Of a stretch of DNA of 64,000 bases, positions 1 to 64,000 are shown in pieces. A program made the position numbers and the translations under genes. This stretch comes from Rhodococcoides kroppenstedtii (lineage in GTDB: Bacteria > Actinomycetota > Actinomycetes > Mycobacteriales > Mycobacteriaceae). The notes beneath the pieces were generated by a model that saw nothing but the letters and a program-made list of their open reading frames with translations, was not told where the DNA came from and did no database searches. The stretch spans positions 1 to 64,000 of the forward strand of contig NZ_FOJN01000011.1 in the NCBI RefSeq assembly GCF_900111805.1. Direction: 5' to 3'. Every line of letters begins with the position of its first letter. The first letter of the stretch is position 1.

Positions 1-930
1 TGGCGGGCCACCCTGCTGGTCCGCGAAACCGCCTGCCTCACCGCCGAGGACCGACGGCTCGTCGACACCCGCCTCTGCGCCGACCCCGCCACCCTCACCG
101 GCCAGGGCGACAGCACCGTCGCGGCGATGGCCGCACGGCTGGCCGCCGAACTCGACGCCGCCGCCGTGGTCCGCCGCAAGGCCCGCGCCCCCAAGAATCG
201 CCGCGTCACCGTCCGCCCCGCCCCGGAGTTCATGGGCCACCTCGGCGCCCTGCTGCCGATGGACCGCGCCGTGTGCCTCTGGGCCACCCTGCGCCGGGAT
301 GCGGACACCATTGTCGCCACCGGCGACGCCGACGGCCGCACCCGCGATCAGGTCATGGCGGACCTGCTGGTCGAGCGGACCATCGGCCTCGCCCCTGTGA
401 CGAGCCCGCCCGTGGCGGTGCAGGTCGTCCTCTCCGACGAGACCCTGCTCGGCGGGAGCGACACTCCCGCCGAGGTGCCCGGGTACGGGCCGATCCCCGC
501 CGCCGCAGCGCGGGAATGGATTGCGGGCGCCGTCGACTCCGACGCGACGGTCACGCTCCGCAAGCTCTACGCCACACCGGACACCGGACAACTCACTGCG
601 GTCGAATCGGTGGCTCGCTGCTTCCCCACCGGCCTGGCCCGGCTGATCGACCTGCGGGACCGCACCTGCCGCACCCCCTGGTGCGACGCCCCCATCCGCC
701 ACCACGACCACATCCGACCGCACGAGGACGGCGGCCCCACCACCGCCGACAACGGCCTCGGGTTGTGCGCCGCGTGCAACCACGCCAAACAGGGCGACGG
801 CTGGACCACCACCAGAACCGAGAACCCCGACGGGACCGACGTGCACACCGTCGAGTTCCGCACCCCGACGGGCCATACCTATCGATCCGTTCCTCCCGCG
901 CTTCCGACGCCCTGGAAACGGGCGGGCTGA
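1..930 (+). CDS. DUF222 / HNH endonuclease domain protein (13E12 repeat family), 5' truncated
   Basis: The reading frame is open from base 1 to the stop at 928-930, so the gene starts outside the window. The first visible residues (WRATLLVRETACLTAEDRRL) already look like DUF222. The C-terminal 80 residues hold an HNH nuclease fold: CRTPWCDAP, HHDHIRPHEDGG, N and a final CAACNHAKQG, giving the Cys pairs, central His residues and the Asn expected. DUF222/HNH proteins are multi-copy in mycobacteria and rhodococci and are often near repeats. Their cellular role is unknown; DNA cleavage is inferred from the HNH motif only. An internal Met at 127 is not the start because conserved sequence continues upstream of it. 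Confidence 0.88.
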   Translation, partial: WRATLLVRETACLTAEDRRLVDTRLCADPATLTGQGDSTVAAMAARLAAELDAAAVVRRKARAPKNRRVTVRPAPEFMGHLGALLPMDRAVCLWATLRRDADTIVATGDADGRTRDQVMADLLVERTIGLAPVTSPPVAVQVVLSDETLLGGSDTPAEVPGYGPIPAAAAREWIAGAVDSDATVTLRKLYATPDTGQLTAVESVARCFPTGLARLIDLRDRTCRTPWCDAPIRHHDHIRPHEDGGPTTADNGLGLCAACNHAKQGDGWTTTRTENPDGTDVHTVEFRTPTGHTYRSVPPALPTPWKRAG

Positions 931-1025
931 ATGACGAAGGAAAACGTCCTGCCCGATTCCGCCGGATACTGCGCGCGACGGCGGGATGCCGTTCGGCGAG
1001 ACGTCGGTCACATCCACCGACGGGC

Positions 1026-1181
1026 TACACTGGGTCTCGCTGCCGCGCTCTCGTTCGCGGCGTACGTCGTGGAATCAGCACGAACTTTTCTTACGGCGAT
1101 CGATACTGCCCACCGGCAGTCTCGCCATTCTGTGCCCCGTCAGCGGGGCGCTCCGATGCCCGAAAGGCACTCGAACTCTTC
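1026..1181 (+). promoter_or_regulatory. Probable promoter and structured 5' leader of the DEAD-box helicase
   Basis: The 251 bases between the HNH stop and the helicase start hold no convincing gene. TACACT at 1026-1031 fits an actinobacterial -10 element, which would give a leader of about 145 bases. Two hairpins stand next to each other before the start codon: ACTGCC-cacc-GGCAGT at 1105-1120 and GCCCCG-tcag-CGGGGC at 1134-1149. Cold-inducible DEAD-box helicases often have long structured leaders that control stability or translation, so a regulatory role is plausible. The promoter and transcript start are inferred. Confidence 0.42.
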
Positions 1182-2555
1182 ATGACTGTCACTTTTGCCG
1201 ACCTCGGCGTGAACGACCGCCTCGTCCGCGCCCTCACGGCCGCGGGTATCACCGCGCCGTTCCCCATCCAGGCCGACACCCTGCCCGACACCCTGCGTGG
1301 TCGCGACGTCCTCGGACGCGGAAAGACCGGCAGCGGAAAGACTCTCGCGTTCTCCATCCCCATGGTCGCGCGGCTGTCCGAGACCGCGTCGCGGTCGCGC
1401 ACCCCCAACCGTCCGCGGGGCCTGATCCTCGCCCCCACCCGAGAGCTCGCCACCCAGATCGCGGCCACGCTCGAGCCGCTGGTGCTCGCGTCGAATCTTC
1501 GCGTCACCACCATCTTCGGTGGGGTGTCGCAGAACCGTCAGGTGACGGCCCTCGATCGCGGCGTGGACATCGTCGTCGCCTGCCCGGGCCGCCTCGAGGA
1601 TCTGATGAAGCAGCGCCACGTGTTCCTCGACGAGGTCGAGATCACCGTGCTCGACGAGGCGGACCACATGGCCGATCTCGGCTTCCTGCCCGGCGTGACG
1701 CGCATCCTCAAGGCCACCCCGTCGCAGGGGCAGCGTCTGCTCTTCTCCGCGACGCTCGACAACGGCGTCGACAAGCTGGTCAAGCAGTTCCTGTCCAACC
1801 CGGTCCAGCACTCGGTGGACGAGGAGAACTCCCCCGTCGCGGCGATGACGCACCACATCTTCGAGGTCGGCGGCGCCGATGCGAAGAAGGTCCTGGTCCA
1901 GCGCCTCGCGTCCGGTGAGGGCCGCCGCATCCTGTTCATGCGTACCAAGCACCAGGCACGCAAGCTCGCGCGGCAACTCACCGAGGCCGGCATTCCGTCG
2001 GTCGATCTGCACGGCAACCTCTCGCAGGCCGCCCGCGACCGGAACCTCGCCGCCTTCTCGGTCGGCGACGCCCGCGTCCTCGTCGCCACCGACGTGGCCG
2101 CCCGCGGCGTGCACGTCGACAACGTCGAGTTGGTGGTCCACGTGGATCCGCCCGCCGAGCACAAGGCGTACCTGCATCGCAGCGGTCGTACGGCCCGCGC
2201 CGGCAGCGCCGGTGACGTGGTCACCGTCGTGCTCCCGGAGCAGCGTCGTGACGTGGCGGTGCTGCTGCGCAAGGCGAAGATCGACGCCGCACCGCAGCGC
2301 GTGACCGTCGACACCCCCGCCGTGGCGGAGCTCGTCGGCCCCCTGGCCGCGTACGTGGCACCGGCCCCCAAGGAGCCGGCCCCCGCGCCCAAGGCTCGCG
2401 GTCCGCGTACCGGCGGCGGCCAGCGGTCCGGTCAGCCGCGCACGGGACAGCAGCCGCGGTCGCGCTCCTCCCGCGGCGGGCATGCCGGCAACTCCGGTCG
2501 CCGCGGCGGACGTCCGACGTCGGCGCGCAGCGAATCAGCCGGTTACCGGGGCTGA
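1182..2555 (+). CDS. DEAD-box ATP-dependent RNA helicase
   Basis: A 457-residue RNA helicase that unwinds RNA duplexes using ATP, probably in ribosome assembly, RNA turnover or cold adaptation. Visible motifs in order are the Q motif (FPIQ, 27-30), Walker A GRGKTGSGKT (45-54), DEAD in VLDEADHMADLGF (near 158), SAT in LFSATL (near 188) and HRSGRTARAG (near 331). The tail after about residue 385 is rich in Pro, Gly, Arg and Gln, as in RNA-binding extensions. The ATG at 1182 was chosen because the Q motif follows at the normal distance; the frame is open much further upstream but that part is antisense-like junk. The 3' end overlaps the convergent MFS gene by 21 bases. Confidence 0.95.
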   Translation: MTVTFADLGVNDRLVRALTAAGITAPFPIQADTLPDTLRGRDVLGRGKTGSGKTLAFSIPMVARLSETASRSRTPNRPRGLILAPTRELATQIAATLEPLVLASNLRVTTIFGGVSQNRQVTALDRGVDIVVACPGRLEDLMKQRHVFLDEVEITVLDEADHMADLGFLPGVTRILKATPSQGQRLLFSATLDNGVDKLVKQFLSNPVQHSVDEENSPVAAMTHHIFEVGGADAKKVLVQRLASGEGRRILFMRTKHQARKLARQLTEAGIPSVDLHGNLSQAARDRNLAAFSVGDARVLVATDVAARGVHVDNVELVVHVDPPAEHKAYLHRSGRTARAGSAGDVVTVVLPEQRRDVAVLLRKAKIDAAPQRVTVDTPAVAELVGPLAAYVAPAPKEPAPAPKARGPRTGGGQRSGQPRTGQQPRSRSSRGGHAGNSGRRGGRPTSARSESAGYRG

Positions 2556-3806
2556 TCGCCGCGCGATTCCGACGCTGAGCACCGCCGCCACGGCGCAGAG
2601 CCCTGCGGCGCCGAACCAGGCGGCGGTGTACTCACCGGTGGTGTCGCGGATCGCGCCCGCAGCGACGGACGCGGCGCCCGCGCCGATCTGGTGCGCGGCG
2701 AAGACCCACCCGAACACCAGGGGCCCGCGGTCGCCGAACACCTCGCGACACAACGCGATGGTGGGCGGCACCGTGGCCACCCAGTCGAGCCCGTAGACCA
2801 CGACGAAGACCACGATCGACGGGTGCAGCGCGTCCGACAGCAGGGTGGGCAGGAACAGCAGCGCCACCCCGCGGAACGCGTAGTACGCGCCGAGGAGCAG
2901 CCGCGGATCCACCCGATCGGTGAGCCATCCCGACGCAATGGTCCCCGCGATGTCGAAGATGCCGACCACCGCGAGCAACGTCGCCGCGGTGGTCTGCGGC
3001 ATGCCGTGATCGTGCGCGGACGGCACGAAGTGCACGCCGACCAACCCGTTGGTGGTGGCCCCGCAGATCGCGAACCCGACGACCAACGCCCAGAACGTCC
3101 GCACCCGTGCGGCGTCGAGCAACGCCCGTACCGCGCGTCGGGCCGGGTTGCCGACGACGGCCCGCGCGGGCGGCTCCTCCGTCGCCCCGTACGGCAGCAC
3201 CCCGACGTCCGACGGACGGTCGCGCAGGAACCGCGCGACGAGAGGAACGACGGCGAGCGCACCGCCGGCCACCACGAGCGAGGCGGTACGCCACCCCGCT
3301 CCCTCGGCGAGCCAGGCGACGACGGGCAGGAAGATCAGCTGGCCGGTCGCGCTGCCCGCGGTGAGGATGCCGGAGACCAACCCGCGCCGGGCGACGAACC
3401 ATCGGTCGGTGACCATCGCCGCGAACACCAGAGCCATGGAGCCGGTGCCCAGCCCGATGAGCAGCCCCCAGGTCAGCAGAATCTGCCACGGCGAGGTGAC
3501 CAGCACGCTCAGCGCGCTGCCCGCGGCGACGACCGTCAGGGCGATCGTCGTGACCCGGCGGATGCCGAAGCGCTCCATGAGGGCGGCCGCGAAGGGCGCC
3601 GTGAGCCCGAACAACAGCAGGTTGATACCGACCGCCGCGGACAGGACCGACCGCGACCACCCGAACTCGTCCGTGATCGGCACCATGAGCACGGACGGCG
3701 CCGCGCGGAAGCCGGCCGCACCGACCAGGGCGAGGAACGCGACGGCGGCGACGATCCACGCGGGATGGAGGCGTCGGTCGGTGCCTCGGCGGGCGACGAC
3801 GGTCAC
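2535..3806 (-). CDS. MFS transporter
   Basis: A 423-residue major facilitator protein with about 12 hydrophobic segments and a short cytoplasmic loop after the sixth helix (FLRDRPSDVGVLPYG). That loop sequence is common in the monocarboxylate/oxalate-like MFS group of actinobacteria. The start is GTG at 3806, preceded by a strong GGAAGGAG ribosome site. The gene is divergent from the ECF operon with only 54 bases between them, so the two promoters share that gap. The substrate cannot be told from sequence. The final 21 bases overlap the helicase stop on the other strand. Confidence 0.9.
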   Translation of the reverse strand: MTVVARRGTDRRLHPAWIVAAVAFLALVGAAGFRAAPSVLMVPITDEFGWSRSVLSAAVGINLLLFGLTAPFAAALMERFGIRRVTTIALTVVAAGSALSVLVTSPWQILLTWGLLIGLGTGSMALVFAAMVTDRWFVARRGLVSGILTAGSATGQLIFLPVVAWLAEGAGWRTASLVVAGGALAVVPLVARFLRDRPSDVGVLPYGATEEPPARAVVGNPARRAVRALLDAARVRTFWALVVGFAICGATTNGLVGVHFVPSAHDHGMPQTTAATLLAVVGIFDIAGTIASGWLTDRVDPRLLLGAYYAFRGVALLFLPTLLSDALHPSIVVFVVVYGLDWVATVPPTIALCREVFGDRGPLVFGWVFAAHQIGAGAASVAAGAIRDTTGEYTAAWFGAAGLCAVAAVLSVGIARRSAPVTG

Positions 3807-3860
3807 ACACCGCTCCTTCCAGCTCCGGCGATTCGGACACTCGGTGGCACACTCGACGGA

Positions 3861-5879
3861 GTGACGGTTCGGGCTGACAGGAGACTACATCCGGAAGAAA
3901 CGGCCACCGGCTCGGTCATGACGGCCCTCGCCGTCGCGTTCACCGTCATCGGCGCCGTGATTCCGGTGGCGGGTGCCCTGCAGATCGTGGCCATCGTGCC
4001 GCTCGCCGTCGTCGCCCAACGCCATCGCCTGCGTGCGCTCGCCGTCGCGGGAACCGGCGGGGCGCTGGTGGCGTTCGTCGCCGGCGGGTTCTCCTCCGCG
4101 CTCACCATGACGGTCACCGCCGTCCTCGGCGGTGTGGTGGGCAGCGCCGTGCGTCGCCGTCGAGGATTCGGCACCGTGCTGCTGTGGTCCACGGTCACCG
4201 GCACGGTGGTCGGCGGGCTCTCCGTCCTCATGCTCCTCCTGCTGTCCGGACTGCGCGACCTCTTCCTCGGCGTCCTCGAGAACAGCATCCGGGGCACGGC
4301 CGACGTTCTCGGCCGGGTGCTGTCCGCCGACCGGGTGTCGCAGATCGTCGGCGACGCGGTCGCGGTCGGCATCGGCTACTGGTGGGCCTTCGTCTTCACC
4401 TCCGCGGTCTTCTCCACCGCCGTCAGCGGCGCCGTCGCGTGGTGGGTCCTGCGCGCCACCCTGACCCGACTCGGCGAGTTGGAATCCCGCGGCGTCCTGC
4501 CCGACGCCGCCACCGCGGAGTCCACGCCCGATCCCGTGCCGCTGCGCCTGACGGGAGCGACCTACCGCTATCCCGGCCACGACGTCGACGCGCTCGGTCC
4601 GCTCGATCTCACCGTGGTGCCGGGCCGCTTCTACGCGGTGGTGGGCGCCAACGGTTCCGGCAAGTCGACCCTGGCGCGCATCCTCGTCGGGGCCGCGCCC
4701 ACCGGCGGCCGCGCCGATCGGCCGGGATCCACCGGGCTGGGCGCCGTCGGCGGGACGGCGATGATCCTGCAGCATCCCGAATCGCAGATCCTCGGCACAC
4801 GCGTGGCGGACGACGTCGTGTGGGGACTCCCGCCGGCGTCCGCGCCGTCGCGCGAGCGTGTCGACGCCCTCCTCGCCGAGGTCGGTCTGGCCGGCTACGG
4901 CGATCGCGACACCTCCGGGCTGTCGGGCGGCGAACTCCAGCGACTCGCCGTCGCCGCGGCCCTGGCCCGTGAGCCGAAACTCCTCGTGGCCGACGAGGCC
5001 ACCGCCATGATCGATCCCGCCGGCCAACGCGAGTTGGTCGCGCTCCTGGCCGAGCTGCCGCGGCGTCGACACCTCGCCGTCGTCCTGATCACCCATCGCG
5101 CCGGCGAGGCCGCATTGGCCGACGAGGTGGTGCGACTGCATCGCGGCCGCCGCGTCGTGCACGATCCGACCTGGATGTCCGGCACCGCACCCCCCTACGG
5201 CGCCGTTCCGGTTCTCGGCCCCGACGTGCTGGTCCTGCGCGGCGTCGGGCACGTCTACAACCGCGGAACCCCGTGGGAGCGCCGCGCGCTGGCGGGTGTC
5301 GACCTCACCGTGCGACGGGGCGAGGGCCTGGTCGTCGTGGGCGGCAACGGATCCGGCAAGTCGACGTTGGCGTGGATCCTGGCCGGCCTGACCACGCCCA
5401 CCGAGGGCACGTGCGAGGTGAACGGCAAGGCCACGTCGAAGGCGGTGGGGACGGTGGCGCTGTCCTTCCAGCACGCGCGATTGCAGCTGCAGCGTCGCAC
5501 GGTCGCCGAGGACATCGAGGCGGCGGGCGGCGCCGGCACCAGCGGGACCGACGTCTCGGCGGTGCTCGACACGGTGGGACTGCCGCGGGAGATCGCGGGC
5601 CGACGCGTCGACGAACTCAGCGGCGGTCAGATGCGGCGCGTCGCACTCGCCGGCCTGTTGGTGGGCAAGCCCGACGTGCTGGTTCTCGACGAGCCGCTGG
5701 CCGGACTGGATCCACCCGGCCGCCGCGAGATCACGTCGCTGCTGGCCCATCTGCGGTACCGCGGCCTGACTCTGGTGATCATCTCGCACGATCTGGAGAT
5801 GCTGGACACCGTGCGCTCCCGCACGGTGGTCCTGGACCAGGGCGTGCTGCGATCCGCGGGTCAGGAGGCGCGTCGATGA
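3861..5879 (+). CDS. ECF-type importer: membrane domain fused to two ATPase domains
   Basis: A 672-residue fusion. Residues 1 to about 210 are a hydrophobic region with 5-6 membrane segments, in the position of an ECF substrate-binding (S) component. Two ABC ATPases follow. The first has Walker A GANGSGKST near 261 and signature LSGGELQR; the second has GGNGSGKST near 493, signature LSGGQMRR and VLDEPLAGLDP. The layout matches the M. tuberculosis Rv2326c-type protein, with the T component encoded next (4-base ATGA overlap). It should import a vitamin or metal in trace amounts; the substrate is not determinable here. GTG at 3861 is taken as start; ATG at 3919 is an alternative. Confidence 0.88.
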   Translation: MTVRADRRLHPEETATGSVMTALAVAFTVIGAVIPVAGALQIVAIVPLAVVAQRHRLRALAVAGTGGALVAFVAGGFSSALTMTVTAVLGGVVGSAVRRRRGFGTVLLWSTVTGTVVGGLSVLMLLLLSGLRDLFLGVLENSIRGTADVLGRVLSADRVSQIVGDAVAVGIGYWWAFVFTSAVFSTAVSGAVAWWVLRATLTRLGELESRGVLPDAATAESTPDPVPLRLTGATYRYPGHDVDALGPLDLTVVPGRFYAVVGANGSGKSTLARILVGAAPTGGRADRPGSTGLGAVGGTAMILQHPESQILGTRVADDVVWGLPPASAPSRERVDALLAEVGLAGYGDRDTSGLSGGELQRLAVAAALAREPKLLVADEATAMIDPAGQRELVALLAELPRRRHLAVVLITHRAGEAALADEVVRLHRGRRVVHDPTWMSGTAPPYGAVPVLGPDVLVLRGVGHVYNRGTPWERRALAGVDLTVRRGEGLVVVGGNGSGKSTLAWILAGLTTPTEGTCEVNGKATSKAVGTVALSFQHARLQLQRRTVAEDIEAAGGAGTSGTDVSAVLDTVGLPREIAGRRVDELSGGQMRRVALAGLLVGKPDVLVLDEPLAGLDPPGRREITSLLAHLRYRGLTLVIISHDLEMLDTVRSRTVVLDQGVLRSAGQEARR

Positions 5880-6607
5880 AAGGCACGCTGCTGCGGGAGC
5901 TTCCGCTCTCGACTCCGATGCACCGACTCTGGGCGGGCACCAAACTGGTGGCCGTCGCCGTGATCTCGGTGTCGCTCCTGGTGTGGCCGACGTGGCCGAT
6001 GGTGGGCGCGATCGCCGGACTGCTGCTGGTCGCCGCGGTGGTGGCACGGGTTCCGTTGCGCGCGGTACCGATTCCGCCGTGGTGGCTGTGGGGACTGGTC
6101 GCGTTCGGCGCGGCGGTGAACGCCGTCGTCTCCCCCGAGGCGGTGTGGCTCTACGCCCGCGGCATCCTGTTCGCGGTGGTCCTGCTGTGGGCGACGATCA
6201 CGATGGCCTGGACGACGGCGATGGCCGACGTCGCTCCCGCGTTCGCGACCCTGCTCGCACCGCTCCGTAAACTCGGTGCGCCGGTGGACGATTGGGCCGT
6301 CTCGACGGCCCTGCTGCTGCGAGCCCTGCCGATGCTGCTCGACGACGTCCAGGTTCTGGTGGCCGCCCGACGCCTGCGTCCCCGGAAGGGAACGCGCAAC
6401 GGCAAGGCCCAGGACACGTTCCTCGTCGACATCATGGCGGCGATCGTCTCGGTGGCGATCCGGCGGTCGGCGGACATGGGCGAGGCCATCGCGGTGCGCG
6501 GCGGCACGGGATCGATCACCGCGACCCGCGCACGGCCCGGTCTTCGCGACGCCGCGGCCACGGCGATCGTGATCGCGGTCTGCGTCGCGGGAGCGGTGTC
6601 GTCCTAG
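5876..6607 (+). CDS. ECF transporter transmembrane (T) component
   Basis: A 243-residue integral membrane protein of the CbiQ/EcfT family that couples the two ATPase domains of the upstream fusion to substrate uptake. It has about five hydrophobic segments. The C-terminal cytoplasmic region carries ADMGEAIAVRGG, the second of the short Ala-Arg-Gly type coupling motifs typical of EcfT. The start ATG overlaps the upstream stop as ATGA, so the pair is translationally coupled. It ends 23 bases before a convergent gene. Confidence 0.9.
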   Translation: MKGTLLRELPLSTPMHRLWAGTKLVAVAVISVSLLVWPTWPMVGAIAGLLLVAAVVARVPLRAVPIPPWWLWGLVAFGAAVNAVVSPEAVWLYARGILFAVVLLWATITMAWTTAMADVAPAFATLLAPLRKLGAPVDDWAVSTALLLRALPMLLDDVQVLVAARRLRPRKGTRNGKAQDTFLVDIMAAIVSVAIRRSADMGEAIAVRGGTGSITATRARPGLRDAAATAIVIAVCVAGAVSS

Positions 6608-6630
6608 AGCCGGACCCTCCCGACGGCGGG

Positions 6631-7062
6631 TCAGGCGAACAGGCGCTCGAACGTGTCGAGCGACGAGTCGATGTCGCCCTTCAGCGCGCGTGCCACACCC
6701 GATCCGACGGGGCCGAACAGCGGTGCGCCGCCGAGGTCGATGCGCATGGCCAGTTCCGTACCCGCGCTCTTCTCCGCGACGGTCAGCGTGAGCGAGACCT
6801 TGACCCCGCCCTTGCCGGACCCCTTCAGCGCCAGTTCGCGAGGGGGCGCGTACTCCTGGACGGTCCACGCCACCCGGTTGCGCAGACCCTTCACCGAGAC
6901 CACGGACGAGATCTGCGTGCCCTCACCCAACTCGTCGGGAATGTCGCTGCGCCAGCCGTCGTGAATGGAGAGCCACTCCTCGTACCGGGAGAGATCGGAC
7001 GCCGCGGCCCAGGCCGCGTCGGGGGACAACGGAACGACGCGGACCACCTCGAGTTTCGCCAC
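6631..7062 (-). CDS. SRPBCC family protein, Rv0910-like (toxin-partner type)
   Basis: A 143-residue single SRPBCC (START-like) domain. It begins VAKLEVVRVVPLSPDAAW, continues SDLSRYEEWLSIHDGWRSD and ends in a helix DSSLDTFERLF. Length and pattern match M. tuberculosis Rv0910, proposed as the toxin of the Rv0909-Rv0910 pair. The expected antitoxin (MT0933 family) is present in this window but about 10 kb away at 17397, so the pair is split here. GTG at 7062 is used because the conserved N-terminal strand begins directly after it. The binding ligand is unknown; a lipid-binding or polyketide-cyclase role is possible for the fold. Confidence 0.85.
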   Translation of the reverse strand: MAKLEVVRVVPLSPDAAWAAASDLSRYEEWLSIHDGWRSDIPDELGEGTQISSVVSVKGLRNRVAWTVQEYAPPRELALKGSGKGGVKVSLTLTVAEKSAGTELAMRIDLGGAPLFGPVGSGVARALKGDIDSSLDTFERLFA

Positions 7063-7118
7063 GGCCGCAACACTAGCCGGTGGGGAACTCGCGGTGGCCC
7101 GCGTCGCGAGAACTCGAG

Positions 7119-8774
7119 CTAGTGCGCCACGACCTTCTCCACACCGACACCGGTGAACGAGCGCACCTCCATCTCGGCGGCCTTTTCCTTGCTCTCGTTG
7201 TCCTTGCTCGTCAGCGTGCCGATGGCACCGAGCAGGAACGCGAGCGGGATGGACACGATGCCGGGGTTCGACAGCGGGAACCAGGCGAAGTCGGAGCCGG
7301 GGATCATCGCGGTCTTCGAGCCGGACACGGCCGGGGAGAAGACGATGAGCACGATCGTCGAGATCAGGCCGCCGTACATGCTCCACAGCGCGCCGCGGGT
7401 GGTGAAGCGTCGCCAGAAGAGCGAGTACAGGATGGTCGGCAGGTTCGCTGCCGCCGCCACCGCGAAGGCCAGGGCCACGAGGAACGCGATGTTCTGACCG
7501 TTGGCCAGGATGCCCAGGCCGATCGCGAGGAGGCCGATCACGACGGCGGTGATGCGCGAGACCTGGACCTGCTTGCGGTCGTCCACCTCGCCCTTCTTGA
7601 TGACGCTCGCGTAGATGTCGTGCGCGAACGACGCCGAGGCGGTGATGGTGAGGCCGGCGACCACGGCGAGGATCGTCGCGAACGCGACGGCCGAGATGAT
7701 GCCGAGCAGGATCACCCCGCCGAGCTCGAAGGCGAGCAGCGGTGCGGCGGAGTTCTGACCACCCGCCGCGGCGAGGATGCGGTCCGGGCCGACGATGGCC
7801 GCGGCGCCGTAGCCGAGGACGAGCGTGAACAGGTAGAAGGCACCGATGAGGGCAATGGCCCAGACCACGCTGCGTCGTGCTTCCTTGGCCGTGGGCACGG
7901 TGTAGAAGCGCATGAGCACGTGCGGCAGACCGGCGGTGCCGAGCACCAGGGCCAGGCCGAGCGAGATGAAGTTCAGCTTGGAGGTCTCGGATCCGCCGTA
8001 CTGCGCACCGGGAGCAGCGACGTCGCGGGCGGCGACGGCCTCGCTCGCGGAGCCGGACACCATCTCCTGTGCACTGCCGATGATGGTCGAGATGTTGAAG
8101 CCGAACTTGGCCAGCACCAGGATCGTCATCAGTCCGGCGCCGGTGATGAGCAGCGCGGCCTTGATGATTTGCACCCAGGTGGTGCCCTTCATGCCGCCGA
8201 CCAGGACGTACACGATCATGAGTACGCCGACGACGGCGATGACGATGGACTGACCGGTGCGGTCGGAGATGTCGAGCAGCAGTGCGACCAGACCGCCCGC
8301 GCCGGCCATCTGGGCCAGCAGGTAGAACAGCGAGACGGTCAGCGTCGACAGTGCGGCCGCGGTGCGGACCGGGCCTTGCTTCAGACGGAAGCTGAGCACG
8401 TCGGCCATGGTGAATCGGCCGGTGTTGCGGAGCATCTCGGCGACCAGGAGCAGGGCCACGAGCCACGCGACGAGGAAGCCGATGGAGTAGAGGAAGCCGT
8501 CGTACCCGTAGACGGCGATGGCGCCGGCAATACCGAGGAAGCTCGCCGCCGAGAGGTAGTCACCGGCGATGGCGACGCCGTTCTGCGGGCCGGAGAATCC
8601 GCCGCCGGCGGTGAAGAACTCGGCGGAAGTGGAGTTCTTCTTGCTGGCCCGGATGACCACGACCATCGTGACGATCACGAAGACCGAGAAGATGGAGATG
8701 TTGACCAGGGGGCTGCCGACGGTCTCGGCGGCCGGCGCCTGCGCGAGCAGACCCACGCGATCGGAGAGTGTCAC
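7119..8774 (-). CDS. ActP-type cation/acetate symporter (SSS family)
   Basis: A 551-residue sodium:solute symporter that should import acetate, pyruvate or another short monocarboxylate. About 13 membrane segments are visible. Family signatures include FFTAGGGFSGPQNG, GDYLSAASFLGIAG, VGGMKGTTWVQIIKA and RFYTVPTAKEARRS. The GTG start at 8774 overlaps the stop of the DUF485 gene by 4 bases. This order copies E. coli yjcH-actP and C. glutamicum mctB-mctC, where the small protein is co-made with the transporter. A paralogous symporter lies just upstream (9298-11025). Confidence 0.94.
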   Translation of the reverse strand: MTLSDRVGLLAQAPAAETVGSPLVNISIFSVFVIVTMVVVIRASKKNSTSAEFFTAGGGFSGPQNGVAIAGDYLSAASFLGIAGAIAVYGYDGFLYSIGFLVAWLVALLLVAEMLRNTGRFTMADVLSFRLKQGPVRTAAALSTLTVSLFYLLAQMAGAGGLVALLLDISDRTGQSIVIAVVGVLMIVYVLVGGMKGTTWVQIIKAALLITGAGLMTILVLAKFGFNISTIIGSAQEMVSGSASEAVAARDVAAPGAQYGGSETSKLNFISLGLALVLGTAGLPHVLMRFYTVPTAKEARRSVVWAIALIGAFYLFTLVLGYGAAAIVGPDRILAAAGGQNSAAPLLAFELGGVILLGIISAVAFATILAVVAGLTITASASFAHDIYASVIKKGEVDDRKQVQVSRITAVVIGLLAIGLGILANGQNIAFLVALAFAVAAAANLPTILYSLFWRRFTTRGALWSMYGGLISTIVLIVFSPAVSGSKTAMIPGSDFAWFPLSNPGIVSIPLAFLLGAIGTLTSKDNESKEKAAEMEVRSFTGVGVEKVVAH

Positions 8775-9133
8775 TGGGGGGTTCCTTCGAGTTCGGCGCG
8801 GATGGCGGCCGCCTTGGGATCGATCTCACGGTTGGCGAACCGGACGTAGATGCCGGTGATCACGAACGTCGTGACGAACTGAGCGAGGCCCAGCAGGAGC
8901 CCGACGTTGATGTTGCCGAACACCTTGGTCGCCATGAAGTCGTGCGCGTAGGCGCCGAGGAGAACGTAGGCGAGGTACCAGACGAGGAAGAACGCGGCCA
9001 TCGGAAAGACGAAGCCGCGCAGACGGTTCCGCAACTGCTGGAACTCCGGGGAGTTCTGCATGTCGACGAAATCCTGCGGGGTGGGGGTGCGGCGCTCGGG
9101 CGTCGCTCCGGGTCGAGCATCGGCGGCTGTCAC
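8771..9133 (-). CDS. DUF485 membrane protein, partner of the ActP-type symporter
   Basis: A 120-residue DUF485 protein with two hydrophobic helices (FVFPMAAFFLVWYLAYVLLG and GLLLGLAQFVTTFVITGIYV) and an N-terminal region ending FVDMQNSPEFQQLRNRLR, typical of the family. It is the YjcH/MctB equivalent and probably assists the downstream symporter in the membrane. The GTG start at 9133 follows a GGAG ribosome site six bases away. The upstream 124 bases to the hairpin at 9258 presumably hold the promoter; no clear -35/-10 pair was seen. Confidence 0.9.
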   Translation of the reverse strand: MTAADARPGATPERRTPTPQDFVDMQNSPEFQQLRNRLRGFVFPMAAFFLVWYLAYVLLGAYAHDFMATKVFGNINVGLLLGLAQFVTTFVITGIYVRFANREIDPKAAAIRAELEGTPQ

Positions 9134-9257
9134 AGGGACTCCTACGGGTGAGGAAAGCTACTGCGCAGAACCTAGTGAGACCGCGGTCACACGAACAAGA
9201 CCGTGGCCCGTGTCTCACGCCGAAGGGCAGCGCGGTGCGCCGAGCGGTCGGCGAGCC

Positions 9258-9275
9258 ACGGTGAACGGTCACCGT
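9258..9275 (-). terminator. Terminator-like hairpin after the second symporter
   Basis: ACGGTGA-acgg-TCACCGT forms a perfect 7-base-pair stem with a 4-base loop, 23 bases past the stop of the 9298 symporter gene. There is no U tract, which is common for actinobacterial terminators. It would separate the two-component/symporter operon from the DUF485/symporter pair. A protein-binding dyad is an alternative reading. Confidence 0.45.
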
Positions 9276-9297
9276 CACCGTCTCCGTCCCGTCTCCG

Positions 9298-11025
9298 TCA
9301 GGAGAGCCGCTCCTCGCCCAGACCGAGTCGCTCGGGAGCGTGCATGGCGGACATGATGCGACCGATCCCGGCCGGCACGGTCCGCCGCGTCAGCACCGAC
9401 ACCGCCACCATCACCGCAAAGGCCGTGGGCACGCTGACGGCCGCGGGGTAGTCGACGACGGCCCGCGCCCAGCCTCCCAGCACGGTGTCCGGCACTCCGC
9501 CGAGCACGGCCGCCGTGGCGGCGCCCGTCGAGAGCAGCCCGCCCACGACCAGTCCGGCCGCGGCGCCGGCGGGCGTCAGGCCTCGCCACCAGATACCGAG
9601 CACCAGCAGCGGACAGAGCGTCGAGGCCGCGACCGCGAAGACGAGCCCGACCGTGCGGGACAGGTCCAACGTCACCAGTCCCACCGACAGGGCGAGCGGC
9701 CCCGCACCAGCGACGATCGCGGCGATCCGAAAGTCCCGCACTCGTCCGCGGAGCACGTCCGTGCTCAGCACGCCGGCGATGGTCACCAACAGACCCGACG
9801 ACGTCGACAGGAACGCCGCCATCGCCCCCGCCGCCACCAGCGCGGCGAGGGCCGTGCCGACCGCCCCGCCGACCGCCGCGGACGGCAGCAGGAGCACCGC
9901 CGCGTCGGACGCCCCGGTGATGAGCAGCTGCGGGACGTACAGGCGGGAGAACACGCCGAGCAGGGTCGGGAAGAGATAGAAGAGCGAGAGCAACCCGACG
10001 ACGGTGAGGGCCGTGCGCCGCGCCGCCGGGCCGTCGGGATTGGTGTAGAAGCGCACCAGCACGTGCGGCAGACCCATCGTGCCGAGGAACGTCGCGAGGA
10101 TCAGCGAATAGACCTGATAGAGCGGGAACGGCCCGCCGAAACCGTTGCCCGGAGCCAGCCACGAGGACCCTTCGACCGGTGCGCCGGAGACCACCGGCAC
10201 CGGCGATCCGGCCGGCAGCTCCAGCGTGGTGCCCGAGGCCAGCGTGTGGTCGCCGTCCGCGAGGGTGATCGGGCCGTCGACCGCGACGTCGTCGATCGTG
10301 CCCCGCACGACGACGGGAAGGTCCGACGCCACCTGCACCACCACGTCGGTACTGATCTCGACGGTGGTGGCCGCCTCGACGGACGGCGGTGCGGGCGTGC
10401 CCATCTGGCGTGCGTCGCCCACGAAGTGGACGGCGAGGACCAGCGCCGGAACGGCGACGGCGGTGAGCTTGAGCCAGTACTGGAACGCCTGGACGAACGT
10501 CACCGACCGCATCCCGCCGCCGACGACGTTGGCGATGACGATCAGGCCGATGGCGGCCGCCCCCACCCAACTCGGCACGCCCAGAAGGATGTTCAGCGTC
10601 AGACCCGCACCCTGGAGCTGCGGGACCAGGTACAGCGCGCAGATGCCCGCGACCACCAACATCGCCAACGTGCGCACACGCCGTGACTCCAACCGGAACT
10701 CGGCGAAATCCGGCACCGTGTAGGCGCCGGACCGGCGAAGCGGCGCCGAGACGAAGAGCAGCAATCCGAGGTAGCCCGCCGTGAAACCCAGTGGGTACCA
10801 CAGCGCGTCGGCGCCGTACTTCGCGATCAATCCGGCCACGCCGAGGAACGACGCCGCCGACAGGTACTCCCCCGACACCGCGGCCGCGTTCCAGCGGGCA
10901 CCGACACTGCGGGAGGCGACGAGGAAATCCGACGTCGTCCGGGCGAGCCGCACCCCGTACACACCGACGGCGACGGTAGCGACGGCGGACGCGATCACCG
11001 CCGCCACGGTCGCGGCGCTCACCAC
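9298..11025 (-). CDS. Second SSS-family cation/monocarboxylate symporter, under LytTR two-component control
   Basis: A 575-residue sodium:solute symporter with SGEYLSAASFLGVAG, VGGGMRSVTFVQAFQYW and VRFYTNPDGPAARRT, matching the ActP-like paralog downstream. An extra loop of about 80 residues (near 200-290; VEAATTVEISTDVVVQ onward) sits between helices and is probably extracytoplasmic, an insertion the paralog has only in shorter form. The GTG start at 11025 lies one base after the stop of the small membrane gene, so both are coupled. Linkage to a LytS/LytTR pair recalls MctSR-MctP and BtsSR-BtsT, pointing to pyruvate, lactate or acetate. The substrate is inferred. Confidence 0.92.
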   Translation of the reverse strand: MVSAATVAAVIASAVATVAVGVYGVRLARTTSDFLVASRSVGARWNAAAVSGEYLSAASFLGVAGLIAKYGADALWYPLGFTAGYLGLLLFVSAPLRRSGAYTVPDFAEFRLESRRVRTLAMLVVAGICALYLVPQLQGAGLTLNILLGVPSWVGAAAIGLIVIANVVGGGMRSVTFVQAFQYWLKLTAVAVPALVLAVHFVGDARQMGTPAPPSVEAATTVEISTDVVVQVASDLPVVVRGTIDDVAVDGPITLADGDHTLASGTTLELPAGSPVPVVSGAPVEGSSWLAPGNGFGGPFPLYQVYSLILATFLGTMGLPHVLVRFYTNPDGPAARRTALTVVGLLSLFYLFPTLLGVFSRLYVPQLLITGASDAAVLLLPSAAVGGAVGTALAALVAAGAMAAFLSTSSGLLVTIAGVLSTDVLRGRVRDFRIAAIVAGAGPLALSVGLVTLDLSRTVGLVFAVAASTLCPLLVLGIWWRGLTPAGAAAGLVVGGLLSTGAATAAVLGGVPDTVLGGWARAVVDYPAAVSVPTAFAVMVAVSVLTRRTVPAGIGRIMSAMHAPERLGLGEERLS

Positions 11026-11026
11026 G

Positions 11027-11392
11027 TCAGGGCCACCGGTCGTCGACCAGGTCGGCGAACTCCTGCTCGTTGCGTCCCGCCGCCCGCACGAACGCCACCC
11101 CTACCGCGAGCAGCACGGGATAGGCCGCGACGGCGAGGATCCACCAGGGCACCCCCACACCCCACAGGCGCGCGGTCCCCGCCGCCGGCGCGACCACCCA
11201 CAGCAACGGAATCAGCCCGACGAGCAGCACCACCACCGCGGCCATGCGCAGGGCGAGCGCGAGCTGGGCACGGATCAATCCGCGCACCATCGCCTCGCCG
11301 ACGGCGGTCTGCTCCTCGACCTCCACCCGGGTGCGCACGATGCGAGCACCACGGCGCGTGGCGAGCACGACGCGTTCGCGCGGCGGCGGCAC
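11027..11392 (-). CDS. Small two-helix membrane protein, symporter partner
   Basis: A 121-residue protein with a basic N-terminus and two hydrophobic helices (AAVVVLLVGLIPLLWVV and WWILAVAAYPVLLAVGVAF), ending EFADLVDDRWP. It occupies the position that DUF485 proteins hold next to ActP-type symporters, but its sequence is different. GTG at 11392 was chosen: it follows a GGGAG ribosome site and sits one base after the regulator stop. A GTG at 11422 would overlap the regulator by 29 bases. It probably stabilises or modulates the next symporter. Confidence 0.78.
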   Translation of the reverse strand: MPPPRERVVLATRRGARIVRTRVEVEEQTAVGEAMVRGLIRAQLALALRMAAVVVLLVGLIPLLWVVAPAAGTARLWGVGVPWWILAVAAYPVLLAVGVAFVRAAGRNEQEFADLVDDRWP

Positions 11393-11393
11393 G

Positions 11394-12185
11394 TCAGCTC
11401 CCGCGACCGACGAGCGCAGCACGCGGCCCCCGCACCACGCGGTCGCGCAACTCCCGGGTGTGCCGCCGACTGACCGGCAGCTCGACGGGCGGGCACTCCC
11501 CCTGACCGCGCAGGCACACCACCACGCCGGAGCCGACCGTTCGGGTGCCGCCGATGCGAGCCACCGACACCAGGTACGAGCGGTGCACGCGCAGGAACCC
11601 GTGATCGGCCCAGCGCGCCTCCAGTGCGGACAGTGCGATGCGCACCAGATGTGTGCCCGTCGTGGTGTGCAACCGGGCGTAGTCGCCCTCCGCCTCCACC
11701 CACAGGACCGTCGACCGCGGCACCATCGTGGTCACGCCGCCCAGTTCCACCGGAATGACGTCGTCCGCGTCGGCGGCGGGCGCTGTGGAGGTGGGCCCGG
11801 GCGCGGACCCGGCACGCTCGACGATGCGGCCGACCGCCTCCGCCAACCGGGCGTCGCGAAGGGGCTTGAGCAGGTAGTCCACGGCGCCGATCTCGAACGC
11901 GGCCACTGCGCGATCGTCGTGCGCGGTGACGAACACGACGGCCGGCGGCGTCGCGAAGTTCCGCAGCACCCCGGCCAGCTCGAGACCGTCGAGACCGGGC
12001 ATGTCGATGTCGAGGAACACCGCGTCGACGGGCTCGTCCCGCAGGAGTCGCAGCGCGGTGGTCGCGTCGGACGCACCCTGCACGGCCTCGACCGACGGGT
12101 GCCGACGCAGCAGGTACAGCAACTCGTCGAGGGCGGGCCGTTCGTCGTCGACGGCGAGCAGGCGAAGTCCGTGATGGTCGGTCAC
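11394..12185 (-). CDS. LytTR-family response regulator
   Basis: A 263-residue regulator. The receiver domain (1-120) has the acidic pair D13/D14, phospho-acceptor D59 in VFLDIDMPG and Lys near 107 in YLLKPL. The C-terminal LytTR DNA-binding domain (about 145-245) shows WVEAEGDYARLHT and FLRVHRSYLVSVARI. It should be phosphorylated by the LytS-like kinase encoded two genes upstream and activate the coupled symporter genes downstream. The start is GTG at 12185; 81 bases separate it from the preceding membrane gene. Confidence 0.93.
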   Translation of the reverse strand: MTDHHGLRLLAVDDERPALDELLYLLRRHPSVEAVQGASDATTALRLLRDEPVDAVFLDIDMPGLDGLELAGVLRNFATPPAVVFVTAHDDRAVAAFEIGAVDYLLKPLRDARLAEAVGRIVERAGSAPGPTSTAPAADADDVIPVELGGVTTMVPRSTVLWVEAEGDYARLHTTTGTHLVRIALSALEARWADHGFLRVHRSYLVSVARIGGTRTVGSGVVVCLRGQGECPPVELPVSRRHTRELRDRVVRGPRAALVGRGS

Positions 12186-12266
12186 AATGCGTCGATCGTG
12201 CCATGTCCTCTCGTACCGAGTGAGTGACTCGGCGGGTTTGCCGTGCGCGCTCGGACGGTCGGCGGA

Positions 12267-13358
12267 TCAGGGCGCGCGACGACCCAGCAGGGCAATGCCG
12301 ATTCCGGCGACCAGGACGGTCCCGACGACAATGCCCAGCGGCAGCACGACGTCGCCGAGCAGCGAGGTGGTCGGGGCGTCGAGTGGGGTGTAGGCCGTCC
12401 ACCCGACGTCGCGGACGGCGGGAACGGAGACCGCGAGCGGGACGGCCAGGCCGAGCGCCCATCCTGTCGCCGTCGGCGTGCGCACGACCGAGGCGAACAG
12501 GAAGGCCGCCGCCGCGGGGAGCACCAGCAGGCCCGCGACGAACCAGAGGTTGTCCCACGGCGGGCCGTCGGCAAGCGAGGTCAGGCAGACGAGGACGAGC
12601 ACCCCGATACCGACACTCGGACGCGGCCACCGCCGGCCCAGCGCCGCCCCGAGCACGATCAGTGCCAGCAGCACGACGATGCTGCCGATCGTCCATGCCG
12701 GGCCGGCCGCGACGTCGATCGCGACACCGGCCGCCGTCGACGCTGCTGCGAGCACCGCCGTGCCCGCCAGGATCGGCACGACGACACGGCCCGGAATCGG
12801 AGTGGATCGTCGGTCGGGAGCCGCCGGAAGGTCCGACCGCAGCGTCGTCCACACCCACGCCACCGCGGTCAGCGCGGCCACAATCGGCACGACGACGGGC
12901 GTCGGCTGTTCGGAGGCGAGGACGTACTCGGCGTAGCGGCCCGGGACCTCGCGTCGGCCGGGGTCCAGGCTCTCGACGAGTCCCCCGACGAACAGCCCGC
13001 CGACGGTCGCTGCGGCGAGCCAGGCGCGCCGAGCGGACGTCGCCCCGGCCAGGACCGACGCCGCGCCCAGCAGTACGCCGCCGGCAATCGTGCCGATCGG
13101 CACCGCCATGTCCGGAGACGCGGCCAGGAGCGACGCTCCGGCCGTCAGTGCTGCGCCGATCCCGGTCGCACTCGCCAGCGCCGCCCGCCGGACGAGTGCA
13201 GCCACCACACCGGCGGCGATCACGGCGCCCGCGAGGACGACGACACCCGAGTCCACCCCGCCGATCGATCCGGCGGCGACGACTCCAGTCGTCGGCTCCC
13301 GCGTCAGCAGAACGGCCGCGAGGAATCCGGACAGGACGAGGGCGACCGTCGCTCTCAC
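12267..13358 (-). CDS. Polytopic membrane protein of unknown function between kinase and regulator
   Basis: A 363-residue protein made almost wholly of hydrophobic helices (about ten), beginning with a signal-like helix RATVALVLSGFLAAVLL. No recognised catalytic motif or family was found. Its GTG start overlaps the kinase stop by 4 bases (GTGA), so it is translated with the kinase, and the regulator follows 81 bases later. That fixed position between the halves of a two-component system suggests a sensing accessory or a membrane partner of the kinase. This is inference from context only. Confidence 0.72.
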   Translation of the reverse strand: MRATVALVLSGFLAAVLLTREPTTGVVAAGSIGGVDSGVVVLAGAVIAAGVVAALVRRAALASATGIGAALTAGASLLAASPDMAVPIGTIAGGVLLGAASVLAGATSARRAWLAAATVGGLFVGGLVESLDPGRREVPGRYAEYVLASEQPTPVVVPIVAALTAVAWVWTTLRSDLPAAPDRRSTPIPGRVVVPILAGTAVLAAASTAAGVAIDVAAGPAWTIGSIVVLLALIVLGAALGRRWPRPSVGIGVLVLVCLTSLADGPPWDNLWFVAGLLVLPAAAAFLFASVVRTPTATGWALGLAVPLAVSVPAVRDVGWTAYTPLDAPTTSLLGDVVLPLGIVVGTVLVAGIGIALLGRRAP

Positions 13359-14509
13359 GCGCGCACCCCGGGACGGAACTTCGGCACTCGCATGCTCACC
13401 TTCGTCCCGGCGTCGGGCGCCGTCTCCACGACCAGGCCGTAGTCGTTGCCGAAGGCCGCGCGCAGCCGGTCGTCGACGTTGGACAGGCCCACGTGCACAC
13501 CGTCCGCGGCACCGAGGTCGCCCGAGCGCAGAAGTTCGGGATCCATGCCCACCCCGTCGTCCTCGACGCTGATCGCGGCGTCCGTGCCGGCGTCGGCGGC
13601 GACGATGGTGATGCGCCCTCGCCCGCGTCCGGCCACACCGTGCCGCACGGCGTTCTCCACCAGCGGCTGCAACGCGAGGAACGGCACGACGACGCCCAGG
13701 ACCTCCGGCGCGATCTGCAGAGTCACGTCGAGCGAGTCACCGAAGCGGGCGCGCTCGAGGGTGAGGTAGCGATCGATGTTGCGCAGTTCGTCCGCCAACA
13801 CGGTGTATTCACCGGCGGAGCGGAAGGAGTAGCGGGTGAAGTCGGCGAACTCGAGCACCAGCTCGCGTGCGCGATCCGGATCGGTCCGGACGAACGACGC
13901 CACCGTGGTCAGGGCGTTGTAGATGAAGTGCGGGCTGATCTGCGCCCGCAGCGCGCGGACCTCGGCGCGGTCGAGGCGCGCCCGGCCGGCGTCCAGCTCG
14001 GCCAGTTCGAGCTGCTCGCCCACGTAGCGCGCCACCTCGGTGCAGACGCCGAGGAGGCCCGGTCCCGGTTCGGCCGCCGTCACGACGCCCAGCACGCACA
14101 CCACCCCGGCCGACTCGGTGAGCACCGGCTGGACGACGACGGACCGCGTGGTTCGTCGGACCAACACCCGACGTTCGGTGTCGATCGCCCGACGTGCGGT
14201 GGTCGGGAAGTCCGAGGTCTCCTCGTCGGCCGGCCCGTTCAGCGCCAGCACCGTGCCGTCCGGGCCGGCGACGATCACCGCGTGGGCGCCGGTCAGGGTG
14301 CGCAGGTGGGGCGCCGCGTCGGCGGCGGAATCGGCGTCGAGTCCGCGGCGCAGCGGGCGCGCGGCGGACGACGCTGTGGACAGGGCCGCGTGGACGGCGC
14401 GTTCGGTGGTCGTGGTGAGCGGCCGCGTTCCTCGCCGCGTGATGACGACGACGGCGGCGACCACCGCCGCGACGATCGCGACGAGCACCACCGCCGTCGT
14501 CGCGGTCAC
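13355..14509 (-). CDS. LytS/YehU-type sensor histidine kinase
   Basis: A 384-residue kinase with one N-terminal membrane helix (about 5-23), a region resembling a GAF sensor (about 60-160, with AVIVAGPDGTVLALNG), and the His_kinase/LytS motif ISPHFIYNALTT near residue 193 with the phospho-accepting His. The ATPase end shows LQPLVENAVRHG and SVEDDGVGMD. The partner is the LytTR regulator at 11394. Its GTG start overlaps the lipase stop by 4 bases. Unlike LytS it lacks a multi-helix 5TM sensor domain, so the signal may come through the GAF-like region or the adjacent membrane protein. Confidence 0.92.
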   Translation of the reverse strand: MTATTAVVLVAIVAAVVAAVVVITRRGTRPLTTTTERAVHAALSTASSAARPLRRGLDADSAADAAPHLRTLTGAHAVIVAGPDGTVLALNGPADEETSDFPTTARRAIDTERRVLVRRTTRSVVVQPVLTESAGVVCVLGVVTAAEPGPGLLGVCTEVARYVGEQLELAELDAGRARLDRAEVRALRAQISPHFIYNALTTVASFVRTDPDRARELVLEFADFTRYSFRSAGEYTVLADELRNIDRYLTLERARFGDSLDVTLQIAPEVLGVVVPFLALQPLVENAVRHGVAGRGRGRITIVAADAGTDAAISVEDDGVGMDPELLRSGDLGAADGVHVGLSNVDDRLRAAFGNDYGLVVETAPDAGTKVSMRVPKFRPGVRA

Positions 14510-15729
14510 GAGAGCAGGTCACACGTGTTCGCCGACGGCGTCCCGACGAAGCGGTCGGTCACCCACGACACCGCCTCGTCGGTGGCGGCGGAATCGGCGT
14601 GGCCCTGATCGGGTCGGAAGCGGAAGTCCAGACGGTCACCCCCCGCGCACGCGGCACGCGACGCCTCCTCGGTCCACTCGGGTTCGATGAGATTGTCCCG
14701 GCCGCCGACCAGCACCATCATCGGGGCGGTGGCACCGGACTGCGGAAGTGCGTTGCGACCCAACCACTCCCGCATGGCGGCGTAGGCCTCCGGCGAACTC
14801 GGGCGAACGTCGTCGGGACCGATGGCGGCCACGGCCGTCAGCTTCTCGGCAGCGAGCGGACCGGTGCAGGCGAGCAGGACGTCCTTGCCCGCGAGCAGCC
14901 CACCGGAGAGGAAGTCCGAGTCCCGGAATTGCGGGTAGGACACCAGGAATCCCTCGACGACGAACGGCAGGATCCCGCGCTGCGGCAGCGTGAGGTCGCC
15001 GAGCCCCTCCGGCGGGGCGATCGCACGGAGGTCGGCCGCGGGAGAGAGGTTCGCCGTCCCCACCAGCTCGAGGCCGTCGCCGTACGTGGCGGCCATCTCG
15101 TTGGCCGCCCACGAGGCCTGTCCACCCTGCGAGACGCCGACGGCCGCCCAGCGAGTCCCGGTGCCGGGCACCACGTTCCGCGCCGCACGCACCGCGTCGA
15201 TGACGTCGTACCCGGCGGAGGGCGCATCGAGGTAGGGATGCGGTCCGGGGCTGCCGAGTCCCTGGTAGTCGCTCACGGTCACCACGGCGCCGCGCTCGAG
15301 GAACGGCGTCACCATGCCGATGGCGCCCAACAGGTTCGGGTACAGGGACGGCGCGCACTCGTCCGTCACGCCGGTGGTGCCGTGCGCGACGGACACCACG
15401 GGCCATCCGCCCGCGGGGGGCAGACCACCGGGGACGAAGACGGTGCCCGTGACGTCCACGCCGCTGCCGTCGATCCCGAAGGTCGACCGATAGGTGATGC
15501 GATGCGCGGTGGCGCCCAGCGCCGTGACGCTCTGATCGACCTGACCCAGCACCACGTCGGAGGTGACGGCTCCGCGCTCGTCACCCTGCGGCGCAGGAGT
15601 GGTGGGGGCGGCCGTGGTCGTGCCGGAGGACGACCCGGCGGCGGACGACGACGTCGAATCCGCCCCGCATCCCGCCACGGCCAGCACCGCGGCCGCCGCG
15701 ATCGTCCCGAACGTCCGGCGGTACCGCAC
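14506..15729 (-). CDS. Secreted lipoprotein lipase / alpha-beta hydrolase
   Basis: A 407-residue hydrolase of the secretory lipase type. The N-terminus has a basic start, a hydrophobic stretch and a lipobox (AVAGC), then a Ser/Thr-rich linker, so it should be a lipid-anchored exported protein. The nucleophile motif is GVSQGG (VGVSQGGQASWAA), with VSVAHGTTGV as oxyanion region. An Asp in VGGRDNLIEP and a His in DQGHADS probably complete the triad. GTG at 15729 lies five bases after the antiporter stop, and its stop overlaps the kinase start. It could release fatty acids or short acids for the linked transport system. Confidence 0.88.
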   Translation of the reverse strand: MRYRRTFGTIAAAAVLAVAGCGADSTSSSAAGSSSGTTTAAPTTPAPQGDERGAVTSDVVLGQVDQSVTALGATAHRITYRSTFGIDGSGVDVTGTVFVPGGLPPAGGWPVVSVAHGTTGVTDECAPSLYPNLLGAIGMVTPFLERGAVVTVSDYQGLGSPGPHPYLDAPSAGYDVIDAVRAARNVVPGTGTRWAAVGVSQGGQASWAANEMAATYGDGLELVGTANLSPAADLRAIAPPEGLGDLTLPQRGILPFVVEGFLVSYPQFRDSDFLSGGLLAGKDVLLACTGPLAAEKLTAVAAIGPDDVRPSSPEAYAAMREWLGRNALPQSGATAPMMVLVGGRDNLIEPEWTEEASRAACAGGDRLDFRFRPDQGHADSAATDEAVSWVTDRFVGTPSANTCDLLS

Positions 15730-15734
15730 TTCCG

Positions 15735-17360
15735 TCAGCCCCTCTCGGTGGTGAATCGCTGCAACCGGGTCTCGGTGGCCGCCTGCTCGATGTCGAGCCC
15801 GTCCAACACGGTACGCAACACCTCGTCGTCCAGTTCGCCGCGATCCCGCGCGTCGAGCAACGCCTCGCGCTGACGGACCAGCACCGTCCGTCGCCAGCGA
15901 TCGAACGCGGCGCTGGTGGCCGAGAACCGGTCCGCGGGCTGCTCCTCGTCCTCCGTCTCGTCGGCCTCGAGGCGGGCGAGGGTGACCCGTCGCACGCGGT
16001 CGACCACGCCCTCGGCGTCGGTGCCCTTCAGCGATCGCCGTGCCTCGTCGAGGCAGTCGACGACGGCCCGTCGGGAGATGCGGCGCGCCAGGGCGCGTTG
16101 CTCCTCGACGTACCGGATCTCGGCGGGGTCGGCGATGTCGAGGCGCCGGATGACCATCGGCAGGGTGATGCCCTGGATCAGCAGGGTCCCCACCGCCACG
16201 GTGAACGCGATGGCGGAGATGACACCGCGGCCGGGAAAGTCCGCGCCCGAGGCGGTCACGAACGGCACACCGGCCGCCGCCGCCAGGGTGACCACCCCGC
16301 GCATGCCGGCCCAGGACAGCACCAGGGTCTGCGTCCAACTCAGCTCGGAGTGCGGTCGAGACCGAATCCTGCCCACCACCCGTCGCAACGCGGTGCCGAC
16401 GAACAGCGCGAGGGGCCGGACCGCCATGACCAGGAGCAACACGAGCAGGCCGTAGAGGAAGACGTGATGGACGGGGAGTCCTTCCCCGCGCAGATCGTCG
16501 ACGACGAACTTCAGCTGCAGACCCATGTACGCGAACACGAACGTCTCGAGCACCAGGTCCAGCGTCCGCCACACGTGCCGTTCCTGGATGCGGGTGGGGA
16601 TGGCGTCGGAACTGCGCGCCGACCCCAGAACGAATCCCGCCGTGACGACGGCGAGCACACCGGAGGAGTGCACCTGCTCCGCCGCGAGGTATGCCGCGAA
16701 GGGAACGATGATGCCCAGGACGGTCTCGAGGGCGCTGTCGGCCAGATGCCGACGCACGAAGCGCACGACCCGCCCGACGATCCACCCGACTCCGATACCC
16801 GCGGCCACCTCGTAGGCGAAGAACAACACCGGCGGTTCGAGGTCGATGCGATTGCCCGTCACGGACGCGACGGCGATGGTGAACAGCGTCAGCGCGGCGG
16901 CGTCGTTGACCAGCGACTCCCCCGTGAGAATGGACATCATGCGGTGCGGGAGGCCGAGCCGCCGCCCGACGGCCACGGCCGACACTGCGTCGGGAGGCGC
17001 GACCACCGCCCCCAGGACCAGGGCGGCGCCCAGCGTGAGTTCGGGAACCAACCAGGACGAGAAAAAGCCGACCGCGACGGTGGTGATCACCACCAGGCCG
17101 ACGCCGAGTCGCACGATCGCCCGCAGGTTGCGACGGAAGGACGCGAAGGAGAAGTCGATCGCCGCCGAGTACAACAACGGCGGAAGGATCACGCCCAGAA
17201 GCAGTTCCGGGTCCAGAGCCGGCCGCGGCAGGCCGGGGACGAACGAGGCGACCGAGCCCACCGCCACCAGGACCAGCGGCGCCTGGAGGTCGAGCCGACG
17301 CGCGAAACCCGCGACGACGACGGCACCCGCGACCACGAGAAGCAGGAGCCAGCCGTCCAT
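15735..17360 (-). CDS. CPA1-family Na+/H+ antiporter
   Basis: A 541-residue NhaP-type antiporter that exchanges Na+ (or K+) for protons. About 12 membrane segments fill residues 1-410. The motif ILTGESLVNDAAALTLF carries the Asp-bearing ion site of CPA1 proteins, and VVAPPDAVSAVAVGRRL precedes it. A 120-residue charged C-terminal tail (IRYVEEQRALARRISRR onward) is likely regulatory. ATG at 17360. Coupling to the lipase and two-component genes downstream suggests a joint response of membrane energetics and carbon uptake, but that is only inferred. Confidence 0.93.
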   Translation of the reverse strand: MDGWLLLLVVAGAVVVAGFARRLDLQAPLVLVAVGSVASFVPGLPRPALDPELLLGVILPPLLYSAAIDFSFASFRRNLRAIVRLGVGLVVITTVAVGFFSSWLVPELTLGAALVLGAVVAPPDAVSAVAVGRRLGLPHRMMSILTGESLVNDAAALTLFTIAVASVTGNRIDLEPPVLFFAYEVAAGIGVGWIVGRVVRFVRRHLADSALETVLGIIVPFAAYLAAEQVHSSGVLAVVTAGFVLGSARSSDAIPTRIQERHVWRTLDLVLETFVFAYMGLQLKFVVDDLRGEGLPVHHVFLYGLLVLLLVMAVRPLALFVGTALRRVVGRIRSRPHSELSWTQTLVLSWAGMRGVVTLAAAAGVPFVTASGADFPGRGVISAIAFTVAVGTLLIQGITLPMVIRRLDIADPAEIRYVEEQRALARRISRRAVVDCLDEARRSLKGTDAEGVVDRVRRVTLARLEADETEDEEQPADRFSATSAAFDRWRRTVLVRQREALLDARDRGELDDEVLRTVLDGLDIEQAATETRLQRFTTERG

Positions 17361-17396
17361 GCGGATCGACTACCCGAGCGCCGGTGATCTACCGGG

Positions 17397-17585
17397 TCAC
17401 TTGTCCGGGATCGCCTTCTTCGCGGCGTCCTGCACCTTGTCGATCTGCTGGGCGTACTTGCCGCCGGTCTTCTTGTCCGCGAAATCGGCGGCCTTGTCCA
17501 CGGCCTGCTCGATCTTGTCGGAGTTCTGCGCAGCGGCCTGCTTGCCCTTGCCGATCAGCTTCTTCAACTCGTCCGCGAATGCCAT
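17397..17585 (-). CDS. MT0933-family antitoxin
   Basis: A 62-residue, Lys/Asp-rich, largely helical protein: MAFADELKKLIGKGKQ, then DKAADFADKKTGGKY and VQDAAKKAIPDK. The segment DKKTGGKYAQQIDKVQDAAK is the hallmark of the MT0933 antitoxin family (Rv0909 of M. tuberculosis). In mycobacteria its toxin Rv0910 is the adjacent gene; here the Rv0910-like gene is at 6631, 10 kb away, with many genes between. It lies 10 bases downstream of the metallo-hydrolase gene. Confidence 0.9.
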   Translation of the reverse strand: MAFADELKKLIGKGKQAAAQNSDKIEQAVDKAADFADKKTGGKYAQQIDKVQDAAKKAIPDK

Positions 17586-17595
17586 GGCGCCCAGT

Positions 17596-18705
17596 TTACG
17601 TCGTCCACCACCGGCGACCCGGTTGCGGCCGGATCAGATCCACGCGCTGGCCCACCATCGGAACCACCACGGGCGTCGACACCGGGTCCGCCGCGGCAAG
17701 CAGCCGCTCCACCGGCTCGGCCCAGGAGTGGAACGCCAGGTCGAACGTGCCCCAGTGGACGGGGAGAAGGACACCGACGTCCGATCGACCGCCCTGAAGG
17801 TCTGCGTGCGCCCGGACGGCCTCCTCGGGGTTCATGTGGATGTCCGGCCACCGCACGTCGTACGCACCGATGGGCAGGAGCGTGAGATCGAACGGTCCGA
17901 GGCGGGATCCGATGTCGCCGAACGCCTCGGTGTACCCGGTGTCCCCACCGAAGAACGCGCGATGCTCGGGACCGACCACCGACCACGACGCCCACTGGGT
18001 GGTGTCGCGCGCGAAGGTGCGGCCGGAGAAGTGCCGGGCCTCGAGACAGGTGATGCGCAGCCCGGCGACTGCACTGCCGTCGTTCCAGTCCAGTTCGACG
18101 ATCCGGTCCTCCGGCACCGCCCACCGCCGCAGGTGCGCGCCCACGCCCAGGGGAACCAGGAACGGCGCCTGCTGGGTTCGGACCAGCGTGGTGACGGTGT
18201 CGCGGTCCAGGTGGTCGTAGTGGTCGTGGGAGATCAGGATCGCGTCGATCGGGGGAAGCGCTTCGAGCGCAACGGGAACGGGATGCAGACGCGAGGGTCC
18301 CACCACGCGCGACGGGGACACGCGGCGACTCCACACCGGATCGGTCAGCACGCGGCGGCCGTCGATCTCGACGATCACCGACGAGTGCCCGAACCAGGTG
18401 GCCGCGAGATCCGCGGCGTCGGCCGGTGCGAGCGGGGTGGCCAGTGGGACCGGACGCGGAGGCTTGCCGCGATCGCCGCGACGCAGCATCGCCATGCCGA
18501 TGCTCGCCTGCTCGGCCGGATCGACGACGGACGCGGGCGCGGTGTTGTGGAATCTGCCGTCCCGATAGTGGGACGACGCGGCCGCGTAGGGCCGCACCGC
18601 CGCCCGGCTCGCCCCGAGCGACGACGGCACTCCCCGCGCCGCCGATGCCACCCATGCCGCGCCTGCCGCCGCCACCGCGGCGGCCACGGCCGTTGCGATC
18701 CTCAC
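17596..18705 (-). CDS. MBL-fold metallo-hydrolase, NAPE-PLD/Rv0906-like
   Basis: A 369-residue protein with an N-terminal hydrophobic signal or anchor (VAAAVAAAGAAWVASAARG) and a metallo-beta-lactamase domain. The metal motif HDHYDH is at 160-165, with further ligands in GGDTGYTEAF and PVHWGTFDLAFHSW. This pattern is that of the N-acyl-phosphatidylethanolamine phospholipase D-like group, and the gene order with EchA6 matches M. tuberculosis Rv0905-Rv0906. The protein probably acts on a lipid phosphodiester at the cell envelope; the substrate is unproven. GTG start with a GGGGAGG ribosome site six bases away. Confidence 0.9.
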   Translation of the reverse strand: MRIATAVAAAVAAAGAAWVASAARGVPSSLGASRAAVRPYAAASSHYRDGRFHNTAPASVVDPAEQASIGMAMLRRGDRGKPPRPVPLATPLAPADAADLAATWFGHSSVIVEIDGRRVLTDPVWSRRVSPSRVVGPSRLHPVPVALEALPPIDAILISHDHYDHLDRDTVTTLVRTQQAPFLVPLGVGAHLRRWAVPEDRIVELDWNDGSAVAGLRITCLEARHFSGRTFARDTTQWASWSVVGPEHRAFFGGDTGYTEAFGDIGSRLGPFDLTLLPIGAYDVRWPDIHMNPEEAVRAHADLQGGRSDVGVLLPVHWGTFDLAFHSWAEPVERLLAAADPVSTPVVVPMVGQRVDLIRPQPGRRWWTT

Positions 18706-18708
18706 CTG

Positions 18709-19440
18709 CTACCTCCCCTGGAACACCGGGTCGCGCTTCTCCCGACGTGCGGTGCGCGCCTCGACGGCGTCCTCGCTGGCCCAGGCGGCCCGATACGCCT
18801 CCTGCTGGGCCTCGGTGTCCGGGGCGCGGGTGCCGTCGTCGTTGAACACGAGCTTGAGGTGCCGCAGCGACAGCGGCGCGAGGGTCGCGATGCGGTCGGC
18901 CCACTCCTGCGCGTCGCTCGGCTCGCCGAGGCGGTTGGCGAGTCCGCAGGCCAGGGCCTCCTCCGCGGTGAGCCGCTCCGCCCCCAGGAGCACGGTGCGC
19001 GCCGGGCCTCCGCCGGCCAGCGACGTCAACCGGCGCACCGTCCAGGAATCGACCGCGATCGCGAGCCGGGTGGAGGGAATCGCGAAGAACGCCGACGGCG
19101 ACACCACCCGCAGATCCGCCGCCAGTGCGAGTTGCGTGCCCGCGCCCACCGCCGGTCCGTTCACGGCCGCCACCACGGGAATCGGCAGCGTCTCGATCGA
19201 ACGGTGCAGCGCCACCAGTGCTTCCGGGAACTCGGTGGCGGCGATGTCCCCGCTCAGGTCCGCTCCGGCGCAGAAACTGCTGCCCTGACCGGTGATCACG
19301 ACGACACGGACCCCGTCCGCCGGCGCGGCTTCGACCGCCGCGCGCAGTTCCCGGCACAGCTCGGCGTTCAAGGCGTTACGCCGCTCCGGCCGTTGCAACT
19401 CCACCGTCAGGACGCCTCCGCGCCGACTCGTTCCGATCAC
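18709..19440 (-). CDS. echA6: Enoyl-CoA hydratase-like protein, EchA6 type
   Basis: A 243-residue crotonase-fold protein, exactly the length of M. tuberculosis EchA6 and followed by the same neighbour. The oxyanion hole regions are present (GSSFCAGADLSGD; NGPAVGAGTQLALAADL). However, the two catalytic glutamates of true hydratases are missing: the first position is Gln (GTQLA) and the second lies in IPSTRL. EchA6 is known as a non-hydrating acyl-CoA carrier that feeds FAS-II in mycolate synthesis, and the same role is likely here. GTG start at 19440, only 29 bases from a divergent gene. Confidence 0.88.
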   Translation of the reverse strand: MIGTSRRGGVLTVELQRPERRNALNAELCRELRAAVEAAPADGVRVVVITGQGSSFCAGADLSGDIAATEFPEALVALHRSIETLPIPVVAAVNGPAVGAGTQLALAADLRVVSPSAFFAIPSTRLAIAVDSWTVRRLTSLAGGGPARTVLLGAERLTAEEALACGLANRLGEPSDAQEWADRIATLAPLSLRHLKLVFNDDGTRAPDTEAQQEAYRAAWASEDAVEARTARREKRDPVFQGR

Positions 19441-19469
19441 GTGCCGAACCTACCTGCTGTACTGAACGC

Positions 19470-20558
19470 ATGCAGGAGGCTGTGCGCGAGGTCGAGGTGG
19501 CGGTGATCGGCGCCGGGCAGGCAGGACTGTCGGCGTCGTACTTCCTGCACCGCGCGGGCCTGACCGGACCGGACGGCCACGTCGTCCTCGACGGCTCGCC
19601 GGGGCCGGGCGGGGCGTGGCAGTTCCGGTGGCCGTCCCTCACGCTGGCCACCGTCAACGGCGTGCACGACCTGCCCGGGCTGCCGTTCGCCGAGACGCTC
19701 GGCGAGCACGACGATCCCGCCGCCGTCCCCGCGTCCAAGGCGGTTCCCCACTACTACGCCGAGTACGAGCGACGGTTCGATCTGCCCGTCCGGCGGCCCG
19801 GCCGGGTGTCGGTGGTCTGCGAGCGCGGATCCCGCTACCGCGTCGAGGCCGAGGGTGGGGTGGTGTCGGCCCGCGGGCTGATCAACGCCACCGGAACGTG
19901 GGAGCACCCCTTCGTTCCCGTCTACCCGGGCGCGGCGACCTTCCGCGGACGCCAGCTGCACACCAAGGACTACGACACCGCCGAGGAGTTCGGCGGACAG
20001 CGCGTCGTCGTGGTCGGCGGGGGAATCTCGGCCGTCCAGCTGCTCGACGAGATCTCGCAGGTCGCCACCACCACGTGGGTCACCCGCCGCGAACCGCGGT
20101 TCACCGAGGGCGAGTTCGGCCCGGAGCAGGGGCGGGCCGCCGTCGCCCGGGTGGAGGAACGTGTGCGCGCCGGTCTGCCTCCCGGGTCCGTCGTGTCGGT
20201 GACAGGTCTGCTCCTCACCCCGGCACTGCGCGCGGCCCGTGATCGCGGTGCGCTGCAGCGGCTTCCGATGTTCGACGAGATCACGCCGACGGGGGTGCGG
20301 TGGGCCGACGGATCGACGCGCGACGCCGATGTCATCCTGTGGGCCACCGGGTTTCGCAGCGCGCTCGACCACCTGGCGCCGCTGCGACTCCGGGAACCCG
20401 GCGGGGGCATCGTGCTCGACGGGGCCGTGCCCACCCGCGTCGCCACGCGACCGACCGTCCATCTGATCGGCTACGGCCCCTCCGCGAGCACCATCGGCGC
20501 CAACCGCGCCGGACGGGTCGCCGTCCGAGAACTACTGACCGAGTTGGGGATTCGATGA
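19470..20558 (+). CDS. FAD/NAD(P)-dependent flavoprotein monooxygenase-like oxidoreductase
   Basis: A 362-residue flavoprotein with an FAD-binding GAGQAG motif at the N-terminus (VIGAGQAGLSASYF) and an NAD(P)-binding VVGGGISAVQLL near 190. The segments GPGGAWQFRWPSL and VILWATGFRSALDHL place it in the FMO/thioredoxin-reductase-like superfamily. The substrate is unknown. ATG at 19470 is 29 bases from the divergent echA6 start. Its stop overlaps the ABC-F start as ATGA. Confidence 0.86.
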   Translation: MQEAVREVEVAVIGAGQAGLSASYFLHRAGLTGPDGHVVLDGSPGPGGAWQFRWPSLTLATVNGVHDLPGLPFAETLGEHDDPAAVPASKAVPHYYAEYERRFDLPVRRPGRVSVVCERGSRYRVEAEGGVVSARGLINATGTWEHPFVPVYPGAATFRGRQLHTKDYDTAEEFGGQRVVVVGGGISAVQLLDEISQVATTTWVTRREPRFTEGEFGPEQGRAAVARVEERVRAGLPPGSVVSVTGLLLTPALRAARDRGALQRLPMFDEITPTGVRWADGSTRDADVILWATGFRSALDHLAPLRLREPGGGIVLDGAVPTRVATRPTVHLIGYGPSASTIGANRAGRVAVRELLTELGIR

Positions 20559-22189
20559 CCGCCGTTCTGCGCCTCGACGGACTGACCGCGTACCGCGGCG
20601 AGCGCACCCTGTTCTCGGGACTCGACCTGACCGTCGGACCGGGTCAGGTGGTCGGACTGGTCGGCGCCAACGGTGCCGGCAAGTCGACCCTGCTGACCAT
20701 CGCGGCGGGGGTGTCCGACGCCGAGTACGACGGCAGCGTCATCCTCACCCCGTCCGACGCCACGGTGGGCTACCTCGCCCAGGAACCGGGCACCGTTCCG
20801 GACGAGACGGTCGCGGCGTTCCTGCAGCGGCGCACCGGCGTTCGCGGCGCCGAGGATGCGATGAACGCCGCCGCCGACGCGCTGGGCAGCGGCGACGGCG
20901 AGGACACCTACACGCCCGCGCTGGAACGGTGGCTCGCGCTCGGCGGAGCCGACCTCGCCGAGCGGACGGACGCGGTGCTCGACGAACTGGGCCTCTCGGT
21001 GGACGTCGACGCGCCGATGGCCTCGCTCTCCGGCGGTCAGGCCGCTCGGGTGTCGCTCGCGGCGATCCTGCTCGCCCGCTACGACGTTCTCCTGCTCGAC
21101 GAGCCGACCAACGATCTCGACCTCGCAGGACTAGACCGGCTCGAGCGATTCGTGGCCGACGCACGGTGCGCCGTCATGATCGTCAGTCACGACCGAGAGT
21201 TCCTCGCCCGCGCCGTCACCGGCATCGTCGAACTCGATCTCGCCCAGCAGCGCATCGCGGTGTACGACGGCGGGTACGAGGCCTACCTCGTCGAACGCGC
21301 CGTCGCGCGTCGTCACGCCCGCGAGGAGTACGAGGCGTACGCGGACACGCGAGCGGGACTCGAGGAACGCGCACGCATGCAACGTAACTGGCTCGAGCAC
21401 GGCGTGCGCAACGCCCGTCGTAAAGCATCGGACAACGACAAGGCCGGACGCAAGGTCCGAGCCGAGTCGACCGAGAAGCAGGCGGCGAAAGCCCGTCAGA
21501 CCCAGCGCCGCATCGAGCGACTCGAGGTGGTGGAGGAGCCGCGCAAGGAATGGGAACTGCGGATGGAGATCGCCGCCGCGCCCCGCAGCGGATCCGTGGT
21601 GGCCACGCTGCGCGACGCGGTGGTCGCGCGTGATCGATTCCGGCTCGGGCCCATCACCGCGCAGATCGACGCCGGCGACCGCATCGTCGTCACGGGCGCG
21701 AACGGATCCGGGAAAACGACTCTGCTGCACCTCATTCTGGGGCGGGTGGCCCCGACGTCGGGCTCGGTGAGTCTCGGATCGGGTGTCGCGATCGGGGAGA
21801 TGGACCAGGCGCGGTCGGCCTTCGCCGGCGATCGGTCGGTGGCCGAGGTGCTCTCCGCCGCGGTGCCGGAGTGGCCGGACGCGGACGTCCGCACGCTCGT
21901 CGCCAAGTTCGGGTTGCGAGGCGATGCGGCGCTGCACCCGGCGCACACCCTCTCCCCCGGTCTGCGGACCCGGGCGAGCCTCGCCCTGCTGCAGGCGCGC
22001 GGGGTCAACCTGCTGGTGCTCGACGAGCCGACCAACCATCTGGACGTTCCCGCGATCGAGCAGCTCGAAGCGGCACTGGCGTCGTACGAGGGCACGCTGC
22101 TGCTGGTGACCCACGACCGTCGGATGCTGGACGCGGTGACCAGCACGCGGCGCTGGGTCGTCGACGAGGGGCAGCTGCGCGAGAACTGA
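20555..22189 (+). CDS. ABC-F family ATPase (Rv1473-like)
   Basis: A 544-residue soluble protein with two ABC domains and no membrane segment. These proteins act on the ribosome, in translation control or antibiotic protection, rather than in transport. Domain 1 has GANGAGKST and LSGGQAAR with LLDEPTNDLDLAG. A charged, Arg/Lys-rich linker (about 265-330) leads to domain 2 with GANGSGKTT and VLDEPTNHLD. The second signature reads LSPGLRTRAS instead of LSGGQ, as in the Rv1473-type subgroup. ATG overlaps the previous stop by 4 bases. Confidence 0.92.
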   Translation: MTAVLRLDGLTAYRGERTLFSGLDLTVGPGQVVGLVGANGAGKSTLLTIAAGVSDAEYDGSVILTPSDATVGYLAQEPGTVPDETVAAFLQRRTGVRGAEDAMNAAADALGSGDGEDTYTPALERWLALGGADLAERTDAVLDELGLSVDVDAPMASLSGGQAARVSLAAILLARYDVLLLDEPTNDLDLAGLDRLERFVADARCAVMIVSHDREFLARAVTGIVELDLAQQRIAVYDGGYEAYLVERAVARRHAREEYEAYADTRAGLEERARMQRNWLEHGVRNARRKASDNDKAGRKVRAESTEKQAAKARQTQRRIERLEVVEEPRKEWELRMEIAAAPRSGSVVATLRDAVVARDRFRLGPITAQIDAGDRIVVTGANGSGKTTLLHLILGRVAPTSGSVSLGSGVAIGEMDQARSAFAGDRSVAEVLSAAVPEWPDADVRTLVAKFGLRGDAALHPAHTLSPGLRTRASLALLQARGVNLLVLDEPTNHLDVPAIEQLEAALASYEGTLLLVTHDRRMLDAVTSTRRWVVDEGQLREN

Positions 22190-22206
22190 CCGTTTCGCCG
22201 CACTGG

Positions 22207-22242
22207 TTGACAAGTCGTTGTGTTTTTACAACACTTCGATAC
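22207..22242 (+). promoter_or_regulatory. Promoter with operator-like dyad before the XRE regulator
   Basis: TTGACA (22207-22212) is a perfect -35 match. It lies 36 bases before the A of the start codon, so the transcript is probably leaderless. Between them is GTTGT-gttttt-ACAAC (22217-22232), with an imperfect extension AAGTcGTTGT/ACAACACTT. The dyad covers the spacer and -10 area, the expected place for autoregulation by the small XRE protein. No strong TATAAT-like -10 is seen; AACACT or ACACTT near 22230 is the best candidate. Confidence 0.55.
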
Positions 22243-22527
22243 ATGAGCCCGGTCAAACGGGGAACAACCCTCCCCATTCACAACCGCATCGGCGTCCTGC
22301 GCGCCGAACGGCGCATGACGCGAGCGCAGCTGGCCGACCTGGTGGAGGTCAATCCCCAGACCGTCGGCGCGCTCGAGCGCGGTGATCACTACCCGAGCCT
22401 CGACCTCGCCCTGCGCATCTGCGACGTCTTCGACCTCCCCGTCGAAGCCGTCTTCTCCCGGACCGAGTTCGGCCCCCTGTCGGCCGAGGTCTATCGACGC
22501 CCGACCACGACGGAAGGTGACCGATGA
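22243..22527 (+). CDS. Small XRE-family (Cro/C1-type) transcriptional regulator
   Basis: A 94-residue DNA-binding protein with one helix-turn-helix (about 14-70): NRIGVLRAERRMTRAQLADL, then VEVNPQTVGALERGD and PSLDLALRICDVF. This is the YozG/SinR-like group often found at the head of ABC-2 exporter operons. It probably represses its own operon through the dyad in the promoter. ATG at 22243 gives a leaderless or near-leaderless start; the next gene overlaps it by 4 bases. Confidence 0.88.
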   Translation: MSPVKRGTTLPIHNRIGVLRAERRMTRAQLADLVEVNPQTVGALERGDHYPSLDLALRICDVFDLPVEAVFSRTEFGPLSAEVYRRPTTTEGDR

Positions 22528-23081
22528 GCGACACCGCGTTCGAGCGCTACCAGGCTAGACGCACTCGGAAGTACCTGCAGCGCCAGGAACAGACCGCACG
22601 CTGGCTGCCCGGGTGGCGAACGCACGCCCGGCGTCGGCTGCTCGTCGTCCTGCTGGGCGTCGTGTTCGCCGCCATGATCGCCGCGGGGGTGGCGACGGCA
22701 TTCGCCCCCGGCGCCGGTGTCCTGGCCTTCGCCGCACTGTGCGTCGTCTTCATCCCGGTGTGGACGACCCTGCAGATCGTCTCCGAGCGCGGAGACAGTC
22801 CCACCGGTGCACTCGACGAGCGAGAACTGGCTCAGCGCAACGAGGCTCGGTCCCTCGCCCTGACCGTCACCCAGACTCTCACCCTCGTCCCCACGTTCTA
22901 CCTCTACCTCGGATCGCAGTGGTCCTCGATGGACGGGACCACCCTGGCGGCCTCGGGCTCGATCCTCGTGCTCGCGTGCTTGATGATCGGCGGCTGCAGT
23001 GCCACCGCCGTGTTGGCGTGGACGCGACCCGATCCGGACCCCGAGGATGAATCGGACACCTATCGAAAGGGCACGGCATGA
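22524..23081 (+). CDS. Four-helix membrane protein in the XRE/ABC operon
   Basis: A 185-residue membrane protein with a basic cytoplasmic N-terminus (YQARRTRKYLQRQEQTARW) and four hydrophobic segments in two pairs, (LLVVLLGVVFAAMIAAGVAT, GAGVLAFAALCVVFIPVW) and (ALTVTQTLTLVPTFYLYLG, SGSILVLACLMIGGCSATAV). I recognise no named family. It lies between the regulator and the ATPase with 4-base overlaps on both sides. It may therefore be a sensor or subunit of the exporter. Confidence 0.75.
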   Translation: MSDTAFERYQARRTRKYLQRQEQTARWLPGWRTHARRRLLVVLLGVVFAAMIAAGVATAFAPGAGVLAFAALCVVFIPVWTTLQIVSERGDSPTGALDERELAQRNEARSLALTVTQTLTLVPTFYLYLGSQWSSMDGTTLAASGSILVLACLMIGGCSATAVLAWTRPDPDPEDESDTYRKGTA

Positions 23082-23974
23082 ACGGCTCCACCCTCGAGAT
23101 CGACGGACTGCGCAAACGTTACGGAGACACCGTGGCGCTCGACGGCGTCGGCTTCACCGTCCACCCCGGCGAGGTTTTCGGCTTCGTCGGCAGCAACGGC
23201 GCCGGCAAGACCACCACGATGCGCATCACCCTGGGCGTCCTCTCCGCCGACGCGGGCGAAGCTCGGATCGACGGGCGACCCATCGACCTCGAGGTGCGCC
23301 GCACCGTCGGCTACATGCCCGAAGAACGCGGTCTCTACCCGAAGATGAAGGTGGGCAACCAACTTCGGTACCTGGCCGAGCTGCACGGACTGTCCCGGTC
23401 CGACGCCACCGCGGCCGTTCAGCGGTGGACCGAGCGCCTCGGCATCGAGGGCCGCGTGAACGACACCGTCGACTCGCTGTCCCTCGGCAACCAGCAGCGC
23501 GTCCAGCTCGCCGCCGCCCTGGTCCACGACCCGGCCGTCCTCGTGCTCGACGAGCCCTTCTCCGGACTCGACCCTGTCGCCGTCGACACCATGAGCGACG
23601 TCCTGCTCGAGAAGGCGAACGCCGGTGTGCCCGTGCTGTTCTCCAGTCACCAACTCGACCTCGTACAGCGTCTCTGCCACCGCGTCGGCATCATCGGCGG
23701 CGGACGCATGAAGGCCGTCGGGCCCGTCGACGAACTGCGCGGCCGGGACGGCACCACCCTCACCGTCCACGCCCCGCACGCCCCGGCCGGCTGGGCCGAC
23801 CACCTGCCCGGCGTCACCACCGTCTCCCACGAAAACGGGCGCACCGCACTGGCACTCGGCGAGAACGCCGACGACCAGGCGATCCTCGCCGCCGCGCTCG
23901 CCACCGGACCCGTGCACGAATTTGCCCGCACCCTGCCCTCCCTCACCGATCTGTACCGAGAGGTCGTCGCATGA
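23078..23974 (+). CDS. ABC transporter ATP-binding protein (NatA-like)
   Basis: A 298-residue ATPase for an ABC-2 exporter. Walker A GSNGAGKTT, the DRA-type sequence GYMPEERGLYPKMKV, signature LSLGNQQRVQ and VLDEPFSGLDP are in order; a C-terminal DUF4162-like tail follows (TLTVHAPHAPAGWAD onward). The YMPEERGLYP element is typical of NatA/YhaQ-type ATPases, which pump out Na+ or toxic compounds. It pairs with the permease that follows (4-base overlap). Confidence 0.93.
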   Translation: MNGSTLEIDGLRKRYGDTVALDGVGFTVHPGEVFGFVGSNGAGKTTTMRITLGVLSADAGEARIDGRPIDLEVRRTVGYMPEERGLYPKMKVGNQLRYLAELHGLSRSDATAAVQRWTERLGIEGRVNDTVDSLSLGNQQRVQLAAALVHDPAVLVLDEPFSGLDPVAVDTMSDVLLEKANAGVPVLFSSHQLDLVQRLCHRVGIIGGGRMKAVGPVDELRGRDGTTLTVHAPHAPAGWADHLPGVTTVSHENGRTALALGENADDQAILAAALATGPVHEFARTLPSLTDLYREVVA

Positions 23975-25170
23975 ACGAGCAACTGTCGTCGGGCCGCGCG
24001 ATCGCCCTGGTCGCCCGTCGTGAATTCGACGTCCAGGTCCGCAAGAAGAGCTTCCTCGTCTCCAACGCCATCGTGCTGCTCGTCATCATCGGCGGCATCG
24101 TCGCCTTCTCCTTCTTCTCCGGTGGCGACGACGCCCCGGAGCGCACCCCCGTCGGCGTCGTCGGCACCACTGCCCTCGGCGACACCATCACCGCCGTCGG
24201 CGACCAACTCGGCACACCCGTCGACGTCCGCGCTCTGACCGACGCGGACGACGCCCGCACTCAGGTCGAGAACGGCTCCGTCGACGTCGCCGTCGTTCCC
24301 GGACAGGCCGGGGCCGTCACCGCCGTCACCAAGGAGGACGTGACCGGCGGCCTGAAGACGGTGCTGGACACCGCCGTCGCCACGCAGGCGCAGAACGACG
24401 CACTCACCGCCGAGGGCGTCGATCCTGCCACCGTGGCGAGAGCAGCCGCCGGAGCCACCGTCACCGTCGACGCGCTGAACCCGCCCGACGAGGACCGCGG
24501 CCAACGCCTCGCCCTCAGCTTCGTCGCCGTCATCCTGCTCTACACCCAGATCATCACCTTCGGCATGTACGTCGCCATGGGCGTGGTCGAGGAGAAGTCG
24601 TCCCGCGTGGTCGAACTGCTGCTCTCCACCGTGCGGCCGCTGCAGCTGTTGTGGGGCAAGGTGCTCGGCATCGGGGCCGTCGGCCTGGTCCAACTCGCCG
24701 CGTACGGTGCCGCGGGCCTGATCGCCGGCACCGCCACCGGAGTCCTCACCGTCACCGGCGCCGCCGTCGGCGTGTTCGTCTCCACCCTTGGCTGGTTCGT
24801 CCTCGGCTACGCGTTCTTCGCGGTGCTCTACGCCGCCGGTGGGTCCATGGTGTCCCGGCAGGAGGACGTCAACTCGACCACCATGCCGTTGCTGATCGTC
24901 ATCCTCGCCATGTTCTTCGCCGCCTTCACCTCCATCGACGACCCCTCCGGCACCCTGCCGACCGTGCTGTCCTGGATCCCGCCGTTCTCCGCCATCCTCA
25001 TGCCGCTCCGCATCGCCGCCGGGGTGGCCGAGCCCGTGCAGATCGTGGGCACCATCGCGCTGATGATCCTCGCGACCCTCCTTCTCGCCGTCGTTGCGGC
25101 GAAGGTCTACCAGCGCTCCATCCTGCGTATCGGGCGGACCGTGTCGTGGAAGGAAGCACTCGGGCGCTGA
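23971..25170 (+). CDS. ABC-2 permease (NatB-like)
   Basis: A 399-residue permease with an N-terminal membrane helix (NAIVLLVIIGGIVAFSFFSG), a long extracytoplasmic domain (about 50-180), and five or six helices in the C-terminal half starting near ILLYTQIITFGMYVAMGV. The motif VVEEKSSRVVELLLSTVRP is diagnostic of the NatB/YhaP family. With the preceding ATPase it forms a complete exporter. Substrate unknown; Na+ or a membrane-active compound is the family norm. Confidence 0.93.
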   Translation: MNEQLSSGRAIALVARREFDVQVRKKSFLVSNAIVLLVIIGGIVAFSFFSGGDDAPERTPVGVVGTTALGDTITAVGDQLGTPVDVRALTDADDARTQVENGSVDVAVVPGQAGAVTAVTKEDVTGGLKTVLDTAVATQAQNDALTAEGVDPATVARAAAGATVTVDALNPPDEDRGQRLALSFVAVILLYTQIITFGMYVAMGVVEEKSSRVVELLLSTVRPLQLLWGKVLGIGAVGLVQLAAYGAAGLIAGTATGVLTVTGAAVGVFVSTLGWFVLGYAFFAVLYAAGGSMVSRQEDVNSTTMPLLIVILAMFFAAFTSIDDPSGTLPTVLSWIPPFSAILMPLRIAAGVAEPVQIVGTIALMILATLLLAVVAAKVYQRSILRIGRTVSWKEALGR

Positions 25171-25352
25171 GCCGTGTGGTCGGGTCGCGGTCGGTGGTGC
25201 CGGCCGTGGTCCGGGTGGGGGTCCCGCGCAGGTTGCAGTCACCTTCACCGGTTGCAACCCGCGCACCTGACCACAACCCGCGCAGGTTCCCGCCACCCCC
25301 GGTGGCTGTGGTTCAGTCTCAGCAGGGCGCACCCGGCGCCCGGATCGGAGGC
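25171..25352. other. Intergenic region between exporter operon and amidotransferase
   Basis: 182 bases without a convincing gene. The string CCGCGCA followed by GGTT or CCTG occurs three times between about 25227 and 25290, making a short irregular repeat. The promoter of the amidotransferase/acetyltransferase pair must lie here, but no clear -35/-10 pair was seen. Confidence 0.4.
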
Positions 25353-26108
25353 ATGGTGGTGAGGCCCACCGTTCTCGTGGTGCAACCCGACCCGCGGGTC
25401 GGCCTCGACAGGTTCGAGGCGTGGCTGCGGCAGTCGGGGGTCGACCTCGACGTGGTGCGCCCCTGTGACGACGAGGTCGTCCCGGTGGTCGCGGAGCACG
25501 ACGGCATCATCGTGCTCGGCGGGTACATGAATGCCCTCGACGACGAGCACTACCCGTGGCTGACGAACATCCGCGCGCTGATCCGTGACGCCGCGGCGAC
25601 CGACGTTCCCACCCTGGGCATCTGCCTCGGTGGTCAACTGGTCGCGGACGCGCTCGGCGGGCAGGTGACGGTGGGCGACGGGCCGTCGGAGATCGGGGCG
25701 GTGCGGCTGGACCTGACCGACACCGACGACGATCCGCTGTTCTGCGAGTCGGGGCCGTCGATCCTCGTCGCCGAGCACCACTACGACCGCATCGCGCGAC
25801 TGCCCGACGGCGCCCAGCTACTGGCCTCGTCCGACCGGTACGAGAACCAGGCGTTCCGAGTGGGTCGGGCCGTGTGGGGGGTGCAGTTCCATCCGGAGGT
25901 CTCGCCCGGGCGCTTCGAGCGCTGGGTCGCGGACTCCCGCGCGGCGGCACCGGACGACGCGGACCGGCTTACTGCCGCGTTCGCGGACCTGGTGGCGCAC
26001 GACGCGCTGATCGAATCGGGTTCGGCGATCCTCGCGCGCCGGTTCGCCGACGTCGTGCGAGCACACCGGCGGACCCCGGCGGCCGCCATGATCGGAGCGG
26101 AGCGATGA
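25353..26108 (+). CDS. Type 1 glutamine amidotransferase (class I)
   Basis: A 251-residue class I amidotransferase domain with the nucleophile Cys91 in GICLGGQ, and the His and Glu of the triad in VQFHPEVSPGRF. It resembles GMP-synthase-like stand-alone glutaminases (YfeJ/GuaA-like) that may release ammonia from glutamine or gamma-glutamyl compounds. The start is uncertain: ATG at 25353 is only two bases from GGAG, while GTG at 25356 or 25359 has better spacing. Its stop overlaps the acetyltransferase start (ATGA). Confidence 0.87.
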   Translation: MVVRPTVLVVQPDPRVGLDRFEAWLRQSGVDLDVVRPCDDEVVPVVAEHDGIIVLGGYMNALDDEHYPWLTNIRALIRDAAATDVPTLGICLGGQLVADALGGQVTVGDGPSEIGAVRLDLTDTDDDPLFCESGPSILVAEHHYDRIARLPDGAQLLASSDRYENQAFRVGRAVWGVQFHPEVSPGRFERWVADSRAAAPDDADRLTAAFADLVAHDALIESGSAILARRFADVVRAHRRTPAAAMIGAER

Positions 26109-26668
26109 CCGGACAGAAGGCGCGGATGCTCGCGGGTGAGCCGTACCGCGCGGACGATCCCGAACTGCAGGCCGACGCACTGCGCGCAGCGGAACTGCTG
26201 CACACCTACAACCACTCGGCACCCGGAGATGCCGCCGCACGACGAGCGCTTCTCGAGGAACTGCTCGACGAGGTGGGAGACGGTGTCGAGATCCGGCCAC
26301 CCCTGCAGGCGGACTACGGATACGGAATCCGCATCGGCGCAGGCACGTTCGTGAACTTCGGTGCCGTGCTGCTCGACGTCGGCCGGATCACGATCGGGGC
26401 GGACTGTCAGATCGGGCCGAACGTGCAACTCCTCACCGCCACTCACCCCCTCGAACCCGAAGCCCGACGGGCGAAGTGGGAGTCGGCGGAGCCGATCACG
26501 GTGGGCGACAACGTGTGGCTGGGCGGCGGCGTCATCGTGTGCGCGGGCGTCACGATCGGGGAGAACACGGTGGTCGGGGCCGGGGCCGTCGTGACGACGG
26601 ACCTGCCGCCGAACGTGGTCGCGGTCGGCACGCCGGCGCGGGTGGTCAAGAACCTCCCGACGGACTGA
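26105..26668 (+). CDS. Sugar O-acetyltransferase (maltose/galactoside acetyltransferase family)
   Basis: A 187-residue left-handed beta-helix acetyltransferase. The N-terminal Mac domain begins KARMLAGEPYRADDPEL. Hexapeptide repeats run through VNFGAVLLDVGRITIGADCQ, and the catalytic His is in TATHPL. The end is VGTPARVVKNL, as in LacA/Maa/NodL. It transfers acetyl from acetyl-CoA to a sugar or related hydroxyl compound. Coupled to the amidotransferase upstream. It stops directly at the convergent DUF1905 gene without overlap. Confidence 0.92.
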   Translation: MTGQKARMLAGEPYRADDPELQADALRAAELLHTYNHSAPGDAAARRALLEELLDEVGDGVEIRPPLQADYGYGIRIGAGTFVNFGAVLLDVGRITIGADCQIGPNVQLLTATHPLEPEARRAKWESAEPITVGDNVWLGGGVIVCAGVTIGENTVVGAGAVVTTDLPPNVVAVGTPARVVKNLPTD

Positions 26669-27112
26669 TCAGGACCCGCGGAGCGACGCCACCACGGCCT
26701 CCACGCGGCGGGCGCGGGTATCCGCCCGCTTCGCGTCCGCGACGGAGCGGGCGTGTTCCTTGCGGGCCGACGGGGCGAGCGCGTCGAACGCCGCCCGCAA
26801 GCCTTCCGCGTCCAGGGCCTCGGCGAGCTCGGTGGGGACGTCGACCTCGCGCGGCTGCTCGTCGAGTTCGACGAGGACGTCGACGGTCTGCCCCGCCTCG
26901 ACTCCGAGTTCCGCACGCACGGCCTTGTTCAGGCCGACGAGGTTCTCCCCACCCATCCGGCCGATCCGGACGCGCACGGTCACTCCCCCGATGGTCACCC
27001 GCACCGGCGGGGTCTTGGCGGAGCCGAGCGTCGCGACCTGATCGTCGGTCAGGACGATCGCTGCGGCCGGACCGCGGCGGGCGAGTTCGGTGGTCAGACG
27101 GAGGCCGGTCAC
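26669..27112 (-). CDS. DUF1905 / YdeI-type (OmdA) protein
   Basis: A 147-residue protein with an N-terminal DUF1905 barrel (about 5-90; ELARRGPAAAIVLTDDQVA, IGGVTVRVRIGRMGGENLVG) and a C-terminal YdeI/OmpD-associated helical segment (ALDAEGLRAAFDALAPSARK, then ARRVEAVVASL). Members have been linked to envelope stress or peptide resistance, without a known reaction. GTG at 27112 was chosen because the conserved N-terminal strand follows it; 51 bases separate it from the divergent accD3 start. Confidence 0.85.
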   Translation of the reverse strand: MTGLRLTTELARRGPAAAIVLTDDQVATLGSAKTPPVRVTIGGVTVRVRIGRMGGENLVGLNKAVRAELGVEAGQTVDVLVELDEQPREVDVPTELAEALDAEGLRAAFDALAPSARKEHARSVADAKRADTRARRVEAVVASLRGS

Positions 27113-27163
27113 GCGGCACAACGTAGCGGAGCCGAGGCCGCCGCGCGCGGGATACTGATTCCC

Positions 27164-28678
27164 GTGACGGTCTCCGCGCGCGCACTGATCGACCTCGTGG
27201 TCGACCCCGGCACCTACGTGTCGCTCGACGAGCCCCCGACGTACGGGCCCGTGTCCGACGCCTATCGCACCGACTTGCGACGCGCCCGCGAGCGCAGCGG
27301 GGTCGACGAGTCCGCCCTCACCGGCGACGCGACCGTCGGCGGGACGGCGGTGACCCTGATCGTCGGCGAGTTCTCGTTCCTCGCCGGCTCGATCGGGCAC
27401 GCCGCGGCCGAACGCATCACCGCCGCGATCGAGCACGCCACCGCCCGGGGTCTGCCACTCATCGCCTCGCCGTCGTCGGGCGGGACCCGAATGCAGGAGG
27501 GCACGGTCGCGTTCGTCCGGATGATCACCGTGTCCGCCGCGGTGACCGCGCATCGGGCCGCCGGGTTGCCGTACCTGGTCTATCTCCGCCATCCGACCAC
27601 CGGCGGGGTGTTTGCCTCCTGGGGGTCGCTGGGGCATCTGACGTTCGCCGAACCCGGTGCGCTGGTGGGCTTCCTGGGTCCCCGCGTCTACGAGGCTCTG
27701 TACGGCGCGCCGTTCCCCGAGGGCGTGCAGACGGCGGAGAACCTGGCCCGGACGGGCGTGCTCGACGCGGTGATCGAGTCGGCGGCGCTCCGCGACACTC
27801 TCCGCCGCGTCCTGGCCGTGACGACGCCGGGCGGGCTGCCATCGGCCGATGCGACACCGCCGCCGACAGACGACACCGTGCACGCCGCCTCGGGGAGCGC
27901 CTGGCAGTCCGTGCTCGAGAGTCGTCGACCCGACCGTCCCGGGCTGCGGGAGTTGCTCGCCGTCGCGGCCGACGACGTGACCCTGCTCAGCGGCACCGGC
28001 CACGGCGACGTCGACAGCACCGTGGTGTCCGCGCTGGCACGGTTCCGCGGCCGTCCGTGCGTCGTCTTCGGGCACGACCGCGCGGGCCAGACACCCGAGC
28101 GCACGATGGGTCCGGGCGCGCTGCGCGAGGCTCGCCGCGCGATGCGGCTGGCGGAGGAGCTGCGGTTGCCGCTGGTCACGGTGATCGACACGCTCGGCGC
28201 GTCGCTGTCCCGCGAGGCGGAGGAGCGCGGACTGGCGCCGGAGATCGCCCGGTGCATCGCCGATCTGGTCACCCTGCGCACGCCGACGGTGTCGGTCCTG
28301 CTCGGACAGGGCACGGGCGGTGGGGCCCTCGCCCTGCTGCCGGCGGACCGCACCGTGGCGGCCGCCCACGCCTGGCTCGCCCCGCTGCCGCCGGAGGGGG
28401 CGAGCGCGATCGTCCACCGGGACACCGCCCATGCCGCGGAACTGGCGGAGGCGCAGGGCATTCGGGCCACGGACCTGCGGGCGACCGGGATCGTCGACAC
28501 CGTCGTGGACGAGGGCACCGACGAGGGCACGGCCGCAGGGGACTTCCTCACCCGGATGGGCGACGCGGTGGCGCGTGAACTCGCCGCGACGACAGCGCTG
28601 GGCGAGGACGCGCGCGCGGCGTCACGACGACGACGCTTCCGGCACCTCGGCGTCAGGCCCGCGCCCGGTGGCGCCTGA
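27164..28678 (+). CDS. accD3: Acetyl-CoA carboxyltransferase-like protein AccD3
   Basis: A 504-residue protein with AccD-like and AccA-like carboxyltransferase halves fused. Conserved crotonase-fold stretches include SPSSGGTRMQEGTVAFVRM, PTTGGVFASWGSLGH and EPGALVGFLGPRVYE in the first half, and LLGQGTGGGALALLPADR with PPEGASAIVHRDTAHAAEL in the second. These match the M. tuberculosis AccD3 (Rv0904c) pattern. No zinc-ribbon Cys cluster is visible at the N-terminus. It should move carboxyl from biotin to an acyl-CoA, but the substrate of AccD3 is not settled. GTG start; the last 26 bases overlap the CGNR gene. Confidence 0.9.
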   Translation: MTVSARALIDLVVDPGTYVSLDEPPTYGPVSDAYRTDLRRARERSGVDESALTGDATVGGTAVTLIVGEFSFLAGSIGHAAAERITAAIEHATARGLPLIASPSSGGTRMQEGTVAFVRMITVSAAVTAHRAAGLPYLVYLRHPTTGGVFASWGSLGHLTFAEPGALVGFLGPRVYEALYGAPFPEGVQTAENLARTGVLDAVIESAALRDTLRRVLAVTTPGGLPSADATPPPTDDTVHAASGSAWQSVLESRRPDRPGLRELLAVAADDVTLLSGTGHGDVDSTVVSALARFRGRPCVVFGHDRAGQTPERTMGPGALREARRAMRLAEELRLPLVTVIDTLGASLSREAEERGLAPEIARCIADLVTLRTPTVSVLLGQGTGGGALALLPADRTVAAAHAWLAPLPPEGASAIVHRDTAHAAELAEAQGIRATDLRATGIVDTVVDEGTDEGTAAGDFLTRMGDAVARELAATTALGEDARAASRRRRFRHLGVRPAPGGA

Positions 28679-29168
28679 CGGCGTCTCGGTTGGAACACAC
28701 GGTGCCGCAATACCGTTGGCGGCCGGTCCGGGAGAAGTCGGCGTAGACCCGGGTGCAGTCGGCCGCGGCGCAGCGCCCCAAGCGGTGCATCCCGCGGCCC
28801 ACCAGGTGCAGCGCGGTGCCGACGCTGACGAGCGCGCGGACCACGTCGGCGAGCGGTAGATCCGGATCGCGGTAGTGCAGATGCCACCCGTCGCCGGCGT
28901 GATCGGTCAGGCGCGGGTATGCCGAGGTCTGCGCGAGCAGGGCGTTGAGCGCCTCGGCGCGCCGGGTGTCCGTGGGGGCGTCGACGACGCCAAGCCACTC
29001 GGTGAGGAACGCGCGGGCGCGGCCCAGATCGGTGTGAGCGGAGACCGTGTCGTCGGACATGCCGGCGGCGAGACACCGCTGTTCGAAGTCGGCGACCGTC
29101 GCGGGCGGGTCGTTCACCAGATCGACGGCCATCCGCACCGCGTACTCGCCGTAAGGGTTGAGATGCAC
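28653..29168 (-). CDS. ABATE-domain / CGNR zinc finger regulator
   Basis: A 171-residue protein with an N-terminal ABATE (stress-induced) domain (YGEYAVRMAVDLVNDPPAT onward) and a C-terminal CGNR zinc finger. The finger has Cys ligands in GRCAAADCTRVYAD and RYCGTVCSNRDAVRRHR, where CGNR appears as CSNR. Such proteins are probable transcription factors. GTG at 29168 lies 26 bases from the start of a small divergent gene, so it may be leaderless. Confidence 0.88.
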   Translation of the reverse strand: MHLNPYGEYAVRMAVDLVNDPPATVADFEQRCLAAGMSDDTVSAHTDLGRARAFLTEWLGVVDAPTDTRRAEALNALLAQTSAYPRLTDHAGDGWHLHYRDPDLPLADVVRALVSVGTALHLVGRGMHRLGRCAAADCTRVYADFSRTGRQRYCGTVCSNRDAVRRHRARA

Positions 29169-29194
29169 AAGACCATTACAGCAGACTCGGCGTC

Positions 29195-29338
29195 ATGACC
29201 ACCATCGCCTGCCTGCATCGTTGGACCGAGCTGTCCCGGCACCCGACCAGCGAGGGTGTCGTGATCTACGAACGGTGCCACTGCGGCGAGAACCGCATCG
29301 TGACAGCAACTCTCGTGCGGTCGGTCACGACGGCGTAG
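29195..29338 (+). CDS. Short Cys-containing hypothetical protein (47 aa)
   Basis: ATG at 29195 opens a 48-codon frame ending TAG at 29336-29338: MTTIACLHRWTELSRHPTSE, then GVVIYERCHCGENRIV. The single Cys near the start, the His-Arg-Trp, and the later Cys-His-Cys pattern look like a tiny zinc-binding protein. Similar short proteins occur in actinobacteria from memory, but no function is known. It diverges from the CGNR gene with 26 bases between. Codon use has the usual high third-position GC. Confidence 0.55.
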   Translation: MTTIACLHRWTELSRHPTSEGVVIYERCHCGENRIVTATLVRSVTTA

Positions 29339-29370
29339 GACCGGTTATGAGGACGTCGTGGCACGACAGA

Positions 29371-30045
29371 TCAGGACGACGTGGTCACGATGGTCGGGAC
29401 CATCACCGCCACCGCCACGGCCGACCAGACGTCCTCGACGGCCTTGCGCACGGCCTCGGACGCCCATTGCCCCTCGGCGATCTCCGCCGCCCGCTTCTTG
29501 ATGGACCGCTTGTCCGCACCCGGGAAGACCTTCGGCACCGCGTCGATGGACGACAGCAGTGCCACCAGCGCGCAGGTCCGCGCGTCGGGGTCCCGGCCGT
29601 CCACCAGCACCCAGTGCAGCGTCTCGCGAACCTGCGCCTCGTGCGCCGTGTCCCGGGCGGGCCAGGACGTGGTGGGGAAGAGCCCGAGCACCCGCCCCTT
29701 CTGCTCGTCGACGAAGCCGCGGTCGATCACCCGCGTCAGCACTCTCTCGTGCATAGCCTTGTGCAACTTCTCCACGGCGCTCTTCGGCGTCATGGGCCGT
29801 TTGGCCCCGTCGATCGCGGCCACGGCCTCCTGGAGGATCGGCTCGTCCGGTCGCGGACCCCGCACGGCGAGGCGCCCCTTCTTCACGTCCTCGCTGTCCT
29901 GCGCGACCGTGACCACGCCGGACATCGCGAGTTCGAGGATCACGGCTCCCGCCACCGCCCGCGGAAGCTTGGTGCTGTCGACCACGGGCTTTCCCGAGCC
30001 GTCGTCCAGCAGAAGCAGCAGCAGATCCTCGGCGATCAGGGTCAT
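29371..30045 (-). CDS. GPP34 (GOLPH3) family phosphoprotein
   Basis: A 224-residue mostly helical protein beginning TLIAEDLLLLLLDDGSGKP, then AGAVILELAMSGVV and LVDGRDPDARTCALVALLSS. These are the standard landmarks of bacterial GPP34/GOLPH3 proteins, which bind phosphoinositides in eukaryotes and have no settled role in bacteria. A hydrophobic C-terminal helix (AVAVAVMVPTIV) may associate with membrane. ATG at 30045; 190 bases separate it from the divergent catabolic operon. Confidence 0.92.
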   Translation of the reverse strand: MTLIAEDLLLLLLDDGSGKPVVDSTKLPRAVAGAVILELAMSGVVTVAQDSEDVKKGRLAVRGPRPDEPILQEAVAAIDGAKRPMTPKSAVEKLHKAMHERVLTRVIDRGFVDEQKGRVLGLFPTTSWPARDTAHEAQVRETLHWVLVDGRDPDARTCALVALLSSIDAVPKVFPGADKRSIKKRAAEIAEGQWASEAVRKAVEDVWSAVAVAVMVPTIVTTSS

Positions 30046-30159
30046 GGCTCGACCATACGGACCCCCGACGCGGAACGGGAGGACCCGACGCGACGGACCG
30101 GCCGGCGCGATCCGGACGACGCCCGCGCGAAACGGATAGTGCCCCCGCCGGGCCGTCCG

Positions 30160-30235
30160 TAACGTCCGCCGCCATCAGTGATCCACGACACGTGATCGGC
30201 CCCGATCGCGACGTCACACGGATGGAGGAGGACGA
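30160..30235 (+). promoter_or_regulatory. Upstream control region of the SDR/FMO/ThDP operon
   Basis: The gap between GPP34 and the SDR gene holds a perfect dyad GATCGG-cc-CCGATC at 30194-30207, preceded by two GTGATC strings (30178 and 30192). TAACGT at 30160-30165 is a possible -10, and GGAGGAGG at 30225-30232 is a strong ribosome site for the ATG at 30236. The dyad could be the target of the AraC protein encoded at the far end of the operon or of another repressor. Confidence 0.4.
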
Positions 30236-31042
30236 ATGACAGCAGTCGATCTCACCGGGCGGACCGCCGTCGTCACCGGCGGCGCCACCCTGCTCGGGCG
30301 GGGCGTGGTCGCCGCCCTCGCCGAATCGGGTGCCACCGTCGTGATCGCCGACATCGACGACGAGAACGGCGAGCACGCGGCGGCGGAGGCCGGTGAGTCG
30401 GTGACGTTCCGGCACCTCGACGTCACCGACGACGCGGCGGTGACGGCGTTCATCGGCGCCGTCGTCGATGCGCACGGAGGACTCGACATCGTGGTCAACC
30501 TCGCCGCCGTCTACCTCGACGACGGGTTCGCCACCCCGCGGGCCGACTGGTTGACCGCCCTCGACATCAACGTGGTGTCCATGGTCGCGCTGGTCCAGGC
30601 CGCCCACCCGCACCTGGCGGCCTCACCGCACGCCGCCGTCGTCAACTTCACGTCGATCTCGAGTTCGGTCGCGCAGACCGGGCGCTGGGTCTATCCCGCG
30701 TGCAAGGCCGCGATCGCGCAGCTCACCCGCTCGATGGCCATGGATCTCGCCCCCGACGGCATCCGCGTCAACTCGGTCAGCCCCGGGTGGACGTGGTCGG
30801 CGATCATGGACGGCCTCTCGGGCGGCGACCGCGCGAAGACCGACCGCGTGGCCGCACCTTTCCATCTGACCGGGCGCGTGGGCGATCCGCGGGAAGTCGG
30901 CAACGTCGTCGCCTTCCTCGCCTCCGACGCCGCCTCCGTCGTCACGGGGGCCGACTGGGCCGCCGACGGCGGCTACTCCGCCATGGGCCCGGAACGTGCC
31001 GTGCCCGCCATTCCCCAACTCGCCGAACAGGATCCCGCATGA
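30236..31042 (+). CDS. Short-chain dehydrogenase/reductase (SDR)
   Basis: A 268-residue classical SDR that oxidises or reduces an alcohol/carbonyl with NAD(P). It has the nucleotide motif TGGATLLGRG, the NNAG-equivalent VNLAAVY, Ser in NFTSISSSVAQTG and the catalytic YPACK. The C-terminus is ASDAASVVTGADWAADGGYS. First gene of a tightly coupled plus-strand operon (4-base overlap with the FMO). In an indole-type pathway it could dehydrogenate a dihydrodiol or hydroxy-oxindole; this is inference. Confidence 0.93.
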   Translation: MTAVDLTGRTAVVTGGATLLGRGVVAALAESGATVVIADIDDENGEHAAAEAGESVTFRHLDVTDDAAVTAFIGAVVDAHGGLDIVVNLAAVYLDDGFATPRADWLTALDINVVSMVALVQAAHPHLAASPHAAVVNFTSISSSVAQTGRWVYPACKAAIAQLTRSMAMDLAPDGIRVNSVSPGWTWSAIMDGLSGGDRAKTDRVAAPFHLTGRVGDPREVGNVVAFLASDAASVVTGADWAADGGYSAMGPERAVPAIPQLAEQDPA

Positions 31043-32532
31043 CCACCACACCTCGACTGCTCGTCGGCGTCGTCGGCGCCGGTTTCGCCGGCCTGTCCTC
31101 CGCGCGCGTCCTCTCCGAGCTCGGCCACGACGTCGTCGTCTGGGAGAAGGCCCCCGACGTCGGCGGCGTGTGGAGCGCCACCCGCCGCTACCCGGGTCTG
31201 AAGACCCAGAACAACAAGGGCACCTACGCCCTGTCCGAGATGCCGATGCCGAAGCACTACCCGGAATGGCCCTCTGGAGAACAGGTTCAGGCCTACCTCG
31301 AGGACTACGCCCGGAAGTTCGGCATCCTCTCCGCCGTCGAGTGCGACACCGAGGTGGTCTCCGCAACCCCCGCGGCGACCGGCGGCTGGGACGTGACGAC
31401 GGCGAGCGAGAGAGGCAGCGACACACGCCACGTCGACCACCTCGTGCTCGCCAGCGGCATCTTCTCCGAGCCGTTCGTCCCGCCGTTCGAGGGCCGGGAG
31501 GACTTCCTCGCCGCCGGCGGCGAGATCATGCCCGCGGGCGATCTTCACCACCTCGATCAGGTGGCCGGCAAGCACGCGATGGTGGTGGGCTACGGGAAGT
31601 CCGCCTGCGACATCACCGTCGAGGTCGCCGGCGTCGCCGCGTCGACCACCGTCGTCGCCCGCGAGCTGCTGTGGAAGCTCCCCCGCAAGATCAAGGGCGT
31701 CCTGAACTACAAGTACCTCATGCTCACTCGACTCGGCGAAGGCATCTTCCGGTACCACACCGTCAGCGGGGTGGAGCGCCTGCTGCACGCGCGGAACTCC
31801 CTGATCGCCGGCGGCATGGTCGACAGCGTGGGCTCGGTGACCACCAAGCAGTTGCAGCTCGAGAAGCTCGGCCTGATACCTCTGGGCACGTTCGCCGACA
31901 TCGCCCGCGCCACTGTGTCGTTGGTCAGCGAGGGCTTCTTCGAGGGCGTCGCCGACGGGCGCATCGACGTTCGTCGTGACACCACCGTCATTCGACTGCT
32001 CGAGAAGGACGGACACCCGCACGCCGAACTCTCCGACGGCTCGGTGATCCGCACCGACGTGATCCTGGCCGCGACGGGGTGGCGCCAGACCATCCCGTTC
32101 CTGCCGGACGAGGTGTTGAACCGGTTCACCGACGAGCGTGGCGATTACGTGCTCTACCGCCAGATCCATCCGGTGGGGGTGGAGGATCTGAGCTTCGCCG
32201 GCTACAACTCGTCGTTCTTCTCCCCGCTGTCCGCCGAGGTGTCGGCGCTGTGGATCGGCTCCTTGCTCGGCGGCAACCACACCTTGCCGAGCGACGACGA
32301 CATGCGTCAGCAGGTGGCCACCCGTCTCCGGTGGATGCGCGAACGCACTCGTGGGAACCACGCGCGTGGCACCAACGTCATTCCGTTCTCCGTGCACAAC
32401 ATCGACGAGACGCTGTCCGACATCGGCCTCGGTGTCTCGCGGCTGACCAAGGCGAAGGAATGGCTCCTGCCGGTGAACCCGAGTGACTACCGTGACATCG
32501 TGCAGAAGCTGAAGAAGCGAGTGCGGCGGTGA
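31039..32532 (+). CDS. Flavin-containing monooxygenase-like protein
   Basis: A 497-residue flavoprotein. FAD is bound by GVVGAGFAGLSSARVL and EKAPDVGGVW, and NADPH by VVGYGKSACD near 195. The sequence PGLKTQNNKGTYALSEMPMP and LAATGWRQTIPFLP fit class B flavoprotein monooxygenases (FMO/BVMO). The exact FxGxxxHxxxW fingerprint is not present; a degenerate form reads GDLHHLDQVAGKH. It should insert one oxygen atom into the pathway substrate. The ATG overlaps the SDR stop. Confidence 0.9.
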   Translation: MTTTPRLLVGVVGAGFAGLSSARVLSELGHDVVVWEKAPDVGGVWSATRRYPGLKTQNNKGTYALSEMPMPKHYPEWPSGEQVQAYLEDYARKFGILSAVECDTEVVSATPAATGGWDVTTASERGSDTRHVDHLVLASGIFSEPFVPPFEGREDFLAAGGEIMPAGDLHHLDQVAGKHAMVVGYGKSACDITVEVAGVAASTTVVARELLWKLPRKIKGVLNYKYLMLTRLGEGIFRYHTVSGVERLLHARNSLIAGGMVDSVGSVTTKQLQLEKLGLIPLGTFADIARATVSLVSEGFFEGVADGRIDVRRDTTVIRLLEKDGHPHAELSDGSVIRTDVILAATGWRQTIPFLPDEVLNRFTDERGDYVLYRQIHPVGVEDLSFAGYNSSFFSPLSAEVSALWIGSLLGGNHTLPSDDDMRQQVATRLRWMRERTRGNHARGTNVIPFSVHNIDETLSDIGLGVSRLTKAKEWLLPVNPSDYRDIVQKLKKRVRR

Positions 32533-34181
32533 CAGCAGCCCGGACCGGTCCCGCGGCGGCGGAGACGGTCGACGCCGTCGTCGTCGGGGCGGGCATCAAC
32601 GGCATGGTCGCCGCCGCGGAACTGGCGGGCGCCGGATGGTCGGTGGCGCTGGTCGACGAGCGAGATCGGTTGGGCGGCTTCGTCGCCTCCGACGAACTGA
32701 CGCTCCCCGGTCACGTCCACGACACCTTCAGCTCCTGGCATCCGCTGTTCGTCACCGGCGGTGCGTACGCGGACCTCGGACCCGATCTGCACCGCCACGG
32801 CCTGGCGTATTCCAACACCGACGGTGCGGTCACCGCCGGGATCTCCGACCGCGGCACGGTGGTGGCCCACCGCGATCCGACGGTGACGGCGCAGTCCTTC
32901 GAGCACGACGACGACCGACGCGCGTACGCCGACATGCTGGCCGAGCTGGAGTCGTGGGCACCGCACGCGTTCGGTGCGCTGGGATCGGAACTGCGGCCGG
33001 TCGACCTGGCCCGGCTCGGCGCCGGCGCAGTGCGCGCGCTCGGACGCGACGGCAGCACGGACTTCGTCCGGGTCGCGCTGCAGAGCGGACGAGGTTACGT
33101 CCGAGAACGGTTCTGCGGCTGGGAAGTCGACCAGTTGTGGTCGCCGTGGCTCCTGCACGCAGGCCTGTCCCCCGATCACGCGACCGGCGGGCTGATGCTG
33201 CCGATCATGGCGTTCAGCATGCACGCCGCCGGCCTCCCGGTGGTCACCGGCGGCGCCGGGGAGTTCACCGCCGCGTTCGGACGGCTGCTCGCCGAGCGGG
33301 GAGTCACCGTGGTCACGGGAGAGCCGGTGTCGCACATCGACGTCGCCGACGGCCGGGCCGTCGGGGTCCGCGTCGGCGACCGCCGCATCGCCGCCCGGCG
33401 GGCCGTGCTCGCGTCGTCCTCCACGCCGCGTCTGTACCAGGAGATGCTGGGTGCCGACATCGCTCCGGCCGCCGGCCGACGCGCCGCGGCGCGCCATCGT
33501 CCCGGCCGGGCCGCGATGCAGATCCACCTCGCGCTCGACCGCCCGGTCGAGTGGACGGATTCCCGCCTTCGGGAGGTTCCGCTGATCCACGTCGGCGACG
33601 GCGCCGGGAGTACCGGAATCGCCTGTGCTCAGGCCGAAGCCGGGCTGCTGCCCGCCGAACCCACCGTGGTGGTCGGTCAGCAGGACGTGCTCGATCCGTC
33701 TCGCAGCCCGGCCGGCGCGGCCACCCTGTGGGTGCAGCTGCAGGAGGTGCCGTGGGCGCCGATCGGCGACGCCGCCGACTCCGTCGCCGCCGACGGGACC
33801 TGGACCGAGACCGTCACCGCCGCCTACATCGACCGGGTTCTGGGCCGCATCGAGCGGTACGCCCCGGGCCTGCGGGACTCGGTGATCGGCAGGACGGTCC
33901 TGACCCCCGCGGACCTGACCGCGGCCAATGCCAATGCCGTCCACGGTGATCCGTACGGCGGCGCGGCCGAGATCGACCAGTCGCTGCTGTGGCGGCCGGG
34001 GACCGGCACCGGGCACCGCACCGGCATCGACGGGCTGTTCCACATCGGGGCGTTCACCCACCCGGGTCCCGGATTGGGCGGGGGCTCCGGCCACCTCGTC
34101 GCCCAGCAGCTGATCGCCCCCTCCCCGACCACCCGCGTCGCCACCCGGCTGCGCGGTCTGACCGAAAGGTTCCGACCATGA
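32529..34181 (+). CDS. Phytoene-desaturase-like FAD oxidoreductase
   Basis: A 550-residue FAD protein with the dinucleotide motif VVVGAGINGMVAAAEL and the flavin-monoamine/CrtI-type follow-up VDERDRLGGFVASDEL. The C-terminus has GLFHIGAFTHPGPGLGGGSG, a conserved FAD-contact region of CrtI-like and NAD(P)/FAD oxidoreductases. Carotenoid genes are absent here, so it more likely dehydrogenates a pathway intermediate. The GTG start overlaps the FMO stop by 4 bases, and the next gene overlaps its stop. Confidence 0.88.
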   Translation: MTAARTGPAAAETVDAVVVGAGINGMVAAAELAGAGWSVALVDERDRLGGFVASDELTLPGHVHDTFSSWHPLFVTGGAYADLGPDLHRHGLAYSNTDGAVTAGISDRGTVVAHRDPTVTAQSFEHDDDRRAYADMLAELESWAPHAFGALGSELRPVDLARLGAGAVRALGRDGSTDFVRVALQSGRGYVRERFCGWEVDQLWSPWLLHAGLSPDHATGGLMLPIMAFSMHAAGLPVVTGGAGEFTAAFGRLLAERGVTVVTGEPVSHIDVADGRAVGVRVGDRRIAARRAVLASSSTPRLYQEMLGADIAPAAGRRAAARHRPGRAAMQIHLALDRPVEWTDSRLREVPLIHVGDGAGSTGIACAQAEAGLLPAEPTVVVGQQDVLDPSRSPAGAATLWVQLQEVPWAPIGDAADSVAADGTWTETVTAAYIDRVLGRIERYAPGLRDSVIGRTVLTPADLTAANANAVHGDPYGGAAEIDQSLLWRPGTGTGHRTGIDGLFHIGAFTHPGPGLGGGSGHLVAQQLIAPSPTTRVATRLRGLTERFRP

Positions 34182-34957
34182 CCACCACCCTGGACAGCCT
34201 GCTCACCGACCTCGCCTCGGGTGCCGTCCACGTCGTCGACCTCACCGCCCCGCTGTCGCCCTCGACGCCGGTCCTGCAGTTGCCGGCGCCGTTCGCGAAC
34301 ACCATCCCGCTCTCCCTCGAACCGGTCAGCAACTTCGACGACGACGGTCCCGGCTGGGGCTGGAACAACATCCACACCGGTGAGCACACGGGAACGCATG
34401 TCGACGCGCCGGCACACTGGGCGACGGGCCGCGACGGACACACCGTCGACACCATTCCGCCCGGCCGATTGGTCGGCCCCGCGGTGGTGCTCGACTTCCG
34501 TGACGAGGTCTCCCGCGATCCCGACTTCCTGCTGGAGCCCGCTCATCTCGACGCGCACGTCGCGGAGCACGGTCCGTTGCCGGACGGCGCCTGGCTGGTC
34601 TTCCGGACCGGCTGGAGCGCCCGCAACCACGACGCCGACGCGTTCCTCAACGCCGACGACTCCGGTCCCCACACCCCCGGCGTCTCCGTGGCGGGCGCCG
34701 AGTGGCTGGCGGCGTCGTCGATCACCGGTTTCGCCGTCGAGACCGTCGGGGTCGACGCCGGCCAGGCGGGCGGCATGGACCCGATGTTCCCGGTGCACTA
34801 CCACCTGCTCGGCGCCGACAAGTACGGCGTGACGCAGCTGCAGAACCTCGACCGTCTGCCCGCCACCGGCGCCGTCCTGGTGGTCTCCCCGCTGCCGATC
34901 GTCGGCGGAACCGGTTCGCCTGCACGCGTTCTCGCGTTCGCGCCGGGGGCGGCGTGA
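34178..34957 (+). CDS. Cyclase-family metal hydrolase (isatin hydrolase / kynurenine formamidase fold)
   Basis: A 259-residue PF04199 protein. The metal-binding signature HTGTHVDAPAH is at 70-80, with HTGEH just before and the second-shell region FAVETVGVDAGQAGG later. Family members open amide bonds: kynurenine formamidase, isatin hydrolase and related enzymes. No kynureninase or tryptophan dioxygenase is nearby, so a kynurenine role is weak. The next gene encodes a benzoylformate-decarboxylase-like ThDP enzyme, which would suit isatinate (2-aminophenylglyoxylate), the product of isatin hydrolase. Coupled by 4-base overlaps on both sides. Confidence 0.9.
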   Translation: MTTTLDSLLTDLASGAVHVVDLTAPLSPSTPVLQLPAPFANTIPLSLEPVSNFDDDGPGWGWNNIHTGEHTGTHVDAPAHWATGRDGHTVDTIPPGRLVGPAVVLDFRDEVSRDPDFLLEPAHLDAHVAEHGPLPDGAWLVFRTGWSARNHDADAFLNADDSGPHTPGVSVAGAEWLAASSITGFAVETVGVDAGQAGGMDPMFPVHYHLLGADKYGVTQLQNLDRLPATGAVLVVSPLPIVGGTGSPARVLAFAPGAA

Positions 34958-36654
34958 GCACCGCGACGACCCCCGCGACGTCGGCCGTGAAGCCCGCCGT
35001 GTCCACCGCCACGGTCGCCGACGTCGTCGCGGAGGTGCTGACCGAGTTGGGGGTCGGCCACGCGTTCGGGGTGGTGGGCAGCGGCAACTTCGCCGTCACC
35101 AACGCCCTCATCGCGCGAGGCGTGCCGTTCACCGCCGCCCGGCACGAGGGCGGCGCGGCGTCGATGGCCGACGGCTACAGTCGCTTCGCCGCCCACCCGG
35201 GCGTTCTCACCCTGCACCAGGGATGCGGATTGACCAACGCCGTCACCGGAATCGGCGAGGCGGCGAAGAGCCGCACACCGATGATCGTGCTCACCGCGGA
35301 CGTGGCGGCGTCGTCACGACTGTCGAACTTCCGCATCGATCAGGACGCGCTGGCCCTGTCGGTGGGTGCGGTGCCCGAGCGCGTGCATTCCGCCGAGACG
35401 GCGGTCGCGGACGTCACCCGGGCCTGGCAGACCGCCGTGCACGGACGCCGCACCGTCGTGGTGAGCCTGCCGCTCGACGTGCAGGCGGCACCGGCCCCGG
35501 CGTCGACGACGGTGCGCCGACCCGTCGCCCCCGCCCCGGTGCGGCCCGCGGAGTCGGCCGTCCGGGAATTCGCCCGGCTGATCGCGGAGTCGGAACGACC
35601 GGTCTTCGTCGCCGGCCGCGGCGGGCGGAACGCGGGAGACGAGATCGCCGCGCTGGCCGATCACGTCGGCGCGCTCGTGGCCACGTCGGCCGTCGCGAAC
35701 GGCCTGTTCCGCGGGCACGAGTTCGATCTCGGCATCTCGGGCGGGTTCTCCGCGCCGCTGACGGCCGAGCTGATCTCGAACGCCGACCTGATCGTGGGGT
35801 GGGGGTGCGCGCTGAACATGTGGACGATGCGGCACGGATCGCTCATCGGGACGAACACGGCGGTGGTGCAGATCGACGACACCGCCGAGGTTCTCGGTGC
35901 GCACCGCCCGGTGACGCTCGGCATCCACGGGGACTGCCGGACGACGGCCGTCGACGTTCTGGCTGCCGTCGGCGACACCGCGCGGCGCTATCGGACCCCG
36001 GAGGTATCGGCTCGCCTCGCGGAACGACGCTGGTGGAACGACACCCCCACCGAGGACCTGTCCACCGCGGACACGATCGACCCGCGCGTGTTCTCGGCCG
36101 AGTTGGACCGGCTGCTGCCGGCCGAGCGCCTGGTCGCGATCGACTCGGGCAATTTCATGGGGTACCCGTCGACCTACCTGCGCGTGCCCGATCACCACTC
36201 GTTCTGCTTCACGCAGGCCTTCCAGTCGATCGGGCTGGGGCTGGCCAGCGGGCTCGGCGCGGCGCTCACCCGTCCCGACCGGCTGCCCGTGATCGGCACC
36301 GGTGACGGCGGGTTCCTCATGGGAATCGCCGAGCTCGAGACCGCGGTGCGGCTGGGCACCCCGCTGGTGATCGCGGTGTACGACGACGCCGCGTACGGCG
36401 CCGAGGTCCACCACTTCGCCGGGCCCGAGCACGCCGACGACGACGTCGACCTGTCGACCGTCACGTTCTCGGACGTCGACCTCGCCGCGGTGGCGCGCGG
36501 CTACGGCGCCACGGGCGTCACCGTGCGGACGACGGCCGACCTCGCCGCGGTGGCCGCATGGCTGCAGTCCCCGCAGGGTGTCCTGGTGATCGACGCGAAG
36601 ATCGCGCCGGACGGCGGCGCCTGGTGGCTCGCGGAGGCGTTCCGAGGGCACTGA
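34954..36654 (+). CDS. Thiamine-diphosphate-dependent enzyme (2-oxo acid decarboxylase/lyase type)
   Basis: A 566-residue ThDP enzyme of the acetolactate synthase/benzoylformate decarboxylase family. The activating Glu65 is in ARHEGGAASMADG, the central domain spans about 195-330, and the ThDP-Mg motif begins GTGDGGFLMG near 450. The usual Asn-Asn at the motif end reads Asp-Asp (AVYDDAAYG), with a Mg ligand still possible. It should cleave next to a 2-keto group, and 2-aminophenylglyoxylate is a tempting substrate given the preceding cyclase. GTG at 34954 overlaps the cyclase stop. Confidence 0.9.
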   Translation: MSTATTPATSAVKPAVSTATVADVVAEVLTELGVGHAFGVVGSGNFAVTNALIARGVPFTAARHEGGAASMADGYSRFAAHPGVLTLHQGCGLTNAVTGIGEAAKSRTPMIVLTADVAASSRLSNFRIDQDALALSVGAVPERVHSAETAVADVTRAWQTAVHGRRTVVVSLPLDVQAAPAPASTTVRRPVAPAPVRPAESAVREFARLIAESERPVFVAGRGGRNAGDEIAALADHVGALVATSAVANGLFRGHEFDLGISGGFSAPLTAELISNADLIVGWGCALNMWTMRHGSLIGTNTAVVQIDDTAEVLGAHRPVTLGIHGDCRTTAVDVLAAVGDTARRYRTPEVSARLAERRWWNDTPTEDLSTADTIDPRVFSAELDRLLPAERLVAIDSGNFMGYPSTYLRVPDHHSFCFTQAFQSIGLGLASGLGAALTRPDRLPVIGTGDGGFLMGIAELETAVRLGTPLVIAVYDDAAYGAEVHHFAGPEHADDDVDLSTVTFSDVDLAAVARGYGATGVTVRTTADLAAVAAWLQSPQGVLVIDAKIAPDGGAWWLAEAFRGH

Positions 36655-36675
36655 CCACGCGCTGTATGACAGTTT

Positions 36676-36717
36676 TTCGACGATCGAAACATCGACGCAA
36701 CAGTCGCTTGGTATGAT
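36676..36717 (+). promoter_or_regulatory. Promoter and dyad before the AraC regulator
   Basis: An extended -10 (TGGTATGAT, 36709-36717) gives a well-formed promoter for the regulator gene. Upstream is the perfect dyad TTCGA-cga-TCGAA at 36676-36688, then ACGCAACAG at 36695, which recurs as ACGCAATAG at 44414 in the divergent Rid/FAH gap. The dyad and repeat are candidate binding sites for the AraC protein. The ribosome site GGGAGG lies just before the ATG at 36751. Confidence 0.5.
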
Positions 36718-36750
36718 CGGGGTCACACTCGAGTGGATCGAGGGAGGACC

Positions 36751-37704
36751 ATGACCACGCTGCTGCGTCGCCACCCGGTGCTGGCCACGACCGATCTGGA
36801 CGAGGCCCGCACCTCCGTCGGCGAAACCTTCTGTCCGCACGGTCTCACCGTCACCGACCGACGCGGCGCCTTGTCGCTCGTGCACAACGCCGCGTCGGTC
36901 GGCTGCATTGGTATCAACTACCTCCGCTACGGCGACGAGGTCCGCATCACCCCGGGCACCTTCGGCTCGTTCTACCTCGTCCAGATCCCGCTCGGCGGTC
37001 GCGCTCGGGTGCGCGTCGGCGACACCGACGTGGTGTCGGACCGACGGTTCGCGTCCCTTCCCTCGCCCACCCTGCCCGTCGACATGGTGTGGTCCGCCGA
37101 TTGCGAGCAACTCCTGGTTCACATTCCGCGCGACGCCGTGCAGTCCGCGGCCGGCACGGACGAACCGGTGGTCTTCCACCCGCTGGTGGATCTGGCCGCG
37201 CCGACGGTGGCGAGCTGGATGCGATTGGTGCGCTACGCCTGCGACGAGGTGGACAGCGAATCGGGGCTGCTGCACTCACCCCTGGCCGCCCGACATTTCG
37301 AGCAGGTGATGGTCGGCGGCTTGCTGGCCGCTCAGCCCAACACCAGCACGCACGGGCCGCGAGCGGAGGAGACCGTGGTGACCTCGCGGGCGGTCCGGCA
37401 CACCCTGTTCCTCATCGAGGAGCATCCCGAGAAGTCGTGGCGCGTCGCCGATCTGGCCGCCGAAGCGGGGGTGAGCGCCCGGACGCTCCAGGCGTCCTTC
37501 CATCGGGAGCGCGGCACCACCCCGCTCGAGGAGCTGCGCCGCGTCCGGCTGGCCAGAGCCCACGAGGACCTCGTCGCCGGCGGACCCGGCGCGGAGAGCG
37601 TCACCGAGGTCGCGGCACGGTGGGGCTTCTTCCACCTCGGCCGGTTCTCGCAGGCCTACCGGGCCGAGTTCGGCGAAAGCCCCTCGCGCACACTGGCGAG
37701 CTGA
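36751..37704 (+). CDS. AraC-family transcriptional regulator
   Basis: A 317-residue activator with an N-terminal AraC-like ligand-binding domain (about 20-190; YLRYGDEVRITPGTFGSFYL) and a C-terminal double helix-turn-helix (about 215-315: WRVADLAAEAGVSARTLQAS, then WGFFHLGRFSQAYRAEFGES). The domain layout matches regulators of aromatic catabolism. It sits between the plus operon and the facing minus operon and probably responds to a pathway aromatic acid. ATG at 36751 is chosen for its GGGAGG site; a GTG at 36733 is in frame. The 3' end overlaps the thioesterase by 49 bases. Confidence 0.92.
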   Translation: MTTLLRRHPVLATTDLDEARTSVGETFCPHGLTVTDRRGALSLVHNAASVGCIGINYLRYGDEVRITPGTFGSFYLVQIPLGGRARVRVGDTDVVSDRRFASLPSPTLPVDMVWSADCEQLLVHIPRDAVQSAAGTDEPVVFHPLVDLAAPTVASWMRLVRYACDEVDSESGLLHSPLAARHFEQVMVGGLLAAQPNTSTHGPRAEETVVTSRAVRHTLFLIEEHPEKSWRVADLAAEAGVSARTLQASFHRERGTTPLEELRRVRLARAHEDLVAGGPGAESVTEVAARWGFFHLGRFSQAYRAEFGESPSRTLAS

Positions 37705-38099
37705 CCGCCGAAGCGTTCCGCCCACTCGGGCGGCCAGGCGCACGCCTGCCCGGTGGACCGATCGATGTGCACCACGACGTAGGAGCCCCGGGCGGCAACC
37801 ACGGCCTCGCGGCCGTCGAACGCCGCACCCCGCACGGTGAAGTCGAATCGCAGGGACGACGATCCGACGCGGGCGACGGAGAGCTCCGTGGTCACCTCCT
37901 GCCCGAAATACAGCGGGGCGAGAAAGTCGACCTCGTACCGCACCCGCGGCACCCGCGGGAAATACACCGAGCCGAGGCCCCACTCGCGAACGAGTGCGGC
38001 CTCGGCGGATTCGACGAATCGAACGACGGTGCTGTTGTGGTAGATCCCGGCGGCGTCGGTGTCCATCCACTCGACTCGGGACCGGTAGGAGAACGTCAC
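37656..38099 (-). CDS. 4-hydroxybenzoyl-CoA-type (hot-dog) thioesterase
   Basis: A 147-residue hot-dog fold thioesterase. The motif EWMDTDAAGIYHNSTVVRF holds the catalytic Asp of the 4HBT group. It should hydrolyse an aryl-CoA made by the ligase/hydroxylase genes upstream, for example releasing gentisate or 5-hydroxyanthranilate, or recycling dead-end CoA esters. It is the last gene of the minus operon, 9 bases after the hydroxylase stop. Its 3' end overlaps the AraC gene by 49 bases, a long convergent overlap. Confidence 0.9.
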   Translation of the reverse strand: MTFSYRSRVEWMDTDAAGIYHNSTVVRFVESAEAALVREWGLGSVYFPRVPRVRYEVDFLAPLYFGQEVTTELSVARVGSSSLRFDFTVRGAAFDGREAVVAARGSYVVVHIDRSTGQACAWPPEWAERFGGQLASVREGLSPNSAR

Positions 38100-38108
38100 G
38101 GCACGTTC

Positions 38109-40520
38109 CTACCCGACGGGGACGGCCGTTCGCTCCTCGGCCACCGTGTGCTCCCCGGCCACCGTGCGGTCCGGGGTCCACCGCACGTGCGTCGTGTCGT
38201 CGGCACCGTCTCGCAGCAGCGACAGCCGCGGGGGCACCTTGTCGGTGCGCGACGTCGGCGGCCGGCGCCGGCCCGCCTTCCACGGCAGCGGCCACGACGC
38301 ACCCGCCCCCGTCCAGTCCTGTTCGGCCGCCGCGTGCAGCGTCCAGTTGGGGTCGTAGAGATGCGTCCGCCCCAGGGCACAGAAGTCGGCGCGACCCGCC
38401 AGGAGAATGGAATTGACGTCGTCGTACGACGAGATCGCCCCGACGGCGATCACCGCCACGCCCGCCTGCGCGGCCACCTCGTGGCGGATCCGATCCGCGA
38501 ACGGCGTCTGGTACGAGCGTCCGAACGCGGGCGTCTCGTGCTTGATCACCTGACCGGTGGAGACGTCGATCGCGGCGGCGCCGTGCGCGACGAACGCCCG
38601 CGCGATCTCCACGGCGTCGGTGACGGTGTTGCCGTCCGGCGCCCAGTCCGTCGCGGACACGCGGACCGTCACCGGGATCGACGACGGGACCGCGGCGCGG
38701 ACTGCGTCGAACACCTCGAGCGGGAAGCGGAGTCGATTCTCCAGCGACCCACCGTAGGAGTCGGTGCGGTGGTTGGCGATCGGCGAGAGGAACGACGACA
38801 GCAGGTAGCCGTGCGCCGCGTGCACCTCGATCAGATCGAAGCCGGCCGCGACGGCCCGCTCGGCCGTGGCGACGAAGTCCCGCACCACGGCGTCGAGATC
38901 GGCACGCGTGGCCTCCCGCGGCACGTGGCACCCGTCGCCGTAGGGCAGAGCGGACGGGCCGATCACCTCCCAGTTGCCGTCCTCGAGCGGCTGGTCGATG
39001 CCGTCCCACATGAGCTTGGTCGAGCCCTTGCGGCCCGAATGTCCGATCTGCACACCGATCTTCGCGGCGCTGTTCTCGTGGACGAAGCGCGTCACCCGCG
39101 CCCACGCGTCCCGCTGCTCGTCGGTCCAGAGGCCGGGGCACCCGGGGGTGATGCGTCCCTCGGGCGAGACGCAGGTCATCTCCGTCATCACCAGTCCCGC
39201 GCCGCCGAGCGCCTTCGAGCCCAGGTGCACCAGGTGGAAATCGGACGGCACACCGTCCGTCGCGACGTACATGTCCATGGGCGAGAGCACGATCCGGTTC
39301 GCCAGCTCGAGCTCGCCGATCCGGCCCGGGACGAACATGGCGGGGGCGGACGCGACTCCGTTTCCGGCCGCGAACCGCGACTGGACCAGCGCCGCGAAGT
39401 CCGCGTCCCGCTCCCGCAGGTTGTCGAACGTGATGCGGCGTGAGCGCGTCAGCAGGTTGAAGACGAATTCCGTGTCCGCCTGATCGGCGTACAGGCCGAT
39501 GTTCTCGAACCACTCGAGCGACGCCTGCGCCGCGCGCTGCGTGCTCTCGACGACCGGTTTGCGCTCCTCCTGGTAGGCGGCGAGCGCGGTCTCGATGTCG
39601 GCGTGCTCGTGGACGCACGCCGCCAGGGCCAGGGCGTCCTCCATCGCGAGCTTCGTCCCGGAGCCGATGGAGAAGTGCGCGGTGTGGGCGGCGTCGCCAA
39701 GCAGCACGACGTTGCCGTCGAACCACCGCTCGTTGCGCACCGTGTGGAAGTTCAGCCACTTCGAGTTGTTGGTCAGAATCTCGTGGCCGTCCAGCGTGTC
39801 GGCGAAGATCTCACGGATGCGCTCGACCGCGTACTCGTCGGAGACCCCGGGCGGGAAGTGCTCGTGCTCGGTGCGATCCAGACCCGCACGGCGCCAGACG
39901 TCCTCGTGCATCTCCACGATGAACGTGGAGCCCTGGTCGGAGTACGGGTACCCGTGGATCTGCATGGTGCCGAACTCGGTGTGGGCGACGATGAACTGGA
40001 ACGCCTCGAACACCTTGTCGGTGCCGAACCAGATGTACTTGTTGTTCCGGCGGTCGAGGGTGGGCCGGAAGACGTCCTCGTACCGCGTGCGGACCGCGGA
40101 GTTCAGTCCGTCGGAAGCGATCACCAGATCGTAGGTCCGCCGCAGCGTGTCCGGATCCGGTGCCTCCGTCGAATACTGCACGGTGACACCGAGATCGGCG
40201 ACCCGCCGCTGCAGTACCTTCAGCAGTTCCTTGCGGCTCATCGCGGCGAAACCCTGGCCGCCGACGGTGTAGGACCGGCCGTCGACCTCGACGTCGATAT
40301 CGGTCCATCGAGCGAAGAGTCGCTCCATCTCGTCGTGGACCACCGAGTCCGCGCCCTCGATGCTGCCGAGCGTCTCGTCCGAGAACACGACGCCGAAGCC
40401 GAAAGTGTCGTCGGGAGCGTTGCGCTCCCACACGTCGATGCGGTGGGTGGGGTCGAGCTGCTTGGCGAGAGCGGCGAAGTAGAGCCCACCGGGCCCGCCG
40501 CCGACGATGGCGATCCTCAT
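38109..40520 (-). CDS. Bifunctional aryl-CoA hydroxylase / old-yellow-enzyme fusion (salicylyl-CoA 5-hydroxylase or 2-aminobenzoyl-CoA monooxygenase/reductase type)
   Basis: An 803-residue fusion of two flavoenzymes. Residues 1 to about 390 are a PHBH-like FAD monooxygenase with IVGGGPGGLYFAALA, IASDGLNSAVR and GDAAHTAHFSIGSG. Residues from about 392 are an FMN old-yellow-enzyme domain with RIVLSPMDMYVA, QIGHSGRKG, EVHAAHGYLLSSFLSP and SYGGSLENR. Proteins of this layout are the salicylyl-CoA 5-hydroxylase (SdgC-type) and the 2-aminobenzoyl-CoA monooxygenase/reductase of Azoarcus evansii, which hydroxylates and then dearomatises the ring. The ATG overlaps the ligase stop by 4 bases. Which aryl-CoA is used cannot be read from sequence. 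Confidence 0.93.
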   Translation of the reverse strand: MRIAIVGGGPGGLYFAALAKQLDPTHRIDVWERNAPDDTFGFGVVFSDETLGSIEGADSVVHDEMERLFARWTDIDVEVDGRSYTVGGQGFAAMSRKELLKVLQRRVADLGVTVQYSTEAPDPDTLRRTYDLVIASDGLNSAVRTRYEDVFRPTLDRRNNKYIWFGTDKVFEAFQFIVAHTEFGTMQIHGYPYSDQGSTFIVEMHEDVWRRAGLDRTEHEHFPPGVSDEYAVERIREIFADTLDGHEILTNNSKWLNFHTVRNERWFDGNVVLLGDAAHTAHFSIGSGTKLAMEDALALAACVHEHADIETALAAYQEERKPVVESTQRAAQASLEWFENIGLYADQADTEFVFNLLTRSRRITFDNLRERDADFAALVQSRFAAGNGVASAPAMFVPGRIGELELANRIVLSPMDMYVATDGVPSDFHLVHLGSKALGGAGLVMTEMTCVSPEGRITPGCPGLWTDEQRDAWARVTRFVHENSAAKIGVQIGHSGRKGSTKLMWDGIDQPLEDGNWEVIGPSALPYGDGCHVPREATRADLDAVVRDFVATAERAVAAGFDLIEVHAAHGYLLSSFLSPIANHRTDSYGGSLENRLRFPLEVFDAVRAAVPSSIPVTVRVSATDWAPDGNTVTDAVEIARAFVAHGAAAIDVSTGQVIKHETPAFGRSYQTPFADRIRHEVAAQAGVAVIAVGAISSYDDVNSILLAGRADFCALGRTHLYDPNWTLHAAAEQDWTGAGASWPLPWKAGRRRPPTSRTDKVPPRLSLLRDGADDTTHVRWTPDRTVAGEHTVAEERTAVPVG

Positions 40521-42232
40521 GACCGTGCCTCCTGGTCCGCCGGCGCCTCGAGGGCCTGCCGGAGCTTGAAGTGTTGGAGTTTGCCGCTCGAATTGCGCGG
40601 CAGGGTGTCGACGAAGCGAATCCGGCGCGGGTACTTGTACGGCGCCAGTTCGGCTTTCACGTGATCCTGGATGGACCGCACCGTCTCCTCGGTGCCCGAT
40701 ACGCCGTCGCGCAGGACGACGAAGGCACTGACGATCGATCCGCGATCCGGGTCCGGCTCGCCCACGACGGCCGCTTCCATCACCGCCGGATGGCCTTCGA
40801 TGCAGGCCTCCACCTCGGGTGCGCCGATGTTGTACCCGGACGAGACGATCATCGAATCGGTACGGGCGCAGTAGAAGTAGTACCCGTCCTCGTCGCGATA
40901 GAACGTGTCCCCGGTGATGTTCCACCCGTTCTCGACGCGCTCGAACTGACGGTCGTCGGCGAGGTACCGGCACCCGACGGGCCCGATCACCGCGAGCCGA
41001 CCGGGCGTTCCGTCCGGCACCGGCTCGCCGTCGTCGCCCAGGATCGACGCGCGGTACCCGGGCAGCGGCTTGCCGGTGGAGCCGGGGCGAGGCGCGTCGG
41101 CCGCCGCCGTCGACAGGAAGATATGCAGCAGTTCGGTGGCCCCGATGCCGTCGATCACCTCGAGGCCGATCTCGTCGCGGATCCGGGTCCACACGCCGGT
41201 GGGGATGTGCTCGCCGGCGCTGACGGCGACGCGCAGGCCGGCCAGCCTGGACAATCTGTCGGCCTTGATGATCTGACGGTAAGCGGTGGGCGCGGTGGCC
41301 AGCACCGTGACCTTCTCCGACTCCACCAGATCGGCGAGAGCCGGCGGGGTGACGGCGTCGGTCAGCAACGCGCACGCCCCCGCACGCAACGGGAAGACGA
41401 CCAACATGCCGAGGCCGAAGGTGAACGCGAACGGCGCGGTGCAGGCCACCACGTCGTCGCTGCGCAAGCGCAGACCCCGAGCCCCGAACGTGGCGTCGAT
41501 GGCCAGGACGTCGCGATGGAAGTGCATGCAGAACTTCGGCGTTCCGGTGCTGCCGGACGTCGGGGCGAGCAGGGCGACGTCGTCCGCCGCCGTCTCGACC
41601 GGCACGAAACCCGTGGGCTTACTCGCCGCTCGGGCCACCAGATCGTCGGCGTCCGGTCCACCGACCGGCACCACCACCAGATCGGGAGCGGAGTCGTCAC
41701 GCACCGTCCGGACGTCGTCGACCGCCCGGTGGTCCACCAGTGCCACCGTGGGGCGCGTCTTCTCGACGATCGGCCCGAGCTCACGCGCTCGAAGGGCGCT
41801 CATGACCACGACGGCGACGCCGCCGGCTTCGAGCACCGCCAGCCAACAGGCCACGGCCAGAGGGGTGTTAGAAGATCGGAGGAGAACGCGGTTGCCGGGC
41901 TGCAGGTTCAGGTCCTCGGTGAGCACCCGCGCGATCCGATGGGTGTGGTCACGCAGGTCGCCGAGTGTCCACGCGATGCCGTCGGGAGTCCGCAGGGCCG
42001 GGCGGTCCGCACCGAAGCGCTCCACGGCGCGCTCGATCAGTTCCGCCCCGGCGTTGAGCCGATCCGGGAACTGCAGCTCGGGCGTGGTGAATTCGAGCGT
42101 CGGCCACAGCTCGGCGGGGGGCAGGTTGTCGCGAGCGAAGGTGTCGACGTACGCGCTCGGCGACAGCGCGTCGGGGCCGGTGGTCCCGGTGGGAACGGTC
42201 ACTGTCGGGTCGGTAGCGATGTCCGTGCTCAT
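40517..42232 (-). CDS. Aryl-CoA ligase (2-aminobenzoate/benzoate-CoA ligase type)
   Basis: A 571-residue adenylate-forming ligase. The N-terminal region (YVDTFARDNLPPAELWP) is characteristic of the benzoate/2-aminobenzoate-CoA ligase group. ATP is bound by the P-loop APTSGSTGTPKF near 224; A-domain motifs include DGIGATELLHIF and WNITGDTFY; the catalytic Lys is in PRNSSGKLQHF near the C-terminus. It activates an aromatic acid to the CoA ester used by the fused hydroxylase encoded next. ATG at 42232 is one base after the TesB stop. Confidence 0.93.
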   Translation of the reverse strand: MSTDIATDPTVTVPTGTTGPDALSPSAYVDTFARDNLPPAELWPTLEFTTPELQFPDRLNAGAELIERAVERFGADRPALRTPDGIAWTLGDLRDHTHRIARVLTEDLNLQPGNRVLLRSSNTPLAVACWLAVLEAGGVAVVVMSALRARELGPIVEKTRPTVALVDHRAVDDVRTVRDDSAPDLVVVPVGGPDADDLVARAASKPTGFVPVETAADDVALLAPTSGSTGTPKFCMHFHRDVLAIDATFGARGLRLRSDDVVACTAPFAFTFGLGMLVVFPLRAGACALLTDAVTPPALADLVESEKVTVLATAPTAYRQIIKADRLSRLAGLRVAVSAGEHIPTGVWTRIRDEIGLEVIDGIGATELLHIFLSTAAADAPRPGSTGKPLPGYRASILGDDGEPVPDGTPGRLAVIGPVGCRYLADDRQFERVENGWNITGDTFYRDEDGYYFYCARTDSMIVSSGYNIGAPEVEACIEGHPAVMEAAVVGEPDPDRGSIVSAFVVLRDGVSGTEETVRSIQDHVKAELAPYKYPRRIRFVDTLPRNSSGKLQHFKLRQALEAPADQEARS

Positions 42233-42233
42233 G

Positions 42234-43190
42234 TCACGGCTCCTTCCGAGTCGGGTCGATCATGCCTTCCTGGACGACAGTGGCCAGGTGAATACCGTCC
42301 GGGGTGAAGAATCGTCCGAGTCCGACACCGCGACCGGCGTCGGCGGACAGGGCCTCCTGCGTGTAGAGCAGCCACCCGTCGAGATCGCCGGGGGCGGGAG
42401 CGCGGTGGAACCACATGGCGTGGTCGAGGCTGGCGGTGACCAGACCCGGCTCGGCCCACGGATGACCGAGAGCGCGCAGGACGGGCTCGAGAATCGTGTA
42501 GTCGCAGGCGTACGCCAGGGCCGCGACGTCGCGCTGCGCGTCGGTCAGGCCCGGCACCGGACGCAGTGCGTCGAACGGACGAATCCACAACGCCTGGTGC
42601 GGATCCCGTCCCCCGTCGACCTCGAGGTAGATCGGCCCGGGCACGTGGCGCATGTCGACCCCGCGCCCGCCGCTCCAGTACTGCTTGCTCACCTCGGTCA
42701 TCGACGCGTCGTGGGTCACGGGGCGGTCCGCGAGGTACTGCGCGGACGACGGGAGGTCGTCGGGAGACGGGAGGTCCACGGGGGCGACGCTCGCCGTCGA
42801 GCCGCTCTCGCCGCCGGCGGCGAACGAGGCCAGCGCCAGATACGCCGTCTTACCGTTCTGCAGTGCCCGCACCTGCCGCGTGGCGAATCGCCGTCCGTCG
42901 CGCACGATCTCGACGTCGTAGTGCACCGGTGCCCCGATGTCGACCGGGCGCAGGAAGTACGAGTGCATGGAGTGCAGCGTCTTGCCGTCGGTGACCGAGC
43001 GGAGCGCCGCCGCGGCTGCGGCCGCGACCATGTCGCCGCCGTACGCCTTGGGCCACGGGCACGGTTGCGTCACCGCGGTGAACGCCAGATCCGCCGCGAC
43101 CGGGTCCGCCGGCGTCAGGGTGATGGCGTCGGTGACGACGGCGGAGGTCGGGGTGGTCCCGGTGACGAGCGGGCCGCTCACGGTGGTCAC
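42234..43190 (-). CDS. TesB-like acyl-CoA thioesterase II
   Basis: A 318-residue double hot-dog thioesterase. Landmarks are KAYGGDMVAAAAAAALRSV, LHSMHSYFLRPVDIGAPVHY, and near the end SLDHAMWFHRAPAPGDLDGW, the standard TesB ending. It releases CoA from medium or unusual acyl-CoAs. A second, unrelated thioesterase ends the same operon, so each may act at a different step. GTG at 43190 overlaps the cupin stop by 4 bases (GTGA). Confidence 0.93.
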   Translation of the reverse strand: MTTVSGPLVTGTTPTSAVVTDAITLTPADPVAADLAFTAVTQPCPWPKAYGGDMVAAAAAAALRSVTDGKTLHSMHSYFLRPVDIGAPVHYDVEIVRDGRRFATRQVRALQNGKTAYLALASFAAGGESGSTASVAPVDLPSPDDLPSSAQYLADRPVTHDASMTEVSKQYWSGGRGVDMRHVPGPIYLEVDGGRDPHQALWIRPFDALRPVPGLTDAQRDVAALAYACDYTILEPVLRALGHPWAEPGLVTASLDHAMWFHRAPAPGDLDGWLLYTQEALSADAGRGVGLGRFFTPDGIHLATVVQEGMIDPTRKEP

Positions 43191-43669
43191 GGCCGGTCCA
43201 GCCAGTTCGGCAGCGACTCGTCGGCGACGGCGGGGAGGTTCACCACGATGTTGTCGGGGGTGCGGGTGGTGAGCCAGTGCAGCGGCTCGGTGCGGGAAAG
43301 GTTGCATTCGATGTGGGGCATGAAGGGCGGCACGAAGACCCAGTCGCCTTCGTCCATGTCGATGTAGTCCTGGTAGTCCTCGCCGAAGTAGATGCGGGCG
43401 CGGCCCGAGAGGACGTAGCCGCCGGTCTCGGCCTCACCGTGGTGGTGGGCGAGGGAGCGGTAGCCCGGCTCGTTGCTGACCTTGCCGTACCAGATCTTGG
43501 TGGCGGGGGTGTGCTGCGGGCCGACGCCGGAGATGCGCGTCGCGCCCTCCGTCTGACCGGTGCGGCCGTCCTCCTCGCCGGCACGGGTGACGACGGGAAT
43601 CACGCGCCCACCTTCGCTCGCGTACATCGAGTTGTCGCCCTCGAGGATGTAGTAGGTCTGTGCGGTCAT
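43187..43669 (-). CDS. Single-domain cupin protein, possible ring-cleaving or isomerising enzyme
   Basis: A 160-residue cupin. Motif 1 holds H75, H76 and H77 with E79/E81 (LAHHHGEAETGGYVLSG), and motif 2 is GDWVFVPPFMPHIECN with H119. The metal set is intact, so a catalytic iron or manganese protein is possible. It is far shorter than gentisate 1,2-dioxygenase (about 350 residues, two cupins). In this operon it is the only visible candidate for a ring-opening dioxygenase. ATG at 43669 overlaps the FAH stop (ATGA). Confidence 0.88.
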   Translation of the reverse strand: MTAQTYYILEGDNSMYASEGGRVIPVVTRAGEEDGRTGQTEGATRISGVGPQHTPATKIWYGKVSNEPGYRSLAHHHGEAETGGYVLSGRARIYFGEDYQDYIDMDEGDWVFVPPFMPHIECNLSRTEPLHWLTTRTPDNIVVNLPAVADESLPNWLDRP

Positions 43670-44349
43670 GGCTGGTCTCCTTCGGTCGGCGAATTCTGTC
43701 GGGTGGTGCGAATGACGTTGCGGAGCAGTCCGATCCCTTCGATCTCCGTCTCGAGGACGTCGCCGTCGGCGAGCCAGCGGGCCGGGTCGCGGGACATGCC
43801 CACGCCGCCCGGCGTGCCGGTGAGGATCAGATCCCCCGGCCGCAGCACGGTGAAGGTCGAGGCGTACGCGAGGAGATCGGCACTGTCGAAGACGAGGGTC
43901 TTCGTCGAATCCCGTTGCACCTCCTCACCGTTGACCCGGCAGGTGATGGTCAGGCCGGCGGCGGGATCGACTTCGTCGGGAGTGGCGACGACGGGCCCGA
44001 CGGGCGTGGTCGCGTCCCAGGCCTTGCCCTGGAACCACTGGAGGGTGCGTCGCTGCCAGTCACGCATCGAGATGTCGTTGGCCACGGTGTATCCGAGGAT
44101 CGCGGCCTCGGCCTCGGCCCGGGAGGCATGCCGAATCGGTCGGCCGACCACCACGGCGAGCTCGGCCTCCCAGTCCACCTGCGCGTCGTCCGGCACGACG
44201 ATGTCGTCCGTCGGGCCGATCAGCGTGTCGGCGAACTTCGCGAACAGGGTGGGGTACTGCGGGCGATCGCGGCCGGTCTCGGCGATGTGGTCGCCGTAGT
44301 TCAGGCCGCAGCAGATCACCTTGGTGGGAGTCGGGACCGGCAGCGTCAT
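43666..44349 (-). CDS. Fumarylacetoacetate hydrolase family protein
   Basis: A 227-residue FAH-fold hydrolase. Metal ligands are in VDWEAELAVVVGR and ANDISMRDWQRR, and LTGTPGGVGMSRDP closes the active site region. Such enzymes split C-C bonds of diketo acids, for example fumarylpyruvate in the gentisate route, or decarboxylate/hydrate related acids. Here it would act after ring opening. ATG at 44349 is preceded by GGGAGA; it is the first gene of the minus operon. Confidence 0.93.
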   Translation of the reverse strand: MTLPVPTPTKVICCGLNYGDHIAETGRDRPQYPTLFAKFADTLIGPTDDIVVPDDAQVDWEAELAVVVGRPIRHASRAEAEAAILGYTVANDISMRDWQRRTLQWFQGKAWDATTPVGPVVATPDEVDPAAGLTITCRVNGEEVQRDSTKTLVFDSADLLAYASTFTVLRPGDLILTGTPGGVGMSRDPARWLADGDVLETEIEGIGLLRNVIRTTRQNSPTEGDQP

Positions 44350-44469
44350 GGCGTCTCCCGGTCGATGGGGTCGCGGCGGTTCATGTAGCGAGTTTTGCAC
44401 GACCGTCGCAAGTACGCAATAGATCGGTTAGGCTCGATCCGACGGCACCCACCGAGACGAAGGATCGAC
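44350..44469. promoter_or_regulatory. Divergent promoter region of the FAH operon and the Rid gene
   Basis: This 120-base gap must drive both directions. TTGC-acgaccgtc-GCAA (44395-44411) is a spaced dyad, followed by a further GCAA. TAGGCT (44429-44434) is a possible plus-strand -10. The string ACGCAATAG at 44414 resembles ACGCAACAG before the AraC gene. These make it a likely AraC target, unproven. Confidence 0.4.
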
Positions 44470-44889
44470 ATGACGCACCTGCCCGTGAACCCCGCCGCCC
44501 TTCCCGCCCCCAGCGGCTACTCGCACGGCACCCTCGCCGGCAACACCCTCTACCTGGGCGGTCAGACGGCGCTGGACAAGGACATGCGCATCGTTCCCGG
44601 CGGCATCGTCGAGCAGTTCCGGCAGGCGTTCGGCAACGTCCTCACCACGCTCGCCGAGGCGGGCGGACAGCCCGAGGACCTCGTCAGCATCACGATCTTC
44701 CTCACCGACATCCCCGATTACCAGGCGCACGGCCGGGAGATCGGACGCGTGTGGCGGGAGCTCGCCGGCCCCGTCTACCCCGCGATGGCGGGCATCGGCA
44801 CCACGGGGCTGTGGCAGCCCGAGGCCCTGATCGAGATCATGGGCACCGCCGTCATTCCCGAGGAGCGGCTGCAGCGGCCCAGCAGCTGA
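44470..44889 (+). CDS. Rid family protein (RidA-like) lacking the usual Arg
   Basis: A 139-residue YjgF/Rid fold protein beginning PVNPAALPAPSGYSHGTLAG with LYLGGQTALD and EDLVSITIFLTDI. True RidA deaminases have a catalytic Arg in a PARS-type motif; here the matching stretch reads YPAMAGIGTTGLWQPEALIE, so the Arg is absent. It is thus probably a different Rid subfamily member. Linkage to an amino-aromatic pathway would make sense for handling enamine/imine intermediates. ATG at 44470 has AAGGA nearby. Confidence 0.88.
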   Translation: MTHLPVNPAALPAPSGYSHGTLAGNTLYLGGQTALDKDMRIVPGGIVEQFRQAFGNVLTTLAEAGGQPEDLVSITIFLTDIPDYQAHGREIGRVWRELAGPVYPAMAGIGTTGLWQPEALIEIMGTAVIPEERLQRPSS

Positions 44890-45031
44890 AGATCGCCTCC
44901 CGAGCGCAGCTCTCGTCGGCGAGGCCGACAGCAGAACCTCGTCGGCCACGGCGTGAAGGTCCTCATCGATGGTCGGCTGCACTGACACCGGCACCGAACC
45001 ACTCACGGCCGCCGAGCGACTCTTGTGGCGC
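44890..45031. other. Gene-free spacer at the edge of the accessory patch
   Basis: 142 bases between the Rid gene and the first small membrane gene. I see no gene, tRNA or clear repeat in it. It marks the change from the large catabolic operons to a patch of short genes. Confidence 0.5.
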
Positions 45032-45355
45032 CTACCGTTCGCGGCGCGTGCGCACGACCCGCACTCGCGCCAGGGCAAGCAGCGTTGCGACGACGGCACC
45101 CGTTGCCGCGCCGATCAGCGGGAAGCTCCACCACGGCAACCACAGCTGGGTCCACCAGTTCGTTGCGTCGCGGAAGAACGGATTCAGTTCGATGAAGCTC
45201 GGGCCGGTGAACGCCTCGTTCGCCTCGGCAACCGAGCCCTCGTAGACGACAGAGTCGTTCCGGCCCGTGGCGTAGAACGCCACTCCCAAAGCACCGAGCA
45301 GCACCGCTCCGAGGACCGCACCGAACAACGCCGTCCACCCGACCAGCTTCGTCAC
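45032..45355 (-). CDS. Small membrane protein, paralog A (107 aa)
   Basis: A 107-residue protein with two membrane helices (residues about 5-28 and 76-98) around an extracytoplasmic middle: VVYEGSVAEANEAF, then FFRDATNWWTQLWLPWWSFP, LIGAATGAVV and a basic end RVRVVRTRRER. The gene at 48705 encodes a homolog of the same length (VVIYEGS, KWWNQMVLPWWAYPLIGAAS, GVRVVRVRR). GTG at 45355 was chosen because it aligns with the paralog start; ATG at 45385 would add 10 residues. No function known. Confidence 0.72.
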   Translation of the reverse strand: MTKLVGWTALFGAVLGAVLLGALGVAFYATGRNDSVVYEGSVAEANEAFTGPSFIELNPFFRDATNWWTQLWLPWWSFPLIGAATGAVVATLLALARVRVVRTRRER

Positions 45356-45657
45356 AGACGCAAGACAATCACGGCGCTGCACCATCGTCCCGCTGCGCTA
45401 TCGGTTACGGCTCGCGGCTGCAGGTGTGAGAACGAACGGCGCAGCCACGCCGACACCCGCCGCGGTGTCGTCGGGTTCGTCGCCAACGCACTCGTCGTGA
45501 TCGGCGCGCTCGCCGTCGGCGCTGTCGTCATCCGCGCACTCGTCGCGGGCGCGGCGGTACTCGCGCTGATCGCGGCCGTGTGCCTGTTCGCCATCCCGCT
45601 CGCGTTGCTCGGCGGATCGGTCGGCAACGGCAGCAAGGGCACCTACACGCGCCGCCA
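45356..45657. other. Region with a hydrophobic open frame but no clear start
   Basis: On the plus strand a frame ending TGA at 45662-45664 encodes a hydrophobic stretch (VVGFVANALVVIGALAVGAV, then LAIPLALLGG-like sequence and GNGSKGTYTRRHY). It looks like a small membrane protein, but the only in-frame start close by is GTG at 45497, inside the first helix. It may be a gene remnant or a 55-residue protein. I do not call a gene. Confidence 0.35.
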
Positions 45658-46232
45658 CTACTGACCCTCGCGCCGCCACCCCACCACATGGCGCTTGTCG
45701 AACAGGTCCCGTGAGTAGATCGCGGACGCGAGGACCGCAACCACACCGATGCTTACTGCGAACGGCCAGTAGTCGGCCGCCGTATTGCCCGCGAAAAGCA
45801 CTTGCGTCATGAAAACCATGACCACGGCCGCAACACCGGCACCGGTCGGAACCGCCAACACGACGGCCTGCACCCACCGCGGCGCGGTCGGGGCCAGGAC
45901 GCGCATCACCGCCCGCACGGCGAGCGCGACGAGAATAGCCGCGCCCCCCCCAGCAACGTGCACACCACGACCACAGTGATCGGCACGCCCGCGAGAACCC
46001 AGGCCACGAGTCCCACAAGGTTGAGTCCGTCTTCGGAGATGTCGATGGCGATCACGACGACCCAGGTGGCGATCGTGCAGAACGCCGGCCAGAGCATCGC
46101 CTGCACCCGCCAGCTCAGCCCGGTGCGTCGATAGCGAGGGTCGTCGGGGTCGGGCACGCCTTCGAGCCTCCCACGCCGCCGAGCGGTGTCGTCGGTGTTC
46201 GACCGTCGGCGAGTGTCACGGTCGAGCGCCAT
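45658..46232 (-). pseudogene. Four-helix membrane protein gene broken at a run of eight G
   Basis: Two overlapping minus-strand frames read as the halves of one protein. The first (46232 to 45906) starts ATG, is basic, and has two helices (WPAFCTIATWVVVIAIDI and LVAWVLAGVPITVVVVCTLL). The second (ending 45658) continues with AAILVALAVRAVM, helices VQAVVLAVPTGAGVAAVVMV and YWPFAVSIGVVAVLASAIYS, and a basic end. They meet at eight consecutive G on the coding strand (C at 45944-45951). Nine G would give one 191-residue protein. It is a decayed gene, a slippage-controlled gene, or a sequencing error. Confidence 0.6.
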
Positions 46233-46309
46233 ACGACGCGGCAGGCGGCGAGACGACGCGCCCGCCCGGTGAGGTACATACCATCACCCTGCAATCCCTG
46301 AAAGTCGGT

Positions 46310-46322
46310 TACACTTTTGGGC
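46310..46322 (+). promoter_or_regulatory. Promoter -10 of the toxin-antitoxin pair
   Basis: TACACT (46310-46315) stands eight bases before the GTG start of the toxin gene, matching an actinobacterial -10 and implying a leaderless transcript. No good -35 is visible upstream. Confidence 0.4.
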
Positions 46323-46619
46323 GTGCGGATCGCGGTGATACCCAGCGCCCGAGCGCATGGCATCACCGACAACGAGATCCGCGCCGTGATGCCGTTCTAC
46401 GTCGCGCGGATCGCGTTGACGCCGCGAATGGTGGGGGCACAGCCGTTTCTCTACATCACACCCGCGGCCGACGGCGAACCCTGGATCGAGGTCATCGCCG
46501 ACCTCCGCGACCCCGAGGTAGCGGTGGTGTTCCACGCGATGATGCTGCGCCCCGCTCTCGTCGCCAACCTCGAGCTTGACCAGTTCATCACCCCGATCTA
46601 CAGCCGCCAACGACGATGA
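46323..46619 (+). CDS. BrnT-like toxin (putative RNase)
   Basis: A 98-residue protein with IPSARAHGITDNEIRAVMPF near the N-terminus, PFLYITPAADGEPWIEVIAD in the middle and VFHAMMLRP toward the end. This follows the HGI...EI / TADG..LEV / A.LR order of BrnT/DUF4258-like RNase toxins. The next gene encodes a ribbon-helix-helix protein. GTG at 46323 is eight bases from the -10 start region; a TTG at 46317 is in frame. Its stop lies 14 bases before the antitoxin start. The RNase activity is inferred from family and context. Confidence 0.62.
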   Translation: MRIAVIPSARAHGITDNEIRAVMPFYVARIALTPRMVGAQPFLYITPAADGEPWIEVIADLRDPEVAVVFHAMMLRPALVANLELDQFITPIYSRQRR

Positions 46620-46633
46620 CGAGGAGAAAGCTC

Positions 46634-46924
46634 ATGGCAGACCCGGTACGCGAAGAGGACTACGGGGCAATGGCCGACGACTACGCCACCACCCCACCCA
46701 CCTCCGACGAAGTCGTCGCCATCGACGTCAACCCAGCAGCACTGGCCATGGGGCGCCCCCGTGCCGGCGCCGGCAAAGGCCGCAACACGCCGGCCATGTC
46801 CGTCCGATTCCCCGCGACCATGCGCGCCGACATCCACCGCCGCGCACAAGCCGACCGCGTCCCCGACGCCGACGTCATCCGACGGGCCGTCGCGGAATAC
46901 CTCCACCGCCACCCCGTCACCTGA
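46634..46924 (+). CDS. Ribbon-helix-helix (CopG-type) antitoxin
   Basis: A 96-residue protein with an acidic N-terminal half (PVREEDYGAMADDYATTPP) that may wrap the toxin and a C-terminal ribbon-helix-helix (PAMSVRFPATMRADIHRRAQ, then VIRRAVAEYLHRHP). It should neutralise the upstream BrnT-like protein and repress the pair's promoter. ATG at 46634 has an ideal GAGGAG site seven bases away; ATG at 46616, overlapping the toxin stop, is an alternative. Confidence 0.75.
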   Translation: MADPVREEDYGAMADDYATTPPTSDEVVAIDVNPAALAMGRPRAGAGKGRNTPAMSVRFPATMRADIHRRAQADRVPDADVIRRAVAEYLHRHPVT

Positions 46925-47001
46925 GACGCCACAAAAGTGTCGTTCACCAGGTCACCGGCCACGTACCCGCACCGCACCCGCGGCGGCCGGCGGGTGCTGA
47001 T

Positions 47002-47223
47002 GTGACAGGGCGGCCTCGGCTCGGGACACCGTTGCGCGTCGCCGCGGTGACACCGGCCATCGTGGTGGCCCTGCTTCTCTGGGTCTACTTCCGCGACATC
47101 GTCGGCAACGGCCTGAACCCGGGTACGTGGTGGTGCATCGAGCACTACGGGTTCCCCGCGAACTTCGACTACATCGCGCACACCGGTGCGGAGCGAATCC
47201 GGTCCGGTGTCACCGACTGGTGA
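47002..47223 (+). CDS. Small single-helix membrane protein (73 aa)
   Basis: GTG at 47002 opens a 74-codon frame: VTGRPRLGTPLRVAAVTPAI, then VVALLLWVYFRDIVGN and a polar end with WWCIEHYGFPANFDYI. One membrane helix near residues 13-30 is followed by an extracytoplasmic tail with Cys and aromatic residues. No family recognised. It is followed after 18 bases by another tiny membrane gene, so the two may be co-transcribed. Confidence 0.45.
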   Translation: MTGRPRLGTPLRVAAVTPAIVVALLLWVYFRDIVGNGLNPGTWWCIEHYGFPANFDYIAHTGAERIRSGVTDW

Positions 47224-47241
47224 AGCTGGACACGGCCGGGG

Positions 47242-47391
47242 ATGACGTTCAAGTTCACCGACGTCGTCACCAAGTCCTCGGTCGAGGTTCGACCACCCGC
47301 GTCGCGGAGCGTAGCGGCGGCGGGGCTCTGGCTCGCCCTGGCCGGCGCCACCGCTGTCCTCATCGTTCTGCGGCGGACGCGACGGAGCTGA
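47242..47391 (+). CDS. Tiny membrane protein (49 aa)
   Basis: ATG at 47242 to TGA at 47389-47391. The peptide starts MTFKFTDVVTKSSVEVRPPA and has one hydrophobic helix (AAAGLWLALAGATAVLIVL) before a basic end RRTRRS. The helix followed by positive charges suggests the N-terminus faces out. It follows the 47002 gene by 18 bases. No known family; existence rests on the coding pattern and helix. Confidence 0.42.
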   Translation: MTFKFTDVVTKSSVEVRPPASRSVAAAGLWLALAGATAVLIVLRRTRRS

Positions 47392-47472
47392 TGTGTCGAT
47401 CCGATACGGCACCTGCCAAGCGCATCGGGCTGTGCGGCCATCATCGGCACCACATCGTGAGGAGTGCAACGC

Positions 47473-47712
47473 ATGACCGAGAACATGCCGCCCATGCGGC
47501 CCGTGCACGACAACGCCCCGGCCGAGACCAAGCGCTCACCGCTGTACTACGCGTACGGGGTGCTCGTCGGACTGGGAGCGTCGACGACCACTTTCTCGTG
47601 GTCGTCGGTCGGGCTCTACCCGTTGGCGGGGGCGCTCGTCCTCGTCGGCGCGATCGCATTGGGACGCGAGTTCGTGCAGCGGCGGTCACGCCGCCGAACC
47701 GCTGATCGTTGA
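47473..47712 (+). CDS. Small two-helix membrane protein (79 aa)
   Basis: A 79-residue protein with a polar N-terminus (TENMPPMRPVHDNAPAETKR), two hydrophobic segments (SPLYYAYGVLVGLGAS and VGLYPLAGALVLVGAIALG) and a very basic end. ATG at 47473 has GAGGAG eight bases upstream, good support for a real gene. Its last 27 bases overlap the convergent DUF6924 gene. Function unknown. Confidence 0.6.
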   Translation: MTENMPPMRPVHDNAPAETKRSPLYYAYGVLVGLGASTTTFSWSSVGLYPLAGALVLVGAIALGREFVQRRSRRRTADR

Positions 47713-48435
47713 CCGTTTCGGCAGGTGCAGACCCCACGCGGGTCCCCCTGCATCGCAGAATCGCACCATGTCCGCGTAACCGAAGGGTGTTCTACCGTAA
47801 GGGAACGTGCCTGCCAGCAGTTCCGCGCGGCGGGACCTCAGATCTGCAATCCGTATCGCCGGCAACTGCACTGAGCGAGAATTGGGATAGACGCTAAACG
47901 TATTCTCAAGGTCACTGCGCAACAACTCCAATGTCTCGGCGCCCGGCGACTCGGGGATCGCGTCCAGGATTTGCCCCTTCTCGATGTGCCGCTGCTCCAC
48001 AGTGACGCGAAAACCGCGAAAGACTCCGTCAGCGTCCGCAGCAGAACGAAACTCGGCGAAGTCCACGTTGGCGGTCGCCAGATTGCTCTCCACATCACCT
48101 AACTGATACGAAGCCACGCGGACGGTCGCCGGCGAATCAGCCTGCGAGTCATCGAGATCGACCACCAATACCGGGTGCTCGGGATCGGTTAGCGTAATCC
48201 GGTCCGCCAGGAACAGGTACGAGGACGAGTGCGACCGCGCCGCCTGTATTACCTGGCCGGTCGTCGCACCGTCGAAGTCCCGGTCGTCGACTGCGGTGAA
48301 CGGAGAGGTTCCCGACTCCTTTGCCGGGTCATCTCCGTCTCCGCGAGTCTCGGCCACTACGGCATTCCAGGCGGCGTCGTCACCGAACCAGGTCCTCACG
48401 AGAACAGACCCGTCATCCGGTATGTCGTGAGGCAT
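47686..48435 (-). CDS. DUF6924-like protein
   Basis: A 249-residue soluble protein beginning PHDIPDDGSVLVRTWFGDDA and AWNAVVAE, with FDGATTGQVIQAARSHSSSY. That start (acidic patch, then V-R-T-x-F-x-D-D-A-W) is the mark of the DUF6924 family as I remember it. The second half (VEQRHIEKGQILDAIPESPG onward) is not recognised. ATG at 48435. Codon use is slightly less GC-extreme than its neighbours, fitting an accessory patch. Confidence 0.7.
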   Translation of the reverse strand: MPHDIPDDGSVLVRTWFGDDAAWNAVVAETRGDGDDPAKESGTSPFTAVDDRDFDGATTGQVIQAARSHSSSYLFLADRITLTDPEHPVLVVDLDDSQADSPATVRVASYQLGDVESNLATANVDFAEFRSAADADGVFRGFRVTVEQRHIEKGQILDAIPESPGAETLELLRSDLENTFSVYPNSRSVQLPAIRIADLRSRRAELLAGTFPYGRTPFGYADMVRFCDAGGPAWGLHLPKRSTISGSAA

Positions 48436-48704
48436 AGTCACGAGCCTAGCGACCCTGCCCCTTCGGAGAAGCCGCAAATGCGGCGCGAAATATGGTGCTC
48501 TCCCTCGCGACCCGCGGATCAACAGCTCGACGACTACGGCGTCGGGTGGAACGGTACTCGCCCGTGCACCTCGCGGCGGGTGGCCGCTCGTGGCGGCGGA
48601 GGGGTGGTACCGGGCATTGGAACGGAACACAGTCAATTTCCCGAACGGTGGCGGTGCCGGAGGAATTCCGGTGTCGTCGGCTGCAAGGGCCCGTGTGTGA
48701 TTGG

Positions 48705-49028
48705 GTGACGCGCATAACGACGCTGATGGCGTGGGCCGCCATCGCAGGTGCGGTGATCGGTCTGGTGTTCCCGGGCGCCGAGCACTTCGCCATGACCGCC
48801 GACGATGGGTCCGTCGTCATCTACGAAGGTTCGTACGAACCGCTGTTCGGTGCGGACTTGGCAAGGCCGTCGGATGAGTGGAACCGTGCATTCGAGGATT
48901 TACTGAAGTGGTGGAACCAGATGGTTCTCCCCTGGTGGGCGTATCCGCTGATCGGCGCCGCCTCAGCGGCGGTGCTGGCTGCGCCGTTCGCGATCGCCGG
49001 TGTACGTGTCGTCCGCGTCCGACGCTGA
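48705..49028 (+). CDS. Small membrane protein, paralog B (107 aa)
   Basis: A 107-residue protein that matches the 45032 gene in length and layout: helix 1 (LMAWAAIAGAVIGLVFP), middle VVIYEGSYEPLFGADLA with KWWNQMVLPWWAYPLIGAAS leading into helix 2, and end AGVRVVRVRR. The two genes point outward-in opposite directions and bracket a 3.4 kb patch. GTG at 48705; ATG at 48726 would remove part of the first helix. The 270 bases before it hold no convincing gene. Confidence 0.72.
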   Translation: MTRITTLMAWAAIAGAVIGLVFPGAEHFAMTADDGSVVIYEGSYEPLFGADLARPSDEWNRAFEDLLKWWNQMVLPWWAYPLIGAASAAVLAAPFAIAGVRVVRVRR

Positions 49029-49119
49029 CGACGGGCGATCCCTTGCCGTGACGCTGCGTGGGCCCGCTCCGGTGTGAGGCGTCCTCGACGAGCATCCGAG
49101 ACGCGAACCCGGCGACCGC

Positions 49120-49138
49120 AGTGTCGACTTAAGACACT
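49120..49138. repeat. Perfect dyad AGTGTC-gacttaa-GACACT
   Basis: A 6-base-pair perfect inverted repeat with a 7-base AT-rich loop, between paralog B and the HicB-like gene, whose 3' ends face each other. It may act as a weak bidirectional terminator or a protein site. It has no T tract. Confidence 0.4.
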
Positions 49139-49237
49139 CACTTGGTCTGTGCGGTCGAACGATGCCACGAGGCACCGACTCGAAACAGGCCGCCGACAAC
49201 GACGCGCACGCCCGTCGGGAGTCGAGGACTGCGCCTG

Positions 49238-49624
49238 TCAGGTGTTGACGAGACGGCTGACGCGGTGGAATGTCACCCCGAGCAGGGTTGCGATGTCGCG
49301 GACGGGAACCCGAGCGGCGGCGAGTTCGCGTGCGAACGTGGCGGTGTCGTCACGGACCTTCGCCTCCTCGACCTCGATACGCTCGCGACGGGCACGAAGG
49401 TCGGCCACGCGGGCGGTGAGGTCACCGTCCCCGGCGGTGAGTTCGACGTGCACGTCGATGCTCACCTCGTCGAGTGCGGTGCCGGTCTCGAGGGCCACCA
49501 GTTCGCGGGCGGCGGTGTCGACGTCGCCGAGTCGGCGGGCCTGGGTGAGGGCGTCCAGCTCGGGGACGGCGACCATCCACCACTCGCCGTCGCGGGTCAC
49601 CGACACCGTGTAGGTCGTGCTCAC
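49238..49624 (-). CDS. HicB-like antitoxin / type II TA regulator, orphan
   Basis: A 128-residue protein. The N-terminal part (YTVSVTRDGEWWMVAVPELD, then ALTQARRLGDVDTAARELVA) is the partial RNase H fold of HicB. The C-terminal part, after a charged coiled-coil-like segment (VADLRARRERIEVEEAKV), ends in a small helix-turn-helix (VRDIATLLGVTFHRVSRLVN). No HicA-sized toxin gene lies next to it; the bases just upstream only offer a short peptide overlapping the start. GTG at 49624 is preceded by AAGGAGGAG. Confidence 0.75.
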   Translation of the reverse strand: MSTTYTVSVTRDGEWWMVAVPELDALTQARRLGDVDTAARELVALETGTALDEVSIDVHVELTAGDGDLTARVADLRARRERIEVEEAKVRDDTATFARELAAARVPVRDIATLLGVTFHRVSRLVNT

Positions 49625-49673
49625 TGCTCTCGCTCCTCCTTCATGGCGGCAGGGCGTGGCGAAAGGCGCACAG

Positions 49674-50588
49674 TTACCGCGGCGCGGGAGCCTCGTCCAC
49701 GTACGCGTGCGCCGGCTTCTCCAGCAGCTCCCGGATCGACCCGAAGAGGTCCCTGGCCGCGGCGCCCGGCCACGGGTCGGGGAGCAGGCTCGCGGGCAGG
49801 CCCGGATCGCGGTAGGGCAGCCGTCGCCACGCGGTGAGCACGCGCACGTAGTCGGCGAACGCGGAGGCGGGGTCCGCGGCGGGATCCGCAGCACGCCACC
49901 GCTCCGCGATCGGGGTGACACGGGAGACGAAGCGTCGATAGGACGAGGCGAGCTCGTCCAGGTTCCACCACTGCCCGACACGGTCGGCGGCCTCACCGGA
50001 GATCAGACTGCTGCCGGTGAAGACGTCGGCGTAGCTGTCGAGTCCCGCCCGCGTGAGGACGACGCGGCAGTCCTCGGCCAAGTGGACCGGGGCGATCCAC
50101 ACTCCCGACGTGACGTTGCCGAAACCCATGCCGGACAACCGGGTTCGGAGTGCGTGCCGGTTCTTGCGTTCGCTCTCGGGCACCGAGAACACGACCATGA
50201 CCCACTCCTCCCCCGTCTCGGGGGGCGGGGTGAAGATGCGGCGATCACCGAGGGCGAGGATCTCACGCGCGACGTCGGACAGCGCGTAGCCGGCGGTGGT
50301 GCCCCGCTTCTCGGCCACGAGGATGCCCCGTCGCTTCAGGCGCGAGACGGCCGAGCGCACCGCCTGGGCGTCGACCCCGAGCGGTTCGAGCAGCCGGATC
50401 AGCGTGCCGACCCCCACCCAACCGCCGAACTCGCGCACGTAGAGGCCGAACACGGTGACGATGAGGGACCTCGGAGGCGCCCCCTCGGGGCTGCCGTAGG
50501 CGCCGTCGATGTCGGCAGCGAGGTCGGTCGCGAGATCGTCGGCGGCGGCGAACTCGGCCTCCGCAGCGCTCTCTCGGACACCGGTCAT
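49674..50588 (-). CDS. PaaX-family transcriptional regulator
   Basis: A 304-residue GntR-like repressor of the PaaX type. The N-terminal winged helix shows SLIVTVFGLYVREFGGWVGV and VRSAVSRLKRRGIL; the middle PaaX domain shows EEWVMVVFSVPESERKNRHA and GVWIAPVHL. PaaX proteins sense aryl-CoA such as phenylacetyl-CoA. Here the gene is divergent from an acyl-CoA synthetase with 45 bases between, so the ligand may be propionyl-CoA or another acyl-CoA made by that enzyme. ATG at 50588. Confidence 0.9.
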   Translation of the reverse strand: MTGVRESAAEAEFAAADDLATDLAADIDGAYGSPEGAPPRSLIVTVFGLYVREFGGWVGVGTLIRLLEPLGVDAQAVRSAVSRLKRRGILVAEKRGTTAGYALSDVAREILALGDRRIFTPPPETGEEWVMVVFSVPESERKNRHALRTRLSGMGFGNVTSGVWIAPVHLAEDCRVVLTRAGLDSYADVFTGSSLISGEAADRVGQWWNLDELASSYRRFVSRVTPIAERWRAADPAADPASAFADYVRVLTAWRRLPYRDPGLPASLLPDPWPGAAARDLFGSIRELLEKPAHAYVDEAPAPR

Positions 50589-50633
50589 GCGAACATCGAA
50601 CCACGCGCGCTCCCGGCAATTACAGTCGGAGTC

Positions 50634-52523
50634 ATGACCGAATCGGGTGCCTACCGCCGGGCGTACGACGCCGCCGCCACCGATCCGGACGCCTTCTGGC
50701 TGGACGCCGCGACGGCCGTCGACTGGGACGTTCCGCCCACCCGCGCCCTCGATTCGTCGAGGCCGCCCTTCTACCGCTGGTTCCCGGACGGCCGGCTCAA
50801 CACCTGCGTCAACGCCCTCGACCGCCACGTCGCCGGTGGTGCCGGTGACCGCGTCGCACTGATCCACGATTCGGCGATGACCGGCACCCGGGCGTCGTAC
50901 ACCTACGCCGAGTTGCTGGACCTCGTCGCCCGCTTCGCCGGCGTGCTGCGCGAGCACGGTGTCGGCACCGGTGACCGCGTGGTGATCTACCTGCCGATGA
51001 TTCCGGAGGCGGTGATCGCCATGCTGGCGTGCGCCCGCCTGGGCGCCGTGCATTCCGTGGTCTTCGGCGGATTCGCCGCCAAGGAACTCGCCGCCCGTCT
51101 CGACGACGCCGCCCCGGTCGCCGTCGTCACCGCCACCGGCGGCCTCGAACCGGGCCGCACCGTCGACTACGTCGAGCCCGTCCGCACCGCGCTGGACCTG
51201 TCCACGGCCTCGCCGTCGGCGGTGATCGTGAAGCGTCGCAGCGAGATTCCCGCAGACGTGCCGGCCGACTGGGTGGACTTCGACGACGCCCTCGCCGCCG
51301 CGGCGCCCGCCGATCCGGTCTCCGTGGCGGCCACCGATCCGCTCTACGTGCTCTACACCTCCGGCACCACGGGCAAGCCCAAGGGCGTCGTGCGGGACAA
51401 CGGTGGTCACGCCGTGGCGCTCACGTGGTCGATGCGGGCTATCTACGACATCGGCCCGGGGCAGGTCATGTGGACCGCCAGCGACGTCGGGTGGGTCGTC
51501 GGCCACAGCTACATCGTCTACGGCCCGCTGTTCGCCGGGGCGACGACGGTGCTGTACGAGGGCAAGCCCGTCGGCACCCCGGACGCCGGGGCGTTCTGGC
51601 GGGTGATCGCCGATCACGGTGTGCGCGTGCTGTTCACGGCTCCGACCGCACTGCGGGCGATCCGCAAGGTCGACCCCGATGCCGCCTTGCTGGCCGACCA
51701 CGACACCAGCTCGCTCGACGCACTGTTCGTCGCGGGCGAGCGCCTCGACCCGGACACCTTCGCGTGGGCGTCGCGGGTTCTGGACCGACCCGTCGTCGAC
51801 CACTGGTGGCAGACCGAGACCGGGTGGCCCATCTGCGCGAATCTTCGTGGCCTGGAACCCATGCCGATCAAGGCCGGCTCGCCGACCGTGCCGGTGCCGG
51901 GTTTCCGGGTCGCCGTGGTCGACGCATCGGGCGACCCCGTGCCCGCCGGAACCGAGGGATCCATCGTGGTCGAACTCCCCCTGCCGCCCGGCACGCTCAC
52001 CGGGCTGTGGAACGACGAGAGGCGCTTCGTCGAGTCGTACCTCTCGGCGTTCGACGGGTACTACCTCACCGGCGATTCCGGGCTGATCGACGAGGACGGG
52101 TACCTGACCGTCCTCGGCCGCACCGACGACGTCATCAACGTGGCCGGGCACCGATTGTCCACCGGCAGCATCGAAGCCGTCGTCGCCACGCATCCGGCCG
52201 TCGCGGAGTGCGCGGTGATCGGCGTGCACGACGAGACCAAGGGGCAGAAGCCATCGGCGTATGTCGTGCTCAAGGCGGGCGCCGACATCACCGAGGACCA
52301 GCTGCGGACCGACCTGATCGCGGCCGTCCGGGCGGACATCGGCGCCGTCGCCTCGTTCAAGGACGTCACGGTCGTGGCCGCCCTGCCGAAGACGCGCTCG
52401 GGGAAGATCCTCCGCAAGACCATGCGCCAGATGGCCGACGGCGCGGAAGTGGTGGTGCCGTCCACCATCGAGGACGCCTCCGTACTCGACGCCCTCGCCG
52501 AGGCGTTCCGCGGACGGGTCTGA
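50634..52523 (+). CDS. Propionyl-CoA synthetase-type acyl-CoA synthetase (PrpE-like)
   Basis: A 629-residue adenylate-forming enzyme converting propionate or a related short acid, ATP and CoA to the acyl-CoA. It has YTSGTTGKPKGVVRDNGGHA near 240 (the VVRDNGGHAVAL stretch is a PrpE signature), SDVGWVVGHSYIVYGPL, DHWWQTETGWPI and the C-terminal catalytic Lys in TRSGKILRKTMR near 590. ATG at 50634 follows a TACAGT -10 (50621-50626) by seven bases, suggesting an almost leaderless transcript controlled by the divergent PaaX protein. Confidence 0.92.
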   Translation: MTESGAYRRAYDAAATDPDAFWLDAATAVDWDVPPTRALDSSRPPFYRWFPDGRLNTCVNALDRHVAGGAGDRVALIHDSAMTGTRASYTYAELLDLVARFAGVLREHGVGTGDRVVIYLPMIPEAVIAMLACARLGAVHSVVFGGFAAKELAARLDDAAPVAVVTATGGLEPGRTVDYVEPVRTALDLSTASPSAVIVKRRSEIPADVPADWVDFDDALAAAAPADPVSVAATDPLYVLYTSGTTGKPKGVVRDNGGHAVALTWSMRAIYDIGPGQVMWTASDVGWVVGHSYIVYGPLFAGATTVLYEGKPVGTPDAGAFWRVIADHGVRVLFTAPTALRAIRKVDPDAALLADHDTSSLDALFVAGERLDPDTFAWASRVLDRPVVDHWWQTETGWPICANLRGLEPMPIKAGSPTVPVPGFRVAVVDASGDPVPAGTEGSIVVELPLPPGTLTGLWNDERRFVESYLSAFDGYYLTGDSGLIDEDGYLTVLGRTDDVINVAGHRLSTGSIEAVVATHPAVAECAVIGVHDETKGQKPSAYVVLKAGADITEDQLRTDLIAAVRADIGAVASFKDVTVVAALPKTRSGKILRKTMRQMADGAEVVVPSTIEDASVLDALAEAFRGRV

Positions 52524-52527
52524 ATTC

Positions 52528-52564
52528 TGTGCAGTAATCGGCGTACAGCGCCGATTACTGCACA
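52528..52564 (+). terminator. 16-base-pair perfect hairpin after the acyl-CoA synthetase
   Basis: TGTGCAGTAATCGGCG (52528-52543) pairs perfectly with CGCCGATTACTGCACA (52549-52564) around a 5-base loop TACAG. It starts five bases after the synthetase stop and ends 25 bases before the next gene. There is no T tract. It most likely ends the synthetase transcript, though the arm is unusually long for a simple terminator and AT-richer than its surroundings. Confidence 0.65.
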
Positions 52565-52589
52565 CGATCGGTCGGTACCCTCGGTCGCC

Positions 52590-53447
52590 ATGGACACCTC
52601 GTGGTGGGAGCTGCCGGACGTCGTCCCGGTCACCGTGGACGGGGCATCGGTCGCCACCGTGGTGCTCGGCCCGAGCACGGAGGACGCCGCGGGCGACGTG
52701 GTGTTATGTCACGGCACCCCGTGGTCCTCGGCGGTGTGGGGAGCGGTCGCCCGTCGCATCGCCCGCACCCACCGGGTGTTCCTCTGGGACATGCCCGGTT
52801 ACGGCCGATCGACGATGCACCCCGACACCCCGATCGACCTCGCGGCGCAGGGATCGAGACTCGCTGCGCTGCTGGACCACTGGGGGCTCCATCGCCCGCA
52901 CCTGGTGGCGCACGACGTCGGCGGCGCCGTGGCCCTGCGCGCGCATCTGCTCCACGACCGAGACGCCGCGTCCGTGTTCCTGTGGGACGTGGTGACGCTG
53001 GACCCGTGGGGCTCACCGTTCTTCGCGCTCGTCCGCGACCACGTCGACGTGTTCTCCGCCCTTCCCGAGCGACTGCACGGCGCGCTGGTCCGCGAGTACA
53101 TCGCGGGGGCGGGCGCCCGGCTGACGACGGAGTCGATCGAGCGTCTGGCCGCCCCGTGGCTCGGTGACGCGGGCCGACTCGCCCTCTACCGCCAGATCGG
53201 CGCGTTGCGTCCCGAGCACACCCGCCCGGTGGTCGCGCGGCTGGCGGACACGCGGTGCCCGGTGAGCATCGGGTGGGGCGAGGACGATCCGTGGATCCAG
53301 GTCGAGCAGGCGCAGCGCCTGGCGGACGCGCTGCCGGGGGATCCGCCGGTGACCATCCTGCCCGGCGTGGGGCACCTCGCCCCGGTCGAGGCGTCCGAGC
53401 AGGTGGCCGAGACCCTCCTGGCCCACCTGCGCCGCGTCAGTCCTTGA
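52590..53447 (+). CDS. Alpha/beta hydrolase with Asp nucleophile (epoxide hydrolase/haloalkane dehalogenase-like)
   Basis: A 285-residue alpha/beta hydrolase. The oxyanion loop is CHGTPWSS (HG at 41-42), the nucleophile elbow AHDVGG puts Asp at 109 rather than Ser, an acidic partner lies in GWGEDDPW (near 232) and the His is H262 in GVGHLAP. The Asp nucleophile and Trp after the acid recall epoxide hydrolases and haloalkane dehalogenases. Substrate unknown. ATG at 52590; the 3' end overlaps photolyase by 11 bases. Confidence 0.88.
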   Translation: MDTSWWELPDVVPVTVDGASVATVVLGPSTEDAAGDVVLCHGTPWSSAVWGAVARRIARTHRVFLWDMPGYGRSTMHPDTPIDLAAQGSRLAALLDHWGLHRPHLVAHDVGGAVALRAHLLHDRDAASVFLWDVVTLDPWGSPFFALVRDHVDVFSALPERLHGALVREYIAGAGARLTTESIERLAAPWLGDAGRLALYRQIGALRPEHTRPVVARLADTRCPVSIGWGEDDPWIQVEQAQRLADALPGDPPVTILPGVGHLAPVEASEQVAETLLAHLRRVSP

Positions 53448-54780
53448 TGGCCGCGAACCGCCGCAGCGCCTCCTCGCGCTCGTGCTTGTGGTCGACGATC
53501 GGCTCCGGGTAGTCCTCCGGCCGCCCGTCCTTCAGGGCGTGGACCGCCTTGCCCTCGACGCCGCGCAGTTCGGGCACCCACCGGCGCACGTAGTCACCCT
53601 GCGGGTCGAACTTCTCCCCCTGCGTGGTGGGATTGAACACGCGGAAGTACGGCGAGGCGTCGGTGCCCGTGCCCGCCGTCCACTGCCACCCGTGCTGGTT
53701 GCTCGCGATGTCACCGTCCATCAGGTGCTGCAGGAAGAATCGCGCCCCGCGCCACCACGGCAGGTGCAGATCCTTGACCAGGAACGACGCGACGATCATG
53801 CGTACGCGGTTGTGCATCCAGTTCTCCGACACCAACTGGCGCATCCCGGCGTCGACGATCGGGAAGCCCGTGCGGCCCTCGCACCACGCGTCGAACAACT
53901 CGTCCGCGTGCTTGCCGGAGTCCAGTTCGATCTTGTCGAACCGCTTGTCGTAGTTCTCGCGGGCGCTGTCGGGACGCTGGAACAGCACGTCGGCGTAGAA
54001 GTCGCGGAAGCACAGCTCGCGCCGATACGGTTCGGCCGCTTTGCCTTTCAGGTCCGCGAGCAACGTTCGCGGGTGGATCATCCCGTACTTGAGGTGCACC
54101 GACATGCGGCTGGTGCTGTCGAGATCGGGCCGGTTGCGCTCGTCGCCGTAGCCGCTCGCCCGATCGTCGACGAAGTCCTTCCACGCCGAGAGCGCCTCTT
54201 TCTCCCCGATCTCGGCGTCGACGTGATGCTTCTCGCTCGGAACCTTCACGCGCCGAGGCCCTCCCGAGACGTCGTCGGGGTCGATCCACGACGCCGTCGA
54301 GGCCGACGTGTCCGCCGGGTCCCGCCAGCCGTGTTCCTGCCACCGCTTGTAGAACGGCGTGAACACCTTGAAGGGGTCGCCGTCGTCCTTGGTGATCCGC
54401 CCCGGGGAGACCGTGTACGGCGAGCCGGTGAAGACCAGGTCCACCTTCTCCCCCACCTGCTCGTCCCGACGTCGTCCGTACGGTCCGAAGTCCTCGCTCG
54501 CGTGGACGGCCTCGGCCCCGACGGCCTTCGCGACCTTCGGCACCGCCGTCACCGGGTCGCCCTTCACCACCAGCAATCGGCCGTCCAGCGCCTCGTCGAG
54601 GGACCCCAGGGCGCGGTAGAGCACGTCGCGGCGCGCGGCGCCGGCGGGGTTCAGCAACGCAGGGTCGAGCACGAACAGCGCCAGCACGTCGCCTCCGGCC
54701 TCCGCGGCGTGCGCGAGAGCGGGGTGGTCGCCCAACCGAAGGTCGCGGCGAAACCACAGGACGGTGGGCGCGGTGCTCAT
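53437..54780 (-). CDS. phrB: Deoxyribodipyrimidine photolyase
   Basis: A 447-residue class I photolyase that repairs UV-made cyclobutane pyrimidine dimers with blue light. The N-terminal domain starts VLWFRRDLRLGDHPAL. The FAD domain has RSM-like SRMSVHLKYGMIHPRTLL, ELCFRDFYADVLF, GRTGFPIVDAGMRQL and WMHNRVRMIVASFLVKDL, then GDIASNQHGWQWTAGTGTDA. All these are hallmark photolyase segments. ATG at 54780; the divergent prrA start is 53 bases away. Confidence 0.95.
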   Translation of the reverse strand: MSTAPTVLWFRRDLRLGDHPALAHAAEAGGDVLALFVLDPALLNPAGAARRDVLYRALGSLDEALDGRLLVVKGDPVTAVPKVAKAVGAEAVHASEDFGPYGRRRDEQVGEKVDLVFTGSPYTVSPGRITKDDGDPFKVFTPFYKRWQEHGWRDPADTSASTASWIDPDDVSGGPRRVKVPSEKHHVDAEIGEKEALSAWKDFVDDRASGYGDERNRPDLDSTSRMSVHLKYGMIHPRTLLADLKGKAAEPYRRELCFRDFYADVLFQRPDSARENYDKRFDKIELDSGKHADELFDAWCEGRTGFPIVDAGMRQLVSENWMHNRVRMIVASFLVKDLHLPWWRGARFFLQHLMDGDIASNQHGWQWTAGTGTDASPYFRVFNPTTQGEKFDPQGDYVRRWVPELRGVEGKAVHALKDGRPEDYPEPIVDHKHEREEALRRFAAIKD

Positions 54781-54833
54781 GATCGGAGTTCGTACCCGAA
54801 ATCCCCGCGCGACGAACACGGCAGAATGGCCCC

Positions 54834-55529
54834 GTGCCCGATTCCGCCACCGTTCTCGTCGTCGACGACGACGCCGACGTCCTCGCCTCCCTCGAACGCG
54901 GACTCCGCCTCAGCGGGTTCACGGTGATCACCGCCCCGGACGGCGCCGTGGCACTCGACCTGGTCGAGGCGCGGCGACCCGACGTGGTGGTCCTGGACAT
55001 GAACATGCCGGTGCTCGACGGCAGCGGGGTGGTCTCCGCGCTGCGCGCCCGGGGCAACGAGGTGCCGGTGTGCGTGCTCAGCGCGCGCAGTTCGGTCGAC
55101 GATCGGATCGCCGGGCTCGAGGCGGGTGCGGACGACTATCTGACCAAGCCGTTCGTTCTCGCCGAACTCGTCGCCCGCATCAACGCGATGCTCCGGCGCC
55201 GGACGGTTCCGGCCGAGGAGCCCGACGGCGCCGTCGTCGTCGGACCGCTCACCGTGGACGAACCGGGTCATCGCGCGATCATCGCCGGTCGCACCCTCGA
55301 CCTGACCAAGCGGGAGTTCGAGCTGCTCGCCGTGCTCGCCCGCAACCACGGCGTCGTCCTCAGTCGCGAGCGCCTGCTGGAACTCGTCTGGGGCTACGAC
55401 TTCGTGGCCGACACCAACGTCGTCGACGTCTTCGTCGGCTATCTGCGCCGCAAGATGGAGGCGGACGGCACGCCGCGCGTCCTGCACACGGTCCGCGGCG
55501 TGGGGTTCGTGCTGCGGCCCGGAGCATGA
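54834..55529 (+). CDS. prrA: Response regulator PrrA (OmpR family)
   Basis: A 231-residue regulator. The receiver has the acidic pocket in [20 protein letters not shown], phospho-acceptor D55 in [11 protein letters not shown] and the conserved Lys near 105 in [13 protein letters not shown]. The C-terminal winged helix reads [33 protein letters not shown] and [11 protein letters not shown]. The sequence closely follows M. tuberculosis PrrA (Rv0903c), an essential regulator responding to growth conditions. GTG at 54834; the kinase start overlaps its stop as ATGA. Confidence 0.94.
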
Positions 55530-56863
55530 GGCGCGCCTTCTCGCTGCGCGCCCGTGTGGCGGCGGCGACCGCCCTCGGGGCGATCATCATCGTCTCGCTC
55601 ATCGGCTGGTACGTGGCCGCGGCGATCTCCCGGAACAACGTGCTCCAGCTGGACCGGCGGCTGGAACTGGCGTCCGACGTCGTCGTGCCGCGAGCGCAGA
55701 CGTTCGAGATGTTCCTCGGCTTCCTCGGGGAGTCCGAGGCGTTCGGGATCACCATCCGGCAGAACGGCACCGTCCGGGCGAGCACGCAACCGGAGCTGCC
55801 GGCACTCGGGCCCGGATCGACGACGGTGGACGTCGACGGGGTGCCGTTCCGCGTCTACACCGCCGACGTCCCCACCCGCGCGGGCGCGACGGTCTCGATC
55901 GCGGTGCCCCTGTCGGAGGCCCAAGACATCACGGACGACCAGCAGTGGCAGGTGCTGCGGGCCGGCGTCCTCGCCGTCGGCGCGTCGACCGTGCTGGGCT
56001 GGTTGCTCGGCGGCCGCGCCGTGCGGCCGCTGATGCGGCTGACCCGCGACGTCGCGCGCGAACCTCCCGTCCCGCCGCGGCGGTCCACCGGGGTGCGGGA
56101 AGCGGACGAGCTCGCCGCCGCCGTGGCGGACATGCTTCAGCGCGTGGAGGACGCCCGCGCGCGCACCGAGAGCGCCCTCGAGACGGCCCGTGACTTCGCG
56201 GCGGTGTCGGCACACGAACTGCGGACGCCGCTGACGGCCATGCGCACCGACATCGAGGTCCTGCGCACCCTCGATCTCTCCGACGAGCAGCGGCAGGAGA
56301 TCCTGGCCGACCTGCAGCGCACCCAGGGACGCGTGGAGACGACGCTCGGAGCGCTGGAGAAGCTGGCCTCCGGCGAATTGACGACGGCGGCCGAGCGCGT
56401 CCCGATGGACGCCGTGGACGTGGCCGATCTGGTGGCGCGGGACGCGGCCCGCTCGGTGCCCGGCGTCGCGGTGCGGGTGGAGGCGACGGAACCCGTTCCG
56501 CTGCACGGCCATCCGGCCGGTCTGCGGCTGGCCCTGGACAACGCCGTGCGCAACGCGGCCCGTCACGGCCGAGCGAGCACGGTGGTGATCGGCGTCGAGC
56601 GCACGTCGACCGGTGCACGGATCGTGGTCGACGACGACGGCACGGGCATCCCGGAGGCCGAACGGGAGCGCGTGTTCGGCCGCTTCGAGCGGGGCGCGGG
56701 AGCGGCGCCGGGCGGCTCGGGACTGGGGCTGGCCCTGGTGGCCCAGCAGGCTCACCTGCACGGCGGAACCGCACGAATGGAGGAGAGCCCGCTGGGCGGG
56801 GCACGCGTGGTGCTCGAGGTCGGTGAGGACCCCGGGTCGATCAGGCGTTCAGCAGATCGATGA
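55526..56863 (+). CDS. prrB: Sensor histidine kinase PrrB
   Basis: A 445-residue membrane kinase, one residue off the length of M. tuberculosis PrrB. Two helices ([20 protein letters not shown] and [16 protein letters not shown]) flank an extracytoplasmic sensor of about 110 residues. A HAMP linker leads to the H-box [19 protein letters not shown] (His near 230). ATP-binding boxes are [32 protein letters not shown] and [18 protein letters not shown]. It phosphorylates PrrA. The last 23 bases overlap the FKBP gene on the other strand. Confidence 0.94.
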
Positions 56864-57197
56864 CGAAGACGAGCGTCTTGCCGGACAGCCGGTGGCCGGC
56901 GCCGGCGGGACCGTAGGCGAGCTCCGGCGGGATGGTCAGCCGGCGACGGCCGCCGACCTTCATGCCGGGAATGCCGTCCTGCCACCCCTGGATCAGACCG
57001 CGCAGCGGGAAGGTGATGGACTCGCCGCGGTTCCAGGACGAATCGAACTCCTCGCCGGTGTCGAACTCGACGCCCACGTAGTGGACCTCGACGGTGCCGC
57101 CGGGCTTCGCCTCCGCACCGTCGCCGACGGTGATGTCCTCGACCACGAGATCGGTGGGCGGCGGGCCGGGCTGGAACTCGATCTCGGGCTTGGTCAC
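56841..57197 (-). CDS. FKBP-type peptidyl-prolyl cis-trans isomerase
   Basis: A 118-residue single FKBP domain that speeds up proline isomerisation in protein folding. Motifs: VEVHYVGVEFDTGEEFDSSW, GLIQGWQDGIPGMKVGGRRR, LTIPPELAYGPAGAG and FVIDLLNA. No signal peptide, so it is cytoplasmic. GTG at 57197 follows a GAGGAG site. It ends inside the 3' end of prrB (23-base convergent overlap). Confidence 0.94.
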   Translation of the reverse strand: MTKPEIEFQPGPPPTDLVVEDITVGDGAEAKPGGTVEVHYVGVEFDTGEEFDSSWNRGESITFPLRGLIQGWQDGIPGMKVGGRRRLTIPPELAYGPAGAGHRLSGKTLVFVIDLLNA

Positions 57198-57277
57198 GAC
57201 ATTCTCCTCGTCTGACCGGGCGGGCGCCCGATCGCGAACTACGGTGTTCGTACCGAATCACCCTAACGCGGTTGTCG

Positions 57278-57967
57278 TCAGCCGATCGGCGACGGCATGC
57301 GTTCGACCGTGTAACCGCAGGTCGAGCGGCGGTCCAGGACCGGATCGTGCAGCTCGACGCGCCACGACGAGGCGAACTGCTCGACCCCCGGCGCCATCTG
57401 CACGGTGCCGGACAACAGGACGGTGCCGGCGCGGAAGAGATCGCGCTCGGCGAGCGCGTCCAGCCAGTGGTCGGGCGTCAGCAGGTCCGCGAGCGACGCG
57501 TCCTGGATCAGGACGTCGTCCGCCCACGCGCGCAGTGTGATGCGGTCGAGATGGTCCGCGACCTCGGTGAGTTTCCACGCCGTCTCGCCGAGGACGTCGG
57601 GCGAGGCGTTCTTGCTCCACGCCACCCCGTGCACCTCGAGCTCGCGGTCGGTGTGATCGCACGCCACGGTCAGCAGGACGTCGTCCCGAGTGTCGCCGGT
57701 GACGATCAGCGCCCACTCCGCCTCGCCGGACGTGCGCCCGTGCTGGACCGCCACCGACGACGTCTGCTGCGCCAGGTAAGGCGAGACGGGGTAGAGCGCC
57801 GGCGTGGTGGTGGGAGCGGGCACACCGAGCTCCGCCAGTTCGGCGATGTGGGCGGCCACCTCCTCCTGGTTCCGGCCGGCGTATCCGGCGTTGAGAAGGG
57901 CGTGGACCTCGACCGTCCGGGTACTGCCGTCGGGCAGAGCGAAGGTGAGGGTGGTGGCGTCGGTCAT
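57278..57967 (-). CDS. DUF2848 family protein
   Basis: A 229-residue soluble protein matching DUF2848: LNAGYAGRNQEEVAAHIAEL, ALYPVSPYLAQQTSSVAV, HTDRELEVHGVAWSKNASPD and LSGTVQMAPGVEQFASSWRV. The family resembles the FAH fold and is often linked to catabolism of hydroxy- or keto-acids and to MFS transporters. Here it is divergent from an MHS transporter (131-base gap with an operator-like site), so both likely serve one substrate. Confidence 0.85.
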   Translation of the reverse strand: MTDATTLTFALPDGSTRTVEVHALLNAGYAGRNQEEVAAHIAELAELGVPAPTTTPALYPVSPYLAQQTSSVAVQHGRTSGEAEWALIVTGDTRDDVLLTVACDHTDRELEVHGVAWSKNASPDVLGETAWKLTEVADHLDRITLRAWADDVLIQDASLADLLTPDHWLDALAERDLFRAGTVLLSGTVQMAPGVEQFASSWRVELHDPVLDRRSTCGYTVERMPSPIG

Positions 57968-58052
57968 GAGCGGTCTCCGTTCAGGTGCTGTCAGAGCTGG
58001 AATCTCGTGGAAACTCTGTGTTTCGTCTGCGCCCGGGGCTTGCGCATACGTT

Positions 58053-58069
58053 CTGTATACAGCAAGTAT
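58053..58069. promoter_or_regulatory. Operator-like site before the MHS transporter
   Basis: CTGTATACAG (58053-58062) is a perfect palindrome, and ATACAGCAAGTAT (58057-58069) matches 11 of 13 bases of ATACAGTATGTAT at 60066-60078, which lies on the start codon of the GntR gene. The shared ATACAGnAnGTAT pattern is typical in size and symmetry of FCD-type GntR operators. It lies in the gap between the DUF2848 gene and the transporter. Confidence 0.6.
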
Positions 58070-58098
58070 ATGACCTACGACACCCCGAAAGGAACTCC

Positions 58099-59454
58099 AT
58101 GGACGCCACCACGCACGACGGAAGGCAGACAGCGCGGCCCGACCGCAAGTCCCTGACCAAGGCTTTCGCGGCCAGCCTGACCGGTACGGCCCTCGAGTGG
58201 TACGACTTCGCGGTCTACTCGGCCTCCGCCGCGTTGATCTTCCCGATCATTTTCTTCCCCGAGTCCGACCCGCTCACGGGAACCCTGCTCGCGTTCTCCA
58301 CCTACGCCGTCGGCTACGTCGCACGCCCCGTCGGTGGGTTCGTGTTCGGCCGACTCGGCGACGTCATCGGACGCAAACAGCTGCTGGTGATCACGCTGCT
58401 GCTCATCGGCGTCACGACGTTCCTCATCGGACTCCTTCCCGGCTACGCCAGCATCGGCGTCGCCGCGCCGATCATCCTGGTGCTGCTGCGCTTCGCCCAG
58501 GGTGTCGCCGTCGGCGGCGAATGGGGCGGCGCCGTCCTGCTGTCCAGCGAGTACGGCAATCCTCGGCGCCGCGGATTCTGGTCCTCGGCCGCTCAGATCG
58601 GCCCGCCCGCCGGCAACCTCATGGCCAACGGCGCTCTCGCCGGCCTCACGTTCGCCCTCACCGAGGAGCAGTTCGAGTCCTGGGGCTGGCGCGTGGCGTT
58701 CCTGTTCTCCGCGGTGCTGGTCGGCTTCGGACTCTGGATCCGCCTCAAGCTCGAGGACACCCCCGTCTTCAAGGCCATCCAGGAGAGCGGCGACCGGCCC
58801 GAGGCGCCGATCACCGAGGTCTTCCGCACGCAGACCCGTCCGTTGATCGCGGCGATCCTCTCCCGCATCGCGCCCGACGTGATCTACGCGCTCTTCACCG
58901 TCTTCTCCATCACCTACGGCGTGTCCAAGCTCGGGTTCGTCCGCAGCGAGGTGCTGACGGCCATCCTCATCGGCTCCGCCTTCCAGCTCGTCACCATCCC
59001 GCTGGCCGGTGCCGTCAGCGACGTGATCAACCGCCGGCTGGTCTACGCCGTGGCGGCCGTCGGCGGCGTCGTGTGGGTCGCCGTGTTCTTCCTGCTCATC
59101 GGCGGCAGCTCGTTCGGCATGCTCGTGCTCGGCGTGGTGGTGGGGCTGACGTTCCACTCCTTCATGTACGGGCCGCAGGCGGCCTTCGTCACCGAACAGT
59201 TCTCGCTGCGGCTGCGCTCGACGGGTGCGTCGCTGGCCTACACCATCGCCGGAGTCTTCGGCGGCGCGATCGCACCGCTGATGTTCACGTTCCTGTTGGA
59301 CCGCTTCGACAGCTGGGTCCCGGTGTTCTCCTACATCGTGGTGACCGGCGCCCTCACCGTGCTGGGCCTGATTCTCGGGCGCGGACCCGACCCGGTCGAG
59401 GAGGAGCAGTACGTCGCGCGGAACCTCACCCCCGCAACAGAATCCGCGTCGTGA
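58099..59454 (+). CDS. MHS-family (metabolite:H+ symporter) MFS transporter
   Basis: A 451-residue, 12-helix proton symporter. It has FAASLTGTALEWYDFAVYSA at the first helix, PVGGFVFGRLGDVIGRKQLL between helices 2 and 3, and RFAQGVAVGGEWGGAVLLSS, all classic for the shikimate/proline/citrate (MHS) group. It should import an organic acid or betaine processed by the DUF2848 protein and nitrilase nearby. ATG at 58099 has AAGGA upstream. The 3' end overlaps the GntR gene by 29 bases. Confidence 0.94.
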   Translation: MDATTHDGRQTARPDRKSLTKAFAASLTGTALEWYDFAVYSASAALIFPIIFFPESDPLTGTLLAFSTYAVGYVARPVGGFVFGRLGDVIGRKQLLVITLLLIGVTTFLIGLLPGYASIGVAAPIILVLLRFAQGVAVGGEWGGAVLLSSEYGNPRRRGFWSSAAQIGPPAGNLMANGALAGLTFALTEEQFESWGWRVAFLFSAVLVGFGLWIRLKLEDTPVFKAIQESGDRPEAPITEVFRTQTRPLIAAILSRIAPDVIYALFTVFSITYGVSKLGFVRSEVLTAILIGSAFQLVTIPLAGAVSDVINRRLVYAVAAVGGVVWVAVFFLLIGGSSFGMLVLGVVVGLTFHSFMYGPQAAFVTEQFSLRLRSTGASLAYTIAGVFGGAIAPLMFTFLLDRFDSWVPVFSYIVVTGALTVLGLILGRGPDPVEEEQYVARNLTPATESAS

Positions 59455-60067
59455 CCGTCAGGTGTGCATCGATCGCCTCCGCCACCGCGGCGCCATCGCC
59501 GGCGCGGAGCGCGTCGACGATGGCCCGGTGCTCGGTGCACACCTGATGCTTTCGGTCCGGAGCGCCGAACAACGCCGACAGACCGGCTCGCAGCTGCCGC
59601 GCGCGCAGTCCGGCGTACGTGTGGGAGAGCAGTTCGCTGCCCGCGGCGTCGATGAGGTGTTGATGGAACGCGCCGTCGAGGGCGATGAACGTGCGGGCAT
59701 GATCCTCGGCGGCACCCTCGCTCAGCGCCTCCTGCTGGTCGAGGGTGTCCGACATCCGTTCCACCGGAACGCTTCCCGCCGTCAGACACAGATCGGCCGC
59801 GTGCCGTTCGAGCACACCGCGCAGATCCATCAGCTCCCCGATCTGACGGCCGGACATCGGCGGGACGTACGCCCCGCGGCCGCGGACCATCTCGATCAGC
59901 CCCTCGGACACGAGCAGCAGGAGCGCCTCGCGCACCGGCGTCCGCGAGACGCCGATCTGCGACGCCAGCTCACCCTCGTTGAGAAACGTCCCCGTCGCGG
60001 CCGGCGACGACAACACCTGGTCGCGCAGGTAGGCGTACGCGCGCTCGCGGCCCGACAGTTCGTGCAT
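59426..60067 (-). CDS. GntR-family (FCD/FadR subfamily) transcriptional regulator
   Basis: A 213-residue repressor with an N-terminal winged helix (AYAYLRDQVLSSPAATGTFL, ELASQIGVSRTPVREALLLL, GLIEMVRGRGAYV) and a C-terminal all-helical FCD ligand domain with metal His residues (DGAFHQHLIDAAG, HRAIVDALRAGD). It probably controls the transporter/DUF2848 gap and its own promoter through the matching ATACAGnAnGTAT sites. ATG at 60067 lies inside one of them. ATG at 60088 is an alternative start. Confidence 0.93.
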   Translation of the reverse strand: MHELSGRERAYAYLRDQVLSSPAATGTFLNEGELASQIGVSRTPVREALLLLVSEGLIEMVRGRGAYVPPMSGRQIGELMDLRGVLERHAADLCLTAGSVPVERMSDTLDQQEALSEGAAEDHARTFIALDGAFHQHLIDAAGSELLSHTYAGLRARQLRAGLSALFGAPDRKHQVCTEHRAIVDALRAGDGAAVAEAIDAHLTVTTRILLRG

Positions 60068-60078
60068 ACAGTATGTAT
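60066..60078. promoter_or_regulatory. Operator-like dyad at the GntR start / nitrilase promoter
   Basis: ATACA-gta-TGTAT is a perfect 13-base dyad covering the GntR start codon and lying 62 bases before the nitrilase ATG. Binding here would block regulator transcription or translation start and could also act on the divergent nitrilase gene. See the sister site at 58057. Confidence 0.6.
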
Positions 60079-60140
60079 ACCCGAGCATCCACCACCCGTG
60101 GTCGGTCGTCGACCGTCCGTCCCCACGTCAGGAGTGTTCC

Positions 60141-60959
60141 ATGAAGATCCGTCTCGCTCAGGTCACCACGTCGCGTGACCCGAAGGAGAACCTCGACATC
60201 GTCCGCGACGCGGTGCGCAGCGCGGCCGACGCCGGGGCCCGACTGTGCGTGCTCCCCGAGGCGACCATGCGCCGCTTCGGTGGGTCCATCGTCGACGTCG
60301 CCGAGCCTCTCGACGGACCGTGGGCGAGCGCGGTGCGCGCGGCCGCCGACGAGGCCGGCATCACCGTGGTGGCGGGCATGTTCACCCCCGCCGCCGACCA
60401 CGGTGACGGCGAATCGGGTGCCGCCGAGCGGGTCCGCAACACCCTCCTGATCACCGGCGGCGGCGTCGAGGCCTCCTACGACAAGATCCACCTCTTCGAC
60501 GCCTTCGGATTCGCCGAATCCGACACCGTCGCACCGGGATCGGATCCCGTGGTGGTCGACGTCGACGGCGTCGGCGTCGGCTTCGCGACGTGCTACGACA
60601 TCCGGTTCCCCGGCCTCTTCCAGACCCTCGCCGATCGCGGCGCCCAGCTGATCGTCGTCCCGGCGTCGTGGGGTCGCGGACCCGGCAAGGTCGACCAGTG
60701 GACGTTGCTCGCCCGCGCCCGCGCGCTGGACTCGACGACGTTCGTCGCCGCGTGCGGCCAGGCCGACCCGGCGGCGTCGGGCATCGAGATCACCGGCACC
60801 GCCCCCGTCGGGATCGGGCATTCGATGGTGGTCTCCCCCACCGGGGAGATCCTCGACGAGCTCACCGACGCGCCCGGCGAGCTGACGATCGACCTCGACG
60901 TCACCGACCTCGAGGCCGTGCGCCGGAACCTCCCCGTCCTCGCGAACCGCGTCTTCTGA
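60141..60959 (+). CDS. Nitrilase-superfamily carbon-nitrogen hydrolase (Nit1/Nit2-like amidase)
   Basis: A 272-residue amidase with the complete Glu-Lys-Cys triad: E40 in VLPEATM, K115 in YDKIHLFD and C151 in ATCYDIRFPGLF. The YDKIHLFDAFGF and TCYDIRFP wording is that of the Nit/omega-amidase and deaminated glutathione amidase branch, which hydrolyse alpha-keto amides. ATG at 60141 with a GGAG site. Divergent from the GntR gene and likely under its control; ends at a strong terminator. Confidence 0.92.
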   Translation: MKIRLAQVTTSRDPKENLDIVRDAVRSAADAGARLCVLPEATMRRFGGSIVDVAEPLDGPWASAVRAAADEAGITVVAGMFTPAADHGDGESGAAERVRNTLLITGGGVEASYDKIHLFDAFGFAESDTVAPGSDPVVVDVDGVGVGFATCYDIRFPGLFQTLADRGAQLIVVPASWGRGPGKVDQWTLLARARALDSTTFVAACGQADPAASGIEITGTAPVGIGHSMVVSPTGEILDELTDAPGELTIDLDVTDLEAVRRNLPVLANRVF

Positions 60960-60967
60960 CCCACCGC

Positions 60968-61015
60968 ACACGGACAAGGGGGCACCGGCCGAAGCCGGTG
61001 CCCCCTTGTCCGTGT
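60968..61015. terminator. Strong bidirectional terminator (22-base-pair stem)
   Basis: The arm at 60968-60989 (starting ACACGGACAAGGGGGCACCG) pairs perfectly over 22 bases with 60994-61015 around a CGAA tetraloop. It lies between the convergent nitrilase and citrate synthase genes, 8 and 11 bases from their stops, and should end both transcripts. Confidence 0.9.
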
Positions 61016-61026
61016 CGCGCGTGGTG

Positions 61027-62337
61027 TCAGCTGCGCCCGTCGATGCCCTCGTAGGCACGCTCGGTGTAGCCGGTGTAGATCTGACGCGGACGGCCGATCT
61101 TGCCGTTCGGGTCCTGGTGCATCTCCTGCCAGTGCGCGATCCAGCCGGGCAGGCGGCCCAGCGCGAACAGCACCGTGAACATGCGCTCCGGGAAGCCCAT
61201 CGCGCGGTAGATCAGACCGGTGTAGAAGTCGACGTTCGGGTACAGCTTGCGCTCGACGAAGTAGTCGTCGTTCAGGGCGACCTCTTCGAGCTTCATCGCG
61301 ATGTCGAGCAGCTCGTCACCGGAACCCAGCTTCTCGAGGATCGAGTGCGCGGTCTTGCGAACGATGGCCGCACGCGGGTCGTAGTTCTTGTAGACGCGGT
61401 GGCCGAAGCCCATGAGCTTGACCCCCGCCTCCTTGTTCTTCACCCGGTTCAGGAAGTCGGCGCTGTCGCCGCCCTCGCCCTGGATGCGGTAGAGCATCTC
61501 GAGCACGGCCTGGTTGGCGCCACCGTGCAGCGGACCCCACAGCGCGTTGATGCCGCCCGAGATGGACGTGAACAGGTTGGCGTCCGAGGACCCCACCAGG
61601 CGCACCGTCGACGTCGAACAGTTCTGCTCGTGGTCGGCGTGCAGGATCAGCAGCATGTCGAGGGCCTTGACCAGCTCCGGATCGGCCTCGTACGGCTCGG
61701 CCGGGAAGCCGAACGTCATGCGCAGGAAGTTCTCGACGTAGCTCTTGGAGTTGTCCGGGTACAGGAACGGCTGACCCACCGACTTCTTGTACGCGTACGC
61801 CGCGATGGTCGGCAGCTTGGCCAGCAGACGGATGGTCGAGAGCTCGACCTGCTCGGGATCGTCCGGGTCCAGCGAATCCTGGTAGTACGCCGACAGGGCG
61901 TTGACCGCCGAGGACACCACCGGCATGGGGTGCGCGTTGCGCGGGAAGCCGTCGAAGAACCGCTTGAGGTCCTCGTGCAGCAGCGTGTGCCGACGGATGC
62001 GGTCGGTGAACGCGTCCAGCTGCTCGGTGGTGGGGAGCTCGCCGTAGATCAGCAGGTAGCTGACCTCGATGAACGAGGACTTCTCCGCCAGCTGCTCGAT
62101 CGGGTACCCGCGGTAGCGCAGGATGCCCTCGGCACCGTCGATGTACGTGATCGCCGACTTGGTGGACGCGGTGTTGACGAACCCGCCGTCCAGCGTCGTG
62201 TATCCCGTGTTCGCGAGCAGCTTGCCCAGCTCGATACCGTCGTTGCCTTCGGTGGCTCGCGCGATGGTCATCTCGTGTTCGCCACCGGGGTAGATCAGCT
62301 TGGCGGTGGCGGCGTTGTCGGCATTCTCAGCGGGCAC
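61027..62337 (-). CDS. gltA: Citrate synthase
   Basis: A 436-residue type II citrate synthase: oxaloacetate + acetyl-CoA + water to citrate, first step of the TCA cycle. N-terminal beta domain (AKLIYPGGEHEMTIARATEG); active-site segments LHADHEQNCSTSTVRLVGSS, GALWGPLHGGANQ-like NALWGPLHGGANQAVLEML and GFGHRVYKNYDPRA; and RPRQIYTGYTERAY at the end. This is the hexameric form, equivalent to M. tuberculosis GltA2 (Rv0896). GTG at 62337 follows an AGAGGGA site. Confidence 0.97.
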   Translation of the reverse strand: MPAENADNAATAKLIYPGGEHEMTIARATEGNDGIELGKLLANTGYTTLDGGFVNTASTKSAITYIDGAEGILRYRGYPIEQLAEKSSFIEVSYLLIYGELPTTEQLDAFTDRIRRHTLLHEDLKRFFDGFPRNAHPMPVVSSAVNALSAYYQDSLDPDDPEQVELSTIRLLAKLPTIAAYAYKKSVGQPFLYPDNSKSYVENFLRMTFGFPAEPYEADPELVKALDMLLILHADHEQNCSTSTVRLVGSSDANLFTSISGGINALWGPLHGGANQAVLEMLYRIQGEGGDSADFLNRVKNKEAGVKLMGFGHRVYKNYDPRAAIVRKTAHSILEKLGSGDELLDIAMKLEEVALNDDYFVERKLYPNVDFYTGLIYRAMGFPERMFTVLFALGRLPGWIAHWQEMHQDPNGKIGRPRQIYTGYTERAYEGIDGRS

Positions 62338-62392
62338 GAAGGGTCCCTCTCGAGCTCGGTGGTAACGGAACTTGTGGTGTCGGAGATAAAAC

Positions 62393-63313
62393 CTAGCCGT
62401 CGGTGACCTCGGACGCCCACGGAGGGTCCGCCCCCGGCCGCGAAACGGTGATCGCGGCGGCGCGTACGGCGAACTCCGCGGCCCGTCGCCACGCGTCGTC
62501 GTCCAGGCCGCGCAGCGCGTCCGGACCGTCCACGCCGTGCCCGGTGAGGTGGTGCAGCATCGCGCCGTGCACCGTGTCGCCGGCGCCGATGGTGTCGGCG
62601 ACCTCGACCGTCACCCCGTCCACCGACACCTCGCCGCCCGCGGTGACCACCGTGATGCCGTCACCGCCGCGGGTGATCACCACGGCGGTGACGCCCGCCG
62701 CCAGCCAGTCCGCCGGCGTCGTTCCCGACGGGCCCTCCGCCAGCCACGCCGCGTCCTCCACGGACACCTTGAGCACGTCCACCGACGGCAACCACCCGCG
62801 GAACCGCAGCCGATAGCCGTCGCCGTCGGTCATCGCGGCCGGTCGGATGTTGGGGTCGAGCATGGTCACGACACCGTCGTCGTGCAGGCGGGCGAGCAGC
62901 GCGGCGTAGACCGACGCGCCGGGCTCGTAGAGCAGCGACAACGTCCCGAACGACGCGGCGGTCACCGACTCGGGAATCGTCGCGGGGTCCTCGACCAGGC
63001 GGTCCGCCGTCCCCTCGGCGTAGAACGAGTACTCCGCCGAGCCGTCCGCGCTCAGCGTCGTCAACGCCAGCGTCGTGAGCTCCGGGCCGCGTTGCAGCAC
63101 GTCCAGGCCGACGTGCGACGCCTCGAGCCAGGCGACGAGGTCCCGCCCGAACGGGTCGGTGGAGATGCGCGAGAGGAATTGCACGTCGGACCCGAGGCGG
63201 CCGAGGGCGACCGCGACGTTGAACGGTCCGCCGCCGAGCCGCGGCGCGAGCGTCGGGCCGCCGTCCTGCGGCACCAGGTCGACCAAGGCCTCGCCGCACA
63301 CCAGGATCGTCAC
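62393..63313 (-). CDS. PfkB-family carbohydrate kinase (fructokinase/ribokinase-like)
   Basis: A 306-residue sugar kinase. It has the N-terminal VCGEALVDLVP and LGGGPFNVAVALGRLG (substrate Gly-Gly motif), FLSRISTDPFGRDL, and the catalytic DTIGAGDTVHGAML with Asp as base. Fructokinase is the closest type by wording, but the sugar is not certain. GTG at 63313 overlaps the aldose epimerase stop by 4 bases, so both act on one sugar route. It ends 55 bases before the citrate synthase start. Confidence 0.92.
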   Translation of the reverse strand: MTILVCGEALVDLVPQDGGPTLAPRLGGGPFNVAVALGRLGSDVQFLSRISTDPFGRDLVAWLEASHVGLDVLQRGPELTTLALTTLSADGSAEYSFYAEGTADRLVEDPATIPESVTAASFGTLSLLYEPGASVYAALLARLHDDGVVTMLDPNIRPAAMTDGDGYRLRFRGWLPSVDVLKVSVEDAAWLAEGPSGTTPADWLAAGVTAVVITRGGDGITVVTAGGEVSVDGVTVEVADTIGAGDTVHGAMLHHLTGHGVDGPDALRGLDDDAWRRAAEFAVRAAAITVSRPGADPPWASEVTDG

Positions 63314-64000
63314 GACGCGCTCCCTGCTCCGTCGGTCGCGACGCCCAGTCCCCACGCGCCCGTCCACGTCTCCCCCGGTGTCAGGACGACGAGGTCGACG
63401 CCGGAGTTCAGGGCGTCCGGCGGGCACGTCATGGGCTCGATCGCGAGCGCCCGGCCGCGATCCGGATACGCCTGATCGTGCGCGGGGTCGGCCGTGAAGA
63501 CCTGCACCCACGGGAACCGTGCGTCGGTCCACACGACCGTGGCCGGGCCGTCGGGCGGCGTGAGGTACTGGCGCGACCTCCCGTCGGCGTCCGGCACCAG
63601 CGCGCTGAACGGGGTGTCGAGCCACACGCCCGCGAGGCGCCGCGGCGTGGCGAAGTCGGCGTCGGTGCCGGCGACGGGGACCGGGCCGCCGGCCGGCAGG
63701 TTCCGCTCCGGATCGAGCGGCAACCGCACCCCGGCCGACAGGTGCAGCGTGCACTCGTCGAGCGGCGCGTCCCCGGCCCGGGCGAAGGCATGGACGCCGA
63801 GGCCGAACGGCGCCTCGGTGTCGCCGAGGTTGGTCGCGGTGTGCGTGACGGTCAGCCCGTCGTCGGCCAGCGCGTGGCGGACGGTCAGGCGCAGCGGGAA
63901 CGGCCATCCCGGCTCACCGCCCACCTCGATGGCGTGCGTGACGGACGAGTCGGTGCGGTCGACGACGTCCCAGTCCCGGCGGCGGACCAGACCGTGACTG
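63310..64000 (-). CDS. Aldose 1-epimerase (galactose mutarotase-like), 5' end outside the window
   Basis: The frame is open to the window edge, so the N-terminus is missing. The first visible residues HGLVRRRDWDVVDRTDSSVT contain the HG...R...W pattern of aldose epimerases, with a conserved Asp/His region LGVHAFARAGD and a C-terminal ALAIEPMTCPPDALNSG that carries the catalytic Glu. It interconverts alpha and beta sugar anomers and is coupled to the downstream kinase. At least 229 residues are present. Confidence 0.9.
   Translation of the reverse strand, partial: SHGLVRRRDWDVVDRTDSSVTHAIEVGGEPGWPFPLRLTVRHALADDGLTVTHTATNLGDTEAPFGLGVHAFARAGDAPLDECTLHLSAGVRLPLDPERNLPAGGPVPVAGTDADFATPRRLAGVWLDTPFSALVPDADGRSRQYLTPPDGPATVVWTDARFPWVQVFTADPAHDQAYPDRGRALAIEPMTCPPDALNSGVDLVVLTPGETWTGAWGLGVATDGAGSAS

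Follow-up and report, generated by a model that had tools for sequence, protein, structure and literature searches.

A run of thirteen adjacent genes at positions 30236-44889 of Rhodococcoides kroppenstedtii contig NZ_FOJN01000011.1 probably encodes the aerobic degradation of indole, or of a close 2,3-unsubstituted indole, via isatin, anthranilate, and CoA thioesters. This reading is built on gene content, homology, conservation, and patterns of gene replacement in related loci. The order of steps put forward in an original prediction from the same DNA is largely supported, both by the replacements seen at the oxygenase and decarboxylase slots and by the link of the lower operon to anthranilate. 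That prediction had also suggested that the route may be undescribed. This is less true of most of the parts: PMC3534580 describes the lower operon, PMC6165268 indole monooxygenase clusters with an SDR, and PMC6117287 isatin hydrolase (accessible portions of each). Nothing in the literature searched contained the full combination, its variant with a flavin monooxygenase (FMO), or a decarboxylase leading from isatinate to anthranilate.

In the proposed route, we infer indole as the starting compound, which the FMO as a candidate indole oxygenase would oxygenate at C2/C3. The SDR is proposed to dehydrogenate the oxygenated indole to the level of 3-hydroxyindolin-2-one and, together with the FAD oxidoreductase FAD2 as a presumed dioxindole-to-isatin oxidase or dehydrogenase, would yield dioxindole and isatin. 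The PF04199 cyclase is proposed to open isatin to isatinate (2-aminophenylglyoxylate), from which the ThDP-dependent enzyme as a candidate isatinate decarboxylase, oxidative or not, would remove CO2 to give 2-aminobenzaldehyde, or anthranilate directly if it is oxidative like pyruvate oxidase. A putative anthranilate-CoA ligase would then form 2-aminobenzoyl-CoA, on which the hydroxylase/OYE fusion is proposed to act as 2-aminobenzoyl-CoA monooxygenase/reductase. The Rid protein, as a proposed enamine hydrolase, would act on the fusion product and hydrolyze the enamine to cyclohexanedione-carboxyl-CoA, the FAH-family protein as a proposed C-C hydrolase would open the ring, and the TesB and 4HBT thioesterases and presumably the cupin would finish or repair.

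Gene content and layout of the island

Every gene named in the original prediction is present where it had been placed within the window (the whole analyzed stretch of 64,000 nucleotides), thirteen in all, and the family assignments made there agree with our profile searches (Table 1). The genes are tightly packed, with same-direction 4-base overlaps at 7 of the 12 gene junctions and gaps of 1 and 9 bases at two more. A scan for promoters and terminators gave no signal above chance. A PaaX-type regulator lies outside the coordinates of the original prediction, separated from Rid by a 4.8-kb insert, and in R. corynebacterioides it directly adjoins Rid; judging by this gene order, the regulator is displaced from the operon by the insert.

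Table 1. Genes of the island and the nearby PaaX-type regulator, with positions in the window.
Feature	Position	Strand	Profile or structure match
SDR	30236..31042	+	NF006121 SDR subfamily, 385 bits (cut-off 294)
FMO-like flavin monooxygenase	31039..32532	+	PF00743
CrtO/phytoene-desaturase-like FAD oxidoreductase (FAD2)	32529..34181	+	profile matches
PF04199 cyclase, isatin-hydrolase-like	34178..34957	+	full-length match to PDB isatin hydrolases
ThDP-dependent enzyme	34954..36654	+	TPP_enzyme N/M/C
AraC-family regulator, AndR-like	about 36751..37704	+	NF041686 AndR, 178 bits (below cut-off 350)
4HBT-fold thioesterase	37656..38099	-	PF13279
Hydroxylase/OYE fusion	38109..40520	-	NF006101, 1194.7 bits (cut-off 1078)
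Aryl-CoA ligase	40517..42232	-	TIGR02262, 330 bits (below cut-off 375)
TesB-type acyl-CoA thioesterase	42234..43190	-	PF13622, PF20789, PF02551
Single-domain cupin	43187..43669	-	PF07883
FAH-family hydrolase	43666..44349 (or 44400)	-	PF01557, 236 bits
Rid-family protein, divergent	44470..44889	+	PF01042
PaaX-type regulator	49674..50588	-	PF07848/PF20803/PF08223

A flavin monooxygenase in the oxygenase slot

The family of IndA1/IndA2B is classed as indole monooxygenases, and clusters with an SDR are described for it in the accessible text of PMC6165268. Like the IndA1/IndA2B clusters of Rhodococcus opacus 1CP and the iif cluster of Acinetobacter, the window has an SDR beside a flavin monooxygenase; it shares with them the logic of leading from indole to anthranilate and an AraC-type regulator seen in related loci (35-38% identical to that of the window and divergent from the SDR in 15 of 15 IndA loci looked at). 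However, IndA, a group E enzyme of the StyA/IndA kind, is missing: searching the window with IndA1 and IndA2B at E 1e-5 gave no match, and a class B FMO is present instead. The known clusters are described with a dienelactone-hydrolase-like, cofactor-independent oxygenase (accessible parts of PMC6165268 and PMC6221969); this enzyme is absent from the thirteen genes, which have the cyclase and the ThDP enzyme in its place.

The FMO, which even its best PDB matches resemble only remotely (137 bits), occupies the position held by IndA1/IndA2B in Arthrobacter-type clusters. Among 80 actinobacterial loci drawn with the ThDP gene, this slot contains IndA in 16 and the FMO in 3, with FAD2 present in all 19, and an SDR 56-71% identical to that of the window is found in IndA/FMO clusters of other genera. 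The Azospirillum gene order is AraC, SDR, IndA, flavin reductase, transporter, FAD2, and cyclase.

It is conceivable, though unlikely, that the isatin core holds and that the FMO acts on another indole such as indole-3-acetate, skatole, oxindole, or a plant- or tryptophan-derived indole. Luciferase-like or P450 oxygenases lie near the cyclase-ThDP module in some loci, and 47 of the 80 have neither a recognized oxygenase nor FAD2 nor a lower module in the stretch, so the cyclase-ThDP pair is not tied to indole. Moreover, the known iad loci of Variovorax and Bradyrhizobium combine an isatin-hydrolase-like cyclase, as in the window, with Rieske enzymes for indole-3-acetate, and isatinate and anthranilate are reported intermediates (accessible parts of PMC9613470 and PMC12633357). 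However, these loci encode the Rieske oxygenase IadDE, a ligase, and a thiolase for the acetate side chain, whereas a Pfam search of the thirteen genes of the window found no Rieske domain, thiolase, or other side-chain enzyme. The substitution of the FMO for a family of indole monooxygenases, with SDR and FAD2 unchanged, also favors indole itself.

An isatin-hydrolase-like cyclase

The original prediction had tied the PF04199 protein to isatin hydrolase, and full-length similarity and catalytic residues are in line with this, with one published motif differing. The protein scores 140 bits against PF04199 (cut-off 23) and matches the PDB isatin hydrolases 5nmp, 4j0n, 5nnb, and 5nna over its full length at 48-50% identity (259 bits over residues 3-254 for 5nmp). 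All six of the Mn ligands and Asp-His-His triad residues (H69, H73, D75, H79, D193, and H207 in LaIHA) are found in the window protein; across its clade of 78 proteins, window included, H69/H73/D75, H79, and D193 are kept in all and H207 in 77. The aromatic pocket motif WXW/FXW, as given in the accessible text of PMC6117287, appears as WGW at residues 60-62. In contrast, the GLQC/GLAS motif from the same source is absent, with GVTQ at residues 217-220 and Thr at the position of Gln219 in 77 of 78 clade proteins. Because of this altered motif, we call the enzyme isatin-hydrolase-like and do not file it as an isatin hydrolase.

The proposed decarboxylase slot beside the cyclase

The cyclase lies within 500 bp of the ThDP gene in 76 of the 80 loci drawn with the latter and is missing from the other 4. 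Searching from the cyclase instead, with flanks of up to 1.5 kb in 296 genomes, gave 29 loci including that of the window, 25 of them with a ThDP enzyme: in 19 it is of the window type, in 6 it is a split sulfopyruvate-decarboxylase-like pair, and the remaining 4 loci have neither. As a background, three ThDP-type queries match 5 other genes across the 80 loci, in which 1437 genes are predicted. In Tsukamurella (and in a nearly identical second genome), two Paracoccus records, Tritonibacter, and Novosphingobium, indolepyruvate oxidoreductase alpha/beta is encoded beside or near the cyclase. That different 2-oxoacid enzymes share the cyclase-adjacent slot indicates isatinate as the substrate, and the way in which related clusters exchange single enzymes and keep the plan makes the ThDP enzyme a candidate for the step from isatinate to anthranilate.

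This slot is not filled everywhere. Among 11 further plasmid cyclase loci hand-picked from 57 records, 6, including Azospirillum and three iad-like loci, lacked a ThDP-type enzyme over the stretch that was read; such iad-like loci were seen in Roseibium, Sulfitobacter, and Ruegeria, and in the three that were read a ThDP-type match was absent from the 9 kb around the cyclase on either side. Nine iad genes of Variovorax restore anthranilate formation from indole-3-acetate, and the accessible text of PMC12633357 does not name any of them as a ThDP enzyme, so the route can in some cases do without a dedicated decarboxylase. The accessible parts of papers on indole-3-acetate degradation give no enzyme for the step from isatinate to anthranilate (PMC12633357, PMC8383072). 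The literature searched, mostly outside subscription papers, contained neither an isatinate decarboxylase nor any paper that brings together isatinate, decarboxylase, and thiamine.

Structural comparison ended in a tie of pyruvate oxidase, HKA synthase, and acetohydroxyacid synthase, and the benzoylformate decarboxylase model NF005485 gave 143.8 bits against a cut-off of 493. The host genome had no member of the latter family at 1e-60, though no control genome passes the family cut-off either, so this absence carries little weight. An alignment of 34 sequences shows S43, E65, and H88 unchanged throughout, with spacings of 22 and 23, to be compared, by numbering alone, with 21 and 23 for Ser26, Glu47, and His70 of benzoylformate decarboxylase (accessible text of PMC6028569). 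Since no aldehyde dehydrogenase was found in the window and only 4 of the 80 loci have one, a simple aldehyde-forming decarboxylase would be awkward. We give about even chances to the ThDP enzyme being the isatinate decarboxylase that has been missing so far, possibly working oxidatively with anthranilate as its direct product.

A lower operon probably for anthranilate

Rid, FAH, cupin, TesB, ligase, and fusion together form the set of the pAL1-type anthranilate CoA-thioester operon, known from Arthrobacter sp. Rue61a (pARUE113), which also shares PaaX-type regulators with the window but is fed by quinaldine degradation and not by an isatin module. The fusion is 69% identical to the pAL1 protein and the ligase 59% identical to the one beside it, which by its place is the gene assayed as anthranilate-CoA ligase in the accessible text of PMC3534580. 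For this homologous operon, the same study showed that anthranilate-CoA ligase is active and that CoA esters with the expected formulae are formed. Elsewhere, the lower operon genes are found on pAL1, near aqdC, or near kynU, all of them anthranilate sources.

In the aerobic 2-aminobenzoate pathway of Azoarcus evansii, a ligase and a monooxygenase/reductase fusion occur as in the window and are followed by beta-oxidation genes, in place of which the window has FAH, TesB, and cupin. The original prediction had allowed for either 2-aminobenzoyl-CoA or salicylyl-CoA routes, and the pAL1 link to anthranilate supports the former and makes the latter less likely. A salicylate branch would run from salicylyl-CoA to gentisyl-CoA and on through thioesterase, ring cleavage by the cupin, and FAH; FAH, cupin, and thioesterases can be read in this way, and the NCBIfam name of the fusion model NF006101 is salicylyl-CoA 5-hydroxylase/oxidoreductase, although it includes 2-aminobenzoyl-CoA monooxygenase/reductase. 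We nevertheless consider it highly improbable because the host of the pAL1 operon did not grow on salicylate, gentisate, or 5-hydroxyanthranilate (accessible text of PMC3534580), because the neighbors of the operon elsewhere make anthranilate (3 of 20 loci have a tryptophan-dioxygenase-like gene close to the fusion), and because 44 of 51 loci with the fusion have Rid in the same stretch, as would be expected of an amino substrate. The cupin also speaks against it. This protein of 160 aa, with its metal-site motif HHH...E and PH conserved in 19 sequences, has no NCBIfam match and only weak PDB matches, to oxalate-decarboxylase-type cupins; these searches lend no support to reading it as a gentisate or 5-hydroxyanthranilate dioxygenase.

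Linkage of the two modules

Beyond the host itself, 36 genomes of the genus were searched for the FMO, and 4 of them have the complete set of thirteen genes within a single stretch. This synteny, together with the recurrence of the modules in different arrangements, led us to reject a chance neighborhood for the island as a unit.

The two operons could still be mere neighbors, the plus-strand one making or detoxifying something else and the minus-strand one handling only tryptophan-derived anthranilate, which we regard as improbable. A kynureninase-like gene (38% identity) is indeed present elsewhere in the genome, the lower operon is missing from many cyclase-ThDP loci, and 10 of the 17 lower-operon loci among the 80 have neither IndA nor FMO. 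However, both modules occur together in 7 of the 80 loci, in several genera and differing arrangements, and in other classes of the phylum, ThDP enzyme, cyclase, ligase, and fusion are joined with beta-oxidation genes and Rid in five loci. In addition, half of the genomes with the cyclase (14 of 28) also carry the fusion, versus a tenth of the phylum sample (40 of 396), and it shares a locus with the cyclase in 7 of the 14 genomes that have both.

Implications

If the proposed indole route is true, the island would show how an indole cluster can dispense with a styrene-type monooxygenase. The cyclase-ThDP pair is a directly testable candidate for the isatinate-to-anthranilate step and would offer enzymes for the removal of indole and isatin. 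If the ThDP enzyme is the isatinate decarboxylase, these bacteria would degrade indole through isatin as a genuine intermediate, not merely form it as a side product, a question treated as open in the accessible text of PMC6221969. Isatin catabolism would then be modular, with the cyclase as its constant, while lineages exchange both the oxygenases (FMO, IndA, luciferase-like, or P450) and the decarboxylating enzymes, i.e., single-chain ThDP enzyme, split ThDP pair, or indolepyruvate:ferredoxin oxidoreductase.

Gene content of the island

The island lies on contig C22 of a 4.08-Mb genome, and the closest named relative that we met is Rhodococcoides corynebacterioides BP-281 (DNA identity of 91.5% across 16.9 kb). 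Trained on the codon usage of the island itself, a gene finder recovered all thirteen genes; in the plus operon, 4-base overlaps join all five enzyme genes, and the minus operon is similarly compact apart from one 9-base and one 1-base gap. Pfam and NCBIfam bore out the gene names of the original prediction. NCBIfam cut-offs were passed only by the hydroxylase/OYE fusion, at equivalog level (NF006101, 1194.7 versus 1078 bits), and by the SDR, at subfamily level; the other proteins scored below theirs except for the cupin, which has no NCBIfam match. The predicted island is real, its reading as an indole/isatin to aryl-CoA route stands in large part though not throughout, and its modules are mostly known singly while their combination appears new. 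Rid and the PaaX-type regulator, which adjoin in R. corynebacterioides (loci L046 and L154, both from one contig), are separated in the window by an insert of small genes.

Positions of features in the window and in compared loci
Feature	Sequence	Position	Remark
AraC gene start	window	36751	gene finder
FAH gene start	window	44349	gene finder
Insert between Rid and PaaX-type regulator	window	44880-49677	4.8 kb; one small gene carries DUF6924
P450 and 4Fe-4S ferredoxin genes after FAD2	L155 (genome G308)	14804-16425	
Luciferase-like monooxygenase	L047	8162-9178	near cyclase-ThDP pair
Cyclase plasmid locus	L225 (Caballeronia sp. SBC1 pSBC1_4)	1-9744	candidate gentisate-type branch
Cyclase plasmid locus	L230 (Paracoccus saliphilus)	1-11027	iad-kind oxygenase

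An isatin-hydrolase-like cyclase

The top PDB matches of the PF04199 cyclase were four isatin hydrolase sequences, matched over the full length (phmmer). We aligned three PDB isatin hydrolases with 78 clade proteins, i.e., the window's own, 73 from the 80 ThDP-drawn loci and four found elsewhere. In the window cyclase, the WXW pocket motif of isatin hydrolase (PMC6117287) is kept together with its Mn ligands and Asp-His-His triad, and the position of Gln219 is Thr in 77 of the 78 clade proteins. From its sequence, it is predicted to work like an isatin hydrolase, but we do not file it as one because it has GVTQ in place of the other published motif, GLQC/GLAS. Residue 62, the second pocket tryptophan (W61 of LaIHA), is His in 40 and Trp in 38 of the 78 proteins, perhaps reflecting two specificities.

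ThDP-dependent enzymes beside the cyclase

Using the ThDP enzyme as query against 84,980 species, each represented by a single genome, we retained the best 80 of 506 stretches with some relative, all actinobacterial by record title. Among these 80, the cyclase lies within 500 bp of the ThDP gene in 76 (on the same strand in 70 of them) and is absent near it in L063, L069, L105 and L118; ThDP-type genes are otherwise rare, with 5 others in 1437 predicted genes (three queries). Since this set was drawn with the ThDP enzyme, we repeated the sampling from the cyclase, found in 28 of 296 phylum genomes (29 loci, our own included). Of these 29, 19 have a window-type ThDP enzyme in flanks of at most 1.5 kb, six a short-gene pair matching sulfopyruvate decarboxylase alpha and beta, and four neither. 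The pair's TIGR03845/TIGR03846 matches are below cut-off in the one case scanned, to which the other five are 70-81% identical.

A third arrangement is found on plasmid 13 of Tsukamurella tyrosinosolvens, which has the same SDR, FMO, FAD2, cyclase and lower operon as the window. There, indolepyruvate:ferredoxin oxidoreductase subunits adjoin the cyclase, and no match to the window's ThDP enzyme was found within 40 kb. Genome G640 resembles this locus but is not independent of it, as the subunits are 96-98% identical. Because three kinds of ThDP-dependent 2-oxoacid enzyme adjoin one kind of cyclase, the gene neighborhood suggests that the cyclase product is a 2-oxoacid, as isatinate is.

Beyond loci met earlier, we hand-picked and read 11 of the 57 plasmid records in which the cyclase had a match. 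The oxidoreductase adjoins the cyclase or lies within ca. 3 kb in two Paracoccus records, Tritonibacter and Novosphingobium, and on the Caballeronia plasmid its beta subunit is ca. 8 kb away with the fusion in between. The other six (Roseibium, Sulfitobacter, Azospirillum, Ruegeria, and, judged from annotation only, Shinella and Sagittula) have no ThDP-type enzyme in the stretch. Among four of eight ThDP-match plasmid records, the cyclase adjoins the ThDP gene in Deinococcus and R. erythropolis R138, lies ca. 4 kb away in Agrobacterium, and was not seen in Bosea.

Two of these plasmid loci show further combinations. L225 unites indolepyruvate oxidoreductase beta, thioesterase, fusion, a long cupin (375 aa), FAH and an isatin-hydrolase-like cyclase, candidates for a branch of gentisate type that starts at isatinate or anthranilate and for which the genes were called unrevealed (PMC6221969). 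Near its cyclase and indolepyruvate oxidoreductase alpha/beta genes, L230 has a Rieske oxygenase and a PDR reductase of the iad kind, a possible link between indole-3-acetate degradation and this oxidoreductase.

The oxygenase slot

Among the best 80 of 506 loci, 16 encode IndA1- and/or IndA2B-like proteins (identity of at least 40%; Smoa_sbd domain and fused flavin reductase confirmed in one scanned pair), three the window's FMO, four a luciferase-like monooxygenase (one alongside the FMO), and 58 none of these in the stretch. FAD2 is present in all 19 IndA or FMO loci. Enzymes of group E2 now bear the name indole monooxygenases, and an SDR and probable anthranilate and indolepyruvate turnover genes were noted in their clusters (PMC6165268); indole-oxidizing bacterial FMOs are also known (PMC6962290). 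Given this pattern, the best reading of the window's FMO is that of another type of indole oxygenase, predicted to occupy the IndA slot. The roles of SDR and FAD2, assigned by position and analogy to the iif scheme, are the weakest steps.

The luciferase-like enzyme, possibly another oxygenase for the same route, is encoded near the cyclase-ThDP pair in L047, L062, L075 and L101, with a flavin reductase in the latter three (domains scanned in L047 and L101, others assigned by clustering). In genome G308, from the same genus, FAD2, cyclase, ThDP enzyme and lower operon are retained; the stretches examined yielded no SDR, FMO or AraC, and P450 and ferredoxin genes follow FAD2.

The lower operon and its linkage

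Plasmid pAL1 of Arthrobacter sp. Rue61a shares Rid, FAH, cupin, TesB, ligase and fusion with the window. For this strain, anthranilate-CoA ligase activity, anthraniloyl-CoA and, only in anthranilate-grown cells, CoA esters of C7H7NO3 and C7H8O4 acids were reported, alongside no growth on salicylate, gentisate or 5-hydroxyanthranilate; contrary to expectation, no anthraniloyl-CoA was seen in cells grown on 1H-4-oxoquinaldine, and a plasmid-free mutant still grows on anthranilate, presumably via paralogues (all PMC3534580). Elsewhere, the lower operon neighbors aqdC (R. erythropolis BG43) and kynU (Arthrobacter sp. ERGS1:01, with FAH and TesB unannotated but matching in part).

We compared 51 fusion loci from the ThDP-drawn set, plasmid records and a phylum search, a non-random set with several loci cut by contig edges. 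At least two of FAH, cupin and TesB occur in 22 and at least one Ruegeria-kind beta-oxidation gene in 23, with no locus of both types and six of neither; Rid is present in 44. Because Rid accompanies an enzyme with a reported enamine product, and given the C7H8O4 ester, this suggests that Rid would hydrolyze the fusion's product to cyclohexanedione-carboxyl-CoA, whose ring FAH would then open.

Upper and lower modules co-occur in seven of the best 80 of 506 loci (Rhodococcoides, Rhodococcus, Sinomonas, Arthrobacter, Paeniglutamicibacter and Williamsia). In loci from other classes of the phylum (L133, L134, L135, L137 and L138), genes for ThDP enzyme, cyclase, ligase, fusion, acyl-CoA dehydrogenase, SDR, enoyl-CoA hydratase and Rid are clustered, with their order along the DNA varying. 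The fusion is found in 14 of 28 cyclase-bearing genomes versus 40 of a 396-genome phylum sample that includes such genomes (relatedness uncorrected); both share one locus in seven of the 14 and are on different contigs or far apart in the other seven.

Points that do not fit and implications

With two reference proteins as queries, aldehyde dehydrogenase had no match in the window and was found in only four of the best 80 of 506 loci, so the step would fall to a distant gene, or the ThDP enzyme would act oxidatively; structural comparison is compatible with both. Moreover, 47 of these 80 loci have none of the other modules in the stretch, and the cyclase-ThDP pair must therefore have uses beyond indole as well. 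In Nocardia (L071, L072, L073, L079, L097 and L107), the pair repeatedly has a nearby gene resembling mycothiol maleylpyruvate isomerase (MDMPI_N, from a scan of L073 alone). Since the genome has a kynureninase-like gene at another place, tryptophan may be a further source of anthranilate.

A preprint on Variovorax, in which nine iad genes restore anthranilate from indole-3-acetate, drops some earlier intermediates from the route and reports masses of C8H7NO3 and C7H7NO as likely ones (PMC12633357). Isatinate and 2-aminobenzaldehyde would fit these, an assignment that is ours. Of the new points, the candidate isatinate decarboxylase, together with its apparent counterparts in other lineages, is the most useful.
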